Assembly (NCBI RefSeq): GCF_033115175.1
Contig: NC_084838.1
Coordinates: 40,341,468 to 40,405,467, forward strand
DNA from: Lepus europaeus
Lineage: Eukaryota > Chordata > Mammalia > Lagomorpha > Leporidae
Direction: 5' to 3'
DNA: 64,000 bases
Shown here: positions 1 to 64,000 of the stretch, one piece after another
How positions within the stretch are numbered: position 1 is the stretch's first letter
How the letters are laid out: the number at the start of each line of letters is the position of its first letter
Program-made: the position numbers and the translations under genes
The notes under the pieces: generated by a model
The model's database searches: none
Seen by the model: only the letters and a program-made list of their open reading frames with translations
Told to the model about the DNA's origin: nothing

Positions 1-314
1 GAATTAAGCATAATGCCCTTAAAAAAAAACTCTCTATGAATTTTCTGAAGATCCCTTATACATATTGGAAAAGTATTTTTTTTCTAAACAAATGATTCAT
101 TTCAAGATTCTTGAAAAGAGTGATCCTTCAAGGCATTTAAAGCACTGAATTCAGCAAGGCTTCAGTAGAGATTCACAAAGAAGTGTCAAAAATCTTTAGA
201 AAACTCCATTTAAAAATCCTAGGATTCCAGCCAAGGACTTCAGCTTACAAGTGATCTCCAGAACATCCAAGAGACTTTTGCAATGTAGGAAGTCGCTGAC
301 ACTCCAAGGAGTTA

Positions 315-446
<132 letters not shown>

Positions 447-517
447 TCACACATGAAGTGCCCTCACTCTCTCTGAGGCTTAAGGAGCCCCCGTCCCCCG
501 CAGGTATCTCACAGTCA

Positions 518-1359
<842 letters not shown>

Positions 1360-1687
1360 TTTGGCACTGTGGCATAGAAGATTAAGCCATCACCTGCAGT
1401 GCCAGCATCCCACATGGGTGCCAGTTCAAGTCCCAGCTGCTCCACTTCTGATCCAGCTCTTGCCCTGATTCATCTACTAATGTGCCTGGGAAAGCAGTAG
1501 AAGATGGCTCAAGTGCTTGAGCCCCTGTACCCCATATGGGGGACCTGGAAGAAGCCCCAGGCTCTTGGCTTCAGATCGGCCTAGCTCTGGCTATTGTGGC
1601 CATTTGGAGACTGAAGCAGTGGATGGAAGATATCTCTCTCTCTCTCTCTCTGTATCTCTGCCTTTAAAATAAATAATCTTTTAAAAA
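1360..1687 (+). mobile_element. CSINE, older subfamily
   Basis: It runs from a tRNA-like head (TTGGCACTGTGGCATAG) to an AAATAAATAATCTTTT tail, with a (CT)n stretch before the tail. It lies in DNAI1 intron 2. Confidence 0.85.
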
Positions 1688-1689
1688 AT

Positions 1690-2300
1690 TGCATTTTTTT
1701 CTCATTACAAAACTGAAAAACTAGGAAAGAACTAAGATACAGTACTGGTGAGGTAGTGGGAAACTAGGAACCCATAAATTAGCATAATCTTGTTAAAGAG
1801 CAATTTAGAAATATTTATCAAGGCCTAGTAATTGTTTATAGTCTCCAGCTTAAGTGTCTATGCATAGGAGTTTATATTAAGGAAATAACCAAGAACGTAC
1901 CCAAAGATTTAGGTGTATGGAAGCTTGCAATGGGATTGATCACAATAATGAAAAAGAAATATCTAAATACCCAACAATGGAGCATGACTGAACAAATTAT
2001 GGTATGGCCTTAAGGAACACATAGTAATATATTATGTAGTAATTTTAAATGAGCCTATAAAAGTGCATGAATTAGCAATGAAACACACTCTAAATATTTT
2101 ATGTGAAAAACAGGTTATAAAATAACATACCATTTGATTCCATTTAAAAATAAATACACATAATTTTTATATAAAACACCTGGGAGGATATGTTAATTAA
2201 GAGGCTGTAGGTTTAAGGGTCATTTTAATGTTCTTCTTTATGCTCGTTTAAATTTTCTAAAAATATATATTATATTTCAACAGAATAAAAAGGCTATTAA
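1690..2300 (+). mobile_element. Old L1 (L1M) 3' UTR fragment
   Basis: It has phrases typical of mammalian L1M 3' ends: GGAAATAACCAAGAACGTAC, CAATGGAGCATGACTGAACA and a 'grid-walk' TATTATGTAGTAATTTTAAA region. No coding capacity is visible. It lies just downstream of DNAI1 exon 2 on the transcribed strand. Confidence 0.6.
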
Positions 2301-2335
2301 CATCTTGCTGAGAGACTGGTGGTCTTAGCACTTAC

Positions 2336-2368
2336 CCGCTTTCTGGCTCCTCTGCCCACGCTGATGCT
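2336..2368 (-). CDS. DNAI1: DNAI1 coding exon 2
   Basis: This minus-strand exon of 33 bases encodes SISVGRGARKR, matching human SISIGRGTRKR with two conservative changes. The acceptor is a pyrimidine tract ending CTTCAG (2369 onward) and the donor is GTAAG (2335-2331). Both flanking introns are phase 0. It is separated from exon 1 by an intron of about 29.9 kb full of repeats, and from exon 3 by about 1.6 kb. Confidence 0.93.
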
Positions 2369-3144
2369 CTGAAGGAGGAACAGAAACACAAGGTAAGTTC
2401 TGAGCAAACTGGCATGGGAACAGCACACACAGCATTACAGGGGGTTTCCACCCGGGGACCTTGCAGACAAAGATATGGAGTTTCCCAAGTCTCAGAAACC
2501 GTCTCAGTGCGACATGTGCTTCTTCGTGTGGCCAAGGTGATCCTGTGTCTGCGGCAACCCCGTTGCCACAGCACTGGGACTAACCCGTGGACAGCAGCCA
2601 GGTAATGAGCACTGTGCATGTCTTATTTGCAACTAATCCAATAAATATTTTTAAAGCATATTCTAAGTACTCAGCTCTGTAGCAGGCAGTAGTGGGCTCT
2701 CAGATGCAGGTTATATGCATAGATACATGTTTGGAATTGCTATAAGCCCCTCATGAGCGGATATTTCATCTGCTCTGCATATGCCTGCGTTTGCTCACAG
2801 TGCTGGGGAATCTTCTTTCAGTCAAGGGCCATCTGGACATTCATGACATCACTCACAGGTCATACAAAATTACCAATTTAAAAATTAGCCTGCTATCGAC
2901 TTATCAAATTTCAAGTCCCAGCTACAGTTTGCCTTGGCAAGGCCTGACCCAATGATTTCACGGGCCTTATACAACCTGCAGGCTGAACATTCCCCGTGCC
3001 CTGACTTCTATAGCGATGTTCAGAACAGAGTAGGTGTTCAAAAAACACTTACAGAATAAATGAATGAATACTGTCAAGACCCATTAGTCCTCGTGACTCT
3101 AGGAAAAGTATTTTTCCTCTGTGGGCTTCAGTTTTCTTGTCAGT
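2369..3144. other. DNAI1 intron 1, proximal to exon 2
   Basis: Mostly unassigned. About 2620-2720 and 3010-3110 have weak L2/MIR resemblance (GTAGGTGTTCAAAAAACACT, AATAAATGAATGAATACT). Confidence 0.5.
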
Positions 3145-3158
3145 AAGAAGCATAGGAT

Positions 3159-3470
3159 GGCCGGCACCGTGGCTCAACAGGCTAATCCTCCGCCTTGCGG
3201 CGCCGGCACACCGGGTTCTAGTCCTGGTCGGGGCGCCGGATTCTGTCCCGGTTGCCCCTCTTCCAGGCCAGCTCTCTGCTGTGGCCTGGGAGTGCAGTGG
3301 AGGATGGCCCAAGTCCTTGGGCCATGCACCCCATGGGAGACCAGGATAAGCACCTGGCTCCTGCCTTCGGATCAGCGCGGTGCACCGGCCGCGGCGGCCA
3401 TTGGAGGGTGAACCAATGGCAAAGGAAGACCTTTCTCTCTGTCTCTCTCTCTCTGTCCACTCTGCCTGTC

Positions 3471-3499
<29 letters not shown>
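3159..3499 (+). mobile_element. CSINE, young subfamily, full length
   Basis: GGCCGGCACCGTGGCTCAAC head, conserved core and a poly(A) of about 29. A perfect 16-bp TSD, AAGAAGCATAGGATGG, is at 3145-3160 and 3501-3516, indicating recent insertion. Confidence 0.95.
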
Positions 3500-3501
<2 letters not shown>

Positions 3502-3516
3502 AGAAGCATAGGATGG

Positions 3517-5456
3517 TTATGTTGACCTGCCAATACTAACATGCTCAAATCTTGTATTCCCAAGATCAGCAAGGCTTAATTCAATTTGATAAACAATTGT
3601 GGAGCGTCCATGCATCAGGTACAACCTAAGCAGGGGGACAAAGACAAAGAAATGTGCAGTCCTCCCCTAGTTTGCTCAGGGTCTGCAGAGGAGAGAAGAG
3701 TATGATCAGTACTCATCACCCACTCACTCAGCATAGGTTCCTTGAAAAGCTGGCTGTGCCAACAACAAGATATGTGCGCACAGGGTGCCACAGGAGTAAA
3801 CGGGGGTGGGGGTGGCCCACCTATCCAGCCTGGGGCACACAGAAAGGCTTCCAGAAATAGCTGGGTGTCAAAGGGCCAGTATGCTTTGTTTAGGTGAAGA
3901 GAATGTTTTCAGGAGAAAACAGAATGTACCTAAGCCAGAGAAAAATGGTGACTGAGACAGTAGGGTCCCACCAAATAAAAAAACCCCACAGTGTATACAC
4001 AGGACAAACCAGGTGCTGCAGATGCAGAGAGAGCAGCGAGGGCTGATCCGACGTGAGGGAGGGGCTCTTGGAGGAAGCAGGCCTAGAGCACTGAAGGAGT
4101 GGTCAGGGCAGCCAAGGAGCCAAAGGGAACTCGCTAGTGGAGACGTGGCACATCTGCTTGCTGCTCTCTCACTGACCACCTGTGGCACCTTGGGGTGGGC
4201 TTCAGTTTCCCAAATGCAAAGTGAGGGAGTTAGACTAGATGGGCTGTTACATGATAAGGTCTTCAGGAGAGGCTAGAATGGCCGAACGGAGGAAGGGGGC
4301 TCCAGAGGAAGGGAAAGTTCAGTCTCAGCTTGGGCTGGGATTGTTGCCGATAGCGCAGGCAGCAGGATCCAGATTTCTGCCAGGTTGCCAAGGTTTCCAC
4401 TGATGGGAACCCTTCTCTGAGGCTAAGCCACACGAGCCAGAAAGCACTTTGCTTTGAAGAGCCTCTGATCCCTAAGGTAACGGGTTGGAAGCATCACAAA
4501 GTCCAACAGCTTTCCGGCCCACAACAGAGCACTGGAGGGCCAATCACAACCCAAACCACCAGCCTTAAATAGAAAATGAGATCCAGTTACCCCTGCCCCC
4601 TATAAATATGTCTGTAAAACATTTATCTGGCAATAAAAGAACTGACAAGGCAATTTGAGTGTAATTGTTTTTGGCAGTTGGAAATATTTCAATTAACACA
4701 CTATAAAAGCCACACTATAATAAATGCAAAACAGGCCAATGAAATCAGCTACAGCCCTGACTTACCAAGCATGGCAAAGGGGATTGAATGTCAGGCTGCC
4801 ACTTTGGGCCCTTGGTCTTCCAGAAGGAGAAGCCTGAGACAGACAAGCCCAGATTCTTGAAAAGCTTTAGATGGTTCCTCTAAGAAGCCATCAAACCACA
4901 GAAGAAGAAAGCCCAGACTCTCTTCCCTGGCCCTCAGGACTCTGGTATGTTTGCAAGCCTCCATTCCTGCCTGCTCTCCCACCCCTCAGGTGTTGGGACT
5001 TTGAGGTGCAACCCAGAGGGCTACTCATAGTTCCTGAGCCCAGCCTCTGCTTTTCTCTCCACATTTGCTTTTCCTATTCCTCCCTCTGGGAATGCCTTCC
5101 TGCCCTTTCCCCTTCCCTGTCCCAGCTATCTCTGCCCAAAAAATACCTACCAAACTAGCCTCTGCTTGTCCTTTAATCTAACTCCTTCTGACAAATTACC
5201 ACGCTTCTCCTACCTCCCTCTATTCTTCCTTTCTTCACTTGGAACAAGACTCCCTTTCACCTTCCACCACCAACACAGGCACTCGCTATTGTGGCCTAAA
5301 GGATCAAATGTATTTGCAAATAGATACTCTGTTGTCTCTGAAGTTTGGTCTACAGAAGGGACAGTACTATCAAAGGAGCACAACACTGCAAAGCACATGG
5401 CAGGTGGCTTAGCAATTCCAGCAAGGGAGACTAACATTTCTGATGCTGTTGACCAA
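3517..5456. other. DNAI1 intron 1
   Basis: Apart from the MIR at 4150-4262 I recognise little. About 4990-5320 is pyrimidine-rich and faintly L2-like (GGGAATGCCTTCCTGCCC). Confidence 0.5.
4150..4262 (+). mobile_element. MIR fragment
   Basis: The region reads ...GGGCTTCAGTTTCCCAAATG followed by GTGAGGGAGTTAGACTAGAT, the recognisable MIR core and 3' part. Confidence 0.6.
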
Positions 5457-5466
5457 AGAAGATTCT

Positions 5467-5818
5467 TTTTTTTTTTTAATTTTTTTTTTTATTTTTGACA
5501 GGCAGAGTGGACAGAGAGAGACAGAGAGAAAGGTCTTCCTTTTGCCGTTGGTTCACCCTCCAATGGTTGCCGCGGTAGGCGCGCTGCGGCCGGCGCACCG
5601 CGCTGATCCAATGGCAGGAGCCAGGTGCTTCTCCTGGTCTCCCATGGGGTGCAGGGCCCAAGCACTTGGGCCATCCTCCACTGCACTCCCGGGCCACAGC
5701 AGAGAGCTGGCCTGGAAGAGGGGCAACCAGGACAGGATCGGTGCCCCGACCGGGACTAGAACCCGGTGTGCTGGTGCCACAAGGCGGAGGATTAGCCTAG
5801 TGAGCCGCGGCGCCGGCC
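5467..5818 (-). mobile_element. CSINE, young subfamily, antisense
   Basis: Poly(T) start, GACAGGCAGAGTGGACAG tail module and GGCGCCGGCC head end. TSD AGAAGATTCT at 5457-5466 and 5819-5828. Confidence 0.95.
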
Positions 5819-5828
5819 AGAAGATTCT

Positions 5829-6442
5829 CTTTTCTTGGATAGGTCATTCTATTTAGCCAAGTGAGAGTGTCTATGAAGGAGTGAGGCAGGAAGAGGATAC
5901 CTACTTGGTCTGCCATGACAGATAACTTAACCCCGGTGATCAATGGGATAACAGATGTCCCAGCCTGAACTCCTTCACATTGCAGCATTGTCCTGTTCTC
6001 ACTGTCAGATTTTGGTGTGAGCATCGCAAGGTCAAGAGTTGTCTTATTTATTTTTGGTCCACTAGCACAGAGCCCAGCACTTGGATGGAGTTCACGCATC
6101 CTTACAAAGGTCACCAGTAACAACCCAGCTGCCTTCTCAATTCTTTTACAGGAATTGGCATTGCTAAGTGCTCCCTCTCTCTTGAAACTTCTCCACTTTG
6201 ATTTCCATGCCATTGATAACTCCAATGGCTCCTTCTCACTGTCCTTGATTCATTTCCTTCGTGTGCTGTTATCTCCACCCTGTAGCTTCATCTTCTACCC
6301 TACGATAAAGTTCAAATCTTTGTCTGAAGTTGAGACTTCGCAGAACCTACCACTCCTACAGTATTCCCTATGTCTTTCAAGTGCCTCTAGCCACCTTGCT
6401 CTTCTAGCACAGTTCTGAAACACCTCCCTGACTCAGTATACT
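5829..6442. other. DNAI1 intron 1
   Basis: It contains weak L2-like wording (AAAGGTCACCAGTAACAACC, TGATTTCCATGCCATTGATA). No supported gene. Confidence 0.4.
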
Positions 6443-6724
6443 TTTAGATTATTTACTTGAAAGGCAGACTGACACTGAGAGGGAGGGAGAGACAGAGAAA
6501 TAGATCTTCCATTTTCTGTTTTACTCTCCAAATGGTCAAAATGGCCATGGCTGGGCCAAGCTGAAGCCAGGAGCCCAAAACCCAGATCTCTCACATGGGT
6601 GGCAGGGGCCCACCCACTTGGGCCATCTTCCACTTCTTTCCCAAGGTGTATCTGCAGAGAGCTGGATTGGAAGCAGACAGCCAGGACTTGAACCAGTGCT
6701 GATATACACCACAATGCCAGCCCC
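6443..6724 (-). mobile_element. CSINE, older, antisense
   Basis: TTTACTTGAAAGGCAGACTG tail module through CACAATGCCAGCCCC head. The middle is diverged. Confidence 0.85.
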
Positions 6725-7135
6725 TTGGATAATTTTTTGAAGGGGTGATCATCCCTTCTAGCTTAGCTCAGCCCTTAAAACTTTCCCTTTCCATAAGGAG
6801 CTCTCAGTGCAGCTCTACTCAATCTGTCCTGGATACCTGAGGAAGTTGAAGGACAGACAGTAAATTCCAAAGAAGCCTGGAAAGCTGTGGAGAGGAACAG
6901 AAAGAGAATGAGATAGCTAACAACAGGTGTTCGCCTGTACAGCAGTGATTCCCAAAGAACGGATACTTAAAGTCTATTAGTCTGGCACAATTTACAGAGG
7001 AGATAGGGGATAGGCAGAGACCAGTTGATCACCAGCAGCATCCCTTGTGGCTATCTAGTGAGCATCTACTAGTAACCGAGCACTCTCCTAGGTATAGTAC
7101 AGTCATTATACCTAATACTCATATTCTCCCTGAAA

Positions 7136-7139
<4 letters not shown>
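6725..7139. other. DNAI1 intron 1
   Basis: Nothing recognised before the A tract at 7140. Confidence 0.5.

Positions 7140-7178
<39 letters not shown>
7140..7178. repeat. Homopolymer A tract of about 39
   Basis: Uninterrupted A run preceded by CCTGAAAAGC and followed by GTTCTTTC. No SINE body or retrocopy is recognisable upstream of it. Confidence 0.9.
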
Positions 7179-7181
<3 letters not shown>

Positions 7182-7459
7182 CTTTCTATTATAGCGAGAA
7201 AGATACTGAGAATTTGTTCAGACCAAGTGATATGATCAATGGAAAAGTGTTTTGAAAACAAAAATTCTGGTCAATGTAAGAGATGATTATTATTACTACT
7301 TGCTGGGCATTTATCTAAGAATAATTTTGGTTTATGACCCACTAAACTGTGAAAGCAATCTATTTGTCCCTGGAGCATAGTTTAGGGGCAAATAAGGAGA
7401 TTAAATATTCTTAAGGAGTTCCCTATCCTGAAGATACAATGTTTTTAAAAAAGTGAATA

Positions 7460-7735
7460 TGCAGGTAAAGCCTTTGCCTATGATGCCAGCATACTATATG
7501 GACACCAGTTCAAGTCCCAGGTGCTACACTTTTGATCCAACTTCCTGCTAATGGCCTGAGAAAAGCAGTGGAAGATGGCCCAGATGTTTGGGTCCCTGAA
7601 CCCACATGGGAGACCTGGATGAAGCTCCTGGCTTCAGCCTGGCCCAACGCTGATTGTTACAGTCATCTGGGGAGTGAACCAGCAGATAGAAGATCTCTCT
7701 CTCTCTCTAACTCTAAATAAATAAATTTTTTAAAA
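7460..7735 (+). mobile_element. CSINE, 5'-truncated
   Basis: It starts within the head (GCAGGTAAAGCCTTTGCC) and ends AAATAAATAAATTTTTTAAA. First member of a five-copy cluster (7.46-9.07 kb). Confidence 0.85.
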
Positions 7736-7749
7736 AACCAAGTATACAG

Positions 7750-8034
7750 GGTCCAGCAGGTGGACCCTGTAGCAGGTAAAGCCACTGCTTGCTGCTCCAC
7801 TTCTGATCCAGTTCCCTGATCATGGCCTGGGAAAACCAGCAGAAGATGCCTCAAGTGCTTGGGCCTCTGCCACCCATGTGGGAGACCCAGAAGAAGCCCC
7901 ACCCTATAGCCTCCTGCCTTTGGCCTGGTCCAGTCCTAGTCGTTGTGTTCATCTGGGGAGTGAACCAGAAGATGGAAGATATCTTTGTTTTTCTCTCTCT
8001 TGCTGTAACTCTGACTTTCAAATAAATAAATAAG
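7750..8034 (+). mobile_element. CSINE, internally deleted
   Basis: The region between head and core is shortened: GCAGGTAAAGCCACTGCTTG runs straight into GCTCCACTTC. It ends AAATAAATAAATAA. It abuts the next CSINE directly. Confidence 0.85.
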
Positions 8035-8361
8035 GGGGCCGGTGCTATAGTGTAACAGATAAAGCTGCCACCTACAGTGCCAGCATCCCATTTAGGTACC
8101 AGTTCAAGTCCCAGCTGCTCCACTTTGGATCCATCTCTCTGCTATGGCCTGGGAGAGCAGTGGAAGATGGCCCAAGTCCTTGGTCCCCTGCACCCACATG
8201 GGAGACCCAGAAGAAGCTCCTGGCTGCTGGTTTTGGATTGGCCCAGCTCTGGCTGATTGCGGTCATTTGGTGAGTGAACCAGCAGATGGAAGAACTCTCT
8301 CTCTATATGTATCTCTGCCTCTCTGTAACTGCCTTTCAAATAATTACATAAATCTTTAAAA
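8035..8361 (+). mobile_element. CSINE, older, full length
   Basis: GGGGCCGGTGCTATAGTGTA head to AATCTTTAAAAAG tail. Confidence 0.9.
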
Positions 8362-8371
8362 AGTAAATAAA

Positions 8372-8699
8372 CCTTATTTTATTTTATTTGAGGGGTAGAG
8401 TTACAGACAATGAGAGAGAGAGACAGAGAGAAAGGTCTTCCTTCTGTTGGTTCACTCCCTAAATGGTTACAGTGACTGGAGCTGTGCCAATTCGAAGCCA
8501 GGAGCCAGGAGCTTCTTCCCGGTCTCCCATGTGGGTTCAGGGGCCCAAGCACTTGGGCCAACTTCTACTGCTTTCTCAGGCCATAGCAGAGCTGGATTGG
8601 AAGTAGAGTGGCTGGGGCCCAAACCGGCACCTATATGGGATGCCAGCACTGTAGGTGATGGCTTTACCCAATACGCAATTTGAATATGCGCCAGCCCCT
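8372..8699 (-). mobile_element. CSINE, antisense
   Basis: TTATTTGAGGGGTAGAGTTA tail module to GCGCCAGCCCC head. It lies between two sense copies, so it can form inverted-repeat hairpins with either in DNAI1 intron RNA. Confidence 0.9.
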
Positions 8700-8729
8700 A
8701 AATAAGTCTTTTTTAAAAAGCTTACACTT

Positions 8730-8979
8730 GGGCCAGCGCTGTGGTATAGAGGGTAAAGCTGTCGCCTGCAGTGCTGGCATCCCATGTGGGCACCAGTTTG
8801 GGTCCTGGCTGCTCCACTTCTAATCCAGTTTTCTGCTATGGCCTGGGAAAGCGGTAGAAGATGGCCCAAGTCCTTGGGCCCCTGCACCCGCGTGGGAGGC
8901 CGGGAAGAGGCTCCTGGCTTCGGATAGGCACAGCTCTGGCCTTTGTGGTCATCTGGGGAGTGAACCATCAGATGGAAGA

Positions 8980-9012
<33 letters not shown>

Positions 9013-9068
9013 GCCTCTCCTTCTCTCTGTGTGTAACTCTTTCAAATAAATAAATAAATCTTAAAAAA
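8730..9068 (+). mobile_element. CSINE, full length
   Basis: GGGCCAGCGCTGTGGTATAG head, (CT)n, AAATAAATAAATAAATCTTA tail. Confidence 0.9.
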
Positions 9069-9858
9069 AGAACCAATAGAGAAAATAAAATGAAATATGA
9101 AAAAAATAATTGGCTTACCCAGAAGAAGGCAGAAGATGAACAGAGGAATGAAAGCATATGGGAAAAAAATAAAAAACAAAGAACAATATGGTAAACAGAA
9201 CAATACCAATACCTCCAATTAACAAGCAGAGTTTGTCAACCTAAAACAAGCAAGCCCCAACCAGATGTTGCCTATATGAGGTACAGTTTAGAGACATAGA
9301 AATGTTGAAAATGAAAGGATGGAAAAAATTATTACCATGTAAATAACAAACGTATAAAATCTTTGTTGCTGTCATTATTAGATAAAGTCAGCTTTAAGAC
9401 AAGTAGTATTTCATAGATAAATAGGGGCCGTTCATAATGATAAAAAATTTAAGAGGGAAATATGTCACAAAGTGTATAAATCTATTAATAGAACTTTAAG
9501 ATACATTAATCAACTGGCAGGACTAAAGGGAGAAATAGAGAAATCTACAATGACATTGATTTTTGCACAGCTCTCTCAGTAGTTGAGAGCTATAGAAGAT
9601 CTAAAATATTGTTAACTAATTTGGCCTAATTAACATTTACAGAACACTACACTCAAAAACTGCGAATAAAACTTACAAAAACTACAGAATGATCACAAAA
9701 ATCAACCATATACTGCGATATAAAATAAGTCTCAATATATTTCAGTATTCAATATACTTCAAAATCTCAGTATAATTCAAATTCAATATCCATGCATGAC
9801 AAAAAATAGAATTTCAACATACTAGGAATATTTTGAGAAAATATAACTACACAATATC

Positions 9859-10176
9859 ATTTTTTTTTGACAGGCAGAGTGGACAGTGAGAGAGAGAGAC
9901 AGAGAGAAAGGTCTTCCTTTGCCATTGGTTCACCCTCCAATGGCCGCTGTGTCTGGTGCACTGCGCTGATCCGAAGCCAGGAGCCAGGTGCTTCTCCTGG
10001 TCTCCCATGTGGGTGCAGGGCCCAAGGACCTGGGCCATCCTCCACTGCACTCCCCAGCAGAGAGCTGGACTGGAAGAGGGACAACCGGGATAGAATCCGG
10101 CGCCCCAACCGGGACTAGAACCCGGTGTGCCGGCGCCACAGGCAGAGAATTAGCCTATTGAGCTGCGGCGCCGGCC
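9859..10176 (-). mobile_element. CSINE, young, antisense, in L1
   Basis: TTTTTTTGACAGGCAGAGTG to GGCGCCGGCC. TSD ACAATATC at 9851-9858 and 10177-10184. Confidence 0.95.
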
Positions 10177-10239
10177 ACAATATCTTTAAAATCTCTAAAT
10201 ATTTAGAAATTTAAGAACAATAGTTATAAATACTCATAG

Positions 10240-10241
<2 letters not shown>

Positions 10242-10273
<32 letters not shown>

Positions 10274-10577
10274 CAGATTTAGACAGTGAGAGAGACAGAG
10301 AGAAAGGTCTTCCTTCCATTGGTTTACCCCCAAAATGGCTGCTGCGGCCAGCGCACTGTGCTGATCTGAAGCCAGGAGCCAGGTGCTTCCTTCTGGTCCC
10401 CCTATGCGTGTGCAGGGCCCAAGGTCTTGGGCCATCCTCCACTGCCTTCCCGGGCCACAGCAGAGAGCTGGACTGGAAGCGGAGCAACCGGGACAGAACC
10501 AGCAAGCAACCGGGACTAGAACCCGGAGTACCGGCGCCACAGGCAGAGGAATAGCCTAGTGAGCCACAGCGCCGATC
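10242..10577 (-). mobile_element. CSINE, young, antisense, in L1
   Basis: (TTTA)n then TTTTTACAGGCAGATTTAGA tail module to GCGCCGATC head. TSD CATAGTTTA on both sides (about 10235 and 10578). Confidence 0.93.
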
Positions 10578-10598
10578 CATAGTTTAAAAATATACAGG

Positions 10599-10943
10599 AG
10601 CCGGCGCCATGGCTTAACAGGCTAATCCTCCGCCTTGCAGTGCCGGCACACCGGGTTCTAGTCCTGGTTTGGGCGCCAGATTCTATCCCGGTTGCCCCTC
10701 TTCCAGGCCAGCTCTCTGCTATGGCCGGGAAGGCAGTGGAGGATGGCCCAAGTCCTTGGGCCCTGCACCTGCCTGGGAGACCAGGAGGAGCACCTGGCTC
10801 CTGGCTTCGGATCAGCATGATGTGCTGGCCGCAGCAGCCATTGGAGGGTGAACCAACGGCAAAAAGGAAGACCTTTCTCTCTGTCTATCTCTCTCACTGT
10901 CCACTCTGCCTGTCAAAAAATAAAAAATAAATTTAAAAAAAAT
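10599..10943 (+). mobile_element. CSINE, young, in L1
   Basis: GCCGGCGCCATGGCTTAACA head to CTGTCAAAAAATAAAAAATA. TSD AAAAATATACAGG / AAAAATATATAGG. Confidence 0.93.
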
Positions 10944-10960
10944 TAAAAATATATAGGGGA

Positions 10961-11299
10961 GGGGCCAGCACTACGATGTGGTAGGCTAAGCCTCTGCCTG
11001 AAGTGCCAGTATCCCATATGGGCGCCAGTTCGAGTCCTAGCTGCCCCTCTCCTGATCCAGCTCTCTGTTAATGGCCTGGGAGAGCAGTAGAAGATGGCCC
11101 AAGTGCTTCAGCATCTGCCACCCACATGGGAAACTCAAAAAAGCTCCTGGCTCCTGGATTCAGATCGACCAAGCTCAGGCTATTGCAGCCATTTGGGGAG
11201 TGAACCATGGATGGAAGACCTCTCACTCTGTCTCTACCTCTCTCTGTAACTCTGCCTTTCAAATAAATAAAAATACATCTTAAAAGAAAAAAAAAAAAA
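10961..11299 (+). mobile_element. Chimeric CSINE at outer end of left arm
   Basis: The head to about 11080 is the original target CSINE. From AGCAGTAGAAGATGGCCCAA onward it matches the 3' half of the right-arm CSINE (shared rare variants such as GGGAAACTCAAAAAAGC and CCATGGATGGAAGACC). The 3' flank carries the right-arm TSD (AAGAATGCTACC), but the 5' flank does not, so the halves have different origins. Confidence 0.88.
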
Positions 11300-11854
11300 G
11301 AAAGAATGCTACCATAGGGAACAGGAGGTAGTAGTGTGGTGTACATACTCCCACCCAGTGGCCTTGGTTCCTCCCTGTGGAGCCACAGGCAACACAAAGT
11401 CTAACCTCATTTCCTTTCCCAACCCAGTCCTTTAGGCGTGTTAGAACTGTAAAATCCTTTCTCTGAGACTGTTTATTCACTGGCTGAAAGCCTCAGTTCT
11501 TCCAACTTTTCTCACATGATAACAGTTTGACTCCTTTCTTTATTCCAGTCACTCCCTCTTGAATGATGATATTAACACGGAAAGCAGGACTTCAGATGGT
11601 GCTGACCAACACAGAATAGGGCACAGTGGAGTTATTACCTCCTAGGACCTGAACTCCATACTTTTACGAATGCAACCCAACAGCACAGTAGATTTTCTGG
11701 TGACTATTGTTACACAGCGTGCTTATATTAAGTTTGTTATGTTCTTCAAACATAGCCATCTCTGAAGGTCTATTCTAGCCTACCCAGTCTCAACCTAACC
11801 TAGATTACTGTTTAAATTCCTCTTTACTGAATTCAGCCAGCTACTCTTCTGTTT

Positions 11855-12122
11855 TAAAGTGTATTTATTTTATTTATTATGTATTTGAAAGGTAGAACAA
11901 CAGAGAGAGAGAGAGACAGAGACAGAGAGAGACAGAGATCTTCAATTTACTGGTTCATTTCCCAAATGCCTACAACAGCTGGGGCTGGGCCAGGTGGAAG
12001 CCAGAAACCTGGAACTCAATCCAGATCTCCCATATGGGTGGCAGGGACCCACGTACTTGAGCCACCATCTGCAACGTCTCAGGGTGCACATTAGCAGGAA
12101 GCAGAATCAGAAGCGGAGTGGA
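11855..12122 (-). mobile_element. Old CSINE, antisense (left-arm copy, part 1)
   Basis: Counterpart of right-arm 42896-43247. It is split by the CSINE at 12123-12459 and resumes at 12460-12548. Confidence 0.88.
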
Positions 12123-12459
12123 GGGGCCGGTGCTGTGGCACAGTGGGTTAATGCCCTGTCCTGAAGCACCGGTATCCCATATGGGCATCGGTTTGAGACC
12201 CGGCCCGGCTGCTCCACTCTGATCCAGCTCTCTGCTATGGCCTGAGAAAGCAGTAGAAGATGGCCCAAGTTCTTGGGCCCCTGAATCCGTATGGGAGACC
12301 CAGAAGAAGCTCCTGGCTCCTGGCTTCGGATCAGCACAGCACTGGCCATTGCGGCCAACTGGGGAGTGAACCAGTGGATGGAAGATCTCTCTTTCTCTCT
12401 CTGCCTTTCCTCTGTGTAACTCTGACTTACAAATAAATAAATAAATCTTAAAAAAAAAA
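12123..12459 (+). mobile_element. CSINE private to left arm
   Basis: GGGGCCGGTGCTGTGGCACA head to AAATCTTAAAAAAAAA tail. TSD AAGCGGAGTGGA (12111-12122) / AAGCAGAGTGGA (12458-12469). The right arm has the uninterrupted site, so this insertion is later than the duplication or was never transferred by conversion. Confidence 0.95.
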
Positions 12460-12548
12460 GCAGAGTGGAACTTGACCCCAGACACTTAGACATGGGATAC
12501 AGGCATCCCAAGTGGCAGGTTAACCAAATGCACCACCTCTCCCAGCCA
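12460..12548 (-). mobile_element. Old CSINE, antisense (left-arm copy, part 2)
   Basis: The head half of the element begun at 11855. It ends in GCACCACCTCTCCCAGCCAG. Confidence 0.85.
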
Positions 12549-13261
12549 GCTCCCTTTCTGAGAATATGAGTTACATTACCAGTTTCTAGTAAGCATGGAG
12601 CCACCATCTCACTAGCCCCAGTGGACCTTTATATATATTGGCCATCAGCCTAGATCAACCTGTGATTTCAGATTCTTGCCTTGATTTTATATTGCTAAGG
12701 CAAAGGACTACCCTATTTCATACAAATTCTGAACTCAATATAACAATAGGTACAGCTATTAAATATGATCATGATATCTCAACTGACAATAACAAGGATA
12801 TAAGATGAATATTATGGGTGGCACAACCCTACAGTAACCTGTACTGGTAACGTTCCATGGAGAAGTCTGAGAAACTTGAAAGTATCTGTTAGCTAGGGAT
12901 TTGAAAACCAATCTTCAAGGAAATGGTAAAGGGAAAACAACAGCATCAATTTAGCCTGGGGTTGGGGGAGTGTTTAGGCTGTATCTCTAGTAACTGCTGG
13001 TTTCAGAGCCTTTTCTCATAGCCTATTCCTTCTTGCTGCTTTGGTCAAGGGCTTATAGTTTCATTTTAAGCATGGCCAACTGCACCTATGGTATTCATGA
13101 GATCTATTCCTGAATCTGCCTCTTCTCTCTTATCTACTCAGCAGAATCAAGATTACTCTCTCTCACCTGCCTATTTCCAAATGACTATCAACTTATTATG
13201 CAAACAATGAATACTAAAGAGCAGAGTAGGAAAGATTCATTTTCTGGGTTCTTTTTTAAAT

Positions 13262-13560
13262 TAAAAAAATTATTTATTTACTTGAGAGGTAGAGTTACAG
13301 ACAGACAGAGGGAGAGACAGATAGAAACGTCTTCCATCCACTGGTTCACTCCCCAAATGGCTGCAACAGCCATAGCTGGGCCGATCCAAAACCAGGAGAC
13401 AGGAGCTTCTACCAGGTCTCCCACACGGGTGCAGTGGCCAAAGCACATGGGCCATCTTCCACTGCTTTCCCAGTTGGGGAGTGAACCAGTGAATGGAAGA
13501 CTTCTCTCTCCCTGCCTCTACCTCTGTGTAACTCTGCCTTTCAAATAAATAAATTTTTAA
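13262..13560. mobile_element. Fold-back CSINE at inner end of left arm
   Basis: 13262-13472 is antisense (tail to core, ending GCTTTCCCAG). 13473-13560 is then sense 3' tail (TTGGGGAGTGAACCAGTGAA to AAATAAATTTTTAAG). The antisense part matches right-arm 41651-41838; the sense tail belongs to the target CSINE whose head is at 10961. This is the inner junction of the inserted arm. Confidence 0.85.
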
Positions 13561-13704
13561 GAAAGCATATACAGGGAAAAATTAGAAAATATTTTAAATT
13601 GAATAGTAATGAAAATATGTGTATCAAAAACATAAGGGTGCTGGCAACAGTATGCTTAATGGAAATATATAACTTCAGATGTTGTTAGAAAAGAAGAAAA
13701 CTTG

Positions 13705-13928
13705 GTGGGGGAGCGACAACATTGTGGCAAAGAAGGAGCTGGGAACTTCATCCAGGTCTCCCTCATGGGTGGCAGAGACTCAGGTACTTAGGCCCTCTTC
13801 CATTGCTTTCCCAGGCACATTTGCATGGAGCTAGATCAGAAGTAGAGTAGCCAGGACTTGAACTGAAGCCCATGTGGGATGCCAGCATTACAGGCTGCTG
13901 CTTAACCCACTGTGCCACAGTGCTGGCC
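13705..13928 (-). mobile_element. CSINE, antisense, lacking its 3' end
   Basis: It begins within the core (GAAGGAGCTGGGAACTTC) and ends TGTGCCACAGTGCTGGCC. Confidence 0.8.
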
Positions 13929-14537
13929 TCATAAGTTAGTTATTGAAGCATGAATGAAATTGATGAAATCCAGGCTTATCTAGATAAGAAAATAACAATA
14001 GGCAATAGCAGGAATGAAAACTGAGATATCATTACAGATTCTACAGATACTGAAAAGAATAATAGGGGTATATTATCAACAATCTTATTTCAAATTATTT
14101 ATCAACTTGGAATGAATTTCTTGAAAACCACAATTTACCTTAACTGACACAGAAGAAATGGAAAATGTCCTATGCCTTCTAAATAAATTTAATTTATAAT
14201 TAAAAACCTTCCCACTAAGAGACTCCAGGGGCAAATAATTTCACTGATGGATTGTATCAGATATGTAAAGACTAAATAACACCAATTTTACAGTCTTCAG
14301 AAAACAGAGATTATAGAACAAGTCATTTTATTATGTCAGCATAAACCTGGTATCAAAATAAAAGCTATTACACATGAAGAAAATTATAGGCTGTTACCCC
14401 TCATGGAGACAAATGCAAAAAATCATTAAACAAAATATAAGATCTGTCCCAGAAATACATAAAAAGAATACTGTATAACCCCGAAGTGGAGTTTATCCCA
14501 AGAACACAAAGGTAGCTCAACATTAAAAAATCAAATT

Positions 14538-14866
14538 TTGAGGCTGGCTCTGTGGTTTAGTAAGTTAAGCCTCTGCCTGCTGTGCTGGCATCCCATAAGG
14601 GCTCTGGTTCATGTTCCAGCTGCTCCTCTTCCAATCCAGCTCTCTTCCTGGGAAAGCAGTGGAGGATGGCCAAATGCTTGGGCCCCTGCACCCAAGAGGG
14701 AGACCTGGAAGAAGCTCCTGGCTCCTGGCTACTTGCGTAGGATCAGCCCAGCTCTGGCCATTGCAGCCATTTGGGGAGTGAACCAGCAGATGGAAGACCT
14801 TTTTCTCTCTCTCTCCCTCTCTCTGTCTGTAACTTTGCCTTTCAAATAAATAAATAAATCTTTTTC
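14538..14866 (+). mobile_element. CSINE in L1 RT-like region
   Basis: GAGGCTGGCTCTGTGG head to AAATAAATAAATCTTT. TSD AAAAAATCAAATT on both sides (about 14525 and 14867). Confidence 0.92.
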
Positions 14867-15234
14867 AAAAAATCAAATTATTTCTTCACATTAACAGAAT
14901 AAAGGAAAAGTGATATGATGACATTTCAATAGATTTAGAAAAAAAAAGTGGCCAAGTTCAAAACGCCTCAAAAATATTGTTACAAGGGTCAAATGAGATG
15001 ATGTACTCGAAATGTTTTGTAAACTGAAGTACACTGTACAACTGGAAAGTATTTTTATTGTTATCCCTCTGCTGTGACATCCTGAGATCTACAGGCTTCT
15101 TTTTGATAGGGACTTCTTGAGACTTGGACAACACACTTTTCAATTATTCCTTCTATGACCTCAGAATAGGACTCACTTGCATTGCATGGCAGACCACGAT
15201 GGAATAATAAAATAGTGACTACCACAAAGTCTAT

Positions 15235-15435
15235 ATTGCCGCTGGTACTTGAGGGCTTACTGTGTGCTGGGATCTGAGTTAGCACTCTTCATGCATTGCT
15301 TATTTTATCAAAGTAATTCCACTTTATGGATAAAAGAATAAGGATTTGAGACTAGATACCTTGGCCAAGTGCTCACACATAGTTTGTAGCAGAACTAATA
15401 GTCTAACTAAGGGTTACTCTAGAACTCCAGTTTTT
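15235..15435 (-). mobile_element. MIR, antisense, interrupted
   Basis: GGGCTTACTGTGTGCTGGGA, a degraded central region (ACTTTATGGATAAAAG) and CTTGGCCAAG follow the antisense MIR order. It continues after the CSINE at 15440-15749 as far as about 15790. Confidence 0.6.
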
Positions 15436-15439
15436 GTTT

Positions 15440-15749
15440 TTTTTAATTTTATTTTATTTCAAAGGCAGAGTTACAAAGAGGGAGAGACACAGAGAGAGGT
15501 CTTCCATCCGTTGGTTCATTCCCCAAATGGCTAAAATGGGGAGCTAGAGCTGGGCCAATCCAAAGCCAGGAGCCAGGAGCTTCCTCTGGGTCTCCCACAT
15601 GGGTGCAGGAGCCCAAGGACTTGGGCAATCCTTTGCTGCTTTCCTAGGTGCATTAGCAGGGAGCTGGATGTGAAGTGGAGCAGCTTAGACTCGAACCAGT
15701 GCTCACATGGGATACCAACATCGCAGGCAGCAGCTTTACCTGTGGCCAT
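15440..15749 (-). mobile_element. CSINE, antisense, inserted in MIR
   Basis: TTTATTTCAAAGGCAGAGTT tail module to CTTTACCTGTGGCCATCCC head. TSD GARCTCCAGTTTTT (about 15423 and 15753). Confidence 0.88.
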
Positions 15750-16297
15750 CCCTGAGCTCCAGTTTTTAAACCCTACACTGCCTTGACTCCTGCAGCAGTA
15801 TCTGGGAAGGGTTCGCTAAAGTTGGCTCTGTCCTCTTGGGTTTCCAGGGAGGCATGGGGCTGGTGTTGTATTTTTTTTTTCACATTATGAGTACTGTGCT
15901 AACACTGCATTAATAGAAAAAGAAAATCTTTAATTTTACTTTATTGCTTTTTAAATTCTTGATGAGCATTCTAAATTATAAAAGTAATGCACATCCATGG
16001 TAAACATATTAAAACCATTACAATGAGCACAAGTCTGTATCCCCACAATTCCTTTGTCTACTGCTTAGACAAAGCCACTGTCCACAGATTCTATGTATTC
16101 TTCCAGAAATTGTATAGGTATATGCAGATATATACATATTCTTGAACTACACAATGGGTCATCTATTCCTGTCAACTGCTTTTTTACTTAACAGTTTGCC
16201 TTGGAGAACTTTCTATAACAATACATGAAAGATTTACTTCATTCTTTTTATTTTAGTTATTTTTTCAATACTATACTGTTTTGTAAATTTACTTTTT

Positions 16298-16590
16298 TAA
16301 AATTTATTTTATTTGAAAAGCAGAGTTAGAAGGAAAGACAGATATCTTTCATATGCTGGTTCATTCCCCAAAAGGCTGCAGTGGTTGGAGCTGGGCCAGG
16401 CCAAAACCAAGAGCCCCAGTTCTCCCACATGGGTGCTGGGGCCCAGGCACTTGGGCTTTCGACTGCTGCCTTCGCAGGCACACCAGCAGGGAGCTGGATC
16501 AGAAGTGGAGTAGCCAGGTCTCAAACCAGCATCCATATGGGATTGCTGGCAGGCAGAGGCTTAACCCACTTTGCCACAATGCCAGCCTCA
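16298..16590 (-). mobile_element. CSINE, antisense
   Basis: TTTATTTGAAAAGCAGAGTT to CACAATGCCAGCC. TSD TAAATTTACTTTT on both sides (about 16284 and 16593). Confidence 0.92.
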
Positions 16591-16930
16591 TATAAATTTA
16601 CTTTTTGACAAATAAAAATTATATATACTTATAATGTACAACACAATATTTTGAAATATGTATGCACTGTGGAGTGCTAAATTGAGCTAATTAACATATG
16701 CTTTACTCACATATTTATCATTTTTTGTGGTGAGAACATTTAAAATCTATTCTTAGCAATGTTCAAGAATTTAATACACTGTCATTAACTATAGTCACCA
16801 TGTTATACCATAGTCATTCTTTTTAAAATATACATAATAGCCCACTGAATTACTATAATATTTTATTTTATTTTTTTAACTAGGACTCTATTGATGACTG
16901 TTTAGTTTTCTTCATTTAAAAAATTGTATA

Positions 16931-17254
16931 GGGGCAGGCCTTGTGGTGCAGCAGGTTAAGTCATCACTTGGGACACCCACATCCCATATTGGAGTGCCCA
17001 GTCAGAATCCCAGCCACTCTGCGTCCAAACCAGGTTCATACTAATGCACCTGGGAAGGCAGCAGATGATGGCCCAACTATATAGGTCCATACCACCCTTG
17101 TGGGAGACCTGGATATAGTTCTCTGCATGAGGCAGAAGCCTGACCCACTCCTGACTGTTGTGGGCAATTGAGGAGTGAACTAGGTTAGAAAATCTCTCCT
17201 CCATCTCTCCCTTTTTTGTCACTCTACCTTTTAATAAATAAATAAATCCTTTAA
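16931..17254 (+). mobile_element. CSINE, older
   Basis: GGGGCAGGCCTTGTGGTGCA head to AATAAATAAATAAATCC tail. Confidence 0.85.
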
Positions 17255-17954
17255 ACAATATATTACAAATAACACTGCAATTTTGCACATACATCTTACG
17301 CAGATGTGAGTATTTCTACAGGAAAAATTCAAGAAAGAGGCGTTGCTACATTGAGGGGTGTATGCACTTTAAATCTTTGTATATTGTCAGACTGCCCTAC
17401 AAAAAAGTTGCATCAGTTGGCACTCCCATCACAATGTATGACAGTGCCTGTTACCCTGAATATCACTGTGTGAAGATTTTGAGATGTTTCCTAATCGCAA
17501 ACACTTATCGAGTGCCTTCTGTGTGCTTTAGGCACTGCTCTGGGCTCATGGATTTGAAATGCATTCAGTGTAGCCAGAGGAAGACATGTTGGTGAATTGC
17601 TGGTCCTTTGGGAGTTAGAGCTTCTCCTCTTTTAGAAATGGAGACTGCAAGCTGGTGAGGTATTGAGTTTCAATTTAGCTTAATGGAAACCTGTTAGTGA
17701 GTTTAAAATAAGGACCAAGACTGGAATGGTCAATGGAATTCCCCGGGCCCCAGAAAGGAGTATGAAAAGTTTATGGGTTTCATGCTTGGATGAGCCCCTC
17801 TTTCTAGGAACAGTCATGCTTCTGCATTGAACTCTTCAGTGGAGATGCCAGCTGCTGAAGTCTGGTCATCCCTAGAGCAGGTACTTCTTGGAGGCAAAGG
17901 GCCACACAGGTGTTGTATGGCTGAGGGTGTGGTAGAGTTTATAAAAGGGAATGT

Positions 17955-18100
17955 AATGCTGCCAGCCATCATTTACTGGGCACAAATTCTGGCCAGACAC
18001 GAAACTGTGCTTTGTGTGCACCAACTCATGTAATCCTCATAGCAAGACAATGATGGTCTGAGAGGGTGTCTTTATGATGCCCATTTTAAAGACAAAAATA
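17955..18100 (-). mobile_element. MIR, antisense
   Basis: CATTTACTGGGCACAAATTC, CAACTCATGTAATCCTCATA and TGCCCATTTTAAAGACAAA follow the MIR antisense consensus in order. Confidence 0.65.
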
Positions 18101-18101
18101 C

Positions 18102-18420
18102 TCAGCCTGTGTTGTGGCACAGCAGGTTAAATCACTGCTTGCAACGCTGGTATCCTGTACTGCCGTGCTGATTCGAGTCCTGGCTGCTCTGCTTCTGATC
18201 CAGCTCCCTGCTAATGTACCTGGGAAAGCAGTAGAAGATAGCTCAAGTCCTTGGACCCTTGCTACCCATGTGGGAAATCTGGAAGGAGTGCCTGTCTACT
18301 GGCTTCAGGTGTTGTGGTCATTTGGGGAGTGAACCAGCAGATGGAAGACTCTCTCCCTCTCTCTCTCTCTGTCTCCTTCTCTCTCTGCCTTTCAAATAAA
18401 TGTCTTTAAAAAAAAAAAAG
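18102..18420 (+). mobile_element. CSINE, older
   Basis: GCCTGTGTTGTGGCACAGCA head to AAATAAATGTCTTT(A)n. It is followed directly by a short antisense piece. Confidence 0.88.
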
Positions 18421-18500
18421 ATTCATTTACTTTATTTGAAAGGCAGAGTTACAGAGAGGCAAGCAGCGGCTTTACCCACTATACCACAGCTCCAGCCCCT
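18421..18500 (-). mobile_element. CSINE, antisense, large internal deletion
   Basis: The tail module (TTTATTTGAAAGGCAGAGTT) is joined directly to the head (ACTATACCACAGCTCCAGCC); the core is missing. Confidence 0.75.
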
Positions 18501-18516
18501 CTTTCTGTGCCTTTTT

Positions 18517-18858
18517 GATTTTTTTTTGAGAGGCAGAGTGGACAGTGAGAGAGGGAGACAGAGAGAAAGGTCTTGCTTTGCCGTTGGTTCACCCTCCAAT
18601 GGCCGCCGCGGTTGGTGCGCTACGGCCGGTGCACCGCGCTGATCCGAAGGCAGGAGCCAGGTGCTTCTCCTGGTCTCCCATGGGGTGCAGGACCCAAGCA
18701 CTTGGGCCATCCTCCACTGCACTCCCGGGCCACAGCAGAGAGCTGGCCTGGAAGAGGGGCAACCGGGACAGAATCCGGCGCCCCGATCGGGACTAGAACC
18801 CGGTGTGCCGGCACCGCAAGGCGGAGGATTAGCCTAGTGAGCCGCGGCGCTGGCCTTG
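18517..18858 (-). mobile_element. CSINE, young, antisense
   Basis: TTTTTTTTGAGAGGCAGAGT to GCGGCGCTGGCC. Perfect TSD CTGTGCCTTTTT at 18505-18516 and 18859-18870. Confidence 0.95.
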
Positions 18859-19285
18859 CTGTGCCTTTTTAAAGTGTGTGCATTGTATCTGCGTGTATTT
18901 GATCTGAGGTTTACCATATATATCCACAAAGTGTTATACCACTTCAGCTTCACAATGTAATAACTTTTTGTTTTGTTTTTGTTTGTTTCTTTTTTTCTTA
19001 CAATGTAATAACCTTATAGCATGGTAATTTCATTTGTCACCACGATCTCTTCCTTTGTCTTTTTGTTGTCACATATTTTATTTCTACATTCATTATAAGC
19101 TCCACTTGACAATGATTTTTTTTTTTTTTGCTTTAAACTGTTGCATGTCTTTTAAGACAATAGAAAAAAAACGAGTCTTTAATATTTACCCGCACCTTTT
19201 CCATTACTAATTACTTTTTGGTCCTTCCCATAGACCAAATTTCCATCAGGTATAGTTTTCTTTGAAACTAAAAAACTTCCTTTAG

Positions 19286-19627
19286 GGCCGGCGCCGCGGC
19301 TCAATAGGCTAATCCTCTGCCTAGCGGCGCTGGCACACCAGGTTCTAGTCCCGGTCAGGGCACCGGATTCTGTCCCAGTTGCCCCTCTTCCAGGCCAGCT
19401 CTCTGCTGTGGCCCGGGAGTGCAGTGGAGGATGGCCCAAGTCTTTGGGCCCTGCACTCACATGGGAGACCAGGAGAAGCACCTGGCTCCTGCCATTGGAT
19501 CAGCGCGATGAGCCGGCCGCAGCGGCCATTGGAGGGTGAACCAACGGCAAAGGAAGACCTTTCTCTCTGTCTCTCTCTCTCACTATCCACTCTGCCTGTC
19601 AAAAATTAAAAAAAAAAAAAAAAAAAA
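19286..19627 (+). mobile_element. CSINE, young
   Basis: GGGCCGGCGCCGCGGCTCAA head, poly(A) tail. TSD AACTTCCTTTAG before and after. Confidence 0.95.
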
Positions 19628-19837
19628 GAACTTCCTTTAGTAGTTCTTGTAGTAAATGGGTAACCATGATTCTCTCCACTTTAGTCTTCCAAAAATATAT
19701 TTATTTCACTCTCCTTTCTGAGCGATACTCTCGCTAAATAGAAAATTCTGAACTGATAGTAATTTTCAATGCTTTAAATATGCCATTTCATTATCTTCCG
19801 GTTTATCATCATTGTTTATGATAAAAAGTCAACCATA

Positions 19838-20168
19838 GGCTGGCGCTGCGGCTCACTAGGCTAATCCTCTGCCTGCGGCGCTGGTACTCCGGGTTCTAGT
19901 CCCGGTTGCGGCGCCAGATTCTGTCCCGGTTGCTCCTCTTCCAGTCTAGCTCTCTGCTGTGGCACGGGAAGGCAGTGGAGGATGGCCCAAGTGCTTGGGC
20001 CCTGCACCCTCATGGGAGACCAGGAAGAAGCACCTGGCTCCTGGCTTCAGATCGGCGCAGCTCGCTGGCCATAGTGGCCATTTGTGGGGTGAACCAATGG
20101 AAGGAAGACTTTTCTCTCTGTCTCTCTCTCTCTCACTAACTCTGCCTGTCAAAAAAAAAAAAAAAAAA
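19838..20168 (+). mobile_element. CSINE, young
   Basis: GGCTGGCGCTGCGGCTCACT head, CTGTC(A)n tail. TSD GTCAACCATA at 19828-19837 and 20170-20179. Confidence 0.95.
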
Positions 20169-20328
20169 GGTCAACCATAATTCAAACCACTGTTCCCCTG
20201 TATGCAAGGTGTCATTTTTTTCTGGCTAGTTCCAAGATTTTATTTCTACCTTTGGATTCCTGCAGTTTGATTATGAAGGAGTAAGATGTGGTTTTATTTC
20301 CATCTATCCTGTTTGAGGTTCAATGAGG

Positions 20329-20632
20329 TTTTTTTGTTTTTGACAGGCAGAGTTAGACAGTGAGAGAGAAAGGTCTTCCTTTTCCATTGGTTCACCCCCC
20401 AAATGGCCGCCATGGCTGGTGCGCTGTGCCGATCCGAAGCCAGGAGCCAGGTACTTCCTCCTGGCCTCCCAAGCAGGTGCAGGGCCCAATCATCTGGGCC
20501 ATCCTCCACTGCCTTCCCAGGCCACAGCAGAGAGCTGGACTGGAAGAGGAGCAACCGGGACTAGAACCCGGCGCCCATACGGATGCTGGTGCCACAGGCA
20601 GAGGATTAACCAAGTGAGCCATGGTGCTGGCC
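20329..20632 (-). mobile_element. CSINE, young, antisense
   Basis: TTTTGACAGGCAGAGTTAGA tail module to CCATGGTGCTGGCCCC head. Confidence 0.93.
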
Positions 20633-21089
20633 CCTTGATGAGCTTCTAATTATCGTACAAATTTTCCACCAAGTTTGAGAAAATAATGGTCATTATTTCT
20701 TCAAACATTTCTCCTCTCCCTTTTTCCTTTTGATATTCCAACTATATATATATCTTCCAAACACATAGATGATATATTTCTACAGATAACTGTGGCTCTT
20801 TAAAAAAAAAACCAAACATTTGTTTCTCTCTGTTATTCAGATTAAATAATTTCTACAGATCCATCTTTACATTCAGCTGTGAGACCCATCCAATGAATTT
20901 TTCATTTCTGATATTATATTTTTCTATTGTTTCCATTTTTCTGCTTAGATTCCCCATCTATTCATCAAGATAATATTTTCTTTAAATCCATAAATATACT
21001 TAGAACAGCTGCAAAATCTAATATCTGGGTTATCTTACTGTTACCATCATCCTTTCATATTTTCCCAAGCCATAATCAAGAAATTGTCC

Positions 21090-21380
21090 TGACAGGCATT
21101 TGGCATAGCAGTTAGAATGCCACTTGGGAATGTCTGCATCCCATATTGGTGAGCCTGAGTTGAGTCCTAGCATCACTCCCGAATCCGGTTTCCTGCTAAC
21201 ACAAGCCTGAGAGGCAGAAGGCGAAGGCTCAAGTGGATTCCCATCATCTGAGTGGGACATCTGTATTGAGTTCCTGTCTCCTGGCTTTGGCTTGGCCCAG
21301 ACTCAGCTGTTGCAGGTATTTGGGGAATGAACCAATGTATGAAAGGTCTTTCTGCCTTTCAAATAAATAAATAAAAATAA
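21090..21380 (+). mobile_element. CSINE, older variant
   Basis: GACAGGCATTTGGCATAGCA head, diverged core, AAATAAATAAATAAAAATAA tail. TSD AAATTGTCCY. Confidence 0.88.
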
Positions 21381-22405
21381 AATTGTCCCCAGGCAGACAG
21401 AGAGGGTAGGTATACGACTTGTGTTGAGTGTTTTCCTTCCTGTAGGAATCACTGCCCTGTGTCATCTGTTGTCTAATGCCTAAAACTAGTGGTCTCATCT
21501 ACCTTATCCAGGTTTGTAGTTGTTCATAGTTGGAGGGCAAGTCCAGTACCGATTACTTCATCATGGCCAGAATGAATGGCCTCTACATCAAGATCTTCAA
21601 TAGGTACATATAAAGTGTACTGTATTTTAAAATTCATTGCAGAAACATGCTATTTGAAAAACCATACAATAAAAGCTTTTGTAATGGACAGAAACTTTTG
21701 TAATGTAAATATTAGTCCTGAATGAAGGCATTGGACTGGAAGAAATCCGAGGACCCTTTTTTGTGCAATTCATGAGAAATAAATTTACCAGGAAGAAAGC
21801 AGAAGTTAGTTTAGAGTAAAACAAGTTATATCTTGAACCAGAGGAGCCAAGGAAAAAGAGTACCTCCTCCTAAGGGACATTGCCCTGCTCAGTTTTGGCT
21901 GCTGGAAGAGGCATAGGATCTTGTTCCTCACTGATATCGCCTATCACGAACATATGAGCCATAGGCAATCAGATTCCCTCTCTGACAATTTGAATTAGGA
22001 CAACAAAGAGCACCAACAGCTGAATGGAGCTACTGATGGAAATGCTCGTGAGATACAAGAGGCCAGAGTGGCCACAAAGAACCAGAAAAATACTTGAGTT
22101 ATTAGGGAGCGGAGACCATGGGAAAGCTGGCTGGTTGCAAAATGAGAATAGAGGATGAAACATAATTGCTAAGAAAAGTAGACAGTCCGTGAGAAATAAG
22201 GAGAAACTAGCCAATCCCAACACCAGTTTCAGAACCGATGGCTTTCCAATTCCAATTCTAGACTATCTCTAAATTTTTAACACCTATCTACAAACGCATA
22301 CAAATACACCCTTTTTCTTCTCTCAGCCTCCTTTATTTGAGGCAACTTAAGTGAGTCTCTGTTCTTTGCGACTTAAAAAGCTTAACTAAAATCTATGTGC
22401 CTTAG
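21381..22405. other. DNAI1 intron 1
   Basis: No repeat or exon recognised. The open frames here are short and show no family I know. Confidence 0.5.
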
Positions 22406-22665
22406 TGATGGGTGTTGTGGTGCAGCGGGTTAAGTTGCCACTTGCAATGTTGGCATCCCATGTTGAAGAGTTTGAGTCCCAGCTACTCCACTCTTGATCC
22501 AGCTCCCTGCTAATGAGCTTGGAAAGCAGAGAATGATGGCTCAAATACTTGAGTTCCTGGCACCTGCATGGGAGACATGGATGGAGTTCCTGGCTCCTGT
22601 CTTCAGCCTAGCTCTGCCCTGGTTGTTGTGATCATTTGAGGAATCAATGAACCAGTGGGTTTGTT

Positions 22666-22713
<48 letters not shown>

Positions 22714-22780
22714 CACAAACTCCCTCTCCATCACTCTACCTTGCAAATGAATAAATAAATAAATAAATGCTTTTAAAAAA
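22406..22780 (+). mobile_element. CSINE, older, with long (CT)n
   Basis: GGGTGTTGTGGTGCAGCGGG head. About 22 CT units at 22668-22711, then AAATGAATAAATAAATAAAT. Confidence 0.88.
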
Positions 22781-22924
22781 TAAAGTATATGTGCCTCAGA
22801 ATCTGCCTGGCCCATAAAGGACAGGAAGAGTAGAGAAGAACTGGGTATTCCAGGCATGAACTGTTTTTTTCTGCAGGCCCAGGAAGTTAATATCCAACGC
22901 ATTATAGTACATACCTTTCGATCA

Positions 22925-23070
22925 TTCATTTATTCATTCATCACTGTTCATCCACCCAGTATGCATTTAGCATCTATTATGTGCCAGTCCCTAGGAAGCC
23001 AGCTAAAGAAAAGGCAAGGCTGAGTTGATTCCCACACCCAAGGTTCTCAAATACAGAGGGTGAGATAAAA
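22925..23070 (-). mobile_element. L2 3'-end fragment, antisense
   Basis: TTCATTTATTCATTCATCAC followed by CATCTATTATGTGCCAGTCC, the standard L2 3'-end signature in reverse. Confidence 0.55.
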
Positions 23071-24057
23071 GGAGGACAGAGCCCACCATAAAAACCAGAA
23101 TCTAGACACTCCATGAGTAAGACAAAGTGTTGTGGCACTCAAAGCAGTGAAACTAAAGTTGGATCAACAGCTGTGTCCTTTGCTTGCTTCTTAACATATA
23201 GCTCTGTCAGTGCTTACTGACTGGGAAGACTGAACACTCCACACAAATTCCTAACTGGCAGAAAACAATTTCATGTGGCTTTCTCACAGCTGGAGCCAGA
23301 GCATCAACATCACTCTTCAGCATCAGCTTGCAGGCTGCAAAGCCTAGTGATAAGCACAAGAACCCTCTGCCATGATTATTCGAGTACCTGGCATGTACAA
23401 TGCACTAACAACATGCTGGGCTCCATAGTACACAGGGGAGGAGAGCAAATTCTGGCCTCAAATACTCACAGCTGTTTCATAATCTGATAATTGTGCATGA
23501 CAAACCTCAGACCATAACTCTGAAAATAGCATGACTATAATCATAACAAAATGGAACAGCCATTGGCAAAATTTGTTTTCTAGTTATCACTTCCAGAAGG
23601 AATTCCATAACACTATTAGGGGAAGAGAAGAGAAAACTCTCTCAACTTCCAGCCACTAAACCTCAAAATTACCATCATCTGCATCCATACTTTCTCCTCT
23701 CCTGTTACAAAGTGTTTCTCCTTCTGTCCACAACTGATCCATTCCACCTCCTCAGAGACTTGACTGTAATCACTTGAACTTTCTCCTTTATCTTCAACTT
23801 CTCCATTCAGTCCTTTCCCTCTGGCACTTAATAATAAATTCAAGTCCTCCTTTCATCTTTAAGAAAATTCTTGCATATATAGTCTTTGCCTCTTAGTTCA
23901 ATTCAGTCTAGCTTTTATCCCTGAAACTTTTCTTTCCAAGGTCCCCAATGACATCTTACTGTGTCTTACTCTTGGTTTTGGACTATTCTTCCTCTGTCCA
24001 AACCTTAAATCGTCCCTGCTTCCCCTCAAAACCAAATGCTAGGATCCCTTTCCTTCT
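23071..24057. other. DNAI1 intron 1
   Basis: Unassigned. About 23640-24050 is pyrimidine-rich and faintly L2-like (AAGGTCCCCAATGACATCTT). Confidence 0.45.
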
Positions 24058-24297
24058 TTTTTAAAAATTTTGTTTATTAATGTATGTGAATGTCAGAGTT
24101 AGAGCGAGAGCGAGAGCGAGAGAGAGACGGGTCTTCCATCTGCTGGCTCACTCCCCACATGGCCACAAGGGCCAGGGCTGGGCCAGACTAAAACCAGGAG
24201 CAAGCAGCCTCATCTGCGTCTCCCACGTGGGTGCAAATGCCCAAGGACCTGGGCCATCCCCTGATGCTTTTTCCTGGAGACATTAGTAGGTAGCTGG
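24058..24297 (-). mobile_element. CSINE, antisense, head missing
   Basis: Tail module with an unusual hexamer (GAGAGC)3 at about 24103-24122. The core follows, and the element stops after GACATTAGTAGGTAGCTGGA without the tRNA-like head. Confidence 0.8.
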
Positions 24298-24354
24298 AAG
24301 ATCCCCTTCCCAGATCCCACATCCTTCCATAGGGATAACCTATGCTACTTTTCC

Positions 24355-24470
24355 CATATTTTATCATTCATTCAACAATCATTCATTGAGAGCTTCTAAC
24401 ATTATAACCACTGTGTTTGAAGCTAAGAATGCAGAGCTCACAATCTAATGGAGGAGATATACAATAATGA
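24355..24470 (-). mobile_element. L2 3'-end fragment, antisense
   Basis: TTCATTCAACAATCATTCAT, then GAGCTTCTAACATTATAACC and AATCTAATGGAGGAGATAT. Confidence 0.55.
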
Positions 24471-24486
24471 AATATTTACACAAATA

Positions 24487-24750
24487 GGGGGCTAGCATTG
24501 TGGCATAATGGGTAACGCTGCCACATACAATACAGGCATCCCACATCAGCACTAATTTGAGTCCCTGCTGCTCCACTTATGATCCAGCTCCCTGCTAATG
24601 GCCTGGGAAAAGCAGTGGAAGATGGCCCAAGTGTTTGGGGCCCCACACCCACGTGGCAGACCCGGATGAAGCTCCTGGCTACTGGCTTCAGGCTTTGGCC
24701 TGGCCCAGTGCTGGCTGTTGTGGCCATCCAAAGAGTGAACCAGTGGATGG

Positions 24751-24794
<44 letters not shown>

Positions 24795-24846
24795 CATCTC
24801 TCCATCTCTCCCTCTCTCTAATGTTGACTTTCAAAAATAAATAAGT
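24487..24846 (+). mobile_element. CSINE, older, with (CT)n
   Basis: GGGGCTAGCATTGTGGCATA head, expanded CT tract at about 24756-24789, AAAAATAAATAAGTA end. Confidence 0.9.
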
Positions 24847-24847
24847 A

Positions 24848-25175
24848 GGCGCTGGTGCCATGGCTCACTTGATTAATCCTTTAATCCTCTGCCTGTGGCA
24901 CCAGCATCCCATATGGGTGCCGGATCCTAGGTCCGGTTGCTCCTCTTCCAGTCCACCTCTCTGCTGTGGCCCAGGAAGGCAGTGGAGGATGGCCCAAGTG
25001 CTTGGGCCCTGCACCCACATGGGAGACTGGGAGGAAGCTCCTGGCTCCTGGCTCCAGATCAGTGTAGCTCCGGCTGTAGCCGCCATTTGGGGGGTGAACC
25101 AACAGAAGGAAGACCTTTCTCTCTGTCTCTCTCTCTCTCACTAACTCTATCTGTCAAATAAATTAAAAAAAATTT
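24848..25175 (+). mobile_element. CSINE, intermediate subfamily
   Basis: GGCGCTGGTGCCATGGCTCA head with a duplicated TTAATCCT, CTGTCAAATAAATT tail. Inserted directly behind the previous CSINE. Confidence 0.9.
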
Positions 25176-25250
25176 TTTTAAATATAAACAAATAAATAAA
25201 TAAGTAGCTTAAAAAATCTAAAAAGAATTACACAAATAAGTGAATAATTT

Positions 25251-25573
25251 GGGCCGGTGCTGTGGTGTAGTAGGTTAAGCCTCTGTCCGTAGCATCTGCA
25301 TCCCATACGGGGGCCGGTACGTGTCCTGGCTGCTCCTCTTCCAAATCAGCTCTCTGCTTATTGCCTGGGAAATCAGCAGAAGATGGCCCAAGTGTTTGGG
25401 CTCCTGCACCCACATGGGAGACCTGGAAAAAGCTCCTGGCTATTCACTTCAAATCAACCCAGCTCCAGCCATTGCAGCCATTTGGGGTGTGAACCAGTGG
25501 ATAGAAAATCTTTCTCTCTGTCTCTCCCTCTCTCGGTAACTGCCTCTTAAATAAATAAAGTCTTTTTAAAAAA
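25251..25573 (+). mobile_element. CSINE, older
   Basis: GGGCCGGTGCTGTGGTGTAG head to AAATAAATAAAGTC. TSD ATAAGTGAATAATT (about 25236 and 25574). Confidence 0.93.
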
Positions 25574-25575
25574 AT

Positions 25576-26859
25576 AAGTGAATAATTACAAACTGTGATA
25601 CTTGTTATAGAAGAAAGGAACACACTGAAATGAAACTATGTAACAGAGGAACTTTACCTCTATTTTCAATAACAGGACGGGAGGCATCAGAACAAGTTGT
25701 GGGGATTAATCTTTGGGTTGAAATCTTAGCAATGAGAACATGTGTGAAGGACAGTGTAGAGATATCCCAGAGACAGGGGACAGTACACAGAAGTGAAATA
25801 CAGCAATAACAGGGGACAGTAATACAAGTTTTTGAAATCAAGACGGGCCTCAGCCCATAACCTGAAGAGTTATCTAAAAATTCAGTCCCTATCCTAGGAA
25901 CGATGAAGTCACAGAAGAGCTCTAAACAGAAGATGGCATAATCAGAACAACAGTTTAAAAGGATCATTTTTGATGCAGTGCAGCGAATGGATTGGAAAGG
26001 GCGTGAGCAGAGGAAGGGAAGCCCACTTACCAGGCTTTCATAGCATTCTGGGTGAGAGATGATTTTAAGTCGTGCTAGGGAGGCAGCGGTGAATATGAAA
26101 AAAAAAAATGTTGCTTGATTTGAGAAATGTTTAGGAGGTAAAGGGATGAATGATCACAAGGATGACACTGAGGCAAAAGGTCACAAAAGTGGGGTTCTCT
26201 TATTTTGGGATACAAAAACAAGTCAACCTCCCCGCACTCTGCTCATGTTCTGTCCTTTCTTCTGTGGCTCCCAGGCCCCACCACCAGACTCAGAATCTCT
26301 GAATTATGCAAGACTTTCCTTTTTGCCTCATACCTAATCATGCCCCTCACCCCTACTGTAGTCACCCTTCATTTAGAACAATATTTCTAAAAGTACTGTA
26401 CCATAGGGGCCTCTTGAGAGACCTTAAAATGATCTAAAATATAGGTCTTCGCTTTGTTTTTTTATAGGCAAATGACGTAAAATTCCTGACTTTGATTTTT
26501 CTTTTATGTTAACCAACTGAGTTATAAAGGGGTACTAAAATTTGTTAGTCATAAACTAAAATTAGCTTTTAACTGGAATTCACAGAAGACTCTAATTCGG
26601 TTTTCTACTAAGAAGTCTGGCTGCCAGGCAATGTTTGGCAGTGCTGCAAAGCTCCTCCTGCACATGCACACATGTAGCCAGTTGGCATTCTCACAATTTT
26701 CAGGAAGGACACTTTGTTATTGGGGCATTAACAGTGATGCTTTGAGCTGGTCATGGTTTATGGTGCCTGATATTCATGCATTTTAATTCTAAATTATGAT
26801 TCATGGAGCTCCATCATGACCAATTTAATATGCCATGGGTTATTTGATTAACTCTATAT
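25576..26859. other. DNAI1 intron 1
   Basis: Unassigned intron. About 25.7-26.1 kb is purine-rich and could be an old antisense L2, but I cannot support that. Confidence 0.45.
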
Positions 26860-27660
26860 GGTAAAGGGATGCACCTCTCTGACCTTATCTCCTGCCTGTT
26901 TCCCCCTCCCTTCCTTGCTGATCTACAATATGTGTAGCAGGCTCCCATCTCAGGCACTTTACATTTGCTATGCCATTTGTCTGAAATGCTCCCACCACCA
27001 TCCCTGCCCCCTACACCCCCAGGTCTCAAATAGCTAACTCTCTCATTAAAATATATATATATTTATTTGAAAAGCAGAGTTACAGAAAGACAGAGAGGGT
27101 GACACAAAGAGAGAAAGAGATCTTCTATCCACTGGTTCACTTCCTAAATGGCCACAATGGCCAAAGCTGGGCCAGATGGGAGCCAGGAGGCTGGAACTCC
27201 TCTGGGGTCTCTCACATAGGTGGCAGGGGTCCAAACACTTAGGCCATCTTTCACTGCCTTCCCAGGTGCATTAGCGTGGAGCTGGATCAAAACTGGAACA
27301 GCAGGGATTCAAACAAGTACTCATCTGGGATGCTGGCATTGCAAGTGGTGGTTTATCCTGCTGTGCCACAACACTGGACACTAACTCTCTCCTTTCTTTC
27401 AGATCTCTGCTCAAATGTCATCTCTGTGATGCCTTCCCTGACCCCCATTTAAGTCATAATCTTCTGTTTTCCTGTTCCTAGTCCACTTCCCTGATTTATT
27501 TTTCTCCTTGGCATCTATCACCATCTGATATACTTTGTCTTGTTTGTTGATAGTTTACCTCCAAGTAAAAGCAAAGCTCCATGAAAGTAATCATTTTTAT
27601 TTTATACCACAGATATCTAGAACAGTGCTTGGCATAGAGTAGGTACTCAACAAATAATTA
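26860..27660 (+). mobile_element. L2 3' region, interrupted by a CSINE
   Basis: GTCTGAAATGCTCCCACCAC, then (after the CSINE) GCTCAAATGTCATCTCTGTG, GATGCCTTCCCTGACCCCCA and GAACAGTGCTTGGCATAGAG. The order is the L2 consensus order, ending at GTACTCAACAAATAATTATT. Confidence 0.7.
27045..27378 (-). mobile_element. CSINE, older, antisense, in L2
   Basis: TTTATTTGAAAAGCAGAGTT to CCACAACACTGGACA. TSD CTAACTCTCTC on both sides (about 27032 and 27380). Confidence 0.92.
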
Positions 27661-27664
27661 TTGG

Positions 27665-27965
27665 GGAAGGAGCAGGCATTTGACAGGTTAAGATGTCCGT
27701 GTCCCATATATTGAAGCACTGTGTCTGAGAGCCAGCTTCACTGCCAGTTCCAGCTTCCTGCTAATGCGGACCCTGTCAGGAAGCAGGTAATGGCTCAAGT
27801 GGTTAGGTCCCAACCATCAACTTGGGAGTCCTGGATTGAGTTCCCAGCTCCTGGCTTCAGCCTGCCCAGCCCCAGCCATCATAAACATTTGAGGAATGAA
27901 CCAGCAAATGGGAGTTCTTTGTCTGTCTCCATCTCTCTGCTGTTCAAAGAAATATTTTCTAAAAC
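27665..27965 (+). mobile_element. CSINE, oldest type, diverged
   Basis: GGAGCAGGCATTTGACAGGT head. The core is recognisable (AAGCAGGTAATGGCTCAAGT) but the tail is decayed. Confidence 0.75.
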
Positions 27966-28239
27966 AATTATTGAATTAGAATAAATATTTACATCATCAG
28001 TATTTTTTGTCTCATAGTCTTCAACACTTAGCTCTTAAGGCATGGACATATGTGGTTAATTTGAATCACTCATGGCCCTACTGGCTATGATATAAACACA
28101 CACTAGGAAAAACATATTTTTCTGTGACATTTCTTCATCATCACTCTCCACTATGTTCCCCATCCCTGGCTTATTGCTTCCTATCCTTTGAACTTAGTCA
28201 AATGAAATTTTCCAAAGAATAGCTCAAGGCATTCAGAAT

Positions 28240-28680
28240 TCAGATTCAACTCATTTTTCTCAGAATTTAATATATTCCAGGCATTGTGCTAGGTATGAGA
28301 GAATCAACAATGAACAAGCAGACATGATCCTTGCCATAACCGAGTTTATAGTCTCATGAGGATATCATCCTTTCCTGCCTCCAGAAGAGGGCCTTAATCC
28401 CTTGGAGGAGAATATGAAAGCCAAGCTGAGACCTGAAGTATAAGCAGGAGATGAAGGAGAGATTTGAAGCAGAGGGGAATAGAGCAGGTGGCTGCAGACA
28501 GAAAAGATTATACCAGGCAGTTTTAAAGACCTGGGGGAGAAGGAGAGTGTAGATACCACTTTCCAGAAAGTTAAGGCAGTCCAGTGTGCTGGAGTTGTGG
28601 AATTTAACAGGAGCACAAATCCCATATCAGAGTGTCTGGGTTCAAGTAGAAAGGAGGCAAAGGCCAGACTGTACAGGGTT
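28240..28680 (-). mobile_element. L2-like fragment, antisense
   Basis: TTCCAGGCATTGTGCTAGGT, then CAGACATGATCCTTGCC and AAGCTGAGACCTGAAGTATA. This order is common in antisense L2. Confidence 0.5.
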
Positions 28681-28718
28681 GTAGGCCATTCCAACCAAAC
28701 TGGATTTTGTGAATTTCT

Positions 28719-29076
28719 TTTTTTCTTTTTTTTTTTTTTTTAAATTTTTGACAGGCAGAGTGGACAGTGAGAGAGAGAGACAGAGAGAAAGGTCTTCCTT
28801 TTGCCATTGGTTCACCCTCCAATGGCCGCCGCGGTAGCGCGCTACGGCCGGCGCACCGCGCTGTTCCGATGGCAGGAGCCAGGTGCTTCTCCTGGTCTCC
28901 CATGGGGTGCAGGGCCCAAGCACTTGGGCCATCCTCCACTGCACTCCCGGGCCACAGCAGAGAGCTGGCCTGGAAGAGGGGCAACCGGGACAGGATCGGT
29001 GCCCCGACCGGGACTAGAACCCGGTGTGCCAGCGCCGCAAGGCGGAGGATTAGCCTAGTGAGCCGCGGCGCCAGCC
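28719..29076 (-). mobile_element. CSINE, young, antisense
   Basis: Poly(T), GACAGGCAGAGTGGACAGTG to GCGGCGCCAGCC. TSD CCAAACTGGATTTTG before and after (about 28695 and 29076). Confidence 0.95.
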
Positions 29077-29649
29077 CCAAACTGGATTTTGGGGACTTTA
29101 TCCTGAGAACAACAGGGAGCTACCACAAAGCCTGATCAATGAATTATAGGAATAAATGGTATTTAAACTCCTTTCCATCCCTTAAGAAACCCAATCCTGA
29201 TCCTCCCTCATCACAGGAGGCATCCAACTCCAACTCCCACCTGCCTCCTCCATAAAGCCCTTCTGCTGCTCCAACCTGCGTGCCTCTCTCTCTTTCAGCC
29301 CTAGGATCCCACCCTCCCTCTACTTTGTTGGCTAGTGTTCTGTCTCCCTTCTCGAACAGAATCCCAAGAGGACAGGGACAACTTCTGAAACATCTCTAGG
29401 TGTTAGCAATGACCCAAATTGAACTTCACTGAGACAACAGGGTGATGAAAACAGCAACCTAGCACAACCCAGCCTTTTCTCACACCCCCACACACCAACA
29501 TTTATTTTGGTAAACATTTTGTATTAAAACAACTCTTTCCTCCAGAGACGGTGCTGATGTGTGCAGCTGACCCCTACTTTCTCTGCTTCCTGCCTGCTGT
29601 CACCTGTCTACAATGTCTTCCCCTAATAGTCTGGGGAAACTCATCCACA
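29077..29649. other. DNAI1 intron 1
   Basis: Nothing recognised; mainly pyrimidine-rich unique sequence. Confidence 0.5.
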
Positions 29650-29910
29650 AGCTTGTTCAAACTGCAAGCTGATGGAAAAGGCAAACATAACCTAGTGACA
29701 GAAAGCAGATCAGTGGTTCCTGGAGTTGTGAGGTAGGAGATAAGGAGAAGTGGCCAGCATGAGGCACAGGGCACTTTTCCGGCAAGAGGAAATATCCTGT
29801 ATCTTGATTGTGGTGGTAGTTCGCGAGTGAATAAATCTGTCAAAACCTCTCAACCCATCCATTTTGTCGTATGTAAACCAAATCTGAATATAGTTGGTTT
29901 AAAAACAAAC
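29650..29910 (+). mobile_element. L1M 3' UTR fragment
   Basis: GATCAGTGGTTCCTGGAGTT, then ATCTTGATTGTGGTGGTAGT and TCGTATGTAAACCAAATCTG match the end of L1M elements. Confidence 0.65.
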
Positions 29911-30270
29911 TGCCAGGGTGAGTATTTAGCTTAGCAGTTAGGATGCCAGTTAAGACCTTGCATCTTGGGGTGGGCTCTGTGGTGCCACAGCTTGGGAAAA
30001 CCACAACTCATATTGGAAAGACAGTCAAGTCTAGGCTCCTCTGCTTCCATCCAGTTTCCTGCTAATGCATCCCAGGAGGCATGCGATGATGGTTCAAGTA
30101 CGTGGGCCCCTGCCATCCACATGGGAGACCTGTATGGAGCTCCTGATTCCTGGCCAAAGCCTGGCCCAGTCCTGGCTGTTGTGGCTATCTGGAGAGTGAA
30201 CGAGTGGATAGAAGATCTCTCTATCTCTTTCTCTCTGCCTTTCAAGTAGATGAAAATAAATTAAAAATAC
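29911..30270 (+). mobile_element. CSINE, oldest type
   Basis: Diverged head with what looks like a duplicated 5' part (TTAGCTTAGCAGTTAGGATG and GGGTGGGCTCTGTGGTGCCA). Core GATGATGGTTCAAGTACGTG; tail AAATAAATTAAAA. Confidence 0.75.
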
Positions 30271-30313
30271 ATTTTTAAAAAGAAAATATTAGCCATTATT
30301 AAAAAAAAAAAAA

Positions 30314-30575
30314 CCCTTGCATTCTATATCAGAGTACCTAGATTCAATACCTAGCTCCAGCTCCTAACTCCAGCTTCTTGCTAATACGTATGCACCCTGG
30401 GAGGCAGAAGATGATGGCTGAAGTGGTTGGGTCTGTGTCACTCTCATGGGAGACATGGGTTGAATTACCAGCTACCACCTTCAGTCTGGCTCAGTCTCAG
30501 CTGTTGCAGGCATTTAAGGAGTGAGCCAGTGGATGACATTTCTCTCTTTCTCTTAAAAAAATAAATAATTTTAAA
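30314..30575 (+). mobile_element. CSINE, oldest type, 5'-truncated
   Basis: Core GGGAGGCAGAAGATGATGGC to AAATAAATAATTTT. No head. Confidence 0.75.
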
Positions 30576-30862
30576 AACTGCTTGTAAGTTAAGGGTTAGA
30601 AGGCACAAACACAGTACATGAGCTTTAAAACACAGCTCAACCCCAACATGAAAGTAGGACATAGCCATACAGGAATAGTTGCCTCCCAATAGCTGCAGAG
30701 ATCCAAGAACCAGGTCTGTCTGCTACACAAGGCCAAGTGCAAGAAGGAGAGGAGCCAAGGCTAATATGAAGGATGCCAGGCCAAAACACAAGCATACTTC
30801 AGAAAAGTTCATGGAGAGTGGAATTAAAAGTAAATGTATTTTGGAATAAAATTTTGAAATTG

Positions 30863-31202
30863 GGGCCAGCACTGTGGTGTAGTGGGTTAAGTGGCCGTCT
30901 GTATTGCTAGCATCCCAAATGGGCACTGATTCGAATCCTGGCTGCTCCACTTCCAATCCAGTTCCCTGCTGATGGCCTGGGAAAGCAGTTGAAGATGGCC
31001 CAAGTCCTTGGGTCCCTGCACCTGTATGGGGGGCCCAGAGGAAGCTCCTGGCTCCTGGCTCTGGATGGGCTCAGCTCTGGCCATTACAGCCATCTGGGGA
31101 GTGGACCAGCAGATAGAAGATATTTCTCTCTGTATCTCTCTCCCTCTCTCTCTATCTCTGTGTAACTCTGCCTCTCAAATAAAAATAAATAATTCTCTTT
31201 TA
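30863..31202 (+). mobile_element. CSINE, older, full length
   Basis: GGGGCCAGCACTGTGGTGTA head to AATAAAAATAAATAATTC. TSD AAATTTTGAAAT before and after. It is the last CSINE before the promoter region. Confidence 0.93.
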
Positions 31203-32261
31203 GAAATTTTGAAATCCATATGGTTTTTATTTTTTGGTAATACACATTTTCCATGAACTTTCTGAAGACCCCACACAAGTCGAGTCATAAATAGCATGAG
31301 CAAAGATTTGCTCTCCAAACCTCACTATGCCTAGGCCCAAGTGAAGTAAATTTAAAATAGGTAAATAAAGTCCTGCTTTACAGAGGTCGAAGTTGCACAT
31401 TAGCCCCAGGCTAGTCATTCATAAATGGCTTGGGAAAACTGGTTCCTGAGGACCAAATGGTTTACCACAGGGTTTCTCAAGAAGCTGGGGCTACCTGCCC
31501 TCCCACAGTGATGCTGGGGAAGAAGGCAGACCTCGGCTCTGGGACTCCTGGGCTTCCTATGAGCAGGGCTGATTGAGTCCCCAGAGTGGACCAGGGCTCT
31601 CAGGGAAGAGACACATGAGGCTCTTGCAACAGCTGGGGGCCTGTGTTTGCACTGTGCTGTGTGTGAAGAAGAGGCCAGGGCCTCCAAAAAGGGTCTCTCT
31701 CCTCTCCTCTGCCTGACATCTGTCCTCACAGCTCTCCCAGCACAGAAAAGCCAAACCCAGCTCCAGCACAGAATCCGCTCCGTGTCTCATGTACAGCTCC
31801 CTTGATTCCCTTTGTGGATTCCCAAACGGCAAGGCCCAAACCGCGAGGCCCACATAGCCCAGCGCTGGGCACACAGCAAAGGGCTGGACAAATAAGTCCC
31901 CTGAAACAATGTGAGGGCAAGGAGGAATAGGCTGGGGGGACTCGGGGTGGGGGCTAAGGAGGATGGTCAGGACAGGTTTGTGGAGTGAGGAGGTGGGAAT
32001 AGTGAAAGACAAGTGAGAGGGAGTGAGAAACAAAGGACTGAGGCAATATGAGAGAGGAGGCCGGAATCTGTGGGAGAGGGCAAGACAGAGTCAGTGGTCA
32101 GTGAGAGCGTGGGTAGTTGGGGGAAGGGGGCACAGAGGAAAGAAAGTTAGGAGTCAACAGGGCAAAGAAGATCGGGGATGAGTAGAAAAGGGAAGGCCAG
32201 TGGTCACTGGCGGCAAAGGTCACGGGGTCATCCCGAGAGGGCAAGTCAGGGTGTGGGTTAC
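31203..32261. other. DNAI1 intron 1, 5' end, CSINE-free
   Basis: Unique sequence next to exon 1 with no visible repeat. From about 31.9 to 32.2 kb it is purine-rich. A plausible place for intronic regulatory elements. Confidence 0.5.
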
Positions 32262-32288
32262 CTGCCTACGAGGCTGTTTCTGGGGCAT
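32262..32288 (-). CDS. DNAI1: DNAI1 coding exon 1 (N-terminus of axonemal dynein intermediate chain 1)
   Basis: DNAI1 is a WD-repeat intermediate chain of the ciliary outer dynein arm. Read on the minus strand, the first in-frame ATG gives MPQKQPRRQ and ends at a GT donor (CAG|GTAACC, GT at 32261-32260). Seven further in-frame codons upstream (32289-32309) read VLPASAK. Together, VLPASAKMPQKQPRRQ aligns with the 16 human exon 1 residues as I remember them (MIPASAKAPHKQPHKQ). The codon at the human Met1 position is GTG here, so I start at the Met of codon 8, which has A at -3. The same frame upstream has no ATG before a TGA at 32409-32411. The intron is phase 0. The 5' UTR lies between here and the X-box at 32.50 kb. 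Identity is secure from exons 2-4; the exact start is inferred. Confidence 0.85.
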
Positions 32289-32500
32289 CTTGGCAGAAGC
32301 TGGAAGCACCTCAGCCCCTGGGGAGCCTACGAAACACTCCCTCTCCTGAGGACAAGAAGTTTTTCCGTCTCCTCGACCACACACAGGAAATCCGGACTCT
32401 CTTGCACTTCAATTCCCAGGCGCAGGGGTTCTCTAGGGACAGCCGTCGTCGTTTGGGTCCTGGTGCCCTTGTAGGACAGAATCGGCTCCTCCCTGACGCG

Positions 32501-32513
32501 GTTACCCAGCAAC
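32501..32513. promoter_or_regulatory. RFX X-box (GTTACCCAGCAAC)
   Basis: The 13-mer matches the X-box consensus GTNRCC-N(0-3)-RGYAAC at every fixed position with a 1-bp spacer. RFX factors, often with FOXJ1, drive motile-cilium genes through such sites. It lies about 213 bp upstream of the DNAI1 start codon, as expected for an outer-arm dynein gene. Function is inferred from motif and position. Confidence 0.75.
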
Positions 32514-32607
32514 CGACGGGCGGCCTAGGCGCAGGCGCCGCTGGCGCCCCCTCTCGGCACGGGGAGGAGGCGGAGCCGGGCGCGCGAGGACACGCCTGCT
32601 CCGCTAA

Positions 32608-32618
32608 GCCCCGCCCCT
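32608..32618. promoter_or_regulatory. GC box (Sp1/KLF-type)
   Basis: GCCCCGCCCCT inside the CpG island, between the X-box and the FAM219A side of the promoter. Confidence 0.5.
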
Positions 32619-32731
32619 CAGGAATAATATGCCGGACGGCTGCGCGCGTTCAGAACTGCATGTGGGAGGGGCTGGGGCGCTCAGACACCTCCTCCTCATG
32701 AATAATGCAGCATCCGGGCGGTGTCCCGGAC

Positions 32732-32740
32732 CCGGAAGTG
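32732..32740. promoter_or_regulatory. ETS/GABP-type site
   Basis: CCGGAAGTG, a canonical ETS core typical of TATA-less bidirectional promoters. It lies about 310 bp upstream of the FAM219A start. Confidence 0.5.
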
Positions 32741-33048
32741 GAGTTGCCGAGTCACCGCAGTGGCTGAGTTGCTGACAGGAGGCGGCGGCGGAGGAGGAGG
32801 CGAGGCAAGACCTGCGGCTCGGCCTGGCCTCAGCCGCGATAGAACTAGGCAAGCCCACCTAGTCACGCCGGCCTCGCAACCTCTCGCCCTCCCCGCCCCC
32901 TCTCCATCTGCCTGGTCGCCTGCCCTCCCGACTCCTCCGGGGCGGCCTAATCTGCACTACCCGCCGGGCTCCTGGGGCCGCCGCCCCGTGCGGTCCCGTC
33001 GGCGTCCCTCGCCGCGCCCGGCCCCCGGCCCGCTCTCCCGCCGGCACC

Positions 33049-33108
33049 ATGATGGAGGAGATCGACCGGTTCCAGGTGCCCACCGCGCACTCGGAGATGC
33101 AGCCGCTG
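33049..33108 (+). CDS. FAM219A: FAM219A coding exon 1
   Basis: Twenty codons, MMEEIDRFQVPTAHSEMQPL, are followed directly by a GTGAGG donor (33109). This matches the N-terminus of FAM219A (formerly C9orf25), a small, largely disordered vertebrate protein of unknown function. The location, head-to-head with DNAI1, agrees with the human 9p13.3 gene order. The start has a good context (CACCATGATGG), and either of the two tandem Met codons could be used. The intron is phase 0. I could not find exon 2 (expected to start with Asp-Pro) in the remaining 31 kb, consistent with a very long first intron. Confidence 0.9.
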
Positions 33109-35539
33109 GTGAGGGGGCGGGCGGCGGGCAGGCCAGGGCCGGGAGGGGGCGCCGCCTGAGGGGGGAAGGAGGAAATCAGGCCGCGGGGATTGTGCGGAGG
33201 GGGCGTCATCGGATGGGGCAGAGAACCCTGAAAACGCCCTGCCAGGGGAGGGGAACTTGCAGGACAAGAAAACCGTGGGAGAATAAGCCGAGCGGGAGCA
33301 AAGGGACCCATAAGGGTGGAGGGAGCCGTGGCGGAGGCAGAACGCCGTCGGATGAATCGGAGGGGGCACAATGGTGCCCGCCGCTAGCGGAGGCCCAACG
33401 GCGGGCATGGCAAGGGTACTGTCAGGAAGCACTGCCGGCCGCAAGCCCAGGGATTGGGATGAGGTGCGAAGGCCTTTAGCCCTAGAGGCCTGGATGCTCA
33501 GGGCGGAGGAGGAGGCCCGTGGAGCCGTCAGGCTAAGAGGGACCGGAATAGGCTTTTAGAGGAAGGGCCTGCCTGCCGGTCCGCCGCATAAGGATAAGAG
33601 CGCGGAGCCGAGGCCAGGGACCGGTAGGTGCAGGGGGTCGTTGCAGGACCTGGGAATTCTGTTCTCCGAAGAGGAGCCCAGGCAGCCCATGATTGGGGGT
33701 TTCGGGACCGGGAAGGAGAGTGAGCGGCGGCGAGATGAAGAGTCAGGGGCGCAGATGAGAGTGCTCTAGAACCTACGGGAGAGGAGGTGGGGCCGCGCTG
33801 GAGCCGCCTGTGCCCACCGATTCGGAAGAACCCCAATCATCCTAGGCCTACGTGCTTGCCGGAGTCTGCTGGGCGCGGATCCTGCCTCCTGTCCGCGGTC
33901 CCGGAGGCAGGGAGGAATGATGTCATCGCTGCCGGCGCGGAGGGGATGGAAGGGGGAGGGCGATGCCGGTGCACGGAGGCCTGGCCTAAGGGAGCCCATA
34001 CCTGCAGGCCCCGCTGCCCGGGGACTACTTGACTGGCTTGTTTGCCCGGCGATTGGGTGGGAGATGTGGAGGCCTTGTCATGTGATATAGAGATAGGAGA
34101 AAGAAAGGAGCCCCAGGCTGTTAGATTTTCCCCCTTTGGAACCCAAGCCAGAGCTGGAAGGAGGCAGGGCAGGCCAGAAACCTGAAGGTGTGGATGTGCT
34201 TTTCTCTGAGCTCTGCTAGAGCTGAGTGGAGCATTCCAAGTACTGAAGCTCTGGAGCTCCCTCAGCCTCCTCCCTCCCTGTTAGGCCGGATTGTCAGGAA
34301 CAGCTTCTACCTTGGCCTGTAGCCCTCTGCCTGACATATGTGCTTTGTGGCTTCCCGGGCAAATAACCTGTGCATTACAATAGCCAACATGGGTCTTGTC
34401 AGGGACTTATGACAGTCTCTACATCATGATTTGGGGATGGTGGGGAGAATCATTAGTGATCACCTAGCTAGATGTAAAGTGGCTTTTCTCTGCTTTTGTG
34501 ACTACTTAGCTCTAGAAGCTAAAACACAGGCATTTTATGGGAGTGTACTTTATTAAAATAAGGAAAGAGAGCTACTGTATGATCTCTTCCTAGCTTGATG
34601 CCATTGTTGGAGTACTTAGGAGCCAGAAAATCCTAGAGAGAAGTCTGCCCATGAACTTGAAGAATATCCTTGCTGATTTCTCTATCCAGCCAACCTGGCT
34701 TGCAAACTAGATTGCCCTTTCAGTTCTAAGCATCTCATCAAGACCTCAAAGGGAGGGTGAATGAAGGAAGTTCAAGTGAGTCAGGAGAAGAAAGCAATGA
34801 GTTGATTTTTGTCTCCCATCTGGGATTCCCAAAAAGGGAGGCAATAACTGACCGAGGAAGGGGAAGAAGGGATAGGGTCACCAGGATCTCTCATTTGTCC
34901 TTGGTGCCTCTGTCATTGCCTGAAGTTTTTAATAATGATTTGGCTGGTAGAGGACTTCTGAGCTGCTTCTAGTCTGTGTAGCCCTGAAATAGAAGTGCTT
35001 GTGGCAAGGAGGCACTTATCAGAATAGCTGTGGCTGCCATACATCCTTTTCCCAAGGGCTAAAGGAGCCCTTGTCAGCAAGAGAATACTTTGTTGAAGTT
35101 GAGGGAAAGTTTTAGGAAAATCACAATATAGTCATCCCCCATTTGATGGACATGGATATTGTCCTGCTTCTTGACCTCTGTCCCTGAGTTGTAGTCTAGA
35201 GACACCCCAAAACTCTTTAAATGCCTTGCATATTGTTAAGATTGGTAGAGCCTTCATTTGGGGGCAATAGGGGTAAAGAAGGGATACCATTGAGGTAAAG
35301 GACAGAAGAGCAAGATGGCTTCTTAGGGCTATTTGAGTAGACCATCAAAACTAGGGTCTCAGGCTCAAACTCACTTGTGACCTATTTTTTGTCATTATTT
35401 ATTGAGACCTCTAGGGCATCTCTCTTCTTCCCTGGATTATTTTCTCATTTATAAAATGAAGATAAACTATGTATTAAAGATTTAAGCAATAACTCCCCAC
35501 TTTCCCTTCCAAAGAATATCAGCAGAGACCTGACACTGT
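33109..35539 (+). other. FAM219A intron 1, proximal, repeat-free
   Basis: GC-rich for about 1 kb, then ordinary unique sequence. No CSINE, LINE or second exon found. The long open frames at 32.7-33.6 kb come from high GC content. Confidence 0.6.
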
Positions 35540-35690
35540 TGGTTCAGCGAATTGATTTACCAAATAATTATTGAGCATCTGTTCTGTCCCAGACTTTACA
35601 CTAGTTATTAGGAACACAGTGGTTAGCAACAAAGACACAGATGTGGCCCTGCCCTCCTAGAGCACAGAGTTCAGTTAAAGTTTATTTCTC
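35540..35690 (-). mobile_element. L2 3'-end fragment, antisense
   Basis: CCAAATAATTATTGAGCATC, then CTGTCCCAGACTTTACACTA and GATGTGGCCCTGCCCTCCTA. Confidence 0.6.
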
Positions 35691-37439
35691 TTGCTCACTC
35701 CCTGAGAGTAGAGTAAGAGCTCTATGGAAATGCAAATATGGCTATCAGCATTATTGCCTCCTTTCAGGACCAAGACCTGTCACTTGGGCCTCATCATCAA
35801 AGAGAAGAATCCAGAGGCTAGTCTGTGCTTGGAAAGATGAGCTCCAAGAGGAGAGTGTCTTTTTATTATTATTATCATTTACTTGAAGGAAAACTTGAGC
35901 TTAAAAAAGAAGCCTGGAGGAGTGGCAGGAGCTGAGAGAGAAGGAGCAGCCAGCAGAAATGGGTGTTTCCAAGGTGCTAATTTAAGCAATGCTTCTCAGC
36001 TAGTGGGAAGAAGAGGAAGATTCCTGCCTTATTGTTGCTGCTGCTGTTGCCACAGCTGCATGGAGCCTCCTGTCTGGAGTGGGAGTTTGCCTGAGGAGAG
36101 TAGCTTCCCTCCTTTCCCCAGCACACCAATTATTTAATTGGCCTGGCTGCATCTCAGCAGCTGAACCAGACTTGAGCCTAGCCCTGAGAACTCCCCAGGG
36201 TCTCTTCCTGTCTCCTTACCAAAGGAAAGAGAGCGCCTCTTCAAGACCTATTCCTGGGGCTGCAATCCTGAAGGTTTCTGAGCACAGATTCTCCCAAGGA
36301 AACTTCAAATGTATGTCAAATCTGTGTGTCATCCTTACTCTTCACTGATGCAGGGAAGCTCCCAGCTGCCCAAGGCTCTCCAGTGAGCAGTTGGGTTGAG
36401 TTTGGGCCATTGTTTGTATGAGTAACAAGGACAGGTTCTCTGCCCTTCTTGTCTGTCTGCTTGGTTGGTGCAGACACACAGTCTGTCTTGTCTTCAGCTG
36501 CAATTGGAGAGCACGATTTGTTGCAAGAAAAACAAATGGAGCTTTTAAGCACTTAATTGTGTCATGAAACACCCTGCCTCCTGTACTCTTAGAAGCCAAA
36601 AAGACTTTAAAGATGGCATATGGCAACAGATGGGGTCTCAGCACACTTGAGAGAAATGCTGGTCTGGCCTTACCGAACACAGATTATCTGTTAACTCATT
36701 TGTTTATTTAGTTCATGATCATTTGCTATGCATCTACTCACTTCCAGGTACTGTTAAGGATACAGAGACAAAAGAGATCTCCTCAGTAGGTAGCCAGGAG
36801 AAGGATAGGCTCAAACAACTACTGGATGGTTTTTAGGTTGGTCAGAAGCATGTAGATATCAGTGGAATGTATTCCTGAGAAAGAGCGACACCTCCCTTGG
36901 GAGAAGGTGCGCGTGCCAAGGTTCTGCTCCTTTGACTACATGAGCTTGGAAACGAGTTTCAGACTCCCGTCTTCTGACACTGAAAGAAGGGGATGATCAC
37001 TGAGTGGGCCACAGTGGCTTCTGAAAGTGGTGGAGAACGATAATAATGATGCCAAATAGCCACTGTAGAAATTGACCTATGTGTATTCTGTGCGCTGGGC
37101 CCCTTAAGTTGCTCTTTGTAGTCAAATGATTTTTTCAGTTTAGTGTAGATTCTCCCAGTGAGTCCATGTGGCTTGTGACCCCGTAGTGTTTCTCAGGCTC
37201 CTGGGGAGAGGATACCATTCTCTCTTCCTATATTGCAAACCGAGGAGCAGGTTTGCCCAGGCCTTCAGCCCTTTGCTGCTCACCCCGCCTCATCCAGCAA
37301 ACACCACATAAGAAACTACTCTGTGATAGACGCTGTGCTGCTCTCAGTAATACAGAACCTTACTCCAGGCCTATGCAACTCTAGAAGGGACTGTGGCACT
37401 ACGGGTAAGAGAAGTACGAACCAGGTCTAGTGTGGCCAG
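35691..37439 (+). other. FAM219A intron 1, repeat-poor
   Basis: One faint antisense L2 at about 36690-36790 (TTATTTAGTTCATGATCATT). Otherwise unassigned. Confidence 0.5.
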
Positions 37440-37455
37440 AAGAAAACAAGAAGGT

Positions 37456-37810
37456 GGCCGGCGCCGCAGCTCAATAGGCTAATCCTCCACCCACAGCGCC
37501 GGCACACCAGGTTTAGCCCCGGTCAGCGCGCCGGATTCTGTCCCGGTTGCCCCTCTTCCAGGCCAGCTCTCTGCTGTGGCCCGGGAGTGCAGTAGAGGAT
37601 GGCCTAAGTCCTTGGGCCCTGCACCCGCATGGGAGACCAGGAGAAGCACCTGGCTCCCGGCTTTGGATCAGCAAGGTGCACCAGCCGCAGCACACTGGCC
37701 GCAGCAGCCATTGGAGGGTGAACCAACGGCAAAGGAAGACCTTTCTCTGTCTCTCTCTCTCTCTCTCACTGTCAAAAAAAAAAAAAAAAGAAAAAAAGAA
37801 AAAAAGAAAA
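37456..37810 (+). mobile_element. CSINE, young, with internal duplication
   Basis: GGCCGGCGCCGCAGCTCAAT head and a long A-rich tail. TSD AGAAAACAAGAAGGTG (about 37440 and 37811). The GCACCAGCCGCAGCA / CACTGGCCGCAGCAG module is tandemly doubled at about 37676-37710. Confidence 0.93.
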
Positions 37811-37814
37811 AGAA

Positions 37815-38290
37815 AACAAGAAGGTGTCTGATCAAGTGGTCAGGGGAAGCTTCACAGAAGAGACATTGCTGAACTGGCTCTTGCAAGAAGACTGGAAACT
37901 TAGACTGTCAAGATGAGGCAAGGGAGATAATTCCAGGCAAAGGACATGGAGGAAGAAACAAAAGGATATGGTTGGGATGGGTGAAAGGTTGTAATTAAGG
38001 AAATAGCATGATCAAATTTGAGTTTTGTTGTCACTTCAGTGGCAAATGTGGGATTGGAGAAGGTAAGATTAGAGATTGGAAAATTAATACAGAAGTGGGT
38101 ACAGCATTCCAGTCAAGAGATAATGAAGGCACACGCTAAAGCAGAAGTAGACAGAGAGGAACAGCCAGATATGGATACTAATAATATGTAACAGGCAGGA
38201 TGTGACACAACACCTGTTTGATCAAGAAATGGGAAGTGAAGGATGGTTTCTGATACAGATACCTGGATGGAATAAGGGAACATCATAAGA
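37815..38290 (-). mobile_element. L2-like fragment
   Basis: AGGGGAAGCTTCACAGAAGA, then ATTCCAGGCAAAGGACATGG and GCATTCCAGTCAAGAGATAA resemble antisense L2 in order. Strongly diverged. Confidence 0.45.
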
Positions 38291-40877
38291 CATTTAGAAA
38301 TCCACATATCTCTTACCCTCAAAGACTGCTTATAACAGAGAAGACTGTTTTCCTTTGCTCTATTGCTGAAGCTACATTCTTGGGGTATTGGGGAACCCAG
38401 GAGTCCTAGAAACCAAAAGTCAGAATGGCATTATCCCTACAGCCTCAAAAGGGCTGCTGAGAAATGTGCCACTTGCCAGTGAATACATTCTACCTGCTAC
38501 CTGCTTTGATGAATGTAAAGAATTTGTGGCAGCAAGGAGCCATAGTGGGTTTTTATTGTTGTTTCCTGCAGCACTTGGATGAAGGAAAAATAAAATCCTT
38601 TGTTGTCTGAGTGTTTCATGCTGTGGTTTATGACCTGGTCTTTTACCATCATTCTGGTCAAACTATGGTTTTATTTCTGATTAACTGACTGGGCTAAGTC
38701 CTCTCACTGATTTCTTCTAGAATGGATGTGTATGTTACTGCATCATCTGCCAAGAGTTAGAATAGAAAAAGACACGCACCTCCCTTTTCTGACACCAACC
38801 TTAAAAGCTGCACTGAGGGAAAAGTCTGGGCACTGCTTCCTTCCAGACAAGGTGTTCCAAAGGAGCAGGCTTCTAGGGTGAAAATCACTCAGAAATGGCT
38901 TGGCTTCTCAGAGGCCCCAAGTATGGCCTCTGCAGGTGCTTCACGGTAGCTGGGGTTCAGGCTGAGTCATTCCCAGGCTTCAGCTGTCTGCTGCCCTAGA
39001 CTGCCTGTAGTCCAGAGTGAACAAAAATGAAAAACAGCCTTCTTCACTTAAACCTGATTAGCCTCAGGGACCCTCTTCCCTCCCTGAAAGGGCAGGCAGA
39101 GACTTGTATCTGGAAAAGGAACATGGGAAACAGCTTCTCGGGCTTAGCTGCTTTGTGTCTTCCAGCAGATCTTGGGAGAACAGGTGCAGGGAACCCTGGA
39201 GGAGGTGGGACAAGGAAAATCAGGCTACTAGTACAGATACCCAGAGGTACTGGTTGAAGGAAATAAGAGGTGTGGCTGAGCAGGATCTCGTCATTGTTTC
39301 ATAAGGAGACTGGTGGGAATCTGGTTTTCTGGACAGCAGAAAGGAAGGAAGGAAGGAGGCAGAGCTGAGAGCAGCTCTGGATCTGGCTGTGCTCTGGAGT
39401 TTGGAAATTGGCACATGATCCCAAGGCGTCATTGAAGGGCAGCTGAGTGAACTCCTGGGCTGCAGGGAGGGACTCTGAAGTGGAAGGAGGCCTAGAGGGT
39501 CTGGCTTGGGGGAGGGGTGGACACTGGGCTCTAGGAGTTTCTTCCTAGGCTTGACATTCTTAAGAACCAATTCAAGGGCTTGTATTTGTTGTTATTCAGA
39601 GATATCAAATTCAGGGTCGGATGGTTGTGATAATTGAGGGTCCATTTCACATTTCTGTGATAAAAGTAACTGCATGAGTGTGTGCATAAATTAAAAGGGA
39701 ATAACAGCCCTGAGGGTGTTCTCTGATGACTATTCTAGCCCTGGGAAGTATAACTATGAACAGAGGCCACACACAAGCATAAACAAGTCCAGCTACTTTT
39801 TTTTTTTTTTCTTCACTTAGTGTTTTACTGCTTGGCTGATTATGCCTGTTTTGGCCACCAGATTCTTGGCTGTCTTAAACAGAGTCCTCCCCATATATCT
39901 AGAACAATACCTGAAGGGGCACTTTCACTAAGATTTATTAACTGCACCCAAACTGTGGAGTGAGAGCATTATATATTTTATAATAAACCTAAACACAATT
40001 AAGTAAAGCTATAAATGATTTATAGTTCCCATATTAATTTCCAGTTTTATCCTTGTAAAGGAGTTGGTGAAGCCATTAGCCAAGCATGGTTTAGGTCAGA
40101 GTTTCTTACAGTATATTGCTGGGAATATTGATCCTTTGGGATAATTCTTGGGGAAAAAAGGGCTCCTTAGACAAATTCCTTTGGGAAACACTATATACTC
40201 CATTCCATCATGATATCCAACAGCATTTTAAAGGCTCTGAAAAATCCTGCTGTAAAGAAACCTTTTCAATTATGTTGAACTCAGTATTTCCCAAGCTTAT
40301 GTAACTATAGAAATTTTTTTCATGCTATATACATCTACTGACATTTTATAAACCAATGTTTCATGGAATAGTCTTTGGGAAACTCTGGCTTAGAAATTAG
40401 TTTCTGTTCTGATCCAATCTAAATGTATATTCTTCCCAGTTCTTTTGAACCTCTTTTATAATCCACATCATTTTGTCCTATTCTAACCTCTAATGAGATG
40501 TTGCTGACTTGTTTCAGAGTATGAACTTGTCATGAGGAGGAAGTTCTTAATGAACTTTGGCCAGGTGCAGAAGCAAATATTAAGTGCCATATTTTTCTCA
40601 TGGTATTTATAAAGTTTTACTTCCCTTGTGTCCCTCTACCAAATGCTGGCTTGATGTTTAACTTCTTTTTTATTTGGCAGCCTTATGGAGGTATAATTCA
40701 CATACTCTATACTTTAATTATTTAGTATCTTACCTTCAATCCTGTCTTGGTTATCCCGTACCTTAGTTCTGTTTTTCTTTTTCACCTGTCCTTTTGGGTT
40801 CTGCCTAGGAGTAGAGAGAAGATAAAAGATTATGGTCCAGAGATTTTGTCAGGAAGATCTAATTGCAACTGAAATTT
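38291..40877 (+). other. FAM219A intron 1, repeat-poor
   Basis: No CSINE in about 2.6 kb and no exon recognised. One T14 run near 39797. Confidence 0.5.
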
Positions 40878-41140
40878 AAAAATTTTTTAAATTATTTATT
40901 TGAAAGGCAGAGAGACAGATCCTCCATCTGTTGGCTCATTCCCCAAATGCCTGCAGTAGCTAGGGCCTAGAGCCTGGAACTCCATCTGGGTGGCAGGGAC
41001 CCAAGTACCTACTGCCTCCCAAGGTACATTAGTAGGAAGCTAAGTTAGAAACAGAGTAACCAGGATTTGAACCAGATACTCCAATATGAGATGTAGGCAG
41101 TCCAAGTGGACACTTACTTGCTGTGCCAAAAGCCTGCCCC
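40878..41140 (-). mobile_element. CSINE, old, antisense
   Basis: TTTATTTGAAAGGCAGAGAG to GTGCCAAAAGCCTGCCCC. Confidence 0.82.
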
Positions 41141-41188
41141 TGGGCTGGAGACTTATGATATAGCTTCTTAAGAAATGAATGAGAGAAG

Positions 41189-41478
41189 GGGCCAGCGCTG
41201 TGGTGCAGCGGGTTAAAGCCCTGGCCTGAGGCACTGGCATCCTATGTGGGTGCCGATTCTAGTCCTGGCTGCTCCTCTTCCAATCCAGCTCTATGCTGTG
41301 GCCTGGGATAGCAGTAGAGGATGGCCTAGGTCTTTGGGCCCCTACACTCACATGGGAGACCCGGAGGAAGCTCCTGGCTCCTGGCTTCGGAAGGGTGCAG
41401 CGGCCATCTGGGGAGTGAACCGGCAGATGGAAGATCTCTCTCTCTGTAACTCTGTCTTTCAAATAAATAAAATAAATT
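41189..41478 (+). mobile_element. CSINE, full length, followed by (TA)n
   Basis: GGGGCCAGCGCTGTGGTGCA head to AAATAAATAAAATAAATT. TSD AAGAAATGAATGAGAG (about 41171 and 41522). A (TA)n of about 42 bp lies between the tail and the TSD. Confidence 0.95.
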
Positions 41479-41520
41479 ATATATATGTATATATATATAT
41501 ATATATACACATATATATAA
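41479..41520. repeat. (TA)n microsatellite at CSINE tail
   Basis: TA repeats with a few G/C interruptions, inside the TSD of the preceding CSINE. It therefore arose from the element's tail. Confidence 0.95.
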
Positions 41521-41536
41521 AAGAAATGAATGAGAG

Positions 41537-41838
41537 GAGCCACGGCTGTGGCACAATAGGCTAAGCTTCTACCTGCGGCACTGGCATCCCATATGGGCAG
41601 CAGTTCTGTCCTGGCTGCTCCTCTTCTGAGCCAGCTCTTTACTAATGGCCTGGGAAAGCAGTAGAAGATGGCCCAAGTGCTTGGGCCCCTGCACTCGTGT
41701 GGGAGACCCAGAAGAAGCTCCTGGTTTTGGATCAGCCCAGCTCCGGACGTTGAGGCTGGAAGATCTTTCTCTGTCTCTCCCTCTCTCTGTCTGTAACTCT
41801 ACCTCTCAAGTAAATAAATAAATTTTTTAAAAAAATTT
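41537..41838 (+). mobile_element. CSINE at inner end of right arm (complete)
   Basis: GAGCCACGGCTGTGGCACAA head to AAATAAATAAATTTTTTAAA. From GGGAAAGCAGTAG (about 41655) to its tail it matches the antisense part of the left fold-back CSINE; its head half has no left counterpart. It lacks about 30 bases near the tail that are present in the left copy. Confidence 0.92.
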
Positions 41839-42051
41839 AGAAATTAGGGAGAAAATTGATCTTTCATAACCTGGTCTTTAGTATTCATTTTTGCATAATT
41901 AATTAATATTAAGTTAATAGTCATTTGGAAATAGGCAGGTGAGAGAGGGTAACCTTGATTCTGCTGAGTAGGTGAGAGAGAAGAGGCAGATTCAGGAAGA
42001 GATCTCATGAACATCTTGAGGGAAGTTGGCCATGCTTAAGATGAAACTATA

Positions 42052-42380
42052 AGGGGGTTGGCGCTGTGGCACAGTAGGTTAGTCCTTTGCTTGTGGTGCT
42101 GGTATCCCATAAGGGCATCAGTTCTTGTCCCAGTTGCTCCTCTTCCAATCCAACTCTCTGCTATGGCCTGGGAAAGTAGTAGAAGATGGCCCAAGCACAT
42201 GGGCCCCTGAACCCATGTGGGAGACCCGGAGGAATCTCCTGGCTCCTGGCTTCGAATTGGCTCAGCTCTGGCCATTGCAGCCATCTGGGGAGTGAATCAG
42301 TGGATGGAAGACCTTTCTCTTTGTCTCTCCTTCTCACCGTCTATAGCACTACCTCTCAAATAAATAAAACAAAATAAATG
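42052..42380 (+). mobile_element. CSINE private to right arm
   Basis: GGGTTGGCGCTGTGGCACAG head to AAATAAATAAAACAAAATAA. TSD AACTATAAG / AATTATAAG. The left arm (about 13050-13070) has the empty site. Confidence 0.93.
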
Positions 42381-42895
42381 GAATTATAAGCCCTTGACCA
42401 AACAGCAAGAAGGAGTAGGCTATGAGAAAAGGCTCTGAAACCAGCAGTTACTAGAGATACAGCCTAAACACTCCCCCAACCCCAGGCTAAATTGATGCTG
42501 TTGTTTTCCCTTTACCATTTCCTTGAAGACTGGTTTTCAAATCCCTAGCAGTGCTAATAGATACTTTCAAGTTTCTCAGACTTCTCCATGGAATGTCACC
42601 AGTACAGATTACTGTAGGGTTGTGCCACCCATAATATTCATCTTATATCCTTGTTATTGTCAGTTGAGATATCATGATCATATTTAATAGCTGTACCTAT
42701 TGTTATATTGAGTTCAGAATTTGTATGAAATAGGGTAGTCCTTTGCCTTAGCAATATAAAATCAAGGCAAGAATCTGAAATCACAGGTTGATCTAGGCTG
42801 ATGGCCAATATATATAAAGGTCCACTGGGGCTAGTGAGATGGTGGCTCCATGCTTACTAGAAACTGGTAATGTAACTCATATTCTCAGAAAGGGA

Positions 42896-43247
42896 GCTGG
42901 CTGGGAGAGGTGGTGCATTTGGTTAACCTGCCACTTGGGATGCCTGTATCCCATGTCTAAGTGCCTGGGGTCAAGTTCCACTCTGCTTCTGATTCTGTTT
43001 CCTGCTAATGTGCACCCTGAGACGTTGCAGATGGTGGCTCAAGTACGTGGGTCCCTGCCACCCATATGGGAGATCTGGATTGAGTTCCAGGTTTCTGGCT
43101 TCGACCTGGCCCAGCCCCAGCTGTTGTAGGCATTTGGGAAATGAACCAGTAAATTGAAGATCTCTGTCTCTCTCTGTCTCTGTCTCTCTCTCTCTCTGTT
43201 GTTCTACCTTTCAAATACATAATAAATAAATACACTTTAAAACAGAA
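42896..43247 (+). mobile_element. Old CSINE (right-arm copy)
   Basis: CTGGCTGGGAGAGGTGGTGC head to AATAAATAAATACACTTT. Uninterrupted counterpart of the element split at 11855-12548. Confidence 0.88.
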
Positions 43248-43792
43248 GAGTAGCTGGCTGAATTCATTAAAGAGGAATTTAAACAGTAATCTAGGTTAGG
43301 TTGAGACTGGGTAGGCTAGAATAGACCTTCAGAGATGGCTATGTTTGAAGAACATACCAAACTTAATATAAGCACGCTGTATAACAATAGTCACCAGAAA
43401 ATCTACTGTGCTGTTGGGTTGCATTCGTAAAAGTATGGAGTTCAGGTCCTAGGAGGTAATAACTCCACTGTGCCCTATTCTGTGTTGGTCAGCACCATCT
43501 GAAGTCCTGCTTTCCGTGTTAATATCATCATTCAAGAGGGAGTGACTGGAATAAAGAAAGGAGTCAAACTGTTATCATGTGAGAAAAGTTGGAAGAACTG
43601 AGGCTTTCAGCCAGTGAATAAACAGTCTCAGAGAAAGGATTTTACAGTTCTAACACGCCTAAAGGACTGGGTTGGGAAAGGAAATGAGGTTAGACTTTGT
43701 GTTGCCTGTGGCTCCACAGGGAGGAACCAAGGCCACTGGGTGGGAGTATGTACACCACACTACTACCTCCTGTTTCCTATGGTAGCATTCTT

Positions 43793-44128
43793 TTTTTTTT
43801 TTTTTCTTTTAAGATGTATTTTTATTTATTTGAAGGACAGAGTTACAGAGAGAGGTAGAGACAGAGTGAGAGGTCTTCCATCCATGGTTCACTCCCCAAA
43901 TGGCTGCAATAGCCAGAGCTTGGTCGATCTGAAGCCAGGAGCTTTTTTGAGTTTCCCACGCGGGTGGCAGGAGCTTAAGTACTTGGGCCATCTTCTACTG
44001 CTTTCCCAGGCACATTAGCAGGGAGCTGTATTGGAAGTTGGAGCAGTGAAGACGCAAACCTGCTCCCATTTTGGATGGCAGCACTGCCAGCTGGGGCTTT
44101 ATCCCACTGCACCACAATGCCAGCCCCA
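43793..44128 (-). mobile_element. CSINE at outer end of right arm (complete)
   Basis: Poly(T), TTTATTTGAAGGACAGAGTT to CACAATGCCAGCCCC. TSD GGTAGCATTCTT (43781-43792) / GGTAGCATGCTT (about 44130-44141). Its 3' half is shared with the left arm and its 5' half is not. Confidence 0.95.
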
Positions 44129-44141
44129 AGGTAGCATGCTT

Positions 44142-44849
44142 AAACTGGGCTAAAGGCCAGGGACCCTGGAAGACACATTGCTCTTTGCAAAATGCCATAC
44201 TTTTTCCAAAGCAGTGTAAAATAAACATGTTCAAAAAATTCCTCTGTGGAAATTAGTATGGACAGCACTTTCCTAGTTTTCTGTTAATATGTGCTTGAAT
44301 CTTCCCAGTATTTATTTCCAGGGCTATCACAAAAATGCCATCTTCTTCATACATACTTTTCTTTCCTTCAATGAGACATGAACTCTCTATTTTCCTGTCA
44401 TGTGGCCCAAATATGTTGTCTTTGTGTAAAGTTTACAGGTGCAGTTGTCTTATCCTTACTTAAATTTCTTTTTAATGTATATTATATGAAAAGCTGTTTC
44501 CAAAGCATCTGAACCACCTTGCAAAGTGGATTAGGAAAAGTCACTTCTTCCCATTTTATAGATAAACAAGCAGAATCCCAGAAAGGTAGACTTTTTCATT
44601 ACTCAGCTGGAGGTTTTCATGGGAACCCAAGGATCCCTTACTCCTAGGTCCATGATGTTTCCTTCACAATCTGAAACCTAACTAAATTCTACATTGAGCT
44701 TAAACCTCTCCACTGGATTTTGAGGCATCTACAGTAGGCTTTTGCCCCTAAAAGCTGATCACACTTGATACTATTCATGGCAGTTTTCTAGTAGGTTAGC
44801 CAATCCTTCACCTCCTCTCATCTTTTAGTAGCTTGATGCTTCCTCTCTC
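44142..44849 (+). other. FAM219A intron 1
   Basis: Nothing recognised outside the right duplication arm. About 44.53-44.66 kb has faint MIR wording. Confidence 0.45.
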
Positions 44850-44865
44850 AAGAATTCTCTCCATG

Positions 44866-45193
44866 GGGCCGGTGCTGTGGCGCAGCAGGTGAACGTCCTG
44901 GCCTGAAGTGCTGGCATCCCATATGGGCACCAGTTCTAGTCTTGGCTGCTCCTCTTCCAATCCAGCTCTCTGCTATGGCCTGGGATAGCAGTGGAAGATG
45001 GCCCAAGTCCTTGGGCTCTTGCACCCACATGGGAGACCCAGAAGAGGCTCCTGGTTCCTGGCTTCGGATCGGCGCAGCTCTGGCCATTGCGGCCATCTGG
45101 GGAGTGAACCAGCGATGGAAGACCTCTCTCTCTGTCTCTACCTCTCTCTGTAACTCTTTCAAATAAATAAAATAAATCTTAAAAAAAAAAAAA
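44866..45193 (+). mobile_element. CSINE
   Basis: GGGGCCGGTGCTGTGGCGCA head to AATAAATCTT(A)n. TSD AAGAATTCTCTCC (about 44850 and 45194). Confidence 0.95.
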
Positions 45194-47502
45194 AGAATTC
45201 TCTCCCATCTCCTTCTCTGATTATTCTATTCTGAACTATTTTTTAGAGATCATTATAAACTCCCCTTCTTCAAGAAGGCTTCCCTGAATTCTCAACCAAT
45301 TCTAAAGCCTCTATAGCCTCTAGCATATAACCTGATACATATACTATTGTGAAATAGAGTATCCATTTTAATGTGTTGTGTTGTGAGTCTTGTCACCCAG
45401 CTCCCCTTTGATCTCTTTGGCAGATAGCTTCTGCCTCCAGAGCTTTCATTCTGGCAAAGAAGAGACTTGCCCTTGTAAAACAGAACTATTACAGAATATG
45501 GCTGGCTCCTTTAAGGATGAGTAAGAGTAGAGAGCAGGTGATTCTAAAGAGAGGAGAAAAGTAAAGACCCAGAGCAGGATAAGTAGATGGAGCTAGTGGT
45601 AGAGTAGCAGGAACATATTGGGGAGTTGTGGGAGATGCAAGGGGGATACAAGGATTGGACATCGTTATTCATTGACATCTTTCGAGCATCTGCTATTTGC
45701 AAGACACTATATTAGACACAGAGAATACAAGGATGAATAAGGCAAACATGCTCCTTGCCTTTATAAGCTGGCAGTCCAGTGGGAGAGATAGATATTAACC
45801 AAATAAAACACACAAATGAAATTACAATTAAACATTATAATAAATGATAGAAAAGACAAGAACAAGATACATGAGAGAGTAATAAATTCTCCTTTCATAT
45901 TTGATTAAAGATGCCAGGTAGGAACCCTACCTGTAATTCATGCTTGCGCTCAGACCACAGAATGAGAAGGTCCTTGAATGATCTGATAAAGAATGGCTCG
46001 CTTCTTGCTGCCCAGGTTTGCAGGGACTCCCAGCTGAGTTGGTAGTCTGACTCCCTCACAGTTTGACCTTTCGCCATCTTCTTCATCAGAAGCATAAAGA
46101 ATGTTTTCAGTACTGAGGGCCAGTACAGTCCCTCTACTTTGATAACTGTGCCACCAGCTTTGTTGTAGGGCTGGAGAAGTTATTAATAGAGTTGTGATGT
46201 TTAATATTTAATGAGCAAAAAACTTAGCTCTGCTGATGAAAAGCTCCTACCTGAGTCTCCTAACATTATATGACTTGCACACATCATCCTGGAGACAGAA
46301 AAAGTATCTGGAAATCTTGGAGGAAGGGAAGCATGCCAGTCTGGATGTCCTATTCTTGGTGTATCGGTGTGTGGAATTCACATTCCACTTACCATGAAAA
46401 CCAGATGCTGTAGGCCATTCTGTCTGAGAGCAGGCCTGCCTCTGGCGGGAAAGCCAGTAGCCACAATGAAATGCAGATTGCAGCAGCCGATGAGACAGGC
46501 CTACTGGGACTCCTGTGAATCCTGAAGCTGTTCCCTGAGGATTTGTGCTTTCAGAAAGTCCACTCTGCCCTCAGTTGCTCTGCTGTGTCCAGCCCTGGTT
46601 TAGAGGAGATCACAGACTAAGAGAAAGGCCAAGTGAGGATAATGACGTGGGCAAGAAGTGGTGGTGGCTAGTGATTTGGAGAAGTGGAGGGAGAATTATA
46701 TGAAGTCAGGAAGGGAGCTCAAGCACAATGACACCAAAGGAAACCAGTCAGGAGCCAAGATTTGACCATCTGTCAGCCTCCCTGTCAACTTCTGGATAGA
46801 ATCTCATGTTTCACATCCTCCATTTTCAGGGGTTGAGATACAGCAGAGAGGTGGTCTCAGGAAACTCCCACAAGAAGAATTGGTTTGAGTGTCCTTGTGG
46901 TAGAGAGATCAGGATGAGCTGGTGAAAGGCACAGGCCTTATGGCAGGAGCTATCTGTGCATAGTGCTGGTAGGAAATCAGCTCTGAGTATCTCTAACTAC
47001 TGTGTTTTCCATGACCTTTGGCTAGCCTCCTAACCTCTTTCAGGCTATTTGTAAGATAAATAAGATCATGTATGTGAAAATGATCTTAAATTACTATATC
47101 ATTTCTGGTCTAAAGGTTGATAATGATAAAGGGGTTGGTGATTTCCTTTTTCTATCAGTGGTTCCCAAGGGAACTTTTGTGTAAGAGCGTGAGGAGATGG
47201 TTTATTCTTTCCACCAAATTAAAAGTCCTTGGCCTCCTTGGCAGTGTTGGGGTGAGGCTTAGCTAGAAACGGAAATGCCCTATACTCCCATTGATCCCCA
47301 GAAGGGCTTCCCATTGAGTAGGCCTGGGCTAGAGGAGTTGTAGAGGGCTGCTGACACCCTGCCCCTTCGTGCCATGGCTGTCAGAGTCCCAATGGTGGAG
47401 TGGGACCTTCCTGAAGAGTCCCCTGTTGATGACGCTGGAGGATGTCCTGCTGCTGTTTCTGTTCCCAAAGGTCAATTCTCAGGGCTCAAGAAACATTTAG
47501 AA

Positions 47503-47504
<2 letters not shown>
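45194..47504 (+). other. FAM219A intron 1
   Basis: L2-like at about 45200-45300 (CTTCAAGAAGGCTTCCCTGA) and at 45650-45830. The rest, including 45.9-47.5 kb, is unassigned unique sequence. Confidence 0.45.
45650..45830 (-). mobile_element. L2 3'-end fragment, antisense
   Basis: TTATTCATTGACATCTTTCG, then TTTGCAAGACACTATATTAG, ATGCTCCTTGCC and CTGGCAGTCCAGTGGGAGAG. Confidence 0.6.

Positions 47505-47544
<40 letters not shown>
47505..47544. repeat. (TA)20 microsatellite at CSINE tail
   Basis: Perfect TA repeat directly before the tail module of the next antisense CSINE. Confidence 0.97.
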
Positions 47545-47546
<2 letters not shown>

Positions 47547-47835
47547 ACAGGCAGAGTTAGACAGTGAGAGAGAGAGAGAGACAGAAAGGTCTTCCTTTTC
47601 TGTTGGTTCACCCCCCAAATGGCTGCTATGGCCGGCGCGCTGCGCTGATCTGAAGCCAGGAGCCAGGTGCTTCCTCCTGGTCTCCCATGCAGGTACAGGG
47701 CCTATGCACTTGGGCCATCCTCCACTGCCTTCCCGGGCCACAGCAGAGAGCTGGACTGGAAGAGGAGCAACCGGGACAGAATCCGGCACCCCAACCAGGA
47801 CTAGAACCCGGGGTGCCGGCACCACTAGCACCGGC
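47545..47835 (-). mobile_element. CSINE, young, antisense, head deleted
   Basis: TTGACAGGCAGAGTTAGACA tail module. Near the head, GTGCCGGCACCACTAGCACC jumps to CGGCC, so about 25 bases are missing. Flanks TAGAAAG(A/G) on both sides. Confidence 0.9.
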
Positions 47836-47922
47836 CTAGAAAGGTCTATATTGTTAATACTTTCCCCCCATATCAGTTGGCTGGAAAAAGAGGCAGTTCT
47901 ATTTTTTGCTCACTTCATATAT

Positions 47923-48234
47923 ATTTTTTTTATTTGATAGGTAAAATTAGACAGTGAGAAAGAGAGACAGAGAGAAAGATCTTCCTTCCATTGGTTTACT
48001 TCCCAAATGGCCACCACGGCTGGCGCTGTGCCCATCCGAAGCCAGGAGCCAGGTGCTTCCTCCTGGTCTCCCATGTGGGTGCAGGGCCCAAGCACTTGGG
48101 CCATCCTCCGCTGCCCTCCTGGGCCACAGCCGAGAGGTGGACTGGGAGAGGAGCAACCGGAACCAGAACCCGGTGCCCATATGGGATGACGGTGCCCCAG
48201 GTGGAGGATCAACCAAGTGAGCCATGGCGCCGCA
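47923..48234 (-). mobile_element. CSINE, young, antisense
   Basis: TTTGATAGGTAAAATTAGAC to CCATGGCGCCGCACTG. TSD ACTTCATAT on both sides. Confidence 0.93.
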
Positions 48235-48239
48235 CTGAC

Positions 48240-49290
48240 TTCATATTTTTAAAACATCTTGTCATGGAAAATTTCGAACATATACAAAGTACAGAAAACT
48301 TTAAAATGAATCCCCTGGTACTCATCACCCAACTTCAAACAATCCTAACATAAGGCTCATCTATTTCATCTAAAACATTATGATGTGGTTCCTGAAAAAA
48401 GATTATTTTTAAGATAACCTCAATACCATTATTATTATCAGGGCTAAAAACAATAATTCCATAACATTCTGAAAATTGTAGTTGGTTTGTTTCAGTCTGA
48501 CCTACATAGTGCATTTGGTTGACATGTGTCTTTTCATAGGTAGTTCCTCCTACCACTTCTTCTTTTCTTGCAATGTGTTTGTGTGTGCGTGAGTGTGTGG
48601 TTGTGTAGAGCATCCCACATTCTGGTTTTGTTGTTTTGTTTTTTAATTTTTTTTTTTTTGAAAGGCAGAGTATACAGTAAAAGAGAGAGAGAAAGAAAGA
48701 GATCTTCCATTTGCTGGTTCACTCCCTAAATGGCCACAACAACCAGGGCTGGGCCAAGCCCAAGCCAGGAGCCTGGAACTCCATCTAGGTCTCTCTCATG
48801 GATGACAGGGGCCCAAGGATATGGGCCATCATCCACTGCCTTTCTGGGCACATTAGCAATTAGCTGGATTAGAAGCGAAGCAGCTGGACTCGAACCGGCA
48901 CTCTGATATGGGATACCAGTGTCACAGTGTCACAAACCACAACACCAGCCTCTGGATTTTGTTGATTGCATCCTGTGTGGGTTTTTTTTTTTTTTATCCT
49001 ATTCTTCTGTATCTTTTGTATTTATGCAAATTAGTAGTTCAATCCAAAGTTTGATTAGAATCAATTCAACTTTTTGTGAAGAATACTTTTTGTGAAGAGA
49101 TGTGTTGTGTACTTCTGTTTACCTTCTGAGGTATGATATATGTTTAATCAGGAGGCATATGATGTGTTTGTTCTACTTTTGTGATGATCAGATTGATTGG
49201 TCCATGGTATAATTAGCCTCATCTCTTTATTACAAAAATTCCTTCTCTTCAGCCCTTAATGTTCGTTGCCTCAGTTGATTATTTCATCAT
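48240..49290. mobile_element. L1M-type 3' region, interrupted by a CSINE
   Basis: CGAACATATACAAAGTACAG, CTCATCACCCAACTTCAAAC, AACAATAATTCCATAACATT and GCATTTGGTTGACATGTGTC. After the CSINE come CAGGAGGCATATGATGTGTT and TTTTGTGATGATCAGATTGA. This is a familiar mammalian L1M 3' sequence; orientation not asserted. Confidence 0.6.
48634..48951 (-). mobile_element. CSINE, older, antisense
   Basis: TTGAAAGGCAGAGTATACAG to CACAACACCAGCC. TSD TCTGGWTTTTGTTG (about 48620 and 48951). Confidence 0.93.
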
Positions 49291-49885
49291 GAATTTCCTT
49301 CATATTTGTACAGCAAAGAAGCCCTATTAATTCTCTGCCTTCATTCCCCACAGATATTACCTGACTCCTGGCCCTCTCTTCTTTAGGTCTACTTTTCCCA
49401 CCACTGCCCTTATCCTGTACCATCAATTCCTCATCAATCCAAGATGGCCCTAGGGTGTCTTCAAACCACAGATATCCTTCCATGCTTCACTAAGGACCTG
49501 CATATCTCTGAGGGCGAGGTCCTTACTCAGATACTCTTCTCAGTAAGACAACATTACCTCTCCCCATGAAGGTCCTGGGTCTTGGCCCATCCTGAGGCAT
49601 GGAAGTAGCTCTAGTCTTTTCCTCCTCTGGGAGAAAGTTCAGCAGGGGCTGAGTTTATTTTGCCTATCCAGGGATTTCTGCCAGCCTTCTTCCATGCTGA
49701 GGAGGGTCATTCTCACTTGTTTCCTGAGCTTCCTGCTCCAGCCAGGACCCTGGCAGAGATCCAAGTCTGGTTTCCTGTTTAGCTGGGCTGCAGGCTGGGA
49801 GGGCTTGGGAGAAGGATAGAATGCATAGCTCTAGCATTCTTGAGTCCTTTTCTATTTTTAGCCAAATTTAAAAAAAAAAAAAAAC
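49291..49885 (+). other. FAM219A intron 1
   Basis: Unassigned. The 70-codon minus-strand frame here has no recognisable homology. Confidence 0.45.
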
Positions 49886-50212
49886 TATGAAGGAGGCATT
49901 TTGGCACAGCAGGTTAAGTCACATCTTGTGACACAAAGATCTTGTATTGGAGTGTGGGTTTGAGTCCCAGCTACTCTGCTTCCAATCCAGCTTCCTGGTA
50001 GTGCATCTGGGAAGGCAGCAGAAGATAGCTGAGCACATGGGCCCCTGCCACCCATGTAGGGTACCAGGATGCACTTCCTGGATCCTGACTTTGGCCTGGC
50101 CCAGACCTGGCTATTGTGGCCATTTAGGGAGTGAGCCTGTAGATGGAAGATCTCCCCTGCCCTGCCACTCTGCCTTCCAAACAAATACAATAAATAAATT
50201 TTTAAAAAAGAA
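49886..50212 (+). mobile_element. CSINE, older
   Basis: GAGGCATTTTGGCACAGCAG head to AAATACAATAAATAAATTTT. Confidence 0.88.
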
Positions 50213-50839
50213 AAAAAAAATCCCTATGAGGGCTAGAACAAAGTTACCACCTCTGGTACTGTGGCATTTCTGTACTGACCAAGTATTTCCACTCCTAGTC
50301 TTTCTCCTCACAGAGGAGAGCCTGTAGAGACGGCATACATGTGCCCCACACAAATATAGTGCATGCGCCATGATCACCGTGAGCCAGCTAACCAGGAAGT
50401 ACACAGAAGTTGAGAGCTGCCTCTGGCAAACCTGCACCCACCTTAGACTCTTCTTTGCTCACAGGAGTCCGGCACCTCTACCACCCAACCTAAGAGTTGG
50501 GTGTCTCATCGTCATTATGTCCAATGCAATGGGGCATCTGATGGAGCAGGAAGTCTAAGAGGTGAAGACTAGCTAAGGACTGGCTATGCAGCAGCCAGAA
50601 AACATTAGGGGTTCTGTAGTAACAACAGATCACCCAGTGTAGGATTTCTGATGAGAGCCTCACAGTCTTGGATGCCCCACCCACATTCTTCCTTTATGTC
50701 TAGGCAATGAGGATACTGAGGGCCTCATTTTGTTTTGGGAAGGAACCTGTTGCAGATTATTTCTTTGCATCCCTCTACTAGATGATCACAGCAGGAATTG
50801 TATGAAGCCCTCTTCCTTTCATTCGCATGAAGGAGATAA
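50213..50839 (+). other. FAM219A intron 1
   Basis: Nothing recognised. Confidence 0.45.
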
Positions 50840-51420
50840 TTAGAGAAAAGTGTTGCCCCGTTGCAGGGATACCTGGTATAGGCCCTTACACCTCAACAGC
50901 TTCCACTTACAAGAGACTGAACTCCTTAGAATGACCTGTAAAGCCTATGTGGTCCGGCTCCTGCCTTCCACCCTCTTCAGCTTATCTTACACCACATTAA
51001 CTCTCCTCTCCATCACTACATGGCCTCACTGGCTTTTCCTTGTCTAATGTTCCAGACTCCCTTTTTTCAGGGCTTTTGCACATAAAGTTCTTGTTGCACA
51101 GAGTACTTTTTCTGCACTTCCAACCTTTTTGGTTGAATCTCACTCAGCCTTCATTTCTTAGCTCAGCTCTAATTTCATCACAGAGGGCTTCCCCAATCCC
51201 TAGACTTGGTTGCAGCCCTCTTATTGTACCTTTCCTATTTATAATTTTATATGTGTAGTTATTCTATTAGCCTGGATCCCTCTGAAGGCTGTTTCTGAAA
51301 TCAAAGACCGTATTTGTCTTTACTTCTCCTTAGATCTCCTGTGCCTCGTAAGGTGCCTTTTACATAATAGTAATTCGCTACATATATGTTGAATGCATGC
51401 ATGAATGATTTGAATTAATT
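50840..51420 (+). mobile_element. L2 3' region
   Basis: GGCTTTTGCACATAAAGTTC, then TCTTAGCTCAGCTCTAATTT, GAGGGCTTCCCCAATCC and a 3' end around AATAGTAATTCGCTACATAT and GTTGAATGCATGCATGAATG, in L2 consensus order. Confidence 0.7.
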
Positions 51421-51514
51421 CGGTCTTATCTCTTTTACTTGGTAACCCCATGTCATATCTGACTAGCAAAGTCAACAGTACACCCTGCAGACAGATGTAA
51501 AGTTCTGCTGGTTT

Positions 51515-51845
51515 TGTTTTTTTTTTTTTTTTTACAGGCAGAGTGGACAGTAGAGGGAGAGAGACAGAGAGAAAGGTCTTCCTTTTGCCGTTGGTTCACC
51601 CTCCAATGGCCGCCGCGGTAGGCGCACCACGCTGATCCGAAGGCAGGAGCCAGGTGCTTATCCTGGTCTCCCATGGGGTGCAGGGCCCAAGCACTTGGGC
51701 CATCCTCCACTGCCTTCCCGGGCCATAGCAGAGAGCTGGCCTGGAAGAGGGGCAACCGGGATAGAATCCGGCACCCCAACCGGGACTAGAACCCGGTGTG
51801 CCGGCGCCGCAGGTGGAGGATTAGCCTGTTGAGCCACGGCACCGG
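51515..51845 (-). mobile_element. CSINE, young, antisense
   Basis: Poly(T), TTTACAGGCAGAGTGGACAG to CGGCACCGGCT. TSD AAGTTCTGCTG on both sides (about 51499 and 51847). Confidence 0.95.
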
Positions 51846-51854
51846 CTAAGTTCT

Positions 51855-52050
51855 GCTGTTTATGAGCACTTGTTACATGTCTGCCATAAAACATTTCATT
51901 TAATCCTCTCAACTCTGTAAAGATGGTTTGCCCTTGATCTACAGAGTAGGAGAGTGAGACCAAGGTCACAGGGCTAATAAGTGGCAAAGTCAGTTCAAGC
52001 CTTGGTGTGTAGTCAAAGCCCAAGCTTTTAACCATAACACTACACTGCCC
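51855..52050 (-). mobile_element. MIR, antisense, long
   Basis: GAGCACTTGTTACATGTCTG, then TTCATTTAATCCTCTCAAC, AAGGTCACAGGGCTAATAAG and CAAGCTTTTAACCATAACAC cover most of the MIR in reverse. Confidence 0.75.
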
Positions 52051-52619
52051 CCTTTTGGATTTTCAGAGTTGTCACAGGGCCCTAGCTAATTTCAACTGTA
52101 AATCAGAACTTAAAGCCCCAAGAAGCCATGATCCAGTTTCAGCCTCTGCCTCTGGGCCAAGATGTAGAAGGACACAAGGAATGAAACTCAACCTGGACTC
52201 TCCAGTGTCTCAGGGTGCATTTGTTTCAGGGGCCCTTTGTAGCCTCCAGGTCATCATGTAGTATCCTGTTTTAAAGGGAAGAAAGGCCAGCTGTTAAAGT
52301 GGCCTGACTGACAGTGTCTTGGTGAGTAAGCATGTCCTGATTAAGATCCTAGTAATGATAATTAAGAGGGAGAGAGTAGTTTTTGTCTCTTAATGATTTA
52401 GTCACTAAAGATAGAGCTCTGGAAATTGGCTCCAAGGCTTTTCTGGGAAGCTCAGACCCAGTAAGAGGGCAAACACCTCTCGCTATTGATTAGCAAAGCT
52501 CAAGTTTGTCAACATCCCAAGGTTTTATTGGGGGGTGGGAGGAAGCAGGGAAATTAGGATTGATGAATGTTTTACAGTAGATGTAAATAAAGTAAATGAA
52601 GAGAGATCAACATAAAAAC
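52051..52619 (+). other. FAM219A intron 1
   Basis: Nothing recognised between two MIR pieces. Confidence 0.45.
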
Positions 52620-52720
52620 AAGAAACAGCTACCATTTGTTGTATGTGCCAGGTATGCTGTAAAGCATTTTTGCATAAATTTTATTCTAATATTGTCCTTG
52701 CAGATAGTTATTAGACCATC
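52620..52720 (-). mobile_element. MIR fragment, antisense
   Basis: CATTTGTTGTATGTGCCAGG followed by a degraded AGCATTTTTGCATAAATTTT region. Confidence 0.5.
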
Positions 52721-52770
52721 AAAGGAAAAGGACATTTTGAGGGTGTTTGGCATAGTAACCAACTAATTAA

Positions 52771-53104
52771 ATTTTTTTTTGACAGGCAGAGCTAGACAGA
52801 GAGAGACAGAGAGAGAGACAGAGAGAAAGGACTTCCTTTTCCGTTGGTTCACCCCCCCCCCAAATAGCTGCACGGCCAGCGCGCTGCGCCGATCTGAAGC
52901 CAGGAGCCAGGTGCTTCCTCCTGGTCTCCCATGCAGGTGCAGGGCCCAAGCACTTGGGCCATCCTCCACTGCCTTCCCAGGCCACAGCAGAGAGCTGGAC
53001 TGGAAGAGGAGCAACTGGGACAGAACCGGCGCCCCAACCAGGACTAGAACCTGGGGTGCCAGCGCTACAGGCGGAGGATTAGCCTAGTGAGCCACGGCGC
53101 CAGC
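52771..53104 (-). mobile_element. CSINE, young, antisense
   Basis: TTTTTTTGACAGGCAGAGCT to CCACGGCGCCAGCC. TSD CCAACTAATT on both sides (about 52760 and 53103). Confidence 0.95.
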
Positions 53105-53124
53105 CAACTAATTTTTTTAAGAAG

Positions 53125-53450
53125 AGAGACAGGCATTTGTTGCAGTGGCTAAGTCCCCACTTAAAACACCTGTATCCCATATCAGAATGTCTCGTTTGAG
53201 TCCCAGCTATTCTACTTCCAATCTAGTTTCTGCCTAATGCACACCCTAGGAGGCAGCAGATGATGGCTTAGGTACTTGGTTCACTGCCCCCCGTATGGAA
53301 GACAATGGTTAAGTTCCAGGCTCCTTGCTTTGGCCTTGCAGGGTCCTGGCTGTTGCTGATGTTTAGGGGAGTAAACCAACAGATGGAAAGTTTCTGTCTG
53401 TCTGTCTCTGTATCTCTGCCTTTCAAATAAAAATAAATTTTAAAAATTTA
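53125..53450 (+). mobile_element. CSINE, older
   Basis: GAGACAGGCATTTGTTGCAG head to AAATAAAAATAAATTTTAAA. Confidence 0.87.
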
Positions 53451-53527
53451 AATAGTATTACAGAGGTCAGATACACAATGTGCACCCAAGGCCAACTCCA
53501 AGGATGCCTTTATTATTATTATCATCA

Positions 53528-53815
53528 TCATTTATTTATTTTTTGAGAGAGAGAGGAATCATTCATCCAGTGGTTCACTCCTCAATGGACACAACCACCA
53601 GGGCTTGGCCTGGCCAAAGCCAGGAGCCTGGAACTCCATCCGGGACTCCTTGTGGGTGGCAGGAGCCAAACACTTAGGCTATCTTCCATTGCTTTCTCAG
53701 GTACATTAGTAGGGAACTGGATCAGAAGTGGTTAACTAAGACTCAAACTGGTGCTCATATGGGATGCTAGTTTCACAGGTGGTAGCTTAACCCAGTATGC
53801 CTTAACACGGGCTTC
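53528..53815 (-). mobile_element. CSINE, older, antisense
   Basis: TTATTTATTTTTTGAGAGAG to TGCCTTAACACGGGCT. Flanks CAAGGATGCC / CAAGGGATGCC look like a TSD. A (GA)n stands nearby at 53838-53862. Confidence 0.85.
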
Positions 53816-53832
53816 AAGGGATGCCAATCATA

Positions 53833-53868
<36 letters not shown>

Positions 53869-54069
53869 TAACTTGCCAAAGGTCAAACAACTAGCTGGAT
53901 TTAGAAGGAATAGGAGTAAGCCCACACCTCTAGGTGGTGAGACTATACATTGTCACTCCCTCTGTAGAGAGAAACTAGCAACCTGTCTCATAACATAATA
54001 TATGCATACTCATTGACCCCCTCTCAGCAATTGTACTTCAAGGAGTTTGTTAAAGAAATAGAAAAATGT

Positions 54070-54394
54070 GGGGCTGGCACTGTAGCACAGCAGGTTAAAG
54101 CCCCAGCCTGCAGCATTGGCATCCCATATGGGCACCAGTTCAAGTCCTGGCTATTCCACTTCTGGTCCAACTCTCTGCTATGACCTGGGAAAGCAGTAGA
54201 AGATCCCCCAAGTCCTTGGACCCCAGTACCCACAGAGGAAGCTCTTGGCTCCTGGCTTCAGATCAGCTCAGTTCTGGCCATTGCAGTCATTTGGGGAGCA
54301 AACCAGCAGATGGAAGACCTCTCTCTCTCTCTCTGACTCTACCTCTCTGTAACTTTAGTCTTTCAAATAAACAAAATAAATCTTTAAAAAACAT
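54070..54394 (+). mobile_element. CSINE in L1M
   Basis: GGGGCTGGCACTGTAGCACA head to AATAAATCTTTAAAAAAC. TSD ATAGAAAAATGT on both sides (about 54058 and 54396). Confidence 0.94.
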
Positions 54395-54614
54395 AGAAAA
54401 ATGTATGAAGACTTTATTTTACTAGATATTATATTTATAAATATAATTTTATAATATTATAACATTATAATAGATACTATAATAGTCACAATAGCTGCAA
54501 CATTATAATAGTGAGAAAAGGAAAAACAGTATACTACCTAAAACTCCATTCATGGGGATTGATTAAATAAAACATGATCCATCCATCCAAGAGCATATAT
54601 ATAGGCAACCTTTT

Positions 54615-54627
54615 TTTTTTTTTTTTG

Positions 54628-54666
<39 letters not shown>

Positions 54667-54926
54667 AAGGTCTTCCTTCCATTGGTTCACCCCCCAAATG
54701 GCTGCCACAGCCAGTGCTGTGCTGATCCGAAGCCAGGAGCCAGGTGCTTCTTCCTGGTCTCCCACGCAGGTGCAGGGGCCCAAGCACTTGAGCCATCTTC
54801 CACTGCTCTTCCAGGCCACAGCAGAGAGCCACACTGGAAGAGGAGCAACTGGGACTAGAACATGACGCCCATATGGGATGCCGGCGCTGCAGGCAGAGGA
54901 TTAGCCAAGCGAGCCATGGCACTGGC
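54615..54926 (-). mobile_element. CSINE, young, antisense, in L1M
   Basis: Poly(T), GACAGATAGACAGTGAGAG to CCATGGCACTGGCCC. TSD TAGGCAACCTTTT / TAGGCTACCTTTT. Confidence 0.93.
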
Positions 54927-55130
54927 CCTAGGCTACCTTTTAAAAGGAGGAAGTAAGATGTAATATGAAGTGACATGAAAAGATATTCATGATGTATATT
55001 TTATTGTGGTCAAATGTACATAGCATAAAAGTCACCATTGTAAAATACACATAAAATATGGATAATCTGATTCCATCTACATATGTTTAAATTTATATGT
55101 ATGATTACACATTTTAGAAGTCTGGGAGTA

Positions 55131-56389
55131 TAAAATAAAATGGAAACAGCTGTGAATTACAAAATAGCTTTCATATTTTTTATTCACCTTTACTTGTTTG
55201 AATTTGTTATTACAAACTGCTATTACCTTTTTTTCTGATTTTTTTTTCCCATTGTGGGAAATAAACCATGAAAATCATGCCCTTCCTGCTGGATCATGCC
55301 TCCTAAGGCAGTAGAGCATTTACCCCACAATTCCTGTATTTTTCAGGCAAGTATGCATACCAACATGTTGGTAAGAGGAACTGAGCATGGAAAAGCTACC
55401 AGATGCCTGTACCACTTGTCTGACCAATCTCGTGCCTGCTGGGCACCCCCAGCTTGGTCCTGCCACTCGACTCGCATTTTCTCACCTCCCTTTCATGTTT
55501 AGCAGAGCCCTGCAGCTTTGAGGAGGCAGGGCATTTCATTGGAAGCAGAAAGCCATCAACGTTGTATAGATAACACTCTGTTTCTTACTCTCTGTTGAGG
55601 GATCGCCTGCAGTTTCACCACTAAAAAGAGAAGACAAATTTATTCTCACGTTCCCCAAGGTAAAGCTGTGATAACTAATGCGAGCTGAATGGTTCTCTTT
55701 AGCTTCTGGCCTCCTTCCCACTAGTGTTACTACTTGTCACGTTGCACTTTCCAGTATGGCGTTTTTATGTGAGAAAGTAGGAAAGGTGCCAAGAAACCTG
55801 TGTCCTGGACCTGGCTGGAGAACTTCAGAGGAACTGCTCAGCCTTACAGGGTTTCAGAGTGTGTTTTCTCTGTCAAGTTGGGATGCATAATGCTGTTTCT
55901 GTCTCTCAGGATTGTCATATTAAATAAGATAATGAGGAAAGGGCTTTGAAATCATAAGTTGCGACACAAATATAATGATCTACATTTTTGAGTTGTAAAA
56001 TGGAATGTAAATATTATGAATTCTGCCCAACAAGGAAAAAATAATGTAAATTACAAAATCTGGAGATGGAACTTGAGAAGAAAGAAAAATTTTTGTAGTA
56101 AAACAGTCATTTAGGCAGTCATCTACCTAAAATCTTTCAGTGTAATCAAAAATAAAATAAGAAGTCATCTTTCTGAATGCTAAAAAAAAAAAAACAAAAA
56201 CAAAACTAAAAATAAAATACTGCATGGTTAGATGTCATAAAAAGTTCTACAATTTTTTTCTGGATTTAACCTTGTCTAATTTATATTAGAAACTCTTATG
56301 TTAAGAAGCATGTCTCTAAATCTGTTTACTATAATGTAGCAATTTAATAGGAAGATAGAAGAGCTACCGAAGAATTATTCTTTTTTTCT
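55131..56389 (+). other. FAM219A intron 1
   Basis: AT-rich unique sequence with no named element. Confidence 0.45.
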
Positions 56390-56720
56390 TTTTCCAGAAG
56401 ATTTATTTATTTATTATTCATTCATTCATTCCAAAGACAGAGTGATAAGGGCATGGGGGAGAGAGTGAGAGAGATCTCCTGGTTCACTCCTCAAATGACC
56501 ACAATCAGGATTGGACCAGGCCAAGGCCAAGAACCAGAAACTTCATCTGAGTGTCCCACATGGTGGCAGAGACCAGGTACATGGGCCATCATCTGCTTTT
56601 CCAAGTACATTAGCAGAGAACTTGGTTGGAAGCAGAGCAGCCAGGACTTGAACTGGCACTCCAATGGGATGCCAGCATCACAAGCAGCAGCTTAGCCTGC
56701 TGGGCCACAACACCAGACCC
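56390..56720 (-). mobile_element. CSINE, old, antisense
   Basis: (TTTA)n, CATTCCAAAGACAGAGTGAT to CCACAACACCAGACCC. Confidence 0.83.
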
Positions 56721-56751
56721 TAAAGAATCATCCTTAAAACCTCCCAAAAGT

Positions 56752-56921
56752 GACCAGTGCTGTGGCATAGTAGATTGAGCCTACTCCTGTGATGCTGGAC
56801 CTGCTGTCTCCCAGGGTCTGCATTAGTAGGAAGCTAGAATCAGAAGCCTGACCCGGAATCTAACCCGGATACTCCCAAGTAGAATGTGGCTATCTTAACC
56901 ACTAGGCTAAACTCCTACCCC
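56752..56921. mobile_element. Fold-back CSINE remnant
   Basis: 56752-56800 is a sense head (GACCAGTGCTGTGGCATAGT). From about 56806 to 56921 the sequence is antisense head-side (GGGTCTGCATTAGTAGGAAG to CTAAACTCCTACCCC). No core or tail lies between, so it is a short inverted structure. Confidence 0.7.
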
Positions 56922-56927
56922 TAAAGA

Positions 56928-56930
<3 letters not shown>

Positions 56931-56971
<41 letters not shown>
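56931..56971. repeat. (TA)20 microsatellite at CSINE tail
   Basis: Perfect TA repeat running into the poly(T) of the adjoining antisense CSINE. Confidence 0.97.
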
Positions 56972-56979
<8 letters not shown>

Positions 56980-57291
56980 TTTTACAGGCAGAGTGGATAG
57001 TGAGGGAGAGAGAAAGGTCTTCCATTTTGCCATTGGTTCACCCTCCAATGGCCACTGCGGCCAGCGCATCTCGCTGATCCGAAGCCAGGAGCCAGGTGCT
57101 TCTCCTGGTCTCCCATGTGGGTGCAGGGCCCAAGCACTTGGGCCATCCTCCACTGCCTTCCCGGGCCATAGCAGAGAGCTGGCCTGGAAGAGGGGCAACC
57201 GGGATAGAATCCGGCGCCCCAACCGGGACTAGAACCCGGTGTGCCGGCGCCGCAAGGCAGAGGATTAGCCTGTTAAGCCACGGCGCCGGCC
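56972..57291 (-). mobile_element. CSINE, young, antisense
   Basis: TTTACAGGCAGAGTGGATAG to GGCGCCGGCC. Confidence 0.95.
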
Positions 57292-57411
57292 AAATTTTTT
57301 TAATGGCTTAAAACTGTACAGTCAAACTAGATATAGTAATTGGGCATTATCTGCATAGAGGGCTGACAATTGGGACAAAAACGACAAAGGATTTTGAAAG
57401 ATGAGCAACTG

Positions 57412-57723
57412 GGGTCAGTGCTGTGACATAGTAGGTTAAGCATCTGCCTTTGGTGCTGGCATCCCATATGGGTCCCAGTTCGAGTCCTGGGTGTTCCACT
57501 TCTGATCCAACTTCCTGCTATGACCTGTGAAAGCAGAAGATGGCCCAAGTGCCATTGCACCCAAGTGGGAGACCCAGAAGAAGCTCCTGGCTCCTGGCTT
57601 CAGATCAGCCCATTTCAGCCATTTGGGAAGTAAACTGGTGGATGGAAGACCTCTCTCTCTCTGTCTCTCCCTCTCTGTAACTCTGCCTCTCAAGTAAATA
57701 AATAAATCTTTAAAAATAAATAA
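57412..57723 (+). mobile_element. CSINE
   Basis: GGGGTCAGTGCTGTGACATA head to AAATAAATAAATCTTTAAAA. TSD AGATGAGCAA on both sides (about 57399 and 57726). Confidence 0.94.
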
Positions 57724-57811
57724 AAGATGAGCAATTAAAGAAGCAGCCAGATTGACAAATTAAGGTCATGTTTTTAAAACTGTAGAACATCGGGTCAAGG
57801 AGTTTCTTTTT

Positions 57812-58153
57812 TTTCTGTTTGTTTGTTTAAGATTTATTTGTTTATTTGAAAGGCAGAGTGACAGGGAGAGAGGGAGAGACAGAGAAAGAGATCTTCCATC
57901 CACTGGTTCACTCTCCAAATGGCCTCAATGGCTGGAGCTGGTCCAGGCCAAAGCCAGTATCCAGGAGTTTCATCCTGGTCTCTCACATGGGTGGCAGGAG
58001 CCGCAAGCACTTGGGCCATCTTCCATTGCCTTCTCAGACACATTATCAGGCAACTGGATTGGAAGTGGAACATCCAGGACTGTAACATACACTCTGATTT
58101 GGGATGCCAGTGTTGCAAGTGGCAGCTTAACCCACTGCATCATAATGCCAGCT
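57812..58153 (-). mobile_element. CSINE, older, antisense
   Basis: TTTATTTGAAAGGCAGAGTG to CATCATAATGCCAGC. Flanks AAGGAGTTT / AAGGAGTCTTT. Confidence 0.9.
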
Positions 58154-58342
58154 ACAAGGATAAGGAGTCTTTAAGTGATGGGAGCCATTGGAGGGTCTTC
58201 AGCAAGGGAGTATTGTAATCAGAACAGTGTTGACTTCTCAAAAGAGTATTTTAAGAGTAATGCAAAAGTAGGAAGATGAGACAAGGTGGGGAGATGGATG
58301 GGTTACCACTGTGGTCAAAATAGATAAGTATAGAATGTTTCA

Positions 58343-58679
58343 GGGCTGGCAGTATGGCATAGTGGATAAGGGCGCCACCTGCAATGCCAGCATCCCATAT
58401 GGGCCCCGGTTCAAATCCCAGCTGCTCTACTTCTGATTCTGCTCTCTGCTGTGGCCTGGGAAAGCAATGGAGGATGGCCCAAGTCCTTGCATCCCTGTAC
58501 CCACGTGGGAGACCCAGAGGAAGCTCCTGGCTCCTGGATTCAGATCAAGGCAGCTCTGGCCATTGTGGCCATTTGGGGAGTGAACCTGCAATTGGAAGAT
58601 CTCTCTCTACCTCTGCCTCTGCCACTGCCTCTTTGTAACTCTGCCTTTCAAATAAATAAATAAATCTTAAAAAAAAAAT
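58343..58679 (+). mobile_element. CSINE
   Basis: AGGGCTGGCAGTATGGCATA head to AAATAAATAAATCTTA(A)n. Confidence 0.92.
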
Positions 58680-58899
58680 GTTTCCATAAGGCCAAGGGAA
58701 AATAGTTTGGCCTAGTGGTTAAAACTCCAGTTAAGACAGTTTAAGTTGATAATTGTGTGTGGCCCCACAATATCCAAATGGCCATTGGCAGAAAAAAGGC
58801 TCTGATCTAGAACTATCCAGTGTTAGCCTCCTGGCACAAAGCCTGGGTCCTTGTATGTGTTGGATGTATACTTGCATGTAAGAGTGTTTGATTCCTAAG

Positions 58900-59240
58900 T
58901 AAGAGGCAGTAAGAGCACTGGTTTTGGAATTAAGTCCTACTTCTGTCATTAGGTTATTTGAATGATCTCAGTCTAGTTCCTAACTTCACTAGGTGTCAGT
59001 GTTCATCTTTTTTTTAAAGGCAATTTGTTAATATGTTAGATTCTCAGAGTCACAGCAAATGCATGATAATTACTACAACACAATTCTCATCAATTCTGGG
59101 ATTTTGATCTTTAACATGAGGAAAGTAATAGTAAATATAGTACTTGTCTCAGAGAGACTCACTGGGTGGGTTAAATGAGATAATACACATACAGTATTTA
59201 CCACAATCCCTGCCATCTGATCAACAGTCAATAAAGCTTA
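58900..59240 (+). mobile_element. MIR, near full length
   Basis: GTAAGAGCACTGGTTTTGGA, then TCTTTAACATGAGGAAAGTA, GGGTTAAATGAGATAATACA and ATCAACAGTCAATAAAG follow the MIR consensus in sense order. Confidence 0.75.
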
Positions 59241-59332
59241 CACATATGGTAAGCATATGCTTTATTACACATACACACATGTAAAAGCCACTCTGTAATA
59301 CTATTTAATGCTTATTTAAGAAATATATTCCA

Positions 59333-59633
59333 TGGTCTGGCATCATGGAGCAATGGGTTAAGCTGCCACCTGTGACAACGGCATCCCAAATGGGCAACCA
59401 TTGGAGTCCCAGCTGCTCCACTTCTGATCCAGCTCCCAGCTAATACACCTGAGAAAGCAATGGAAGATGGCCCAAGTGTGTGGGCCACTGCATACACATG
59501 GGAGTGGGAGATCCAAATGAAGCTCCTGGCTCCTGGCTCCTGGCGTCAACCTGGCCCAGCTCTAGCCATTGTGGGCATTTGAGGAGTGAACCAGTTGATG
59601 AAAAATCAATCTCTCTCTCTCTCTTTCTCTGCC
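59333..59633 (+). mobile_element. CSINE, older, tail lost
   Basis: TGGTCTGGCATCATGGAGCA head to the (CT)n. The usual A-rich tail is missing. Confidence 0.87.
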
Positions 59634-60270
59634 TTGATGTTCTTTGACAAATTTCTGTGATATCTATGATGGAAACAAAGCAGTTACATTCTGCTCAAGT
59701 GCAGACAGAGACTATTTTCTCTGTAGCAGAACAGGCTCTACAGTGACAGGATGAAAATCCAGAATGTGTGTATGTGCATATGAGTGTGTGTGCTCTTGTA
59801 TGTGCAGTGGCCACTGAAGAAGAGCTGATGAGCTGGCTGAGGATGTAGCAAGTGGAGCTCTCTTCCTCTCCTATGGCCACTTTACCGCTGAGCCAGGCCC
59901 ATTTTGTCTTGAGTTTCTAGAGGAACTAGGAGATATTTTCTCACATACACCAAGATTCTCAACCTCAGCCCTTGTTGGGAGCCAGGCTTCTGGTGCAAAG
60001 CCCAAGCTGCAGCCCCAGAGTTATTAGAGTCCTGTTGGAGCTACTTCAGGCCATGAGGCCACAGGTACAAGCAGGCAGTTGGTATCAGCATTGGGCAGAG
60101 ATGAGTAAATGGCATTTAAGGTCAGCATTAACCAGCAGGTGGATTTCTTGTCCAGGGCCTCCAGTGTCTTCAGGGAAGAGAGTTCAGAACCCTGGATAGC
60201 TCCTAGAAGCCCTTCCCTGCCAGGTCTAAAAGGCCTGGATGCCATGTCCTTATAGCCCTGCGCTCATTTC
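59634..60270 (+). other. FAM219A intron 1
   Basis: Unassigned; a short TG-rich run at about 59765-59800. Confidence 0.45.
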
Positions 60271-60580
60271 TTTTTTTTTTTTTTTTTAGATTTATTTTAT
60301 GTATTTGATAGTTACAAAGAGGTATAGAAACAGAGAAAGAGTGTGGGATCTTCTATCCACTGGTTCACCCCCCAAGTGGCCACAACAGCCAAAGCTGAGC
60401 CAATCTGGAGTCAAGAGCTTCCTACGGGTCTCCCACATGAGTGCAGGTGCCCAGGGACCTGGGCCATCCTCCACTGTTTTCCCAGGCACATTAGCAGGGA
60501 GCTGTATTGGAAGTGGAGCAGCTGGGACTCAAACTGGCACTGCAGGCTGGGCTTTAACCCGTTGTGCCACGGTGCAGGCC
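60271..60580 (-). mobile_element. CSINE, older, antisense
   Basis: Poly(T), TTTATGTATTTGATAGTTAC to GTGCCACGGTGCAGGCC. Flanks CTCATTTCTTTT / CTCATTTCATTTT. Confidence 0.92.
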
Positions 60581-61608
60581 CTCATTTCATTTTGAACAGC
60601 CTTTCTGCACATGTCTCTGGCTGTGTAAAGGATTGGACCTCTTTTATTTGATACTATTATTTTTCTGTGGGAACAGCAATTCCTTTCTTATCCCCTACTA
60701 CCCCCCATCTTCCCCAACAAACATACAGCCCCCACTGATTTCTCTGTTGAAGTCTCTACCTCTCTGAAGGTAAAGTAAACTTGCCAAACAATCATTCATC
60801 TCTTAAGATATCCTTGACCAAGGCCCAATACTCTAACACCTCAGGGCTACAGAACGCTTGGGGATAGGAGAGTAAAATTCCAATAAAACAAGGAAATATT
60901 AAAGGGCCTTTGTCTTCAAAACCTAAAGCAGGAGCCTTTTGTGGCCTTCAGCCTGGCAGAGAGGATGGTCTTGATTTCAATACATCTTTGTTTAGGAGGA
61001 AAGCATTGACATGGAGGGAGGTGTATAGAAGTAGAAGCATAAATAAAACTAGTGAGTCTGGGGCTCATAGGCTGCCACCCCTACCATAGCCACGCACATG
61101 CACCCAGAGCACAGAGGCAGAGGAGAGTTAAATAAGCACTGTAGAGGGATTTCCAATTCTCCAAGGTATGTAGAGGGAGGGAGTCTGTGAGGATTCTGGA
61201 AGGGCAGAAGAATCATAATCCACTAGAGTTTAGATTTTCTGGTTTAAAATGCCTCCTTCACCTCCAGGTCTCTTCCATGGCTAAATAAATCAGAACTAGC
61301 ATGTATTCTCACTTAGTGAAGAAGGAAGGTAAGTAGGTCTTTCTGGAAGAAACTGAATGAAAACACTCAGGATCCCATTCCTCTCAACCACCCTTCTCTG
61401 AATCTTGTGCAAGGCCCTCCTCCTTGAAAGACCTTGTTTTCTTCACTTCTCCTAGATTCCTGGATCCTTTATTGAAGGAACTGTCTGGCTCAAAGGTTAT
61501 GTCATGAATTACACCTCAAAGAACTTCCTGGTCAAAGAAACTGGTGATAAATAGTGAAACCCCTGGAGAAGAGCTGCAGGGTTGCTCTCCTAGAACCATC
61601 AGTCATAT
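60581..61608 (+). other. FAM219A intron 1
   Basis: Unassigned unique sequence. No exon recognised. Confidence 0.45.
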
Positions 61609-61858
61609 CACTGCTGCTTCAAGTCCCTGCTACTCCACTTCCAATCTGGCTGCCTGTTAATGCACCTGGGAGGCAATAGAGGATGGCCCAAGTACTTGGG
61701 AGTTCCTGGATCCTGGTTTTGGCCTGGCCCAGCCTTGGCTGTTGTGTCCATTTAGAGAGTGAACTAGCAGATGCAAGATATTTCTTTCTCTCTCTCCACC
61801 CTCTCCCCTTCCCATCACTCTGCCTTTTAGTAATTAAGTAAACCTTAAAAAAAAAAAA
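61609..61858 (+). mobile_element. CSINE, 5'-truncated
   Basis: It begins at CTGCTTCAAGTCCCTGCTAC, core GGCAATAGAGGATGGCCCAA, and ends AGTAAACCTTA(A)n. Confidence 0.82.
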
Positions 61859-63067
61859 TGTTCAGAGAATCTGAATCTAGACTCTCAACCTAGCCCTACT
61901 GTTTCTCCTGGAAGCTGCACATTCAAGCTTCCAGAAGAGGCCCTGACTGTAGGATTAAGCACAGGCTCTTTCAACACATACGGATGTCTAAAGAAGAAAC
62001 AAAAATGGATGAGAATTTCGCTAGATCCCAAGAGGTTTGTTTGTGTTGATTTTTGTTCAGCTAGAACAAGCCTAACCTCACCCAGAGTGTGCTCTCAGTG
62101 TGTTCTCGGGGGCAAAAGCACCCCTGTGTTTGCCTTCTTCACAGCGGATGCTCTGTAGTCACTGTTTTATTTAGGAGCCATGATTATGTGACCACAAACC
62201 TAACTAAATTGAATACAGTCCTGAGCATTTAGAAGAAGAAACAATACAGGACTCAGGGGAGGAAGCAGCTGGCTGGAAAGAAGGGCCTGTGAATTCTAAC
62301 CCCGGGGCTGCCATCTGGCATTGACCTGGGACAACTCATTTACTCTCTGCCCTAGAGGCTCTTTCTGGGATCTCAGGGCCTGAATGAAAACAGACTCGAG
62401 ATCTCAGAGAGTGAAATAACCTGTCTAGACTCCGAAAGTCAGGCAGTTCACAGGCAAACTGGAATCCATCCACAGGCCCTGCTCTCCAGCCAGAGGTTGT
62501 GTTTACTATTCCAGGAGGTTTGTGTTTTCCTTTACTATGTCCTTGTTCAGTTCCTAAGAGTTCCCATTCCTTGGGTAAGTTTACTGCCTGTTTGCCACAG
62601 TTGCAAGCCCCAGACAAAAGATCAGAAAGCCCCATCCCTTACTCCCTCCAAATAATTCCCTGCTAGTTTGAATTCCAAGCTGGTGGTCAATGCCTCTAAA
62701 ACTCCACAATAAGAATTGAACCTTAATCATTTGGTTGTGGGATTATAAATCTCTGCAAGCAAGTAGTTGACCCTGACCCCAGACATGGCCAAAGAAGGCC
62801 TTGTCTACGCAGCTTGCAGTCAGTCCCCATGAGAAGTTGGCCTAGAGTTGAGCTGCTGCTTTGACCATGGATTTTAAGCTGGGTTTAACTAGGCCAAGGC
62901 CTCAGATGAGCTAGTGAATGAGAGTTTCGTGAGACTCCTACTTTGGTTCTTCTCCAAAATGACTCCCTGAAAGGTAGTTTTTCAGCCCCCAGCCAGAGGC
63001 TTACATAGAAGTGGTCCTAGATAGGCACAAGATACATCTGCTGGGATACCATCTGACACAGCCTCAT
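61859..63067 (+). other. FAM219A intron 1
   Basis: Unassigned unique sequence. No exon recognised. Confidence 0.45.
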
Positions 63068-63368
63068 ATTTGACAGAGTTAGTGAGAGAGAGAGAGAGAC
63101 AGAGAGAAAGGTCTTCCTTCCATTGGTTCACTCCCCAAATGGCTGCTACGGCCGGAGTTACGCCGATCCAAAGCCAGGAGCCAGGTGCTTCCTCCTGGTC
63201 TCCCAAGCAGGTGCAGGGCCCAAGCACTTGGGCCATCCTCCACTGCCCTCCCAGGCCACAGCAGAGAGCTAGACTGGAAGAGGAGCAACCAGGACTAGAA
63301 CCCGGTGCCCATATGGGATACTGGCACTGCAGGCAGAGGATTAACCAAGTGAGCCATGGCACCGGCCC
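63068..63368 (-). mobile_element. CSINE, young, antisense
   Basis: TTTGACAGAGTTAGTGAGAG to CCATGGCACCGGCCC. Confidence 0.93.
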
Positions 63369-64000
63369 CCCCAACTCTCTCTTACAGGTAGACCCTTTCT
63401 GTGCCTACAAACCAGGTAGGAGGTAACGCTTACCCTTCATTTTCTGTGCTAGATAACTAGGATAACACAGTGAAGATAGCCATGGCGCCTACCTTCATGC
63501 ACATATATTTTAAAAATTATGTAAGTCATCACTTAAAAACTGTGATTAGTATATGAAAGAAATGTATGGGGTGGAAGGGTAATGAGGGACTGTGAGAATA
63601 CAGAGGAATCTAACCTAGTCTGGCATTCCTGGGAAGCTTCTTTTAACAGATGATGTATCATCCAAGGCCTTGAAGGTTGATCTAACCAGAAGTGGGACAT
63701 GAGGTAGGAAAGATCTTGACACCATTGGAAACAAAGACCAGCGATGCAAACTGCAGTAACCCCAGGGAAGAGTAGCACAAGATGAGGTTGCAGAAATAGA
63801 TGGAGAGGCATGCAACTACTCTTTTGCCCCATTCTTAGTCTGATCTGAATAATTCCTTAAAAAATGGTGCTGGTTAAGACCCACCCCAACTGCTCTGGCT
63901 TGCCTGAGGGTAGGCTGGTGCCTGTTGTACAATCAGGAACTCTCACAGGAATGTTTAGGGACAGGCACTTCCAGTTGCAGTTTGGGAATCACACAAATGG
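63369..64000 (+). other. FAM219A intron 1, right edge
   Basis: About 63.45-63.83 kb has weak antisense L2 wording (CATTCCTGGGAAGCTTCTTT, AAGGCCTTGAAGGTTGATCT). Otherwise nothing. Confidence 0.4.

Follow-up and report, generated by a model that had tools for sequence, protein, structure and literature searches.

The window analysed here, the whole 64,000-nucleotide stretch of Lepus europaeus DNA, contains the first exons of DNAI1 and FAM219A together with their shared promoter. Albumin exons of this genome depart from rabbit albumin (PDB 4f5v) at 16 of 256 residues, so that a leporid other than the rabbit is the probable source. The coding part of DNAI1 exon 1 (32262-32309, minus strand) is in phase 0 at its GT donor and DNAI1 exon 2 (2336-2368, minus strand) starts in phase 0; the position of human Met1 reads GTG, the next in-frame ATG being codon 8. 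The coding part of FAM219A exon 1 (33049-33108, plus strand) comprises 20 codons and is likewise in phase 0 at its GT donor, and exon 2, which lies about 20.8 kb beyond the window, can be read for 8 codons before masked N begins. Of the four exons, three are short and weak when taken alone (E values of 0.9, 2.2 and 5.9), and they are backed by their order, the splice signals and strong later exons. Two inverted copies of a segment, arms A and B, are bracketed by exons 1 and 2 of DNAI1 and of FAM219A, respectively, so that the gene context given in the preliminary description, with one arm in each first intron and both first exons between them, was right. The arms sit in the same orientation to transcription in both introns; pairing between the two pre-mRNAs was rejected, the arm being present in the same sense in both transcripts. 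Elsewhere in the window, the single Rfam match, at 5876-5981, is a piece of 7SK and falls outside the arms, and a tRNA-Phe call at 44871-44954 was not taken as a gene because it lies in a CSINE (44865-45190).

Arms A and B are reverse complements, each about 2.4 kb long and 28 kb apart, and the inverted pair produced the two top-scoring matches when the window was compared with its own sequence by BLAST. Specifically, 10988-12122 matched 44099-42977 at 94.7% identity, 12458-13066 matched 42988-42376 at 97.6%, and, in the outer part, 13052-13473 matched 42053-41650 at 78% with gaps counted. Arm A, the putative copy, spans 11096-13473 on the plus strand, with a left limit placed only approximately (about 11040 to 11136) because CSINE faces CSINE there; arm B, the putative source, spans 41650-43996 on the minus strand; each includes a CSINE that the other lacks. 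These limits are close to those of the mirror-image segments described previously (11080-13472 and 41651-44010), and the self-comparison and the arm alignment bear out the spacing of about 28 kb. Beyond that description, the arms show an abrupt change in identity, a CSINE peculiar to each arm and truncated CSINEs at the boundaries, all described below.

Segmental duplications are defined by a length of at least 1 kb and an identity of at least 90%. From 11096 on, the arms differ at 73 of 1982 aligned sites (96.3% identity, with gaps and arm-specific CSINEs excluded). Three non-CSINE probes, 11295-11860 (566 bp), 12550-13050 (501 bp) and 13068-13262 (195 bp), each had two matches in the 2.93-Gb assembly, namely the two arms, in a search that skips very common words. 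Although CSINEs make up 950 of the 2380 bases of 11095-13474, a pair of dispersed CSINEs was rejected, as the unique intron between them is duplicated too, in two places in the assembly. The pair is a segmental duplication rather than a repeat family, as had been proposed, and the concern that 12550-13050 might be a high-copy repeat is removed. Within 264 kb surrounding the site (2,691 N included), searched with CSINEs masked and dust on, no further pair of 500 bp or more with at least 95% identity turned up, whether inverted or direct.

We found that the similarity of the arms is mosaic. Within a core (11136-13051, plus strand, in arm A; 42391-43949, minus strand, in arm B, by the arm alignment), 16 of 1553 aligned sites differ (1.0%), whereas in the outer part of about 400 bp (13066-13473, plus strand, against 42053-41650 of arm B) 51 of 389 sites do (13%; Fisher P = 8e-24). 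A fit with two change points placed them at 11127 and 13065, and the longest identical runs, of 393 and 355 bp, were reached in none of 10,000 permutations over 11040-13473; clustering of differences within the core was weak (longest run, P = 0.043; six differences in 80 bp, P = 0.037). The step is abrupt on the right side only, the left side of the core abutting a non-orthologous CSINE. There, at 11040-11135, the arms differ by 0.167, about as much as random CSINE pairs do (mean 0.181), so no old copied zone is evident to the left of the core. The CSINEs tell the same difference: those of the core share 55 changes from the consensus, with 5 unshared, whereas that of the outer part shares 11, with 12 unshared (Fisher P = 4e-5). 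The core is best explained as having been homogenised after duplication by gene conversion, a reading made from this one assembly, and the outer part may have escaped. No third copy that could have been the donor of the diverged outer part was found with the 13068-13262 genome probe. A local mutation hot spot in the outer part was rejected, since its CSINE lies within the divergence range of its group: in one comparison with the consensus, B stood at 12.0% and the group mean at 11.8%; in another, A stood at 14.2% and B at 9.9%, within a group range of 7.1-17.5%.

Alternatively, after an old duplication the core could have been held alike by purifying selection acting on an intronic element common to both arms, and the position of the core in both first introns, in the same orientation to transcription, would suit such an element. 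However, the CSINE parts of the core (2.0% and 0.5% divergence) match as well as the unique parts (0.7% and 1.2%), and the core CSINEs are 11-23% from the consensus, which argues for free evolution before homogenisation. In addition, Rfam had no match at gathering score within the arms. We therefore regard selection as very improbable.

Each arm carries a CSINE of its own. The A-only CSINE (12123-12458, plus strand) is flanked by a 12-bp target-site duplication with 1 mismatch; its best non-self relative is 87% identical (among 40 matches scored of 5786 candidates), and it differs at 24 of 288 sites from a consensus built on the 24 relatives nearest to it. The B-only CSINE (42054-42378, plus strand), at the edge of the core, has a 13-bp duplication with 2 mismatches and a best non-self relative at 86% (among 40 matches scored of 8100 candidates). 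Support for the latter duplication was P = 0.15 in a first test and 0.035 in a second, stricter test, which fixes the position near the CSINE start and was designed after the weak values of the first. By the distance of these relatives, both insertions are old. Against older consensus sequences they diverge by 11-13% (A-only) and 14.5-17% (B-only). These values are higher than the approximately 7% that the outer part shows per branch, and reconciling the two calls for conversion there at an earlier time or for an imperfect consensus. Since each old CSINE occupies a site that is empty in the other arm, the duplication itself is probably old and hardly an assembly duplicate. The preliminary description had raised an assembly artefact, and this worry is largely answered, because a false duplication would not yield different old CSINEs and outer parts diverged by 13%; the window contains no N, and an artefact is the least credible of the explanations considered.

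Another explanation is a single recent duplication, in which a burst of mutation during copying produced the 13% outer part and each CSINE was lost from the other arm. Break-induced copying is error-prone, and such an event would account for the identity of the core without a second step. It would, however, require that two old CSINEs were each lost cleanly at their target-site duplications and that the burst was confined to one end, and the divergence of the outer CSINE from its consensus is within the range of its group; we consider this explanation unlikely. Under an old duplication with later conversion, the position of the A-only CSINE inside the core requires at least two conversion tracts, or repair that retained the insert.

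The CSINEs at the edges of the arms bear on the origin of the copy. Those of arm B are near full length: the one at its left edge (43802-44128, minus strand) has both target-site duplications (P = 0.008 in the first test and 0.003 in the second), and the one at its other edge (41539-41834, plus strand) has a duplication without significant support (P = 0.57 and 0.14). Those of arm A are cut. At its left, the CSINE is chimeric, the 5' part of a CSINE apparently native to the site (10961-11095, plus strand) being joined in register to the CSINE of arm B, and only the 3' target-site duplication is present. In the 5' part of this left-boundary CSINE the arms share 1 of 29 changes, which points to two insertions, the part beyond about 11136 being one. 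At its right, arm A abuts a CSINE 3' end of the same orientation (13474-13556, plus strand; model positions 249-334), which might be what remains of the native CSINE after its split, given its order, its orientation and a weak target-site match (P = 0.15 in the first test and 0.047 in the stricter one). The left junction is in register within CSINEs and the right one is head-on between opposite CSINEs; microhomology at the latter, an old junction (13473/13474), is not clear by eye. The pair comprises one homologous and one non-homologous junction, as in long-tract gene conversion ended by end joining. The reverse direction, with arm B copied from arm A, is improbable, slightly more so than a single recent duplication: the differences in the core give no direction without an outgroup, but at both boundaries the CSINE of B is close to full length whereas that of A is cut, and both left target-site duplications occur in B only.

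Taken together, the data are probably best accounted for by an old, non-allelic inverted duplication in which a break in a CSINE led to copying of B into A, the middle being kept alike later by gene conversion. The initial DNA break would have struck a CSINE at site A, in DNAI1 intron 1, and the broken CSINE would have invaded another one of inverted orientation, located about 33 kb away at site B, in FAM219A intron 1. From there, repair synthesis may have copied about 2.4 kb of B and halted inside the next CSINE of B, after which the copied end would have been end-joined to the remainder of the broken CSINE of A. Each arm would afterwards have received a separate CSINE insertion; recently, one or more gene conversions may have homogenised about 1.6 kb between the arms, with a right limit at the B-only CSINE, where pairing would fail. 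The direction of copying, like the conversion, is deduced from a single genome assembly.

Inverted repeats are known hot spots of inversion, and the arms contain near-identical inverted tracts of several hundred bp, including the identical runs of 393 and 355 bp. Crossing over between them is predicted to invert about 28-33 kb and, since both first introns are in phase 0, to exchange the first exons with both frames kept. We suggest, tentatively and with more doubt than belief, that the arms may be a recurring flip site in leporids for the shared promoter and first exons, and that, the arms having the same transcriptional sense and the frames being kept, the two orientations might coexist within populations or distinguish species. 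A literature search for DNAI1 with FAM219A gave no paper title concerning this repeat. The locus is a compact case of inverted repeats with a readable history, consisting of a putative CSINE-primed copy, later insertions and later conversion, and the frame-compatible layout around a promoter that a cilia gene shares with its neighbour makes a flipped orientation and fusion transcripts specifically testable in leporids.

CTRB1 and CTRB2 are related genes, as are AQP12A and AQP12B. In both pairs, as outlined in the reports concerned, an inversion through inverted repeats (HsInv0030 and HsInv0241, respectively) exchanges first exons (PMC6748972, PMC3961182), an arrangement like that of the hare arms, except that here two unrelated genes would swap. 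The int1h-1 and int1h-2 repeats of F8 are also inverted and nearly identical, with one copy in the first intron of the gene, and recurrent crossing over between them causes the intron 1 inversion of haemophilia A (PMC7507428); the repeat size is printed as "1041 kb" in PMC11509435, which we took as 1041 bp. According to these accounts, however, the second F8 repeat is outside the gene, 126-140 kb away, and the inversion is recurrent, whereas here each copy occupies a first intron, the two are separated by 28 kb with a shared promoter between them, and the inversion is predicted only. The FLNA/EMD repeats (HsInv0389) likewise bracket two genes, and their inversion is described as recurrent across mammals (PMC3961182), but that locus is X-linked and inverts whole genes without swapping exons, unlike the hare locus, which is probably autosomal. 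For the copying itself, a parallel is non-canonical termination, in which several kb are copied from a donor and the second end is then joined without homology (PMC5104497); that system, as presented there, is a reporter in mouse cells with a sister chromatid donor, and every sampled join had microhomology or added bases, whereas here the process is deduced from one old junction without clear microhomology. Finally, the segment inverted by engineering at Peg3/Usp29 holds, like that between the hare arms, a bidirectional promoter and both first exons, and its inversion gave two fusion transcripts (PMC5515438); as reported, that inversion was made in mice, spans 4 kb without natural inverted repeats, and lowered the expression of one gene about 10-fold.

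An inverted duplicate pair, as proposed in the preliminary description, supplied the two top-scoring matches in a self-BLAST of the window (64,000 bases with zero N, positions 40341468-40405467 of its contig). In a base-by-base alignment, arm A spans approximately 11096-13473, while arm B runs in reverse over approximately 41650-43996. The suggestion that this is a duplication with single-copy intron, and not a dispersed repeat, was borne out by the probe 12550-13050, which had two matches in the 2.93-Gb assembly, in arms A and B; the probes 11295-11860 and 13068-13262 had two matches apiece, again in both arms. With CSINEs masked, a search of the 264 kb around the site for further pairs 500 bp or longer with 95% identity or more found none. 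A CSINE model built from 12 window copies gave 66 matches in the window, covering 19,551 of the 64,000 bases. One ARAGORN tRNA-Phe call (44871-44954, plus strand) falls within a CSINE at 44865-45190, near its 5' end, and a partial 7SK RNA match at 5876-5981 on the minus strand (Rfam RF00100, 46.8 bits, model positions 2-107 of 331) is probably a truncated pseudogene.

We found that identity between the arms was mosaic. With gaps and arm-specific CSINEs left out, the core (the middle of both arms) differed at 16 of 1553 sites, whereas the outer part, 13052-13473 of arm A and its counterpart in arm B, differed at 51 of 389 (Fisher 8e-24), its unique piece by itself differing at 32 of 214. The best two-change-point fit placed steps in identity at 11127 and 13065, and 0 of 10,000 permutations over 11040-13473 reached identical runs as long as the two longest, of 393 and 355 bp. 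Differences within the core alone were mildly clustered (longest run, p 0.043; six in 80 bp, p 0.037). A small cluster in the core at 12838-12911, with five substitutions and a 5-bp gap between the arms, is a tentative candidate for an unconverted island.

The core CSINEs, 11-23% diverged from the old-group consensus, are old; 55 of their changes from consensus are common to both arms and 5 are not, compared with 11 and 12 in the CSINE of the outer part (p 4e-5). Since CSINE and unique portions of the core are about equally alike between the arms, there is no need to invoke selection. In addition, each arm has one CSINE of its own (A-only and B-only), the site opposite being empty. Among the 40 matches scored of 5786 and 8100 candidates, respectively, the best non-self relatives of A-only and B-only stood at 87% and 86%, and A-only differed at 24 of 288 non-CpG sites from a consensus built on the 24 relatives nearest to it. 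Both insertions are therefore old. A recent single duplication would require the clean loss of both from the opposite arms, and the data are probably best explained by gene conversion between the arms of an older duplication. There is some tension, in that B-only (14.5-17% from consensus) and, by a coarser consensus, A-only (11-13%) look older than the 7% per branch of the outer part permits; this excess may reflect earlier conversion in the outer part or a poor consensus. As a rough guide, mammalian substitution rates of 2-4 per billion sites per year suggest some 17-35 million years for the outer part (~7% per branch) and some 1-3 million years for the core (0.5%). The all-calibration scheme quoted in PMC11379240 places Leporidae at 25.4 and Lepus at 4.5 million years. 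In a manual count that omitted residues at exon joins, the albumin exons of this genome differed from rabbit albumin (PDB 4f5v) at 16 of 256 residues, pointing to a probable leporid source outside Oryctolagus, possibly a hare or a cottontail.

Genes were placed with human DNAI1 and FAM219A protein sequences. DNAI1 matched on the minus strand at exon 1 (32309-32262), exon 2 (2368-2336) and exons 3 and 4 (712-611 and 422-342), its later exons lying beyond the window; FAM219A matched on the plus strand at exon 1 (33049-33108) and at exon 2, ~20.8 kb beyond the window and interrupted by masked N after 8 codons. The first two DNAI1 exons and the second FAM219A exon were weak stand-alone matches (E 0.9, 2.2 and 5.9), with order and splice signals that fit. 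These positions place each arm within a first intron, one per gene, in agreement with the preliminary description. A distance of ~0.7 kb separates the coding starts, and the sequence around them is rich in G+C (0.657 over 32001-34000). DNAI1 exon 1 (32262-32309, minus strand; VLPASAKMPQKQPRRQ) has GTG at the codon matching Met1 of the human sequence, and no in-frame ATG lies upstream of it within the open stretch, so that translation may start at codon 8.

Both first introns are in phase 0; exon 1 ends with CAG in DNAI1 and CTG in FAM219A, each followed by GT, and both second exons start with a whole codon directly after AG. The arms have identical sense in the two pre-mRNAs. Inverted identical tracts of several hundred bp are inversion substrates, as at F8 int1h (PMC7507428, PMC11509435) and in recurrent human inversions via inverted repeats (PMC3961182, PMC6748972). 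The predicted inversion between arms A and B would swap the first exons and, because both introns are in phase 0, keep both frames. The arm-flanked stretch is in normal orientation in the one assembly examined. First-exon exchange by inversion is described for CTRB1/CTRB2 (PMC6748972) and AQP12A/AQP12B (PMC3961182), and at Peg3/Usp29, where the promoter was inverted by engineering together with the first exons of both genes, two fusion transcripts at altered levels are described (PMC5515438).

At the left edge, the arms share 1 of 29 changes in the first 108 CSINE sites compared, as two separate insertions would give. The A-B distance was 0.367 over 10961-11039 and 0.167 over 11040-11135, resembling random CSINE pairs (means 0.290 and 0.181), and 0.034 in the remainder of the left CSINE (mean 0.221), like a single insertion, placing the junction somewhere between ~11040 and 11136. 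The left CSINE has a target-site duplication on both sides in arm B (p 0.003 by the stricter test, 0.008 by the first); in arm A, only the 3' one is present. At the right edge, the CSINE of B is near full length; in A, its inner part (to 13473) abuts, head-on, the 3' end of an opposite-facing CSINE (13474-13556). The 5' CSINE part of A and this 3' end have a target-site match of 9/10 as scored (p 0.047 by the stricter test, 0.15 by the first) and may represent a single native CSINE into which the copied segment was inserted. Arm A could thus have originated from a presumed break at this site, followed by one-sided invasion at CSINE homology, copying from B and end joining. Its edges show the same pattern as long-tract gene conversion with non-canonical termination as described in PMC5104497, although the joins sampled in that study had microhomology or added bases.
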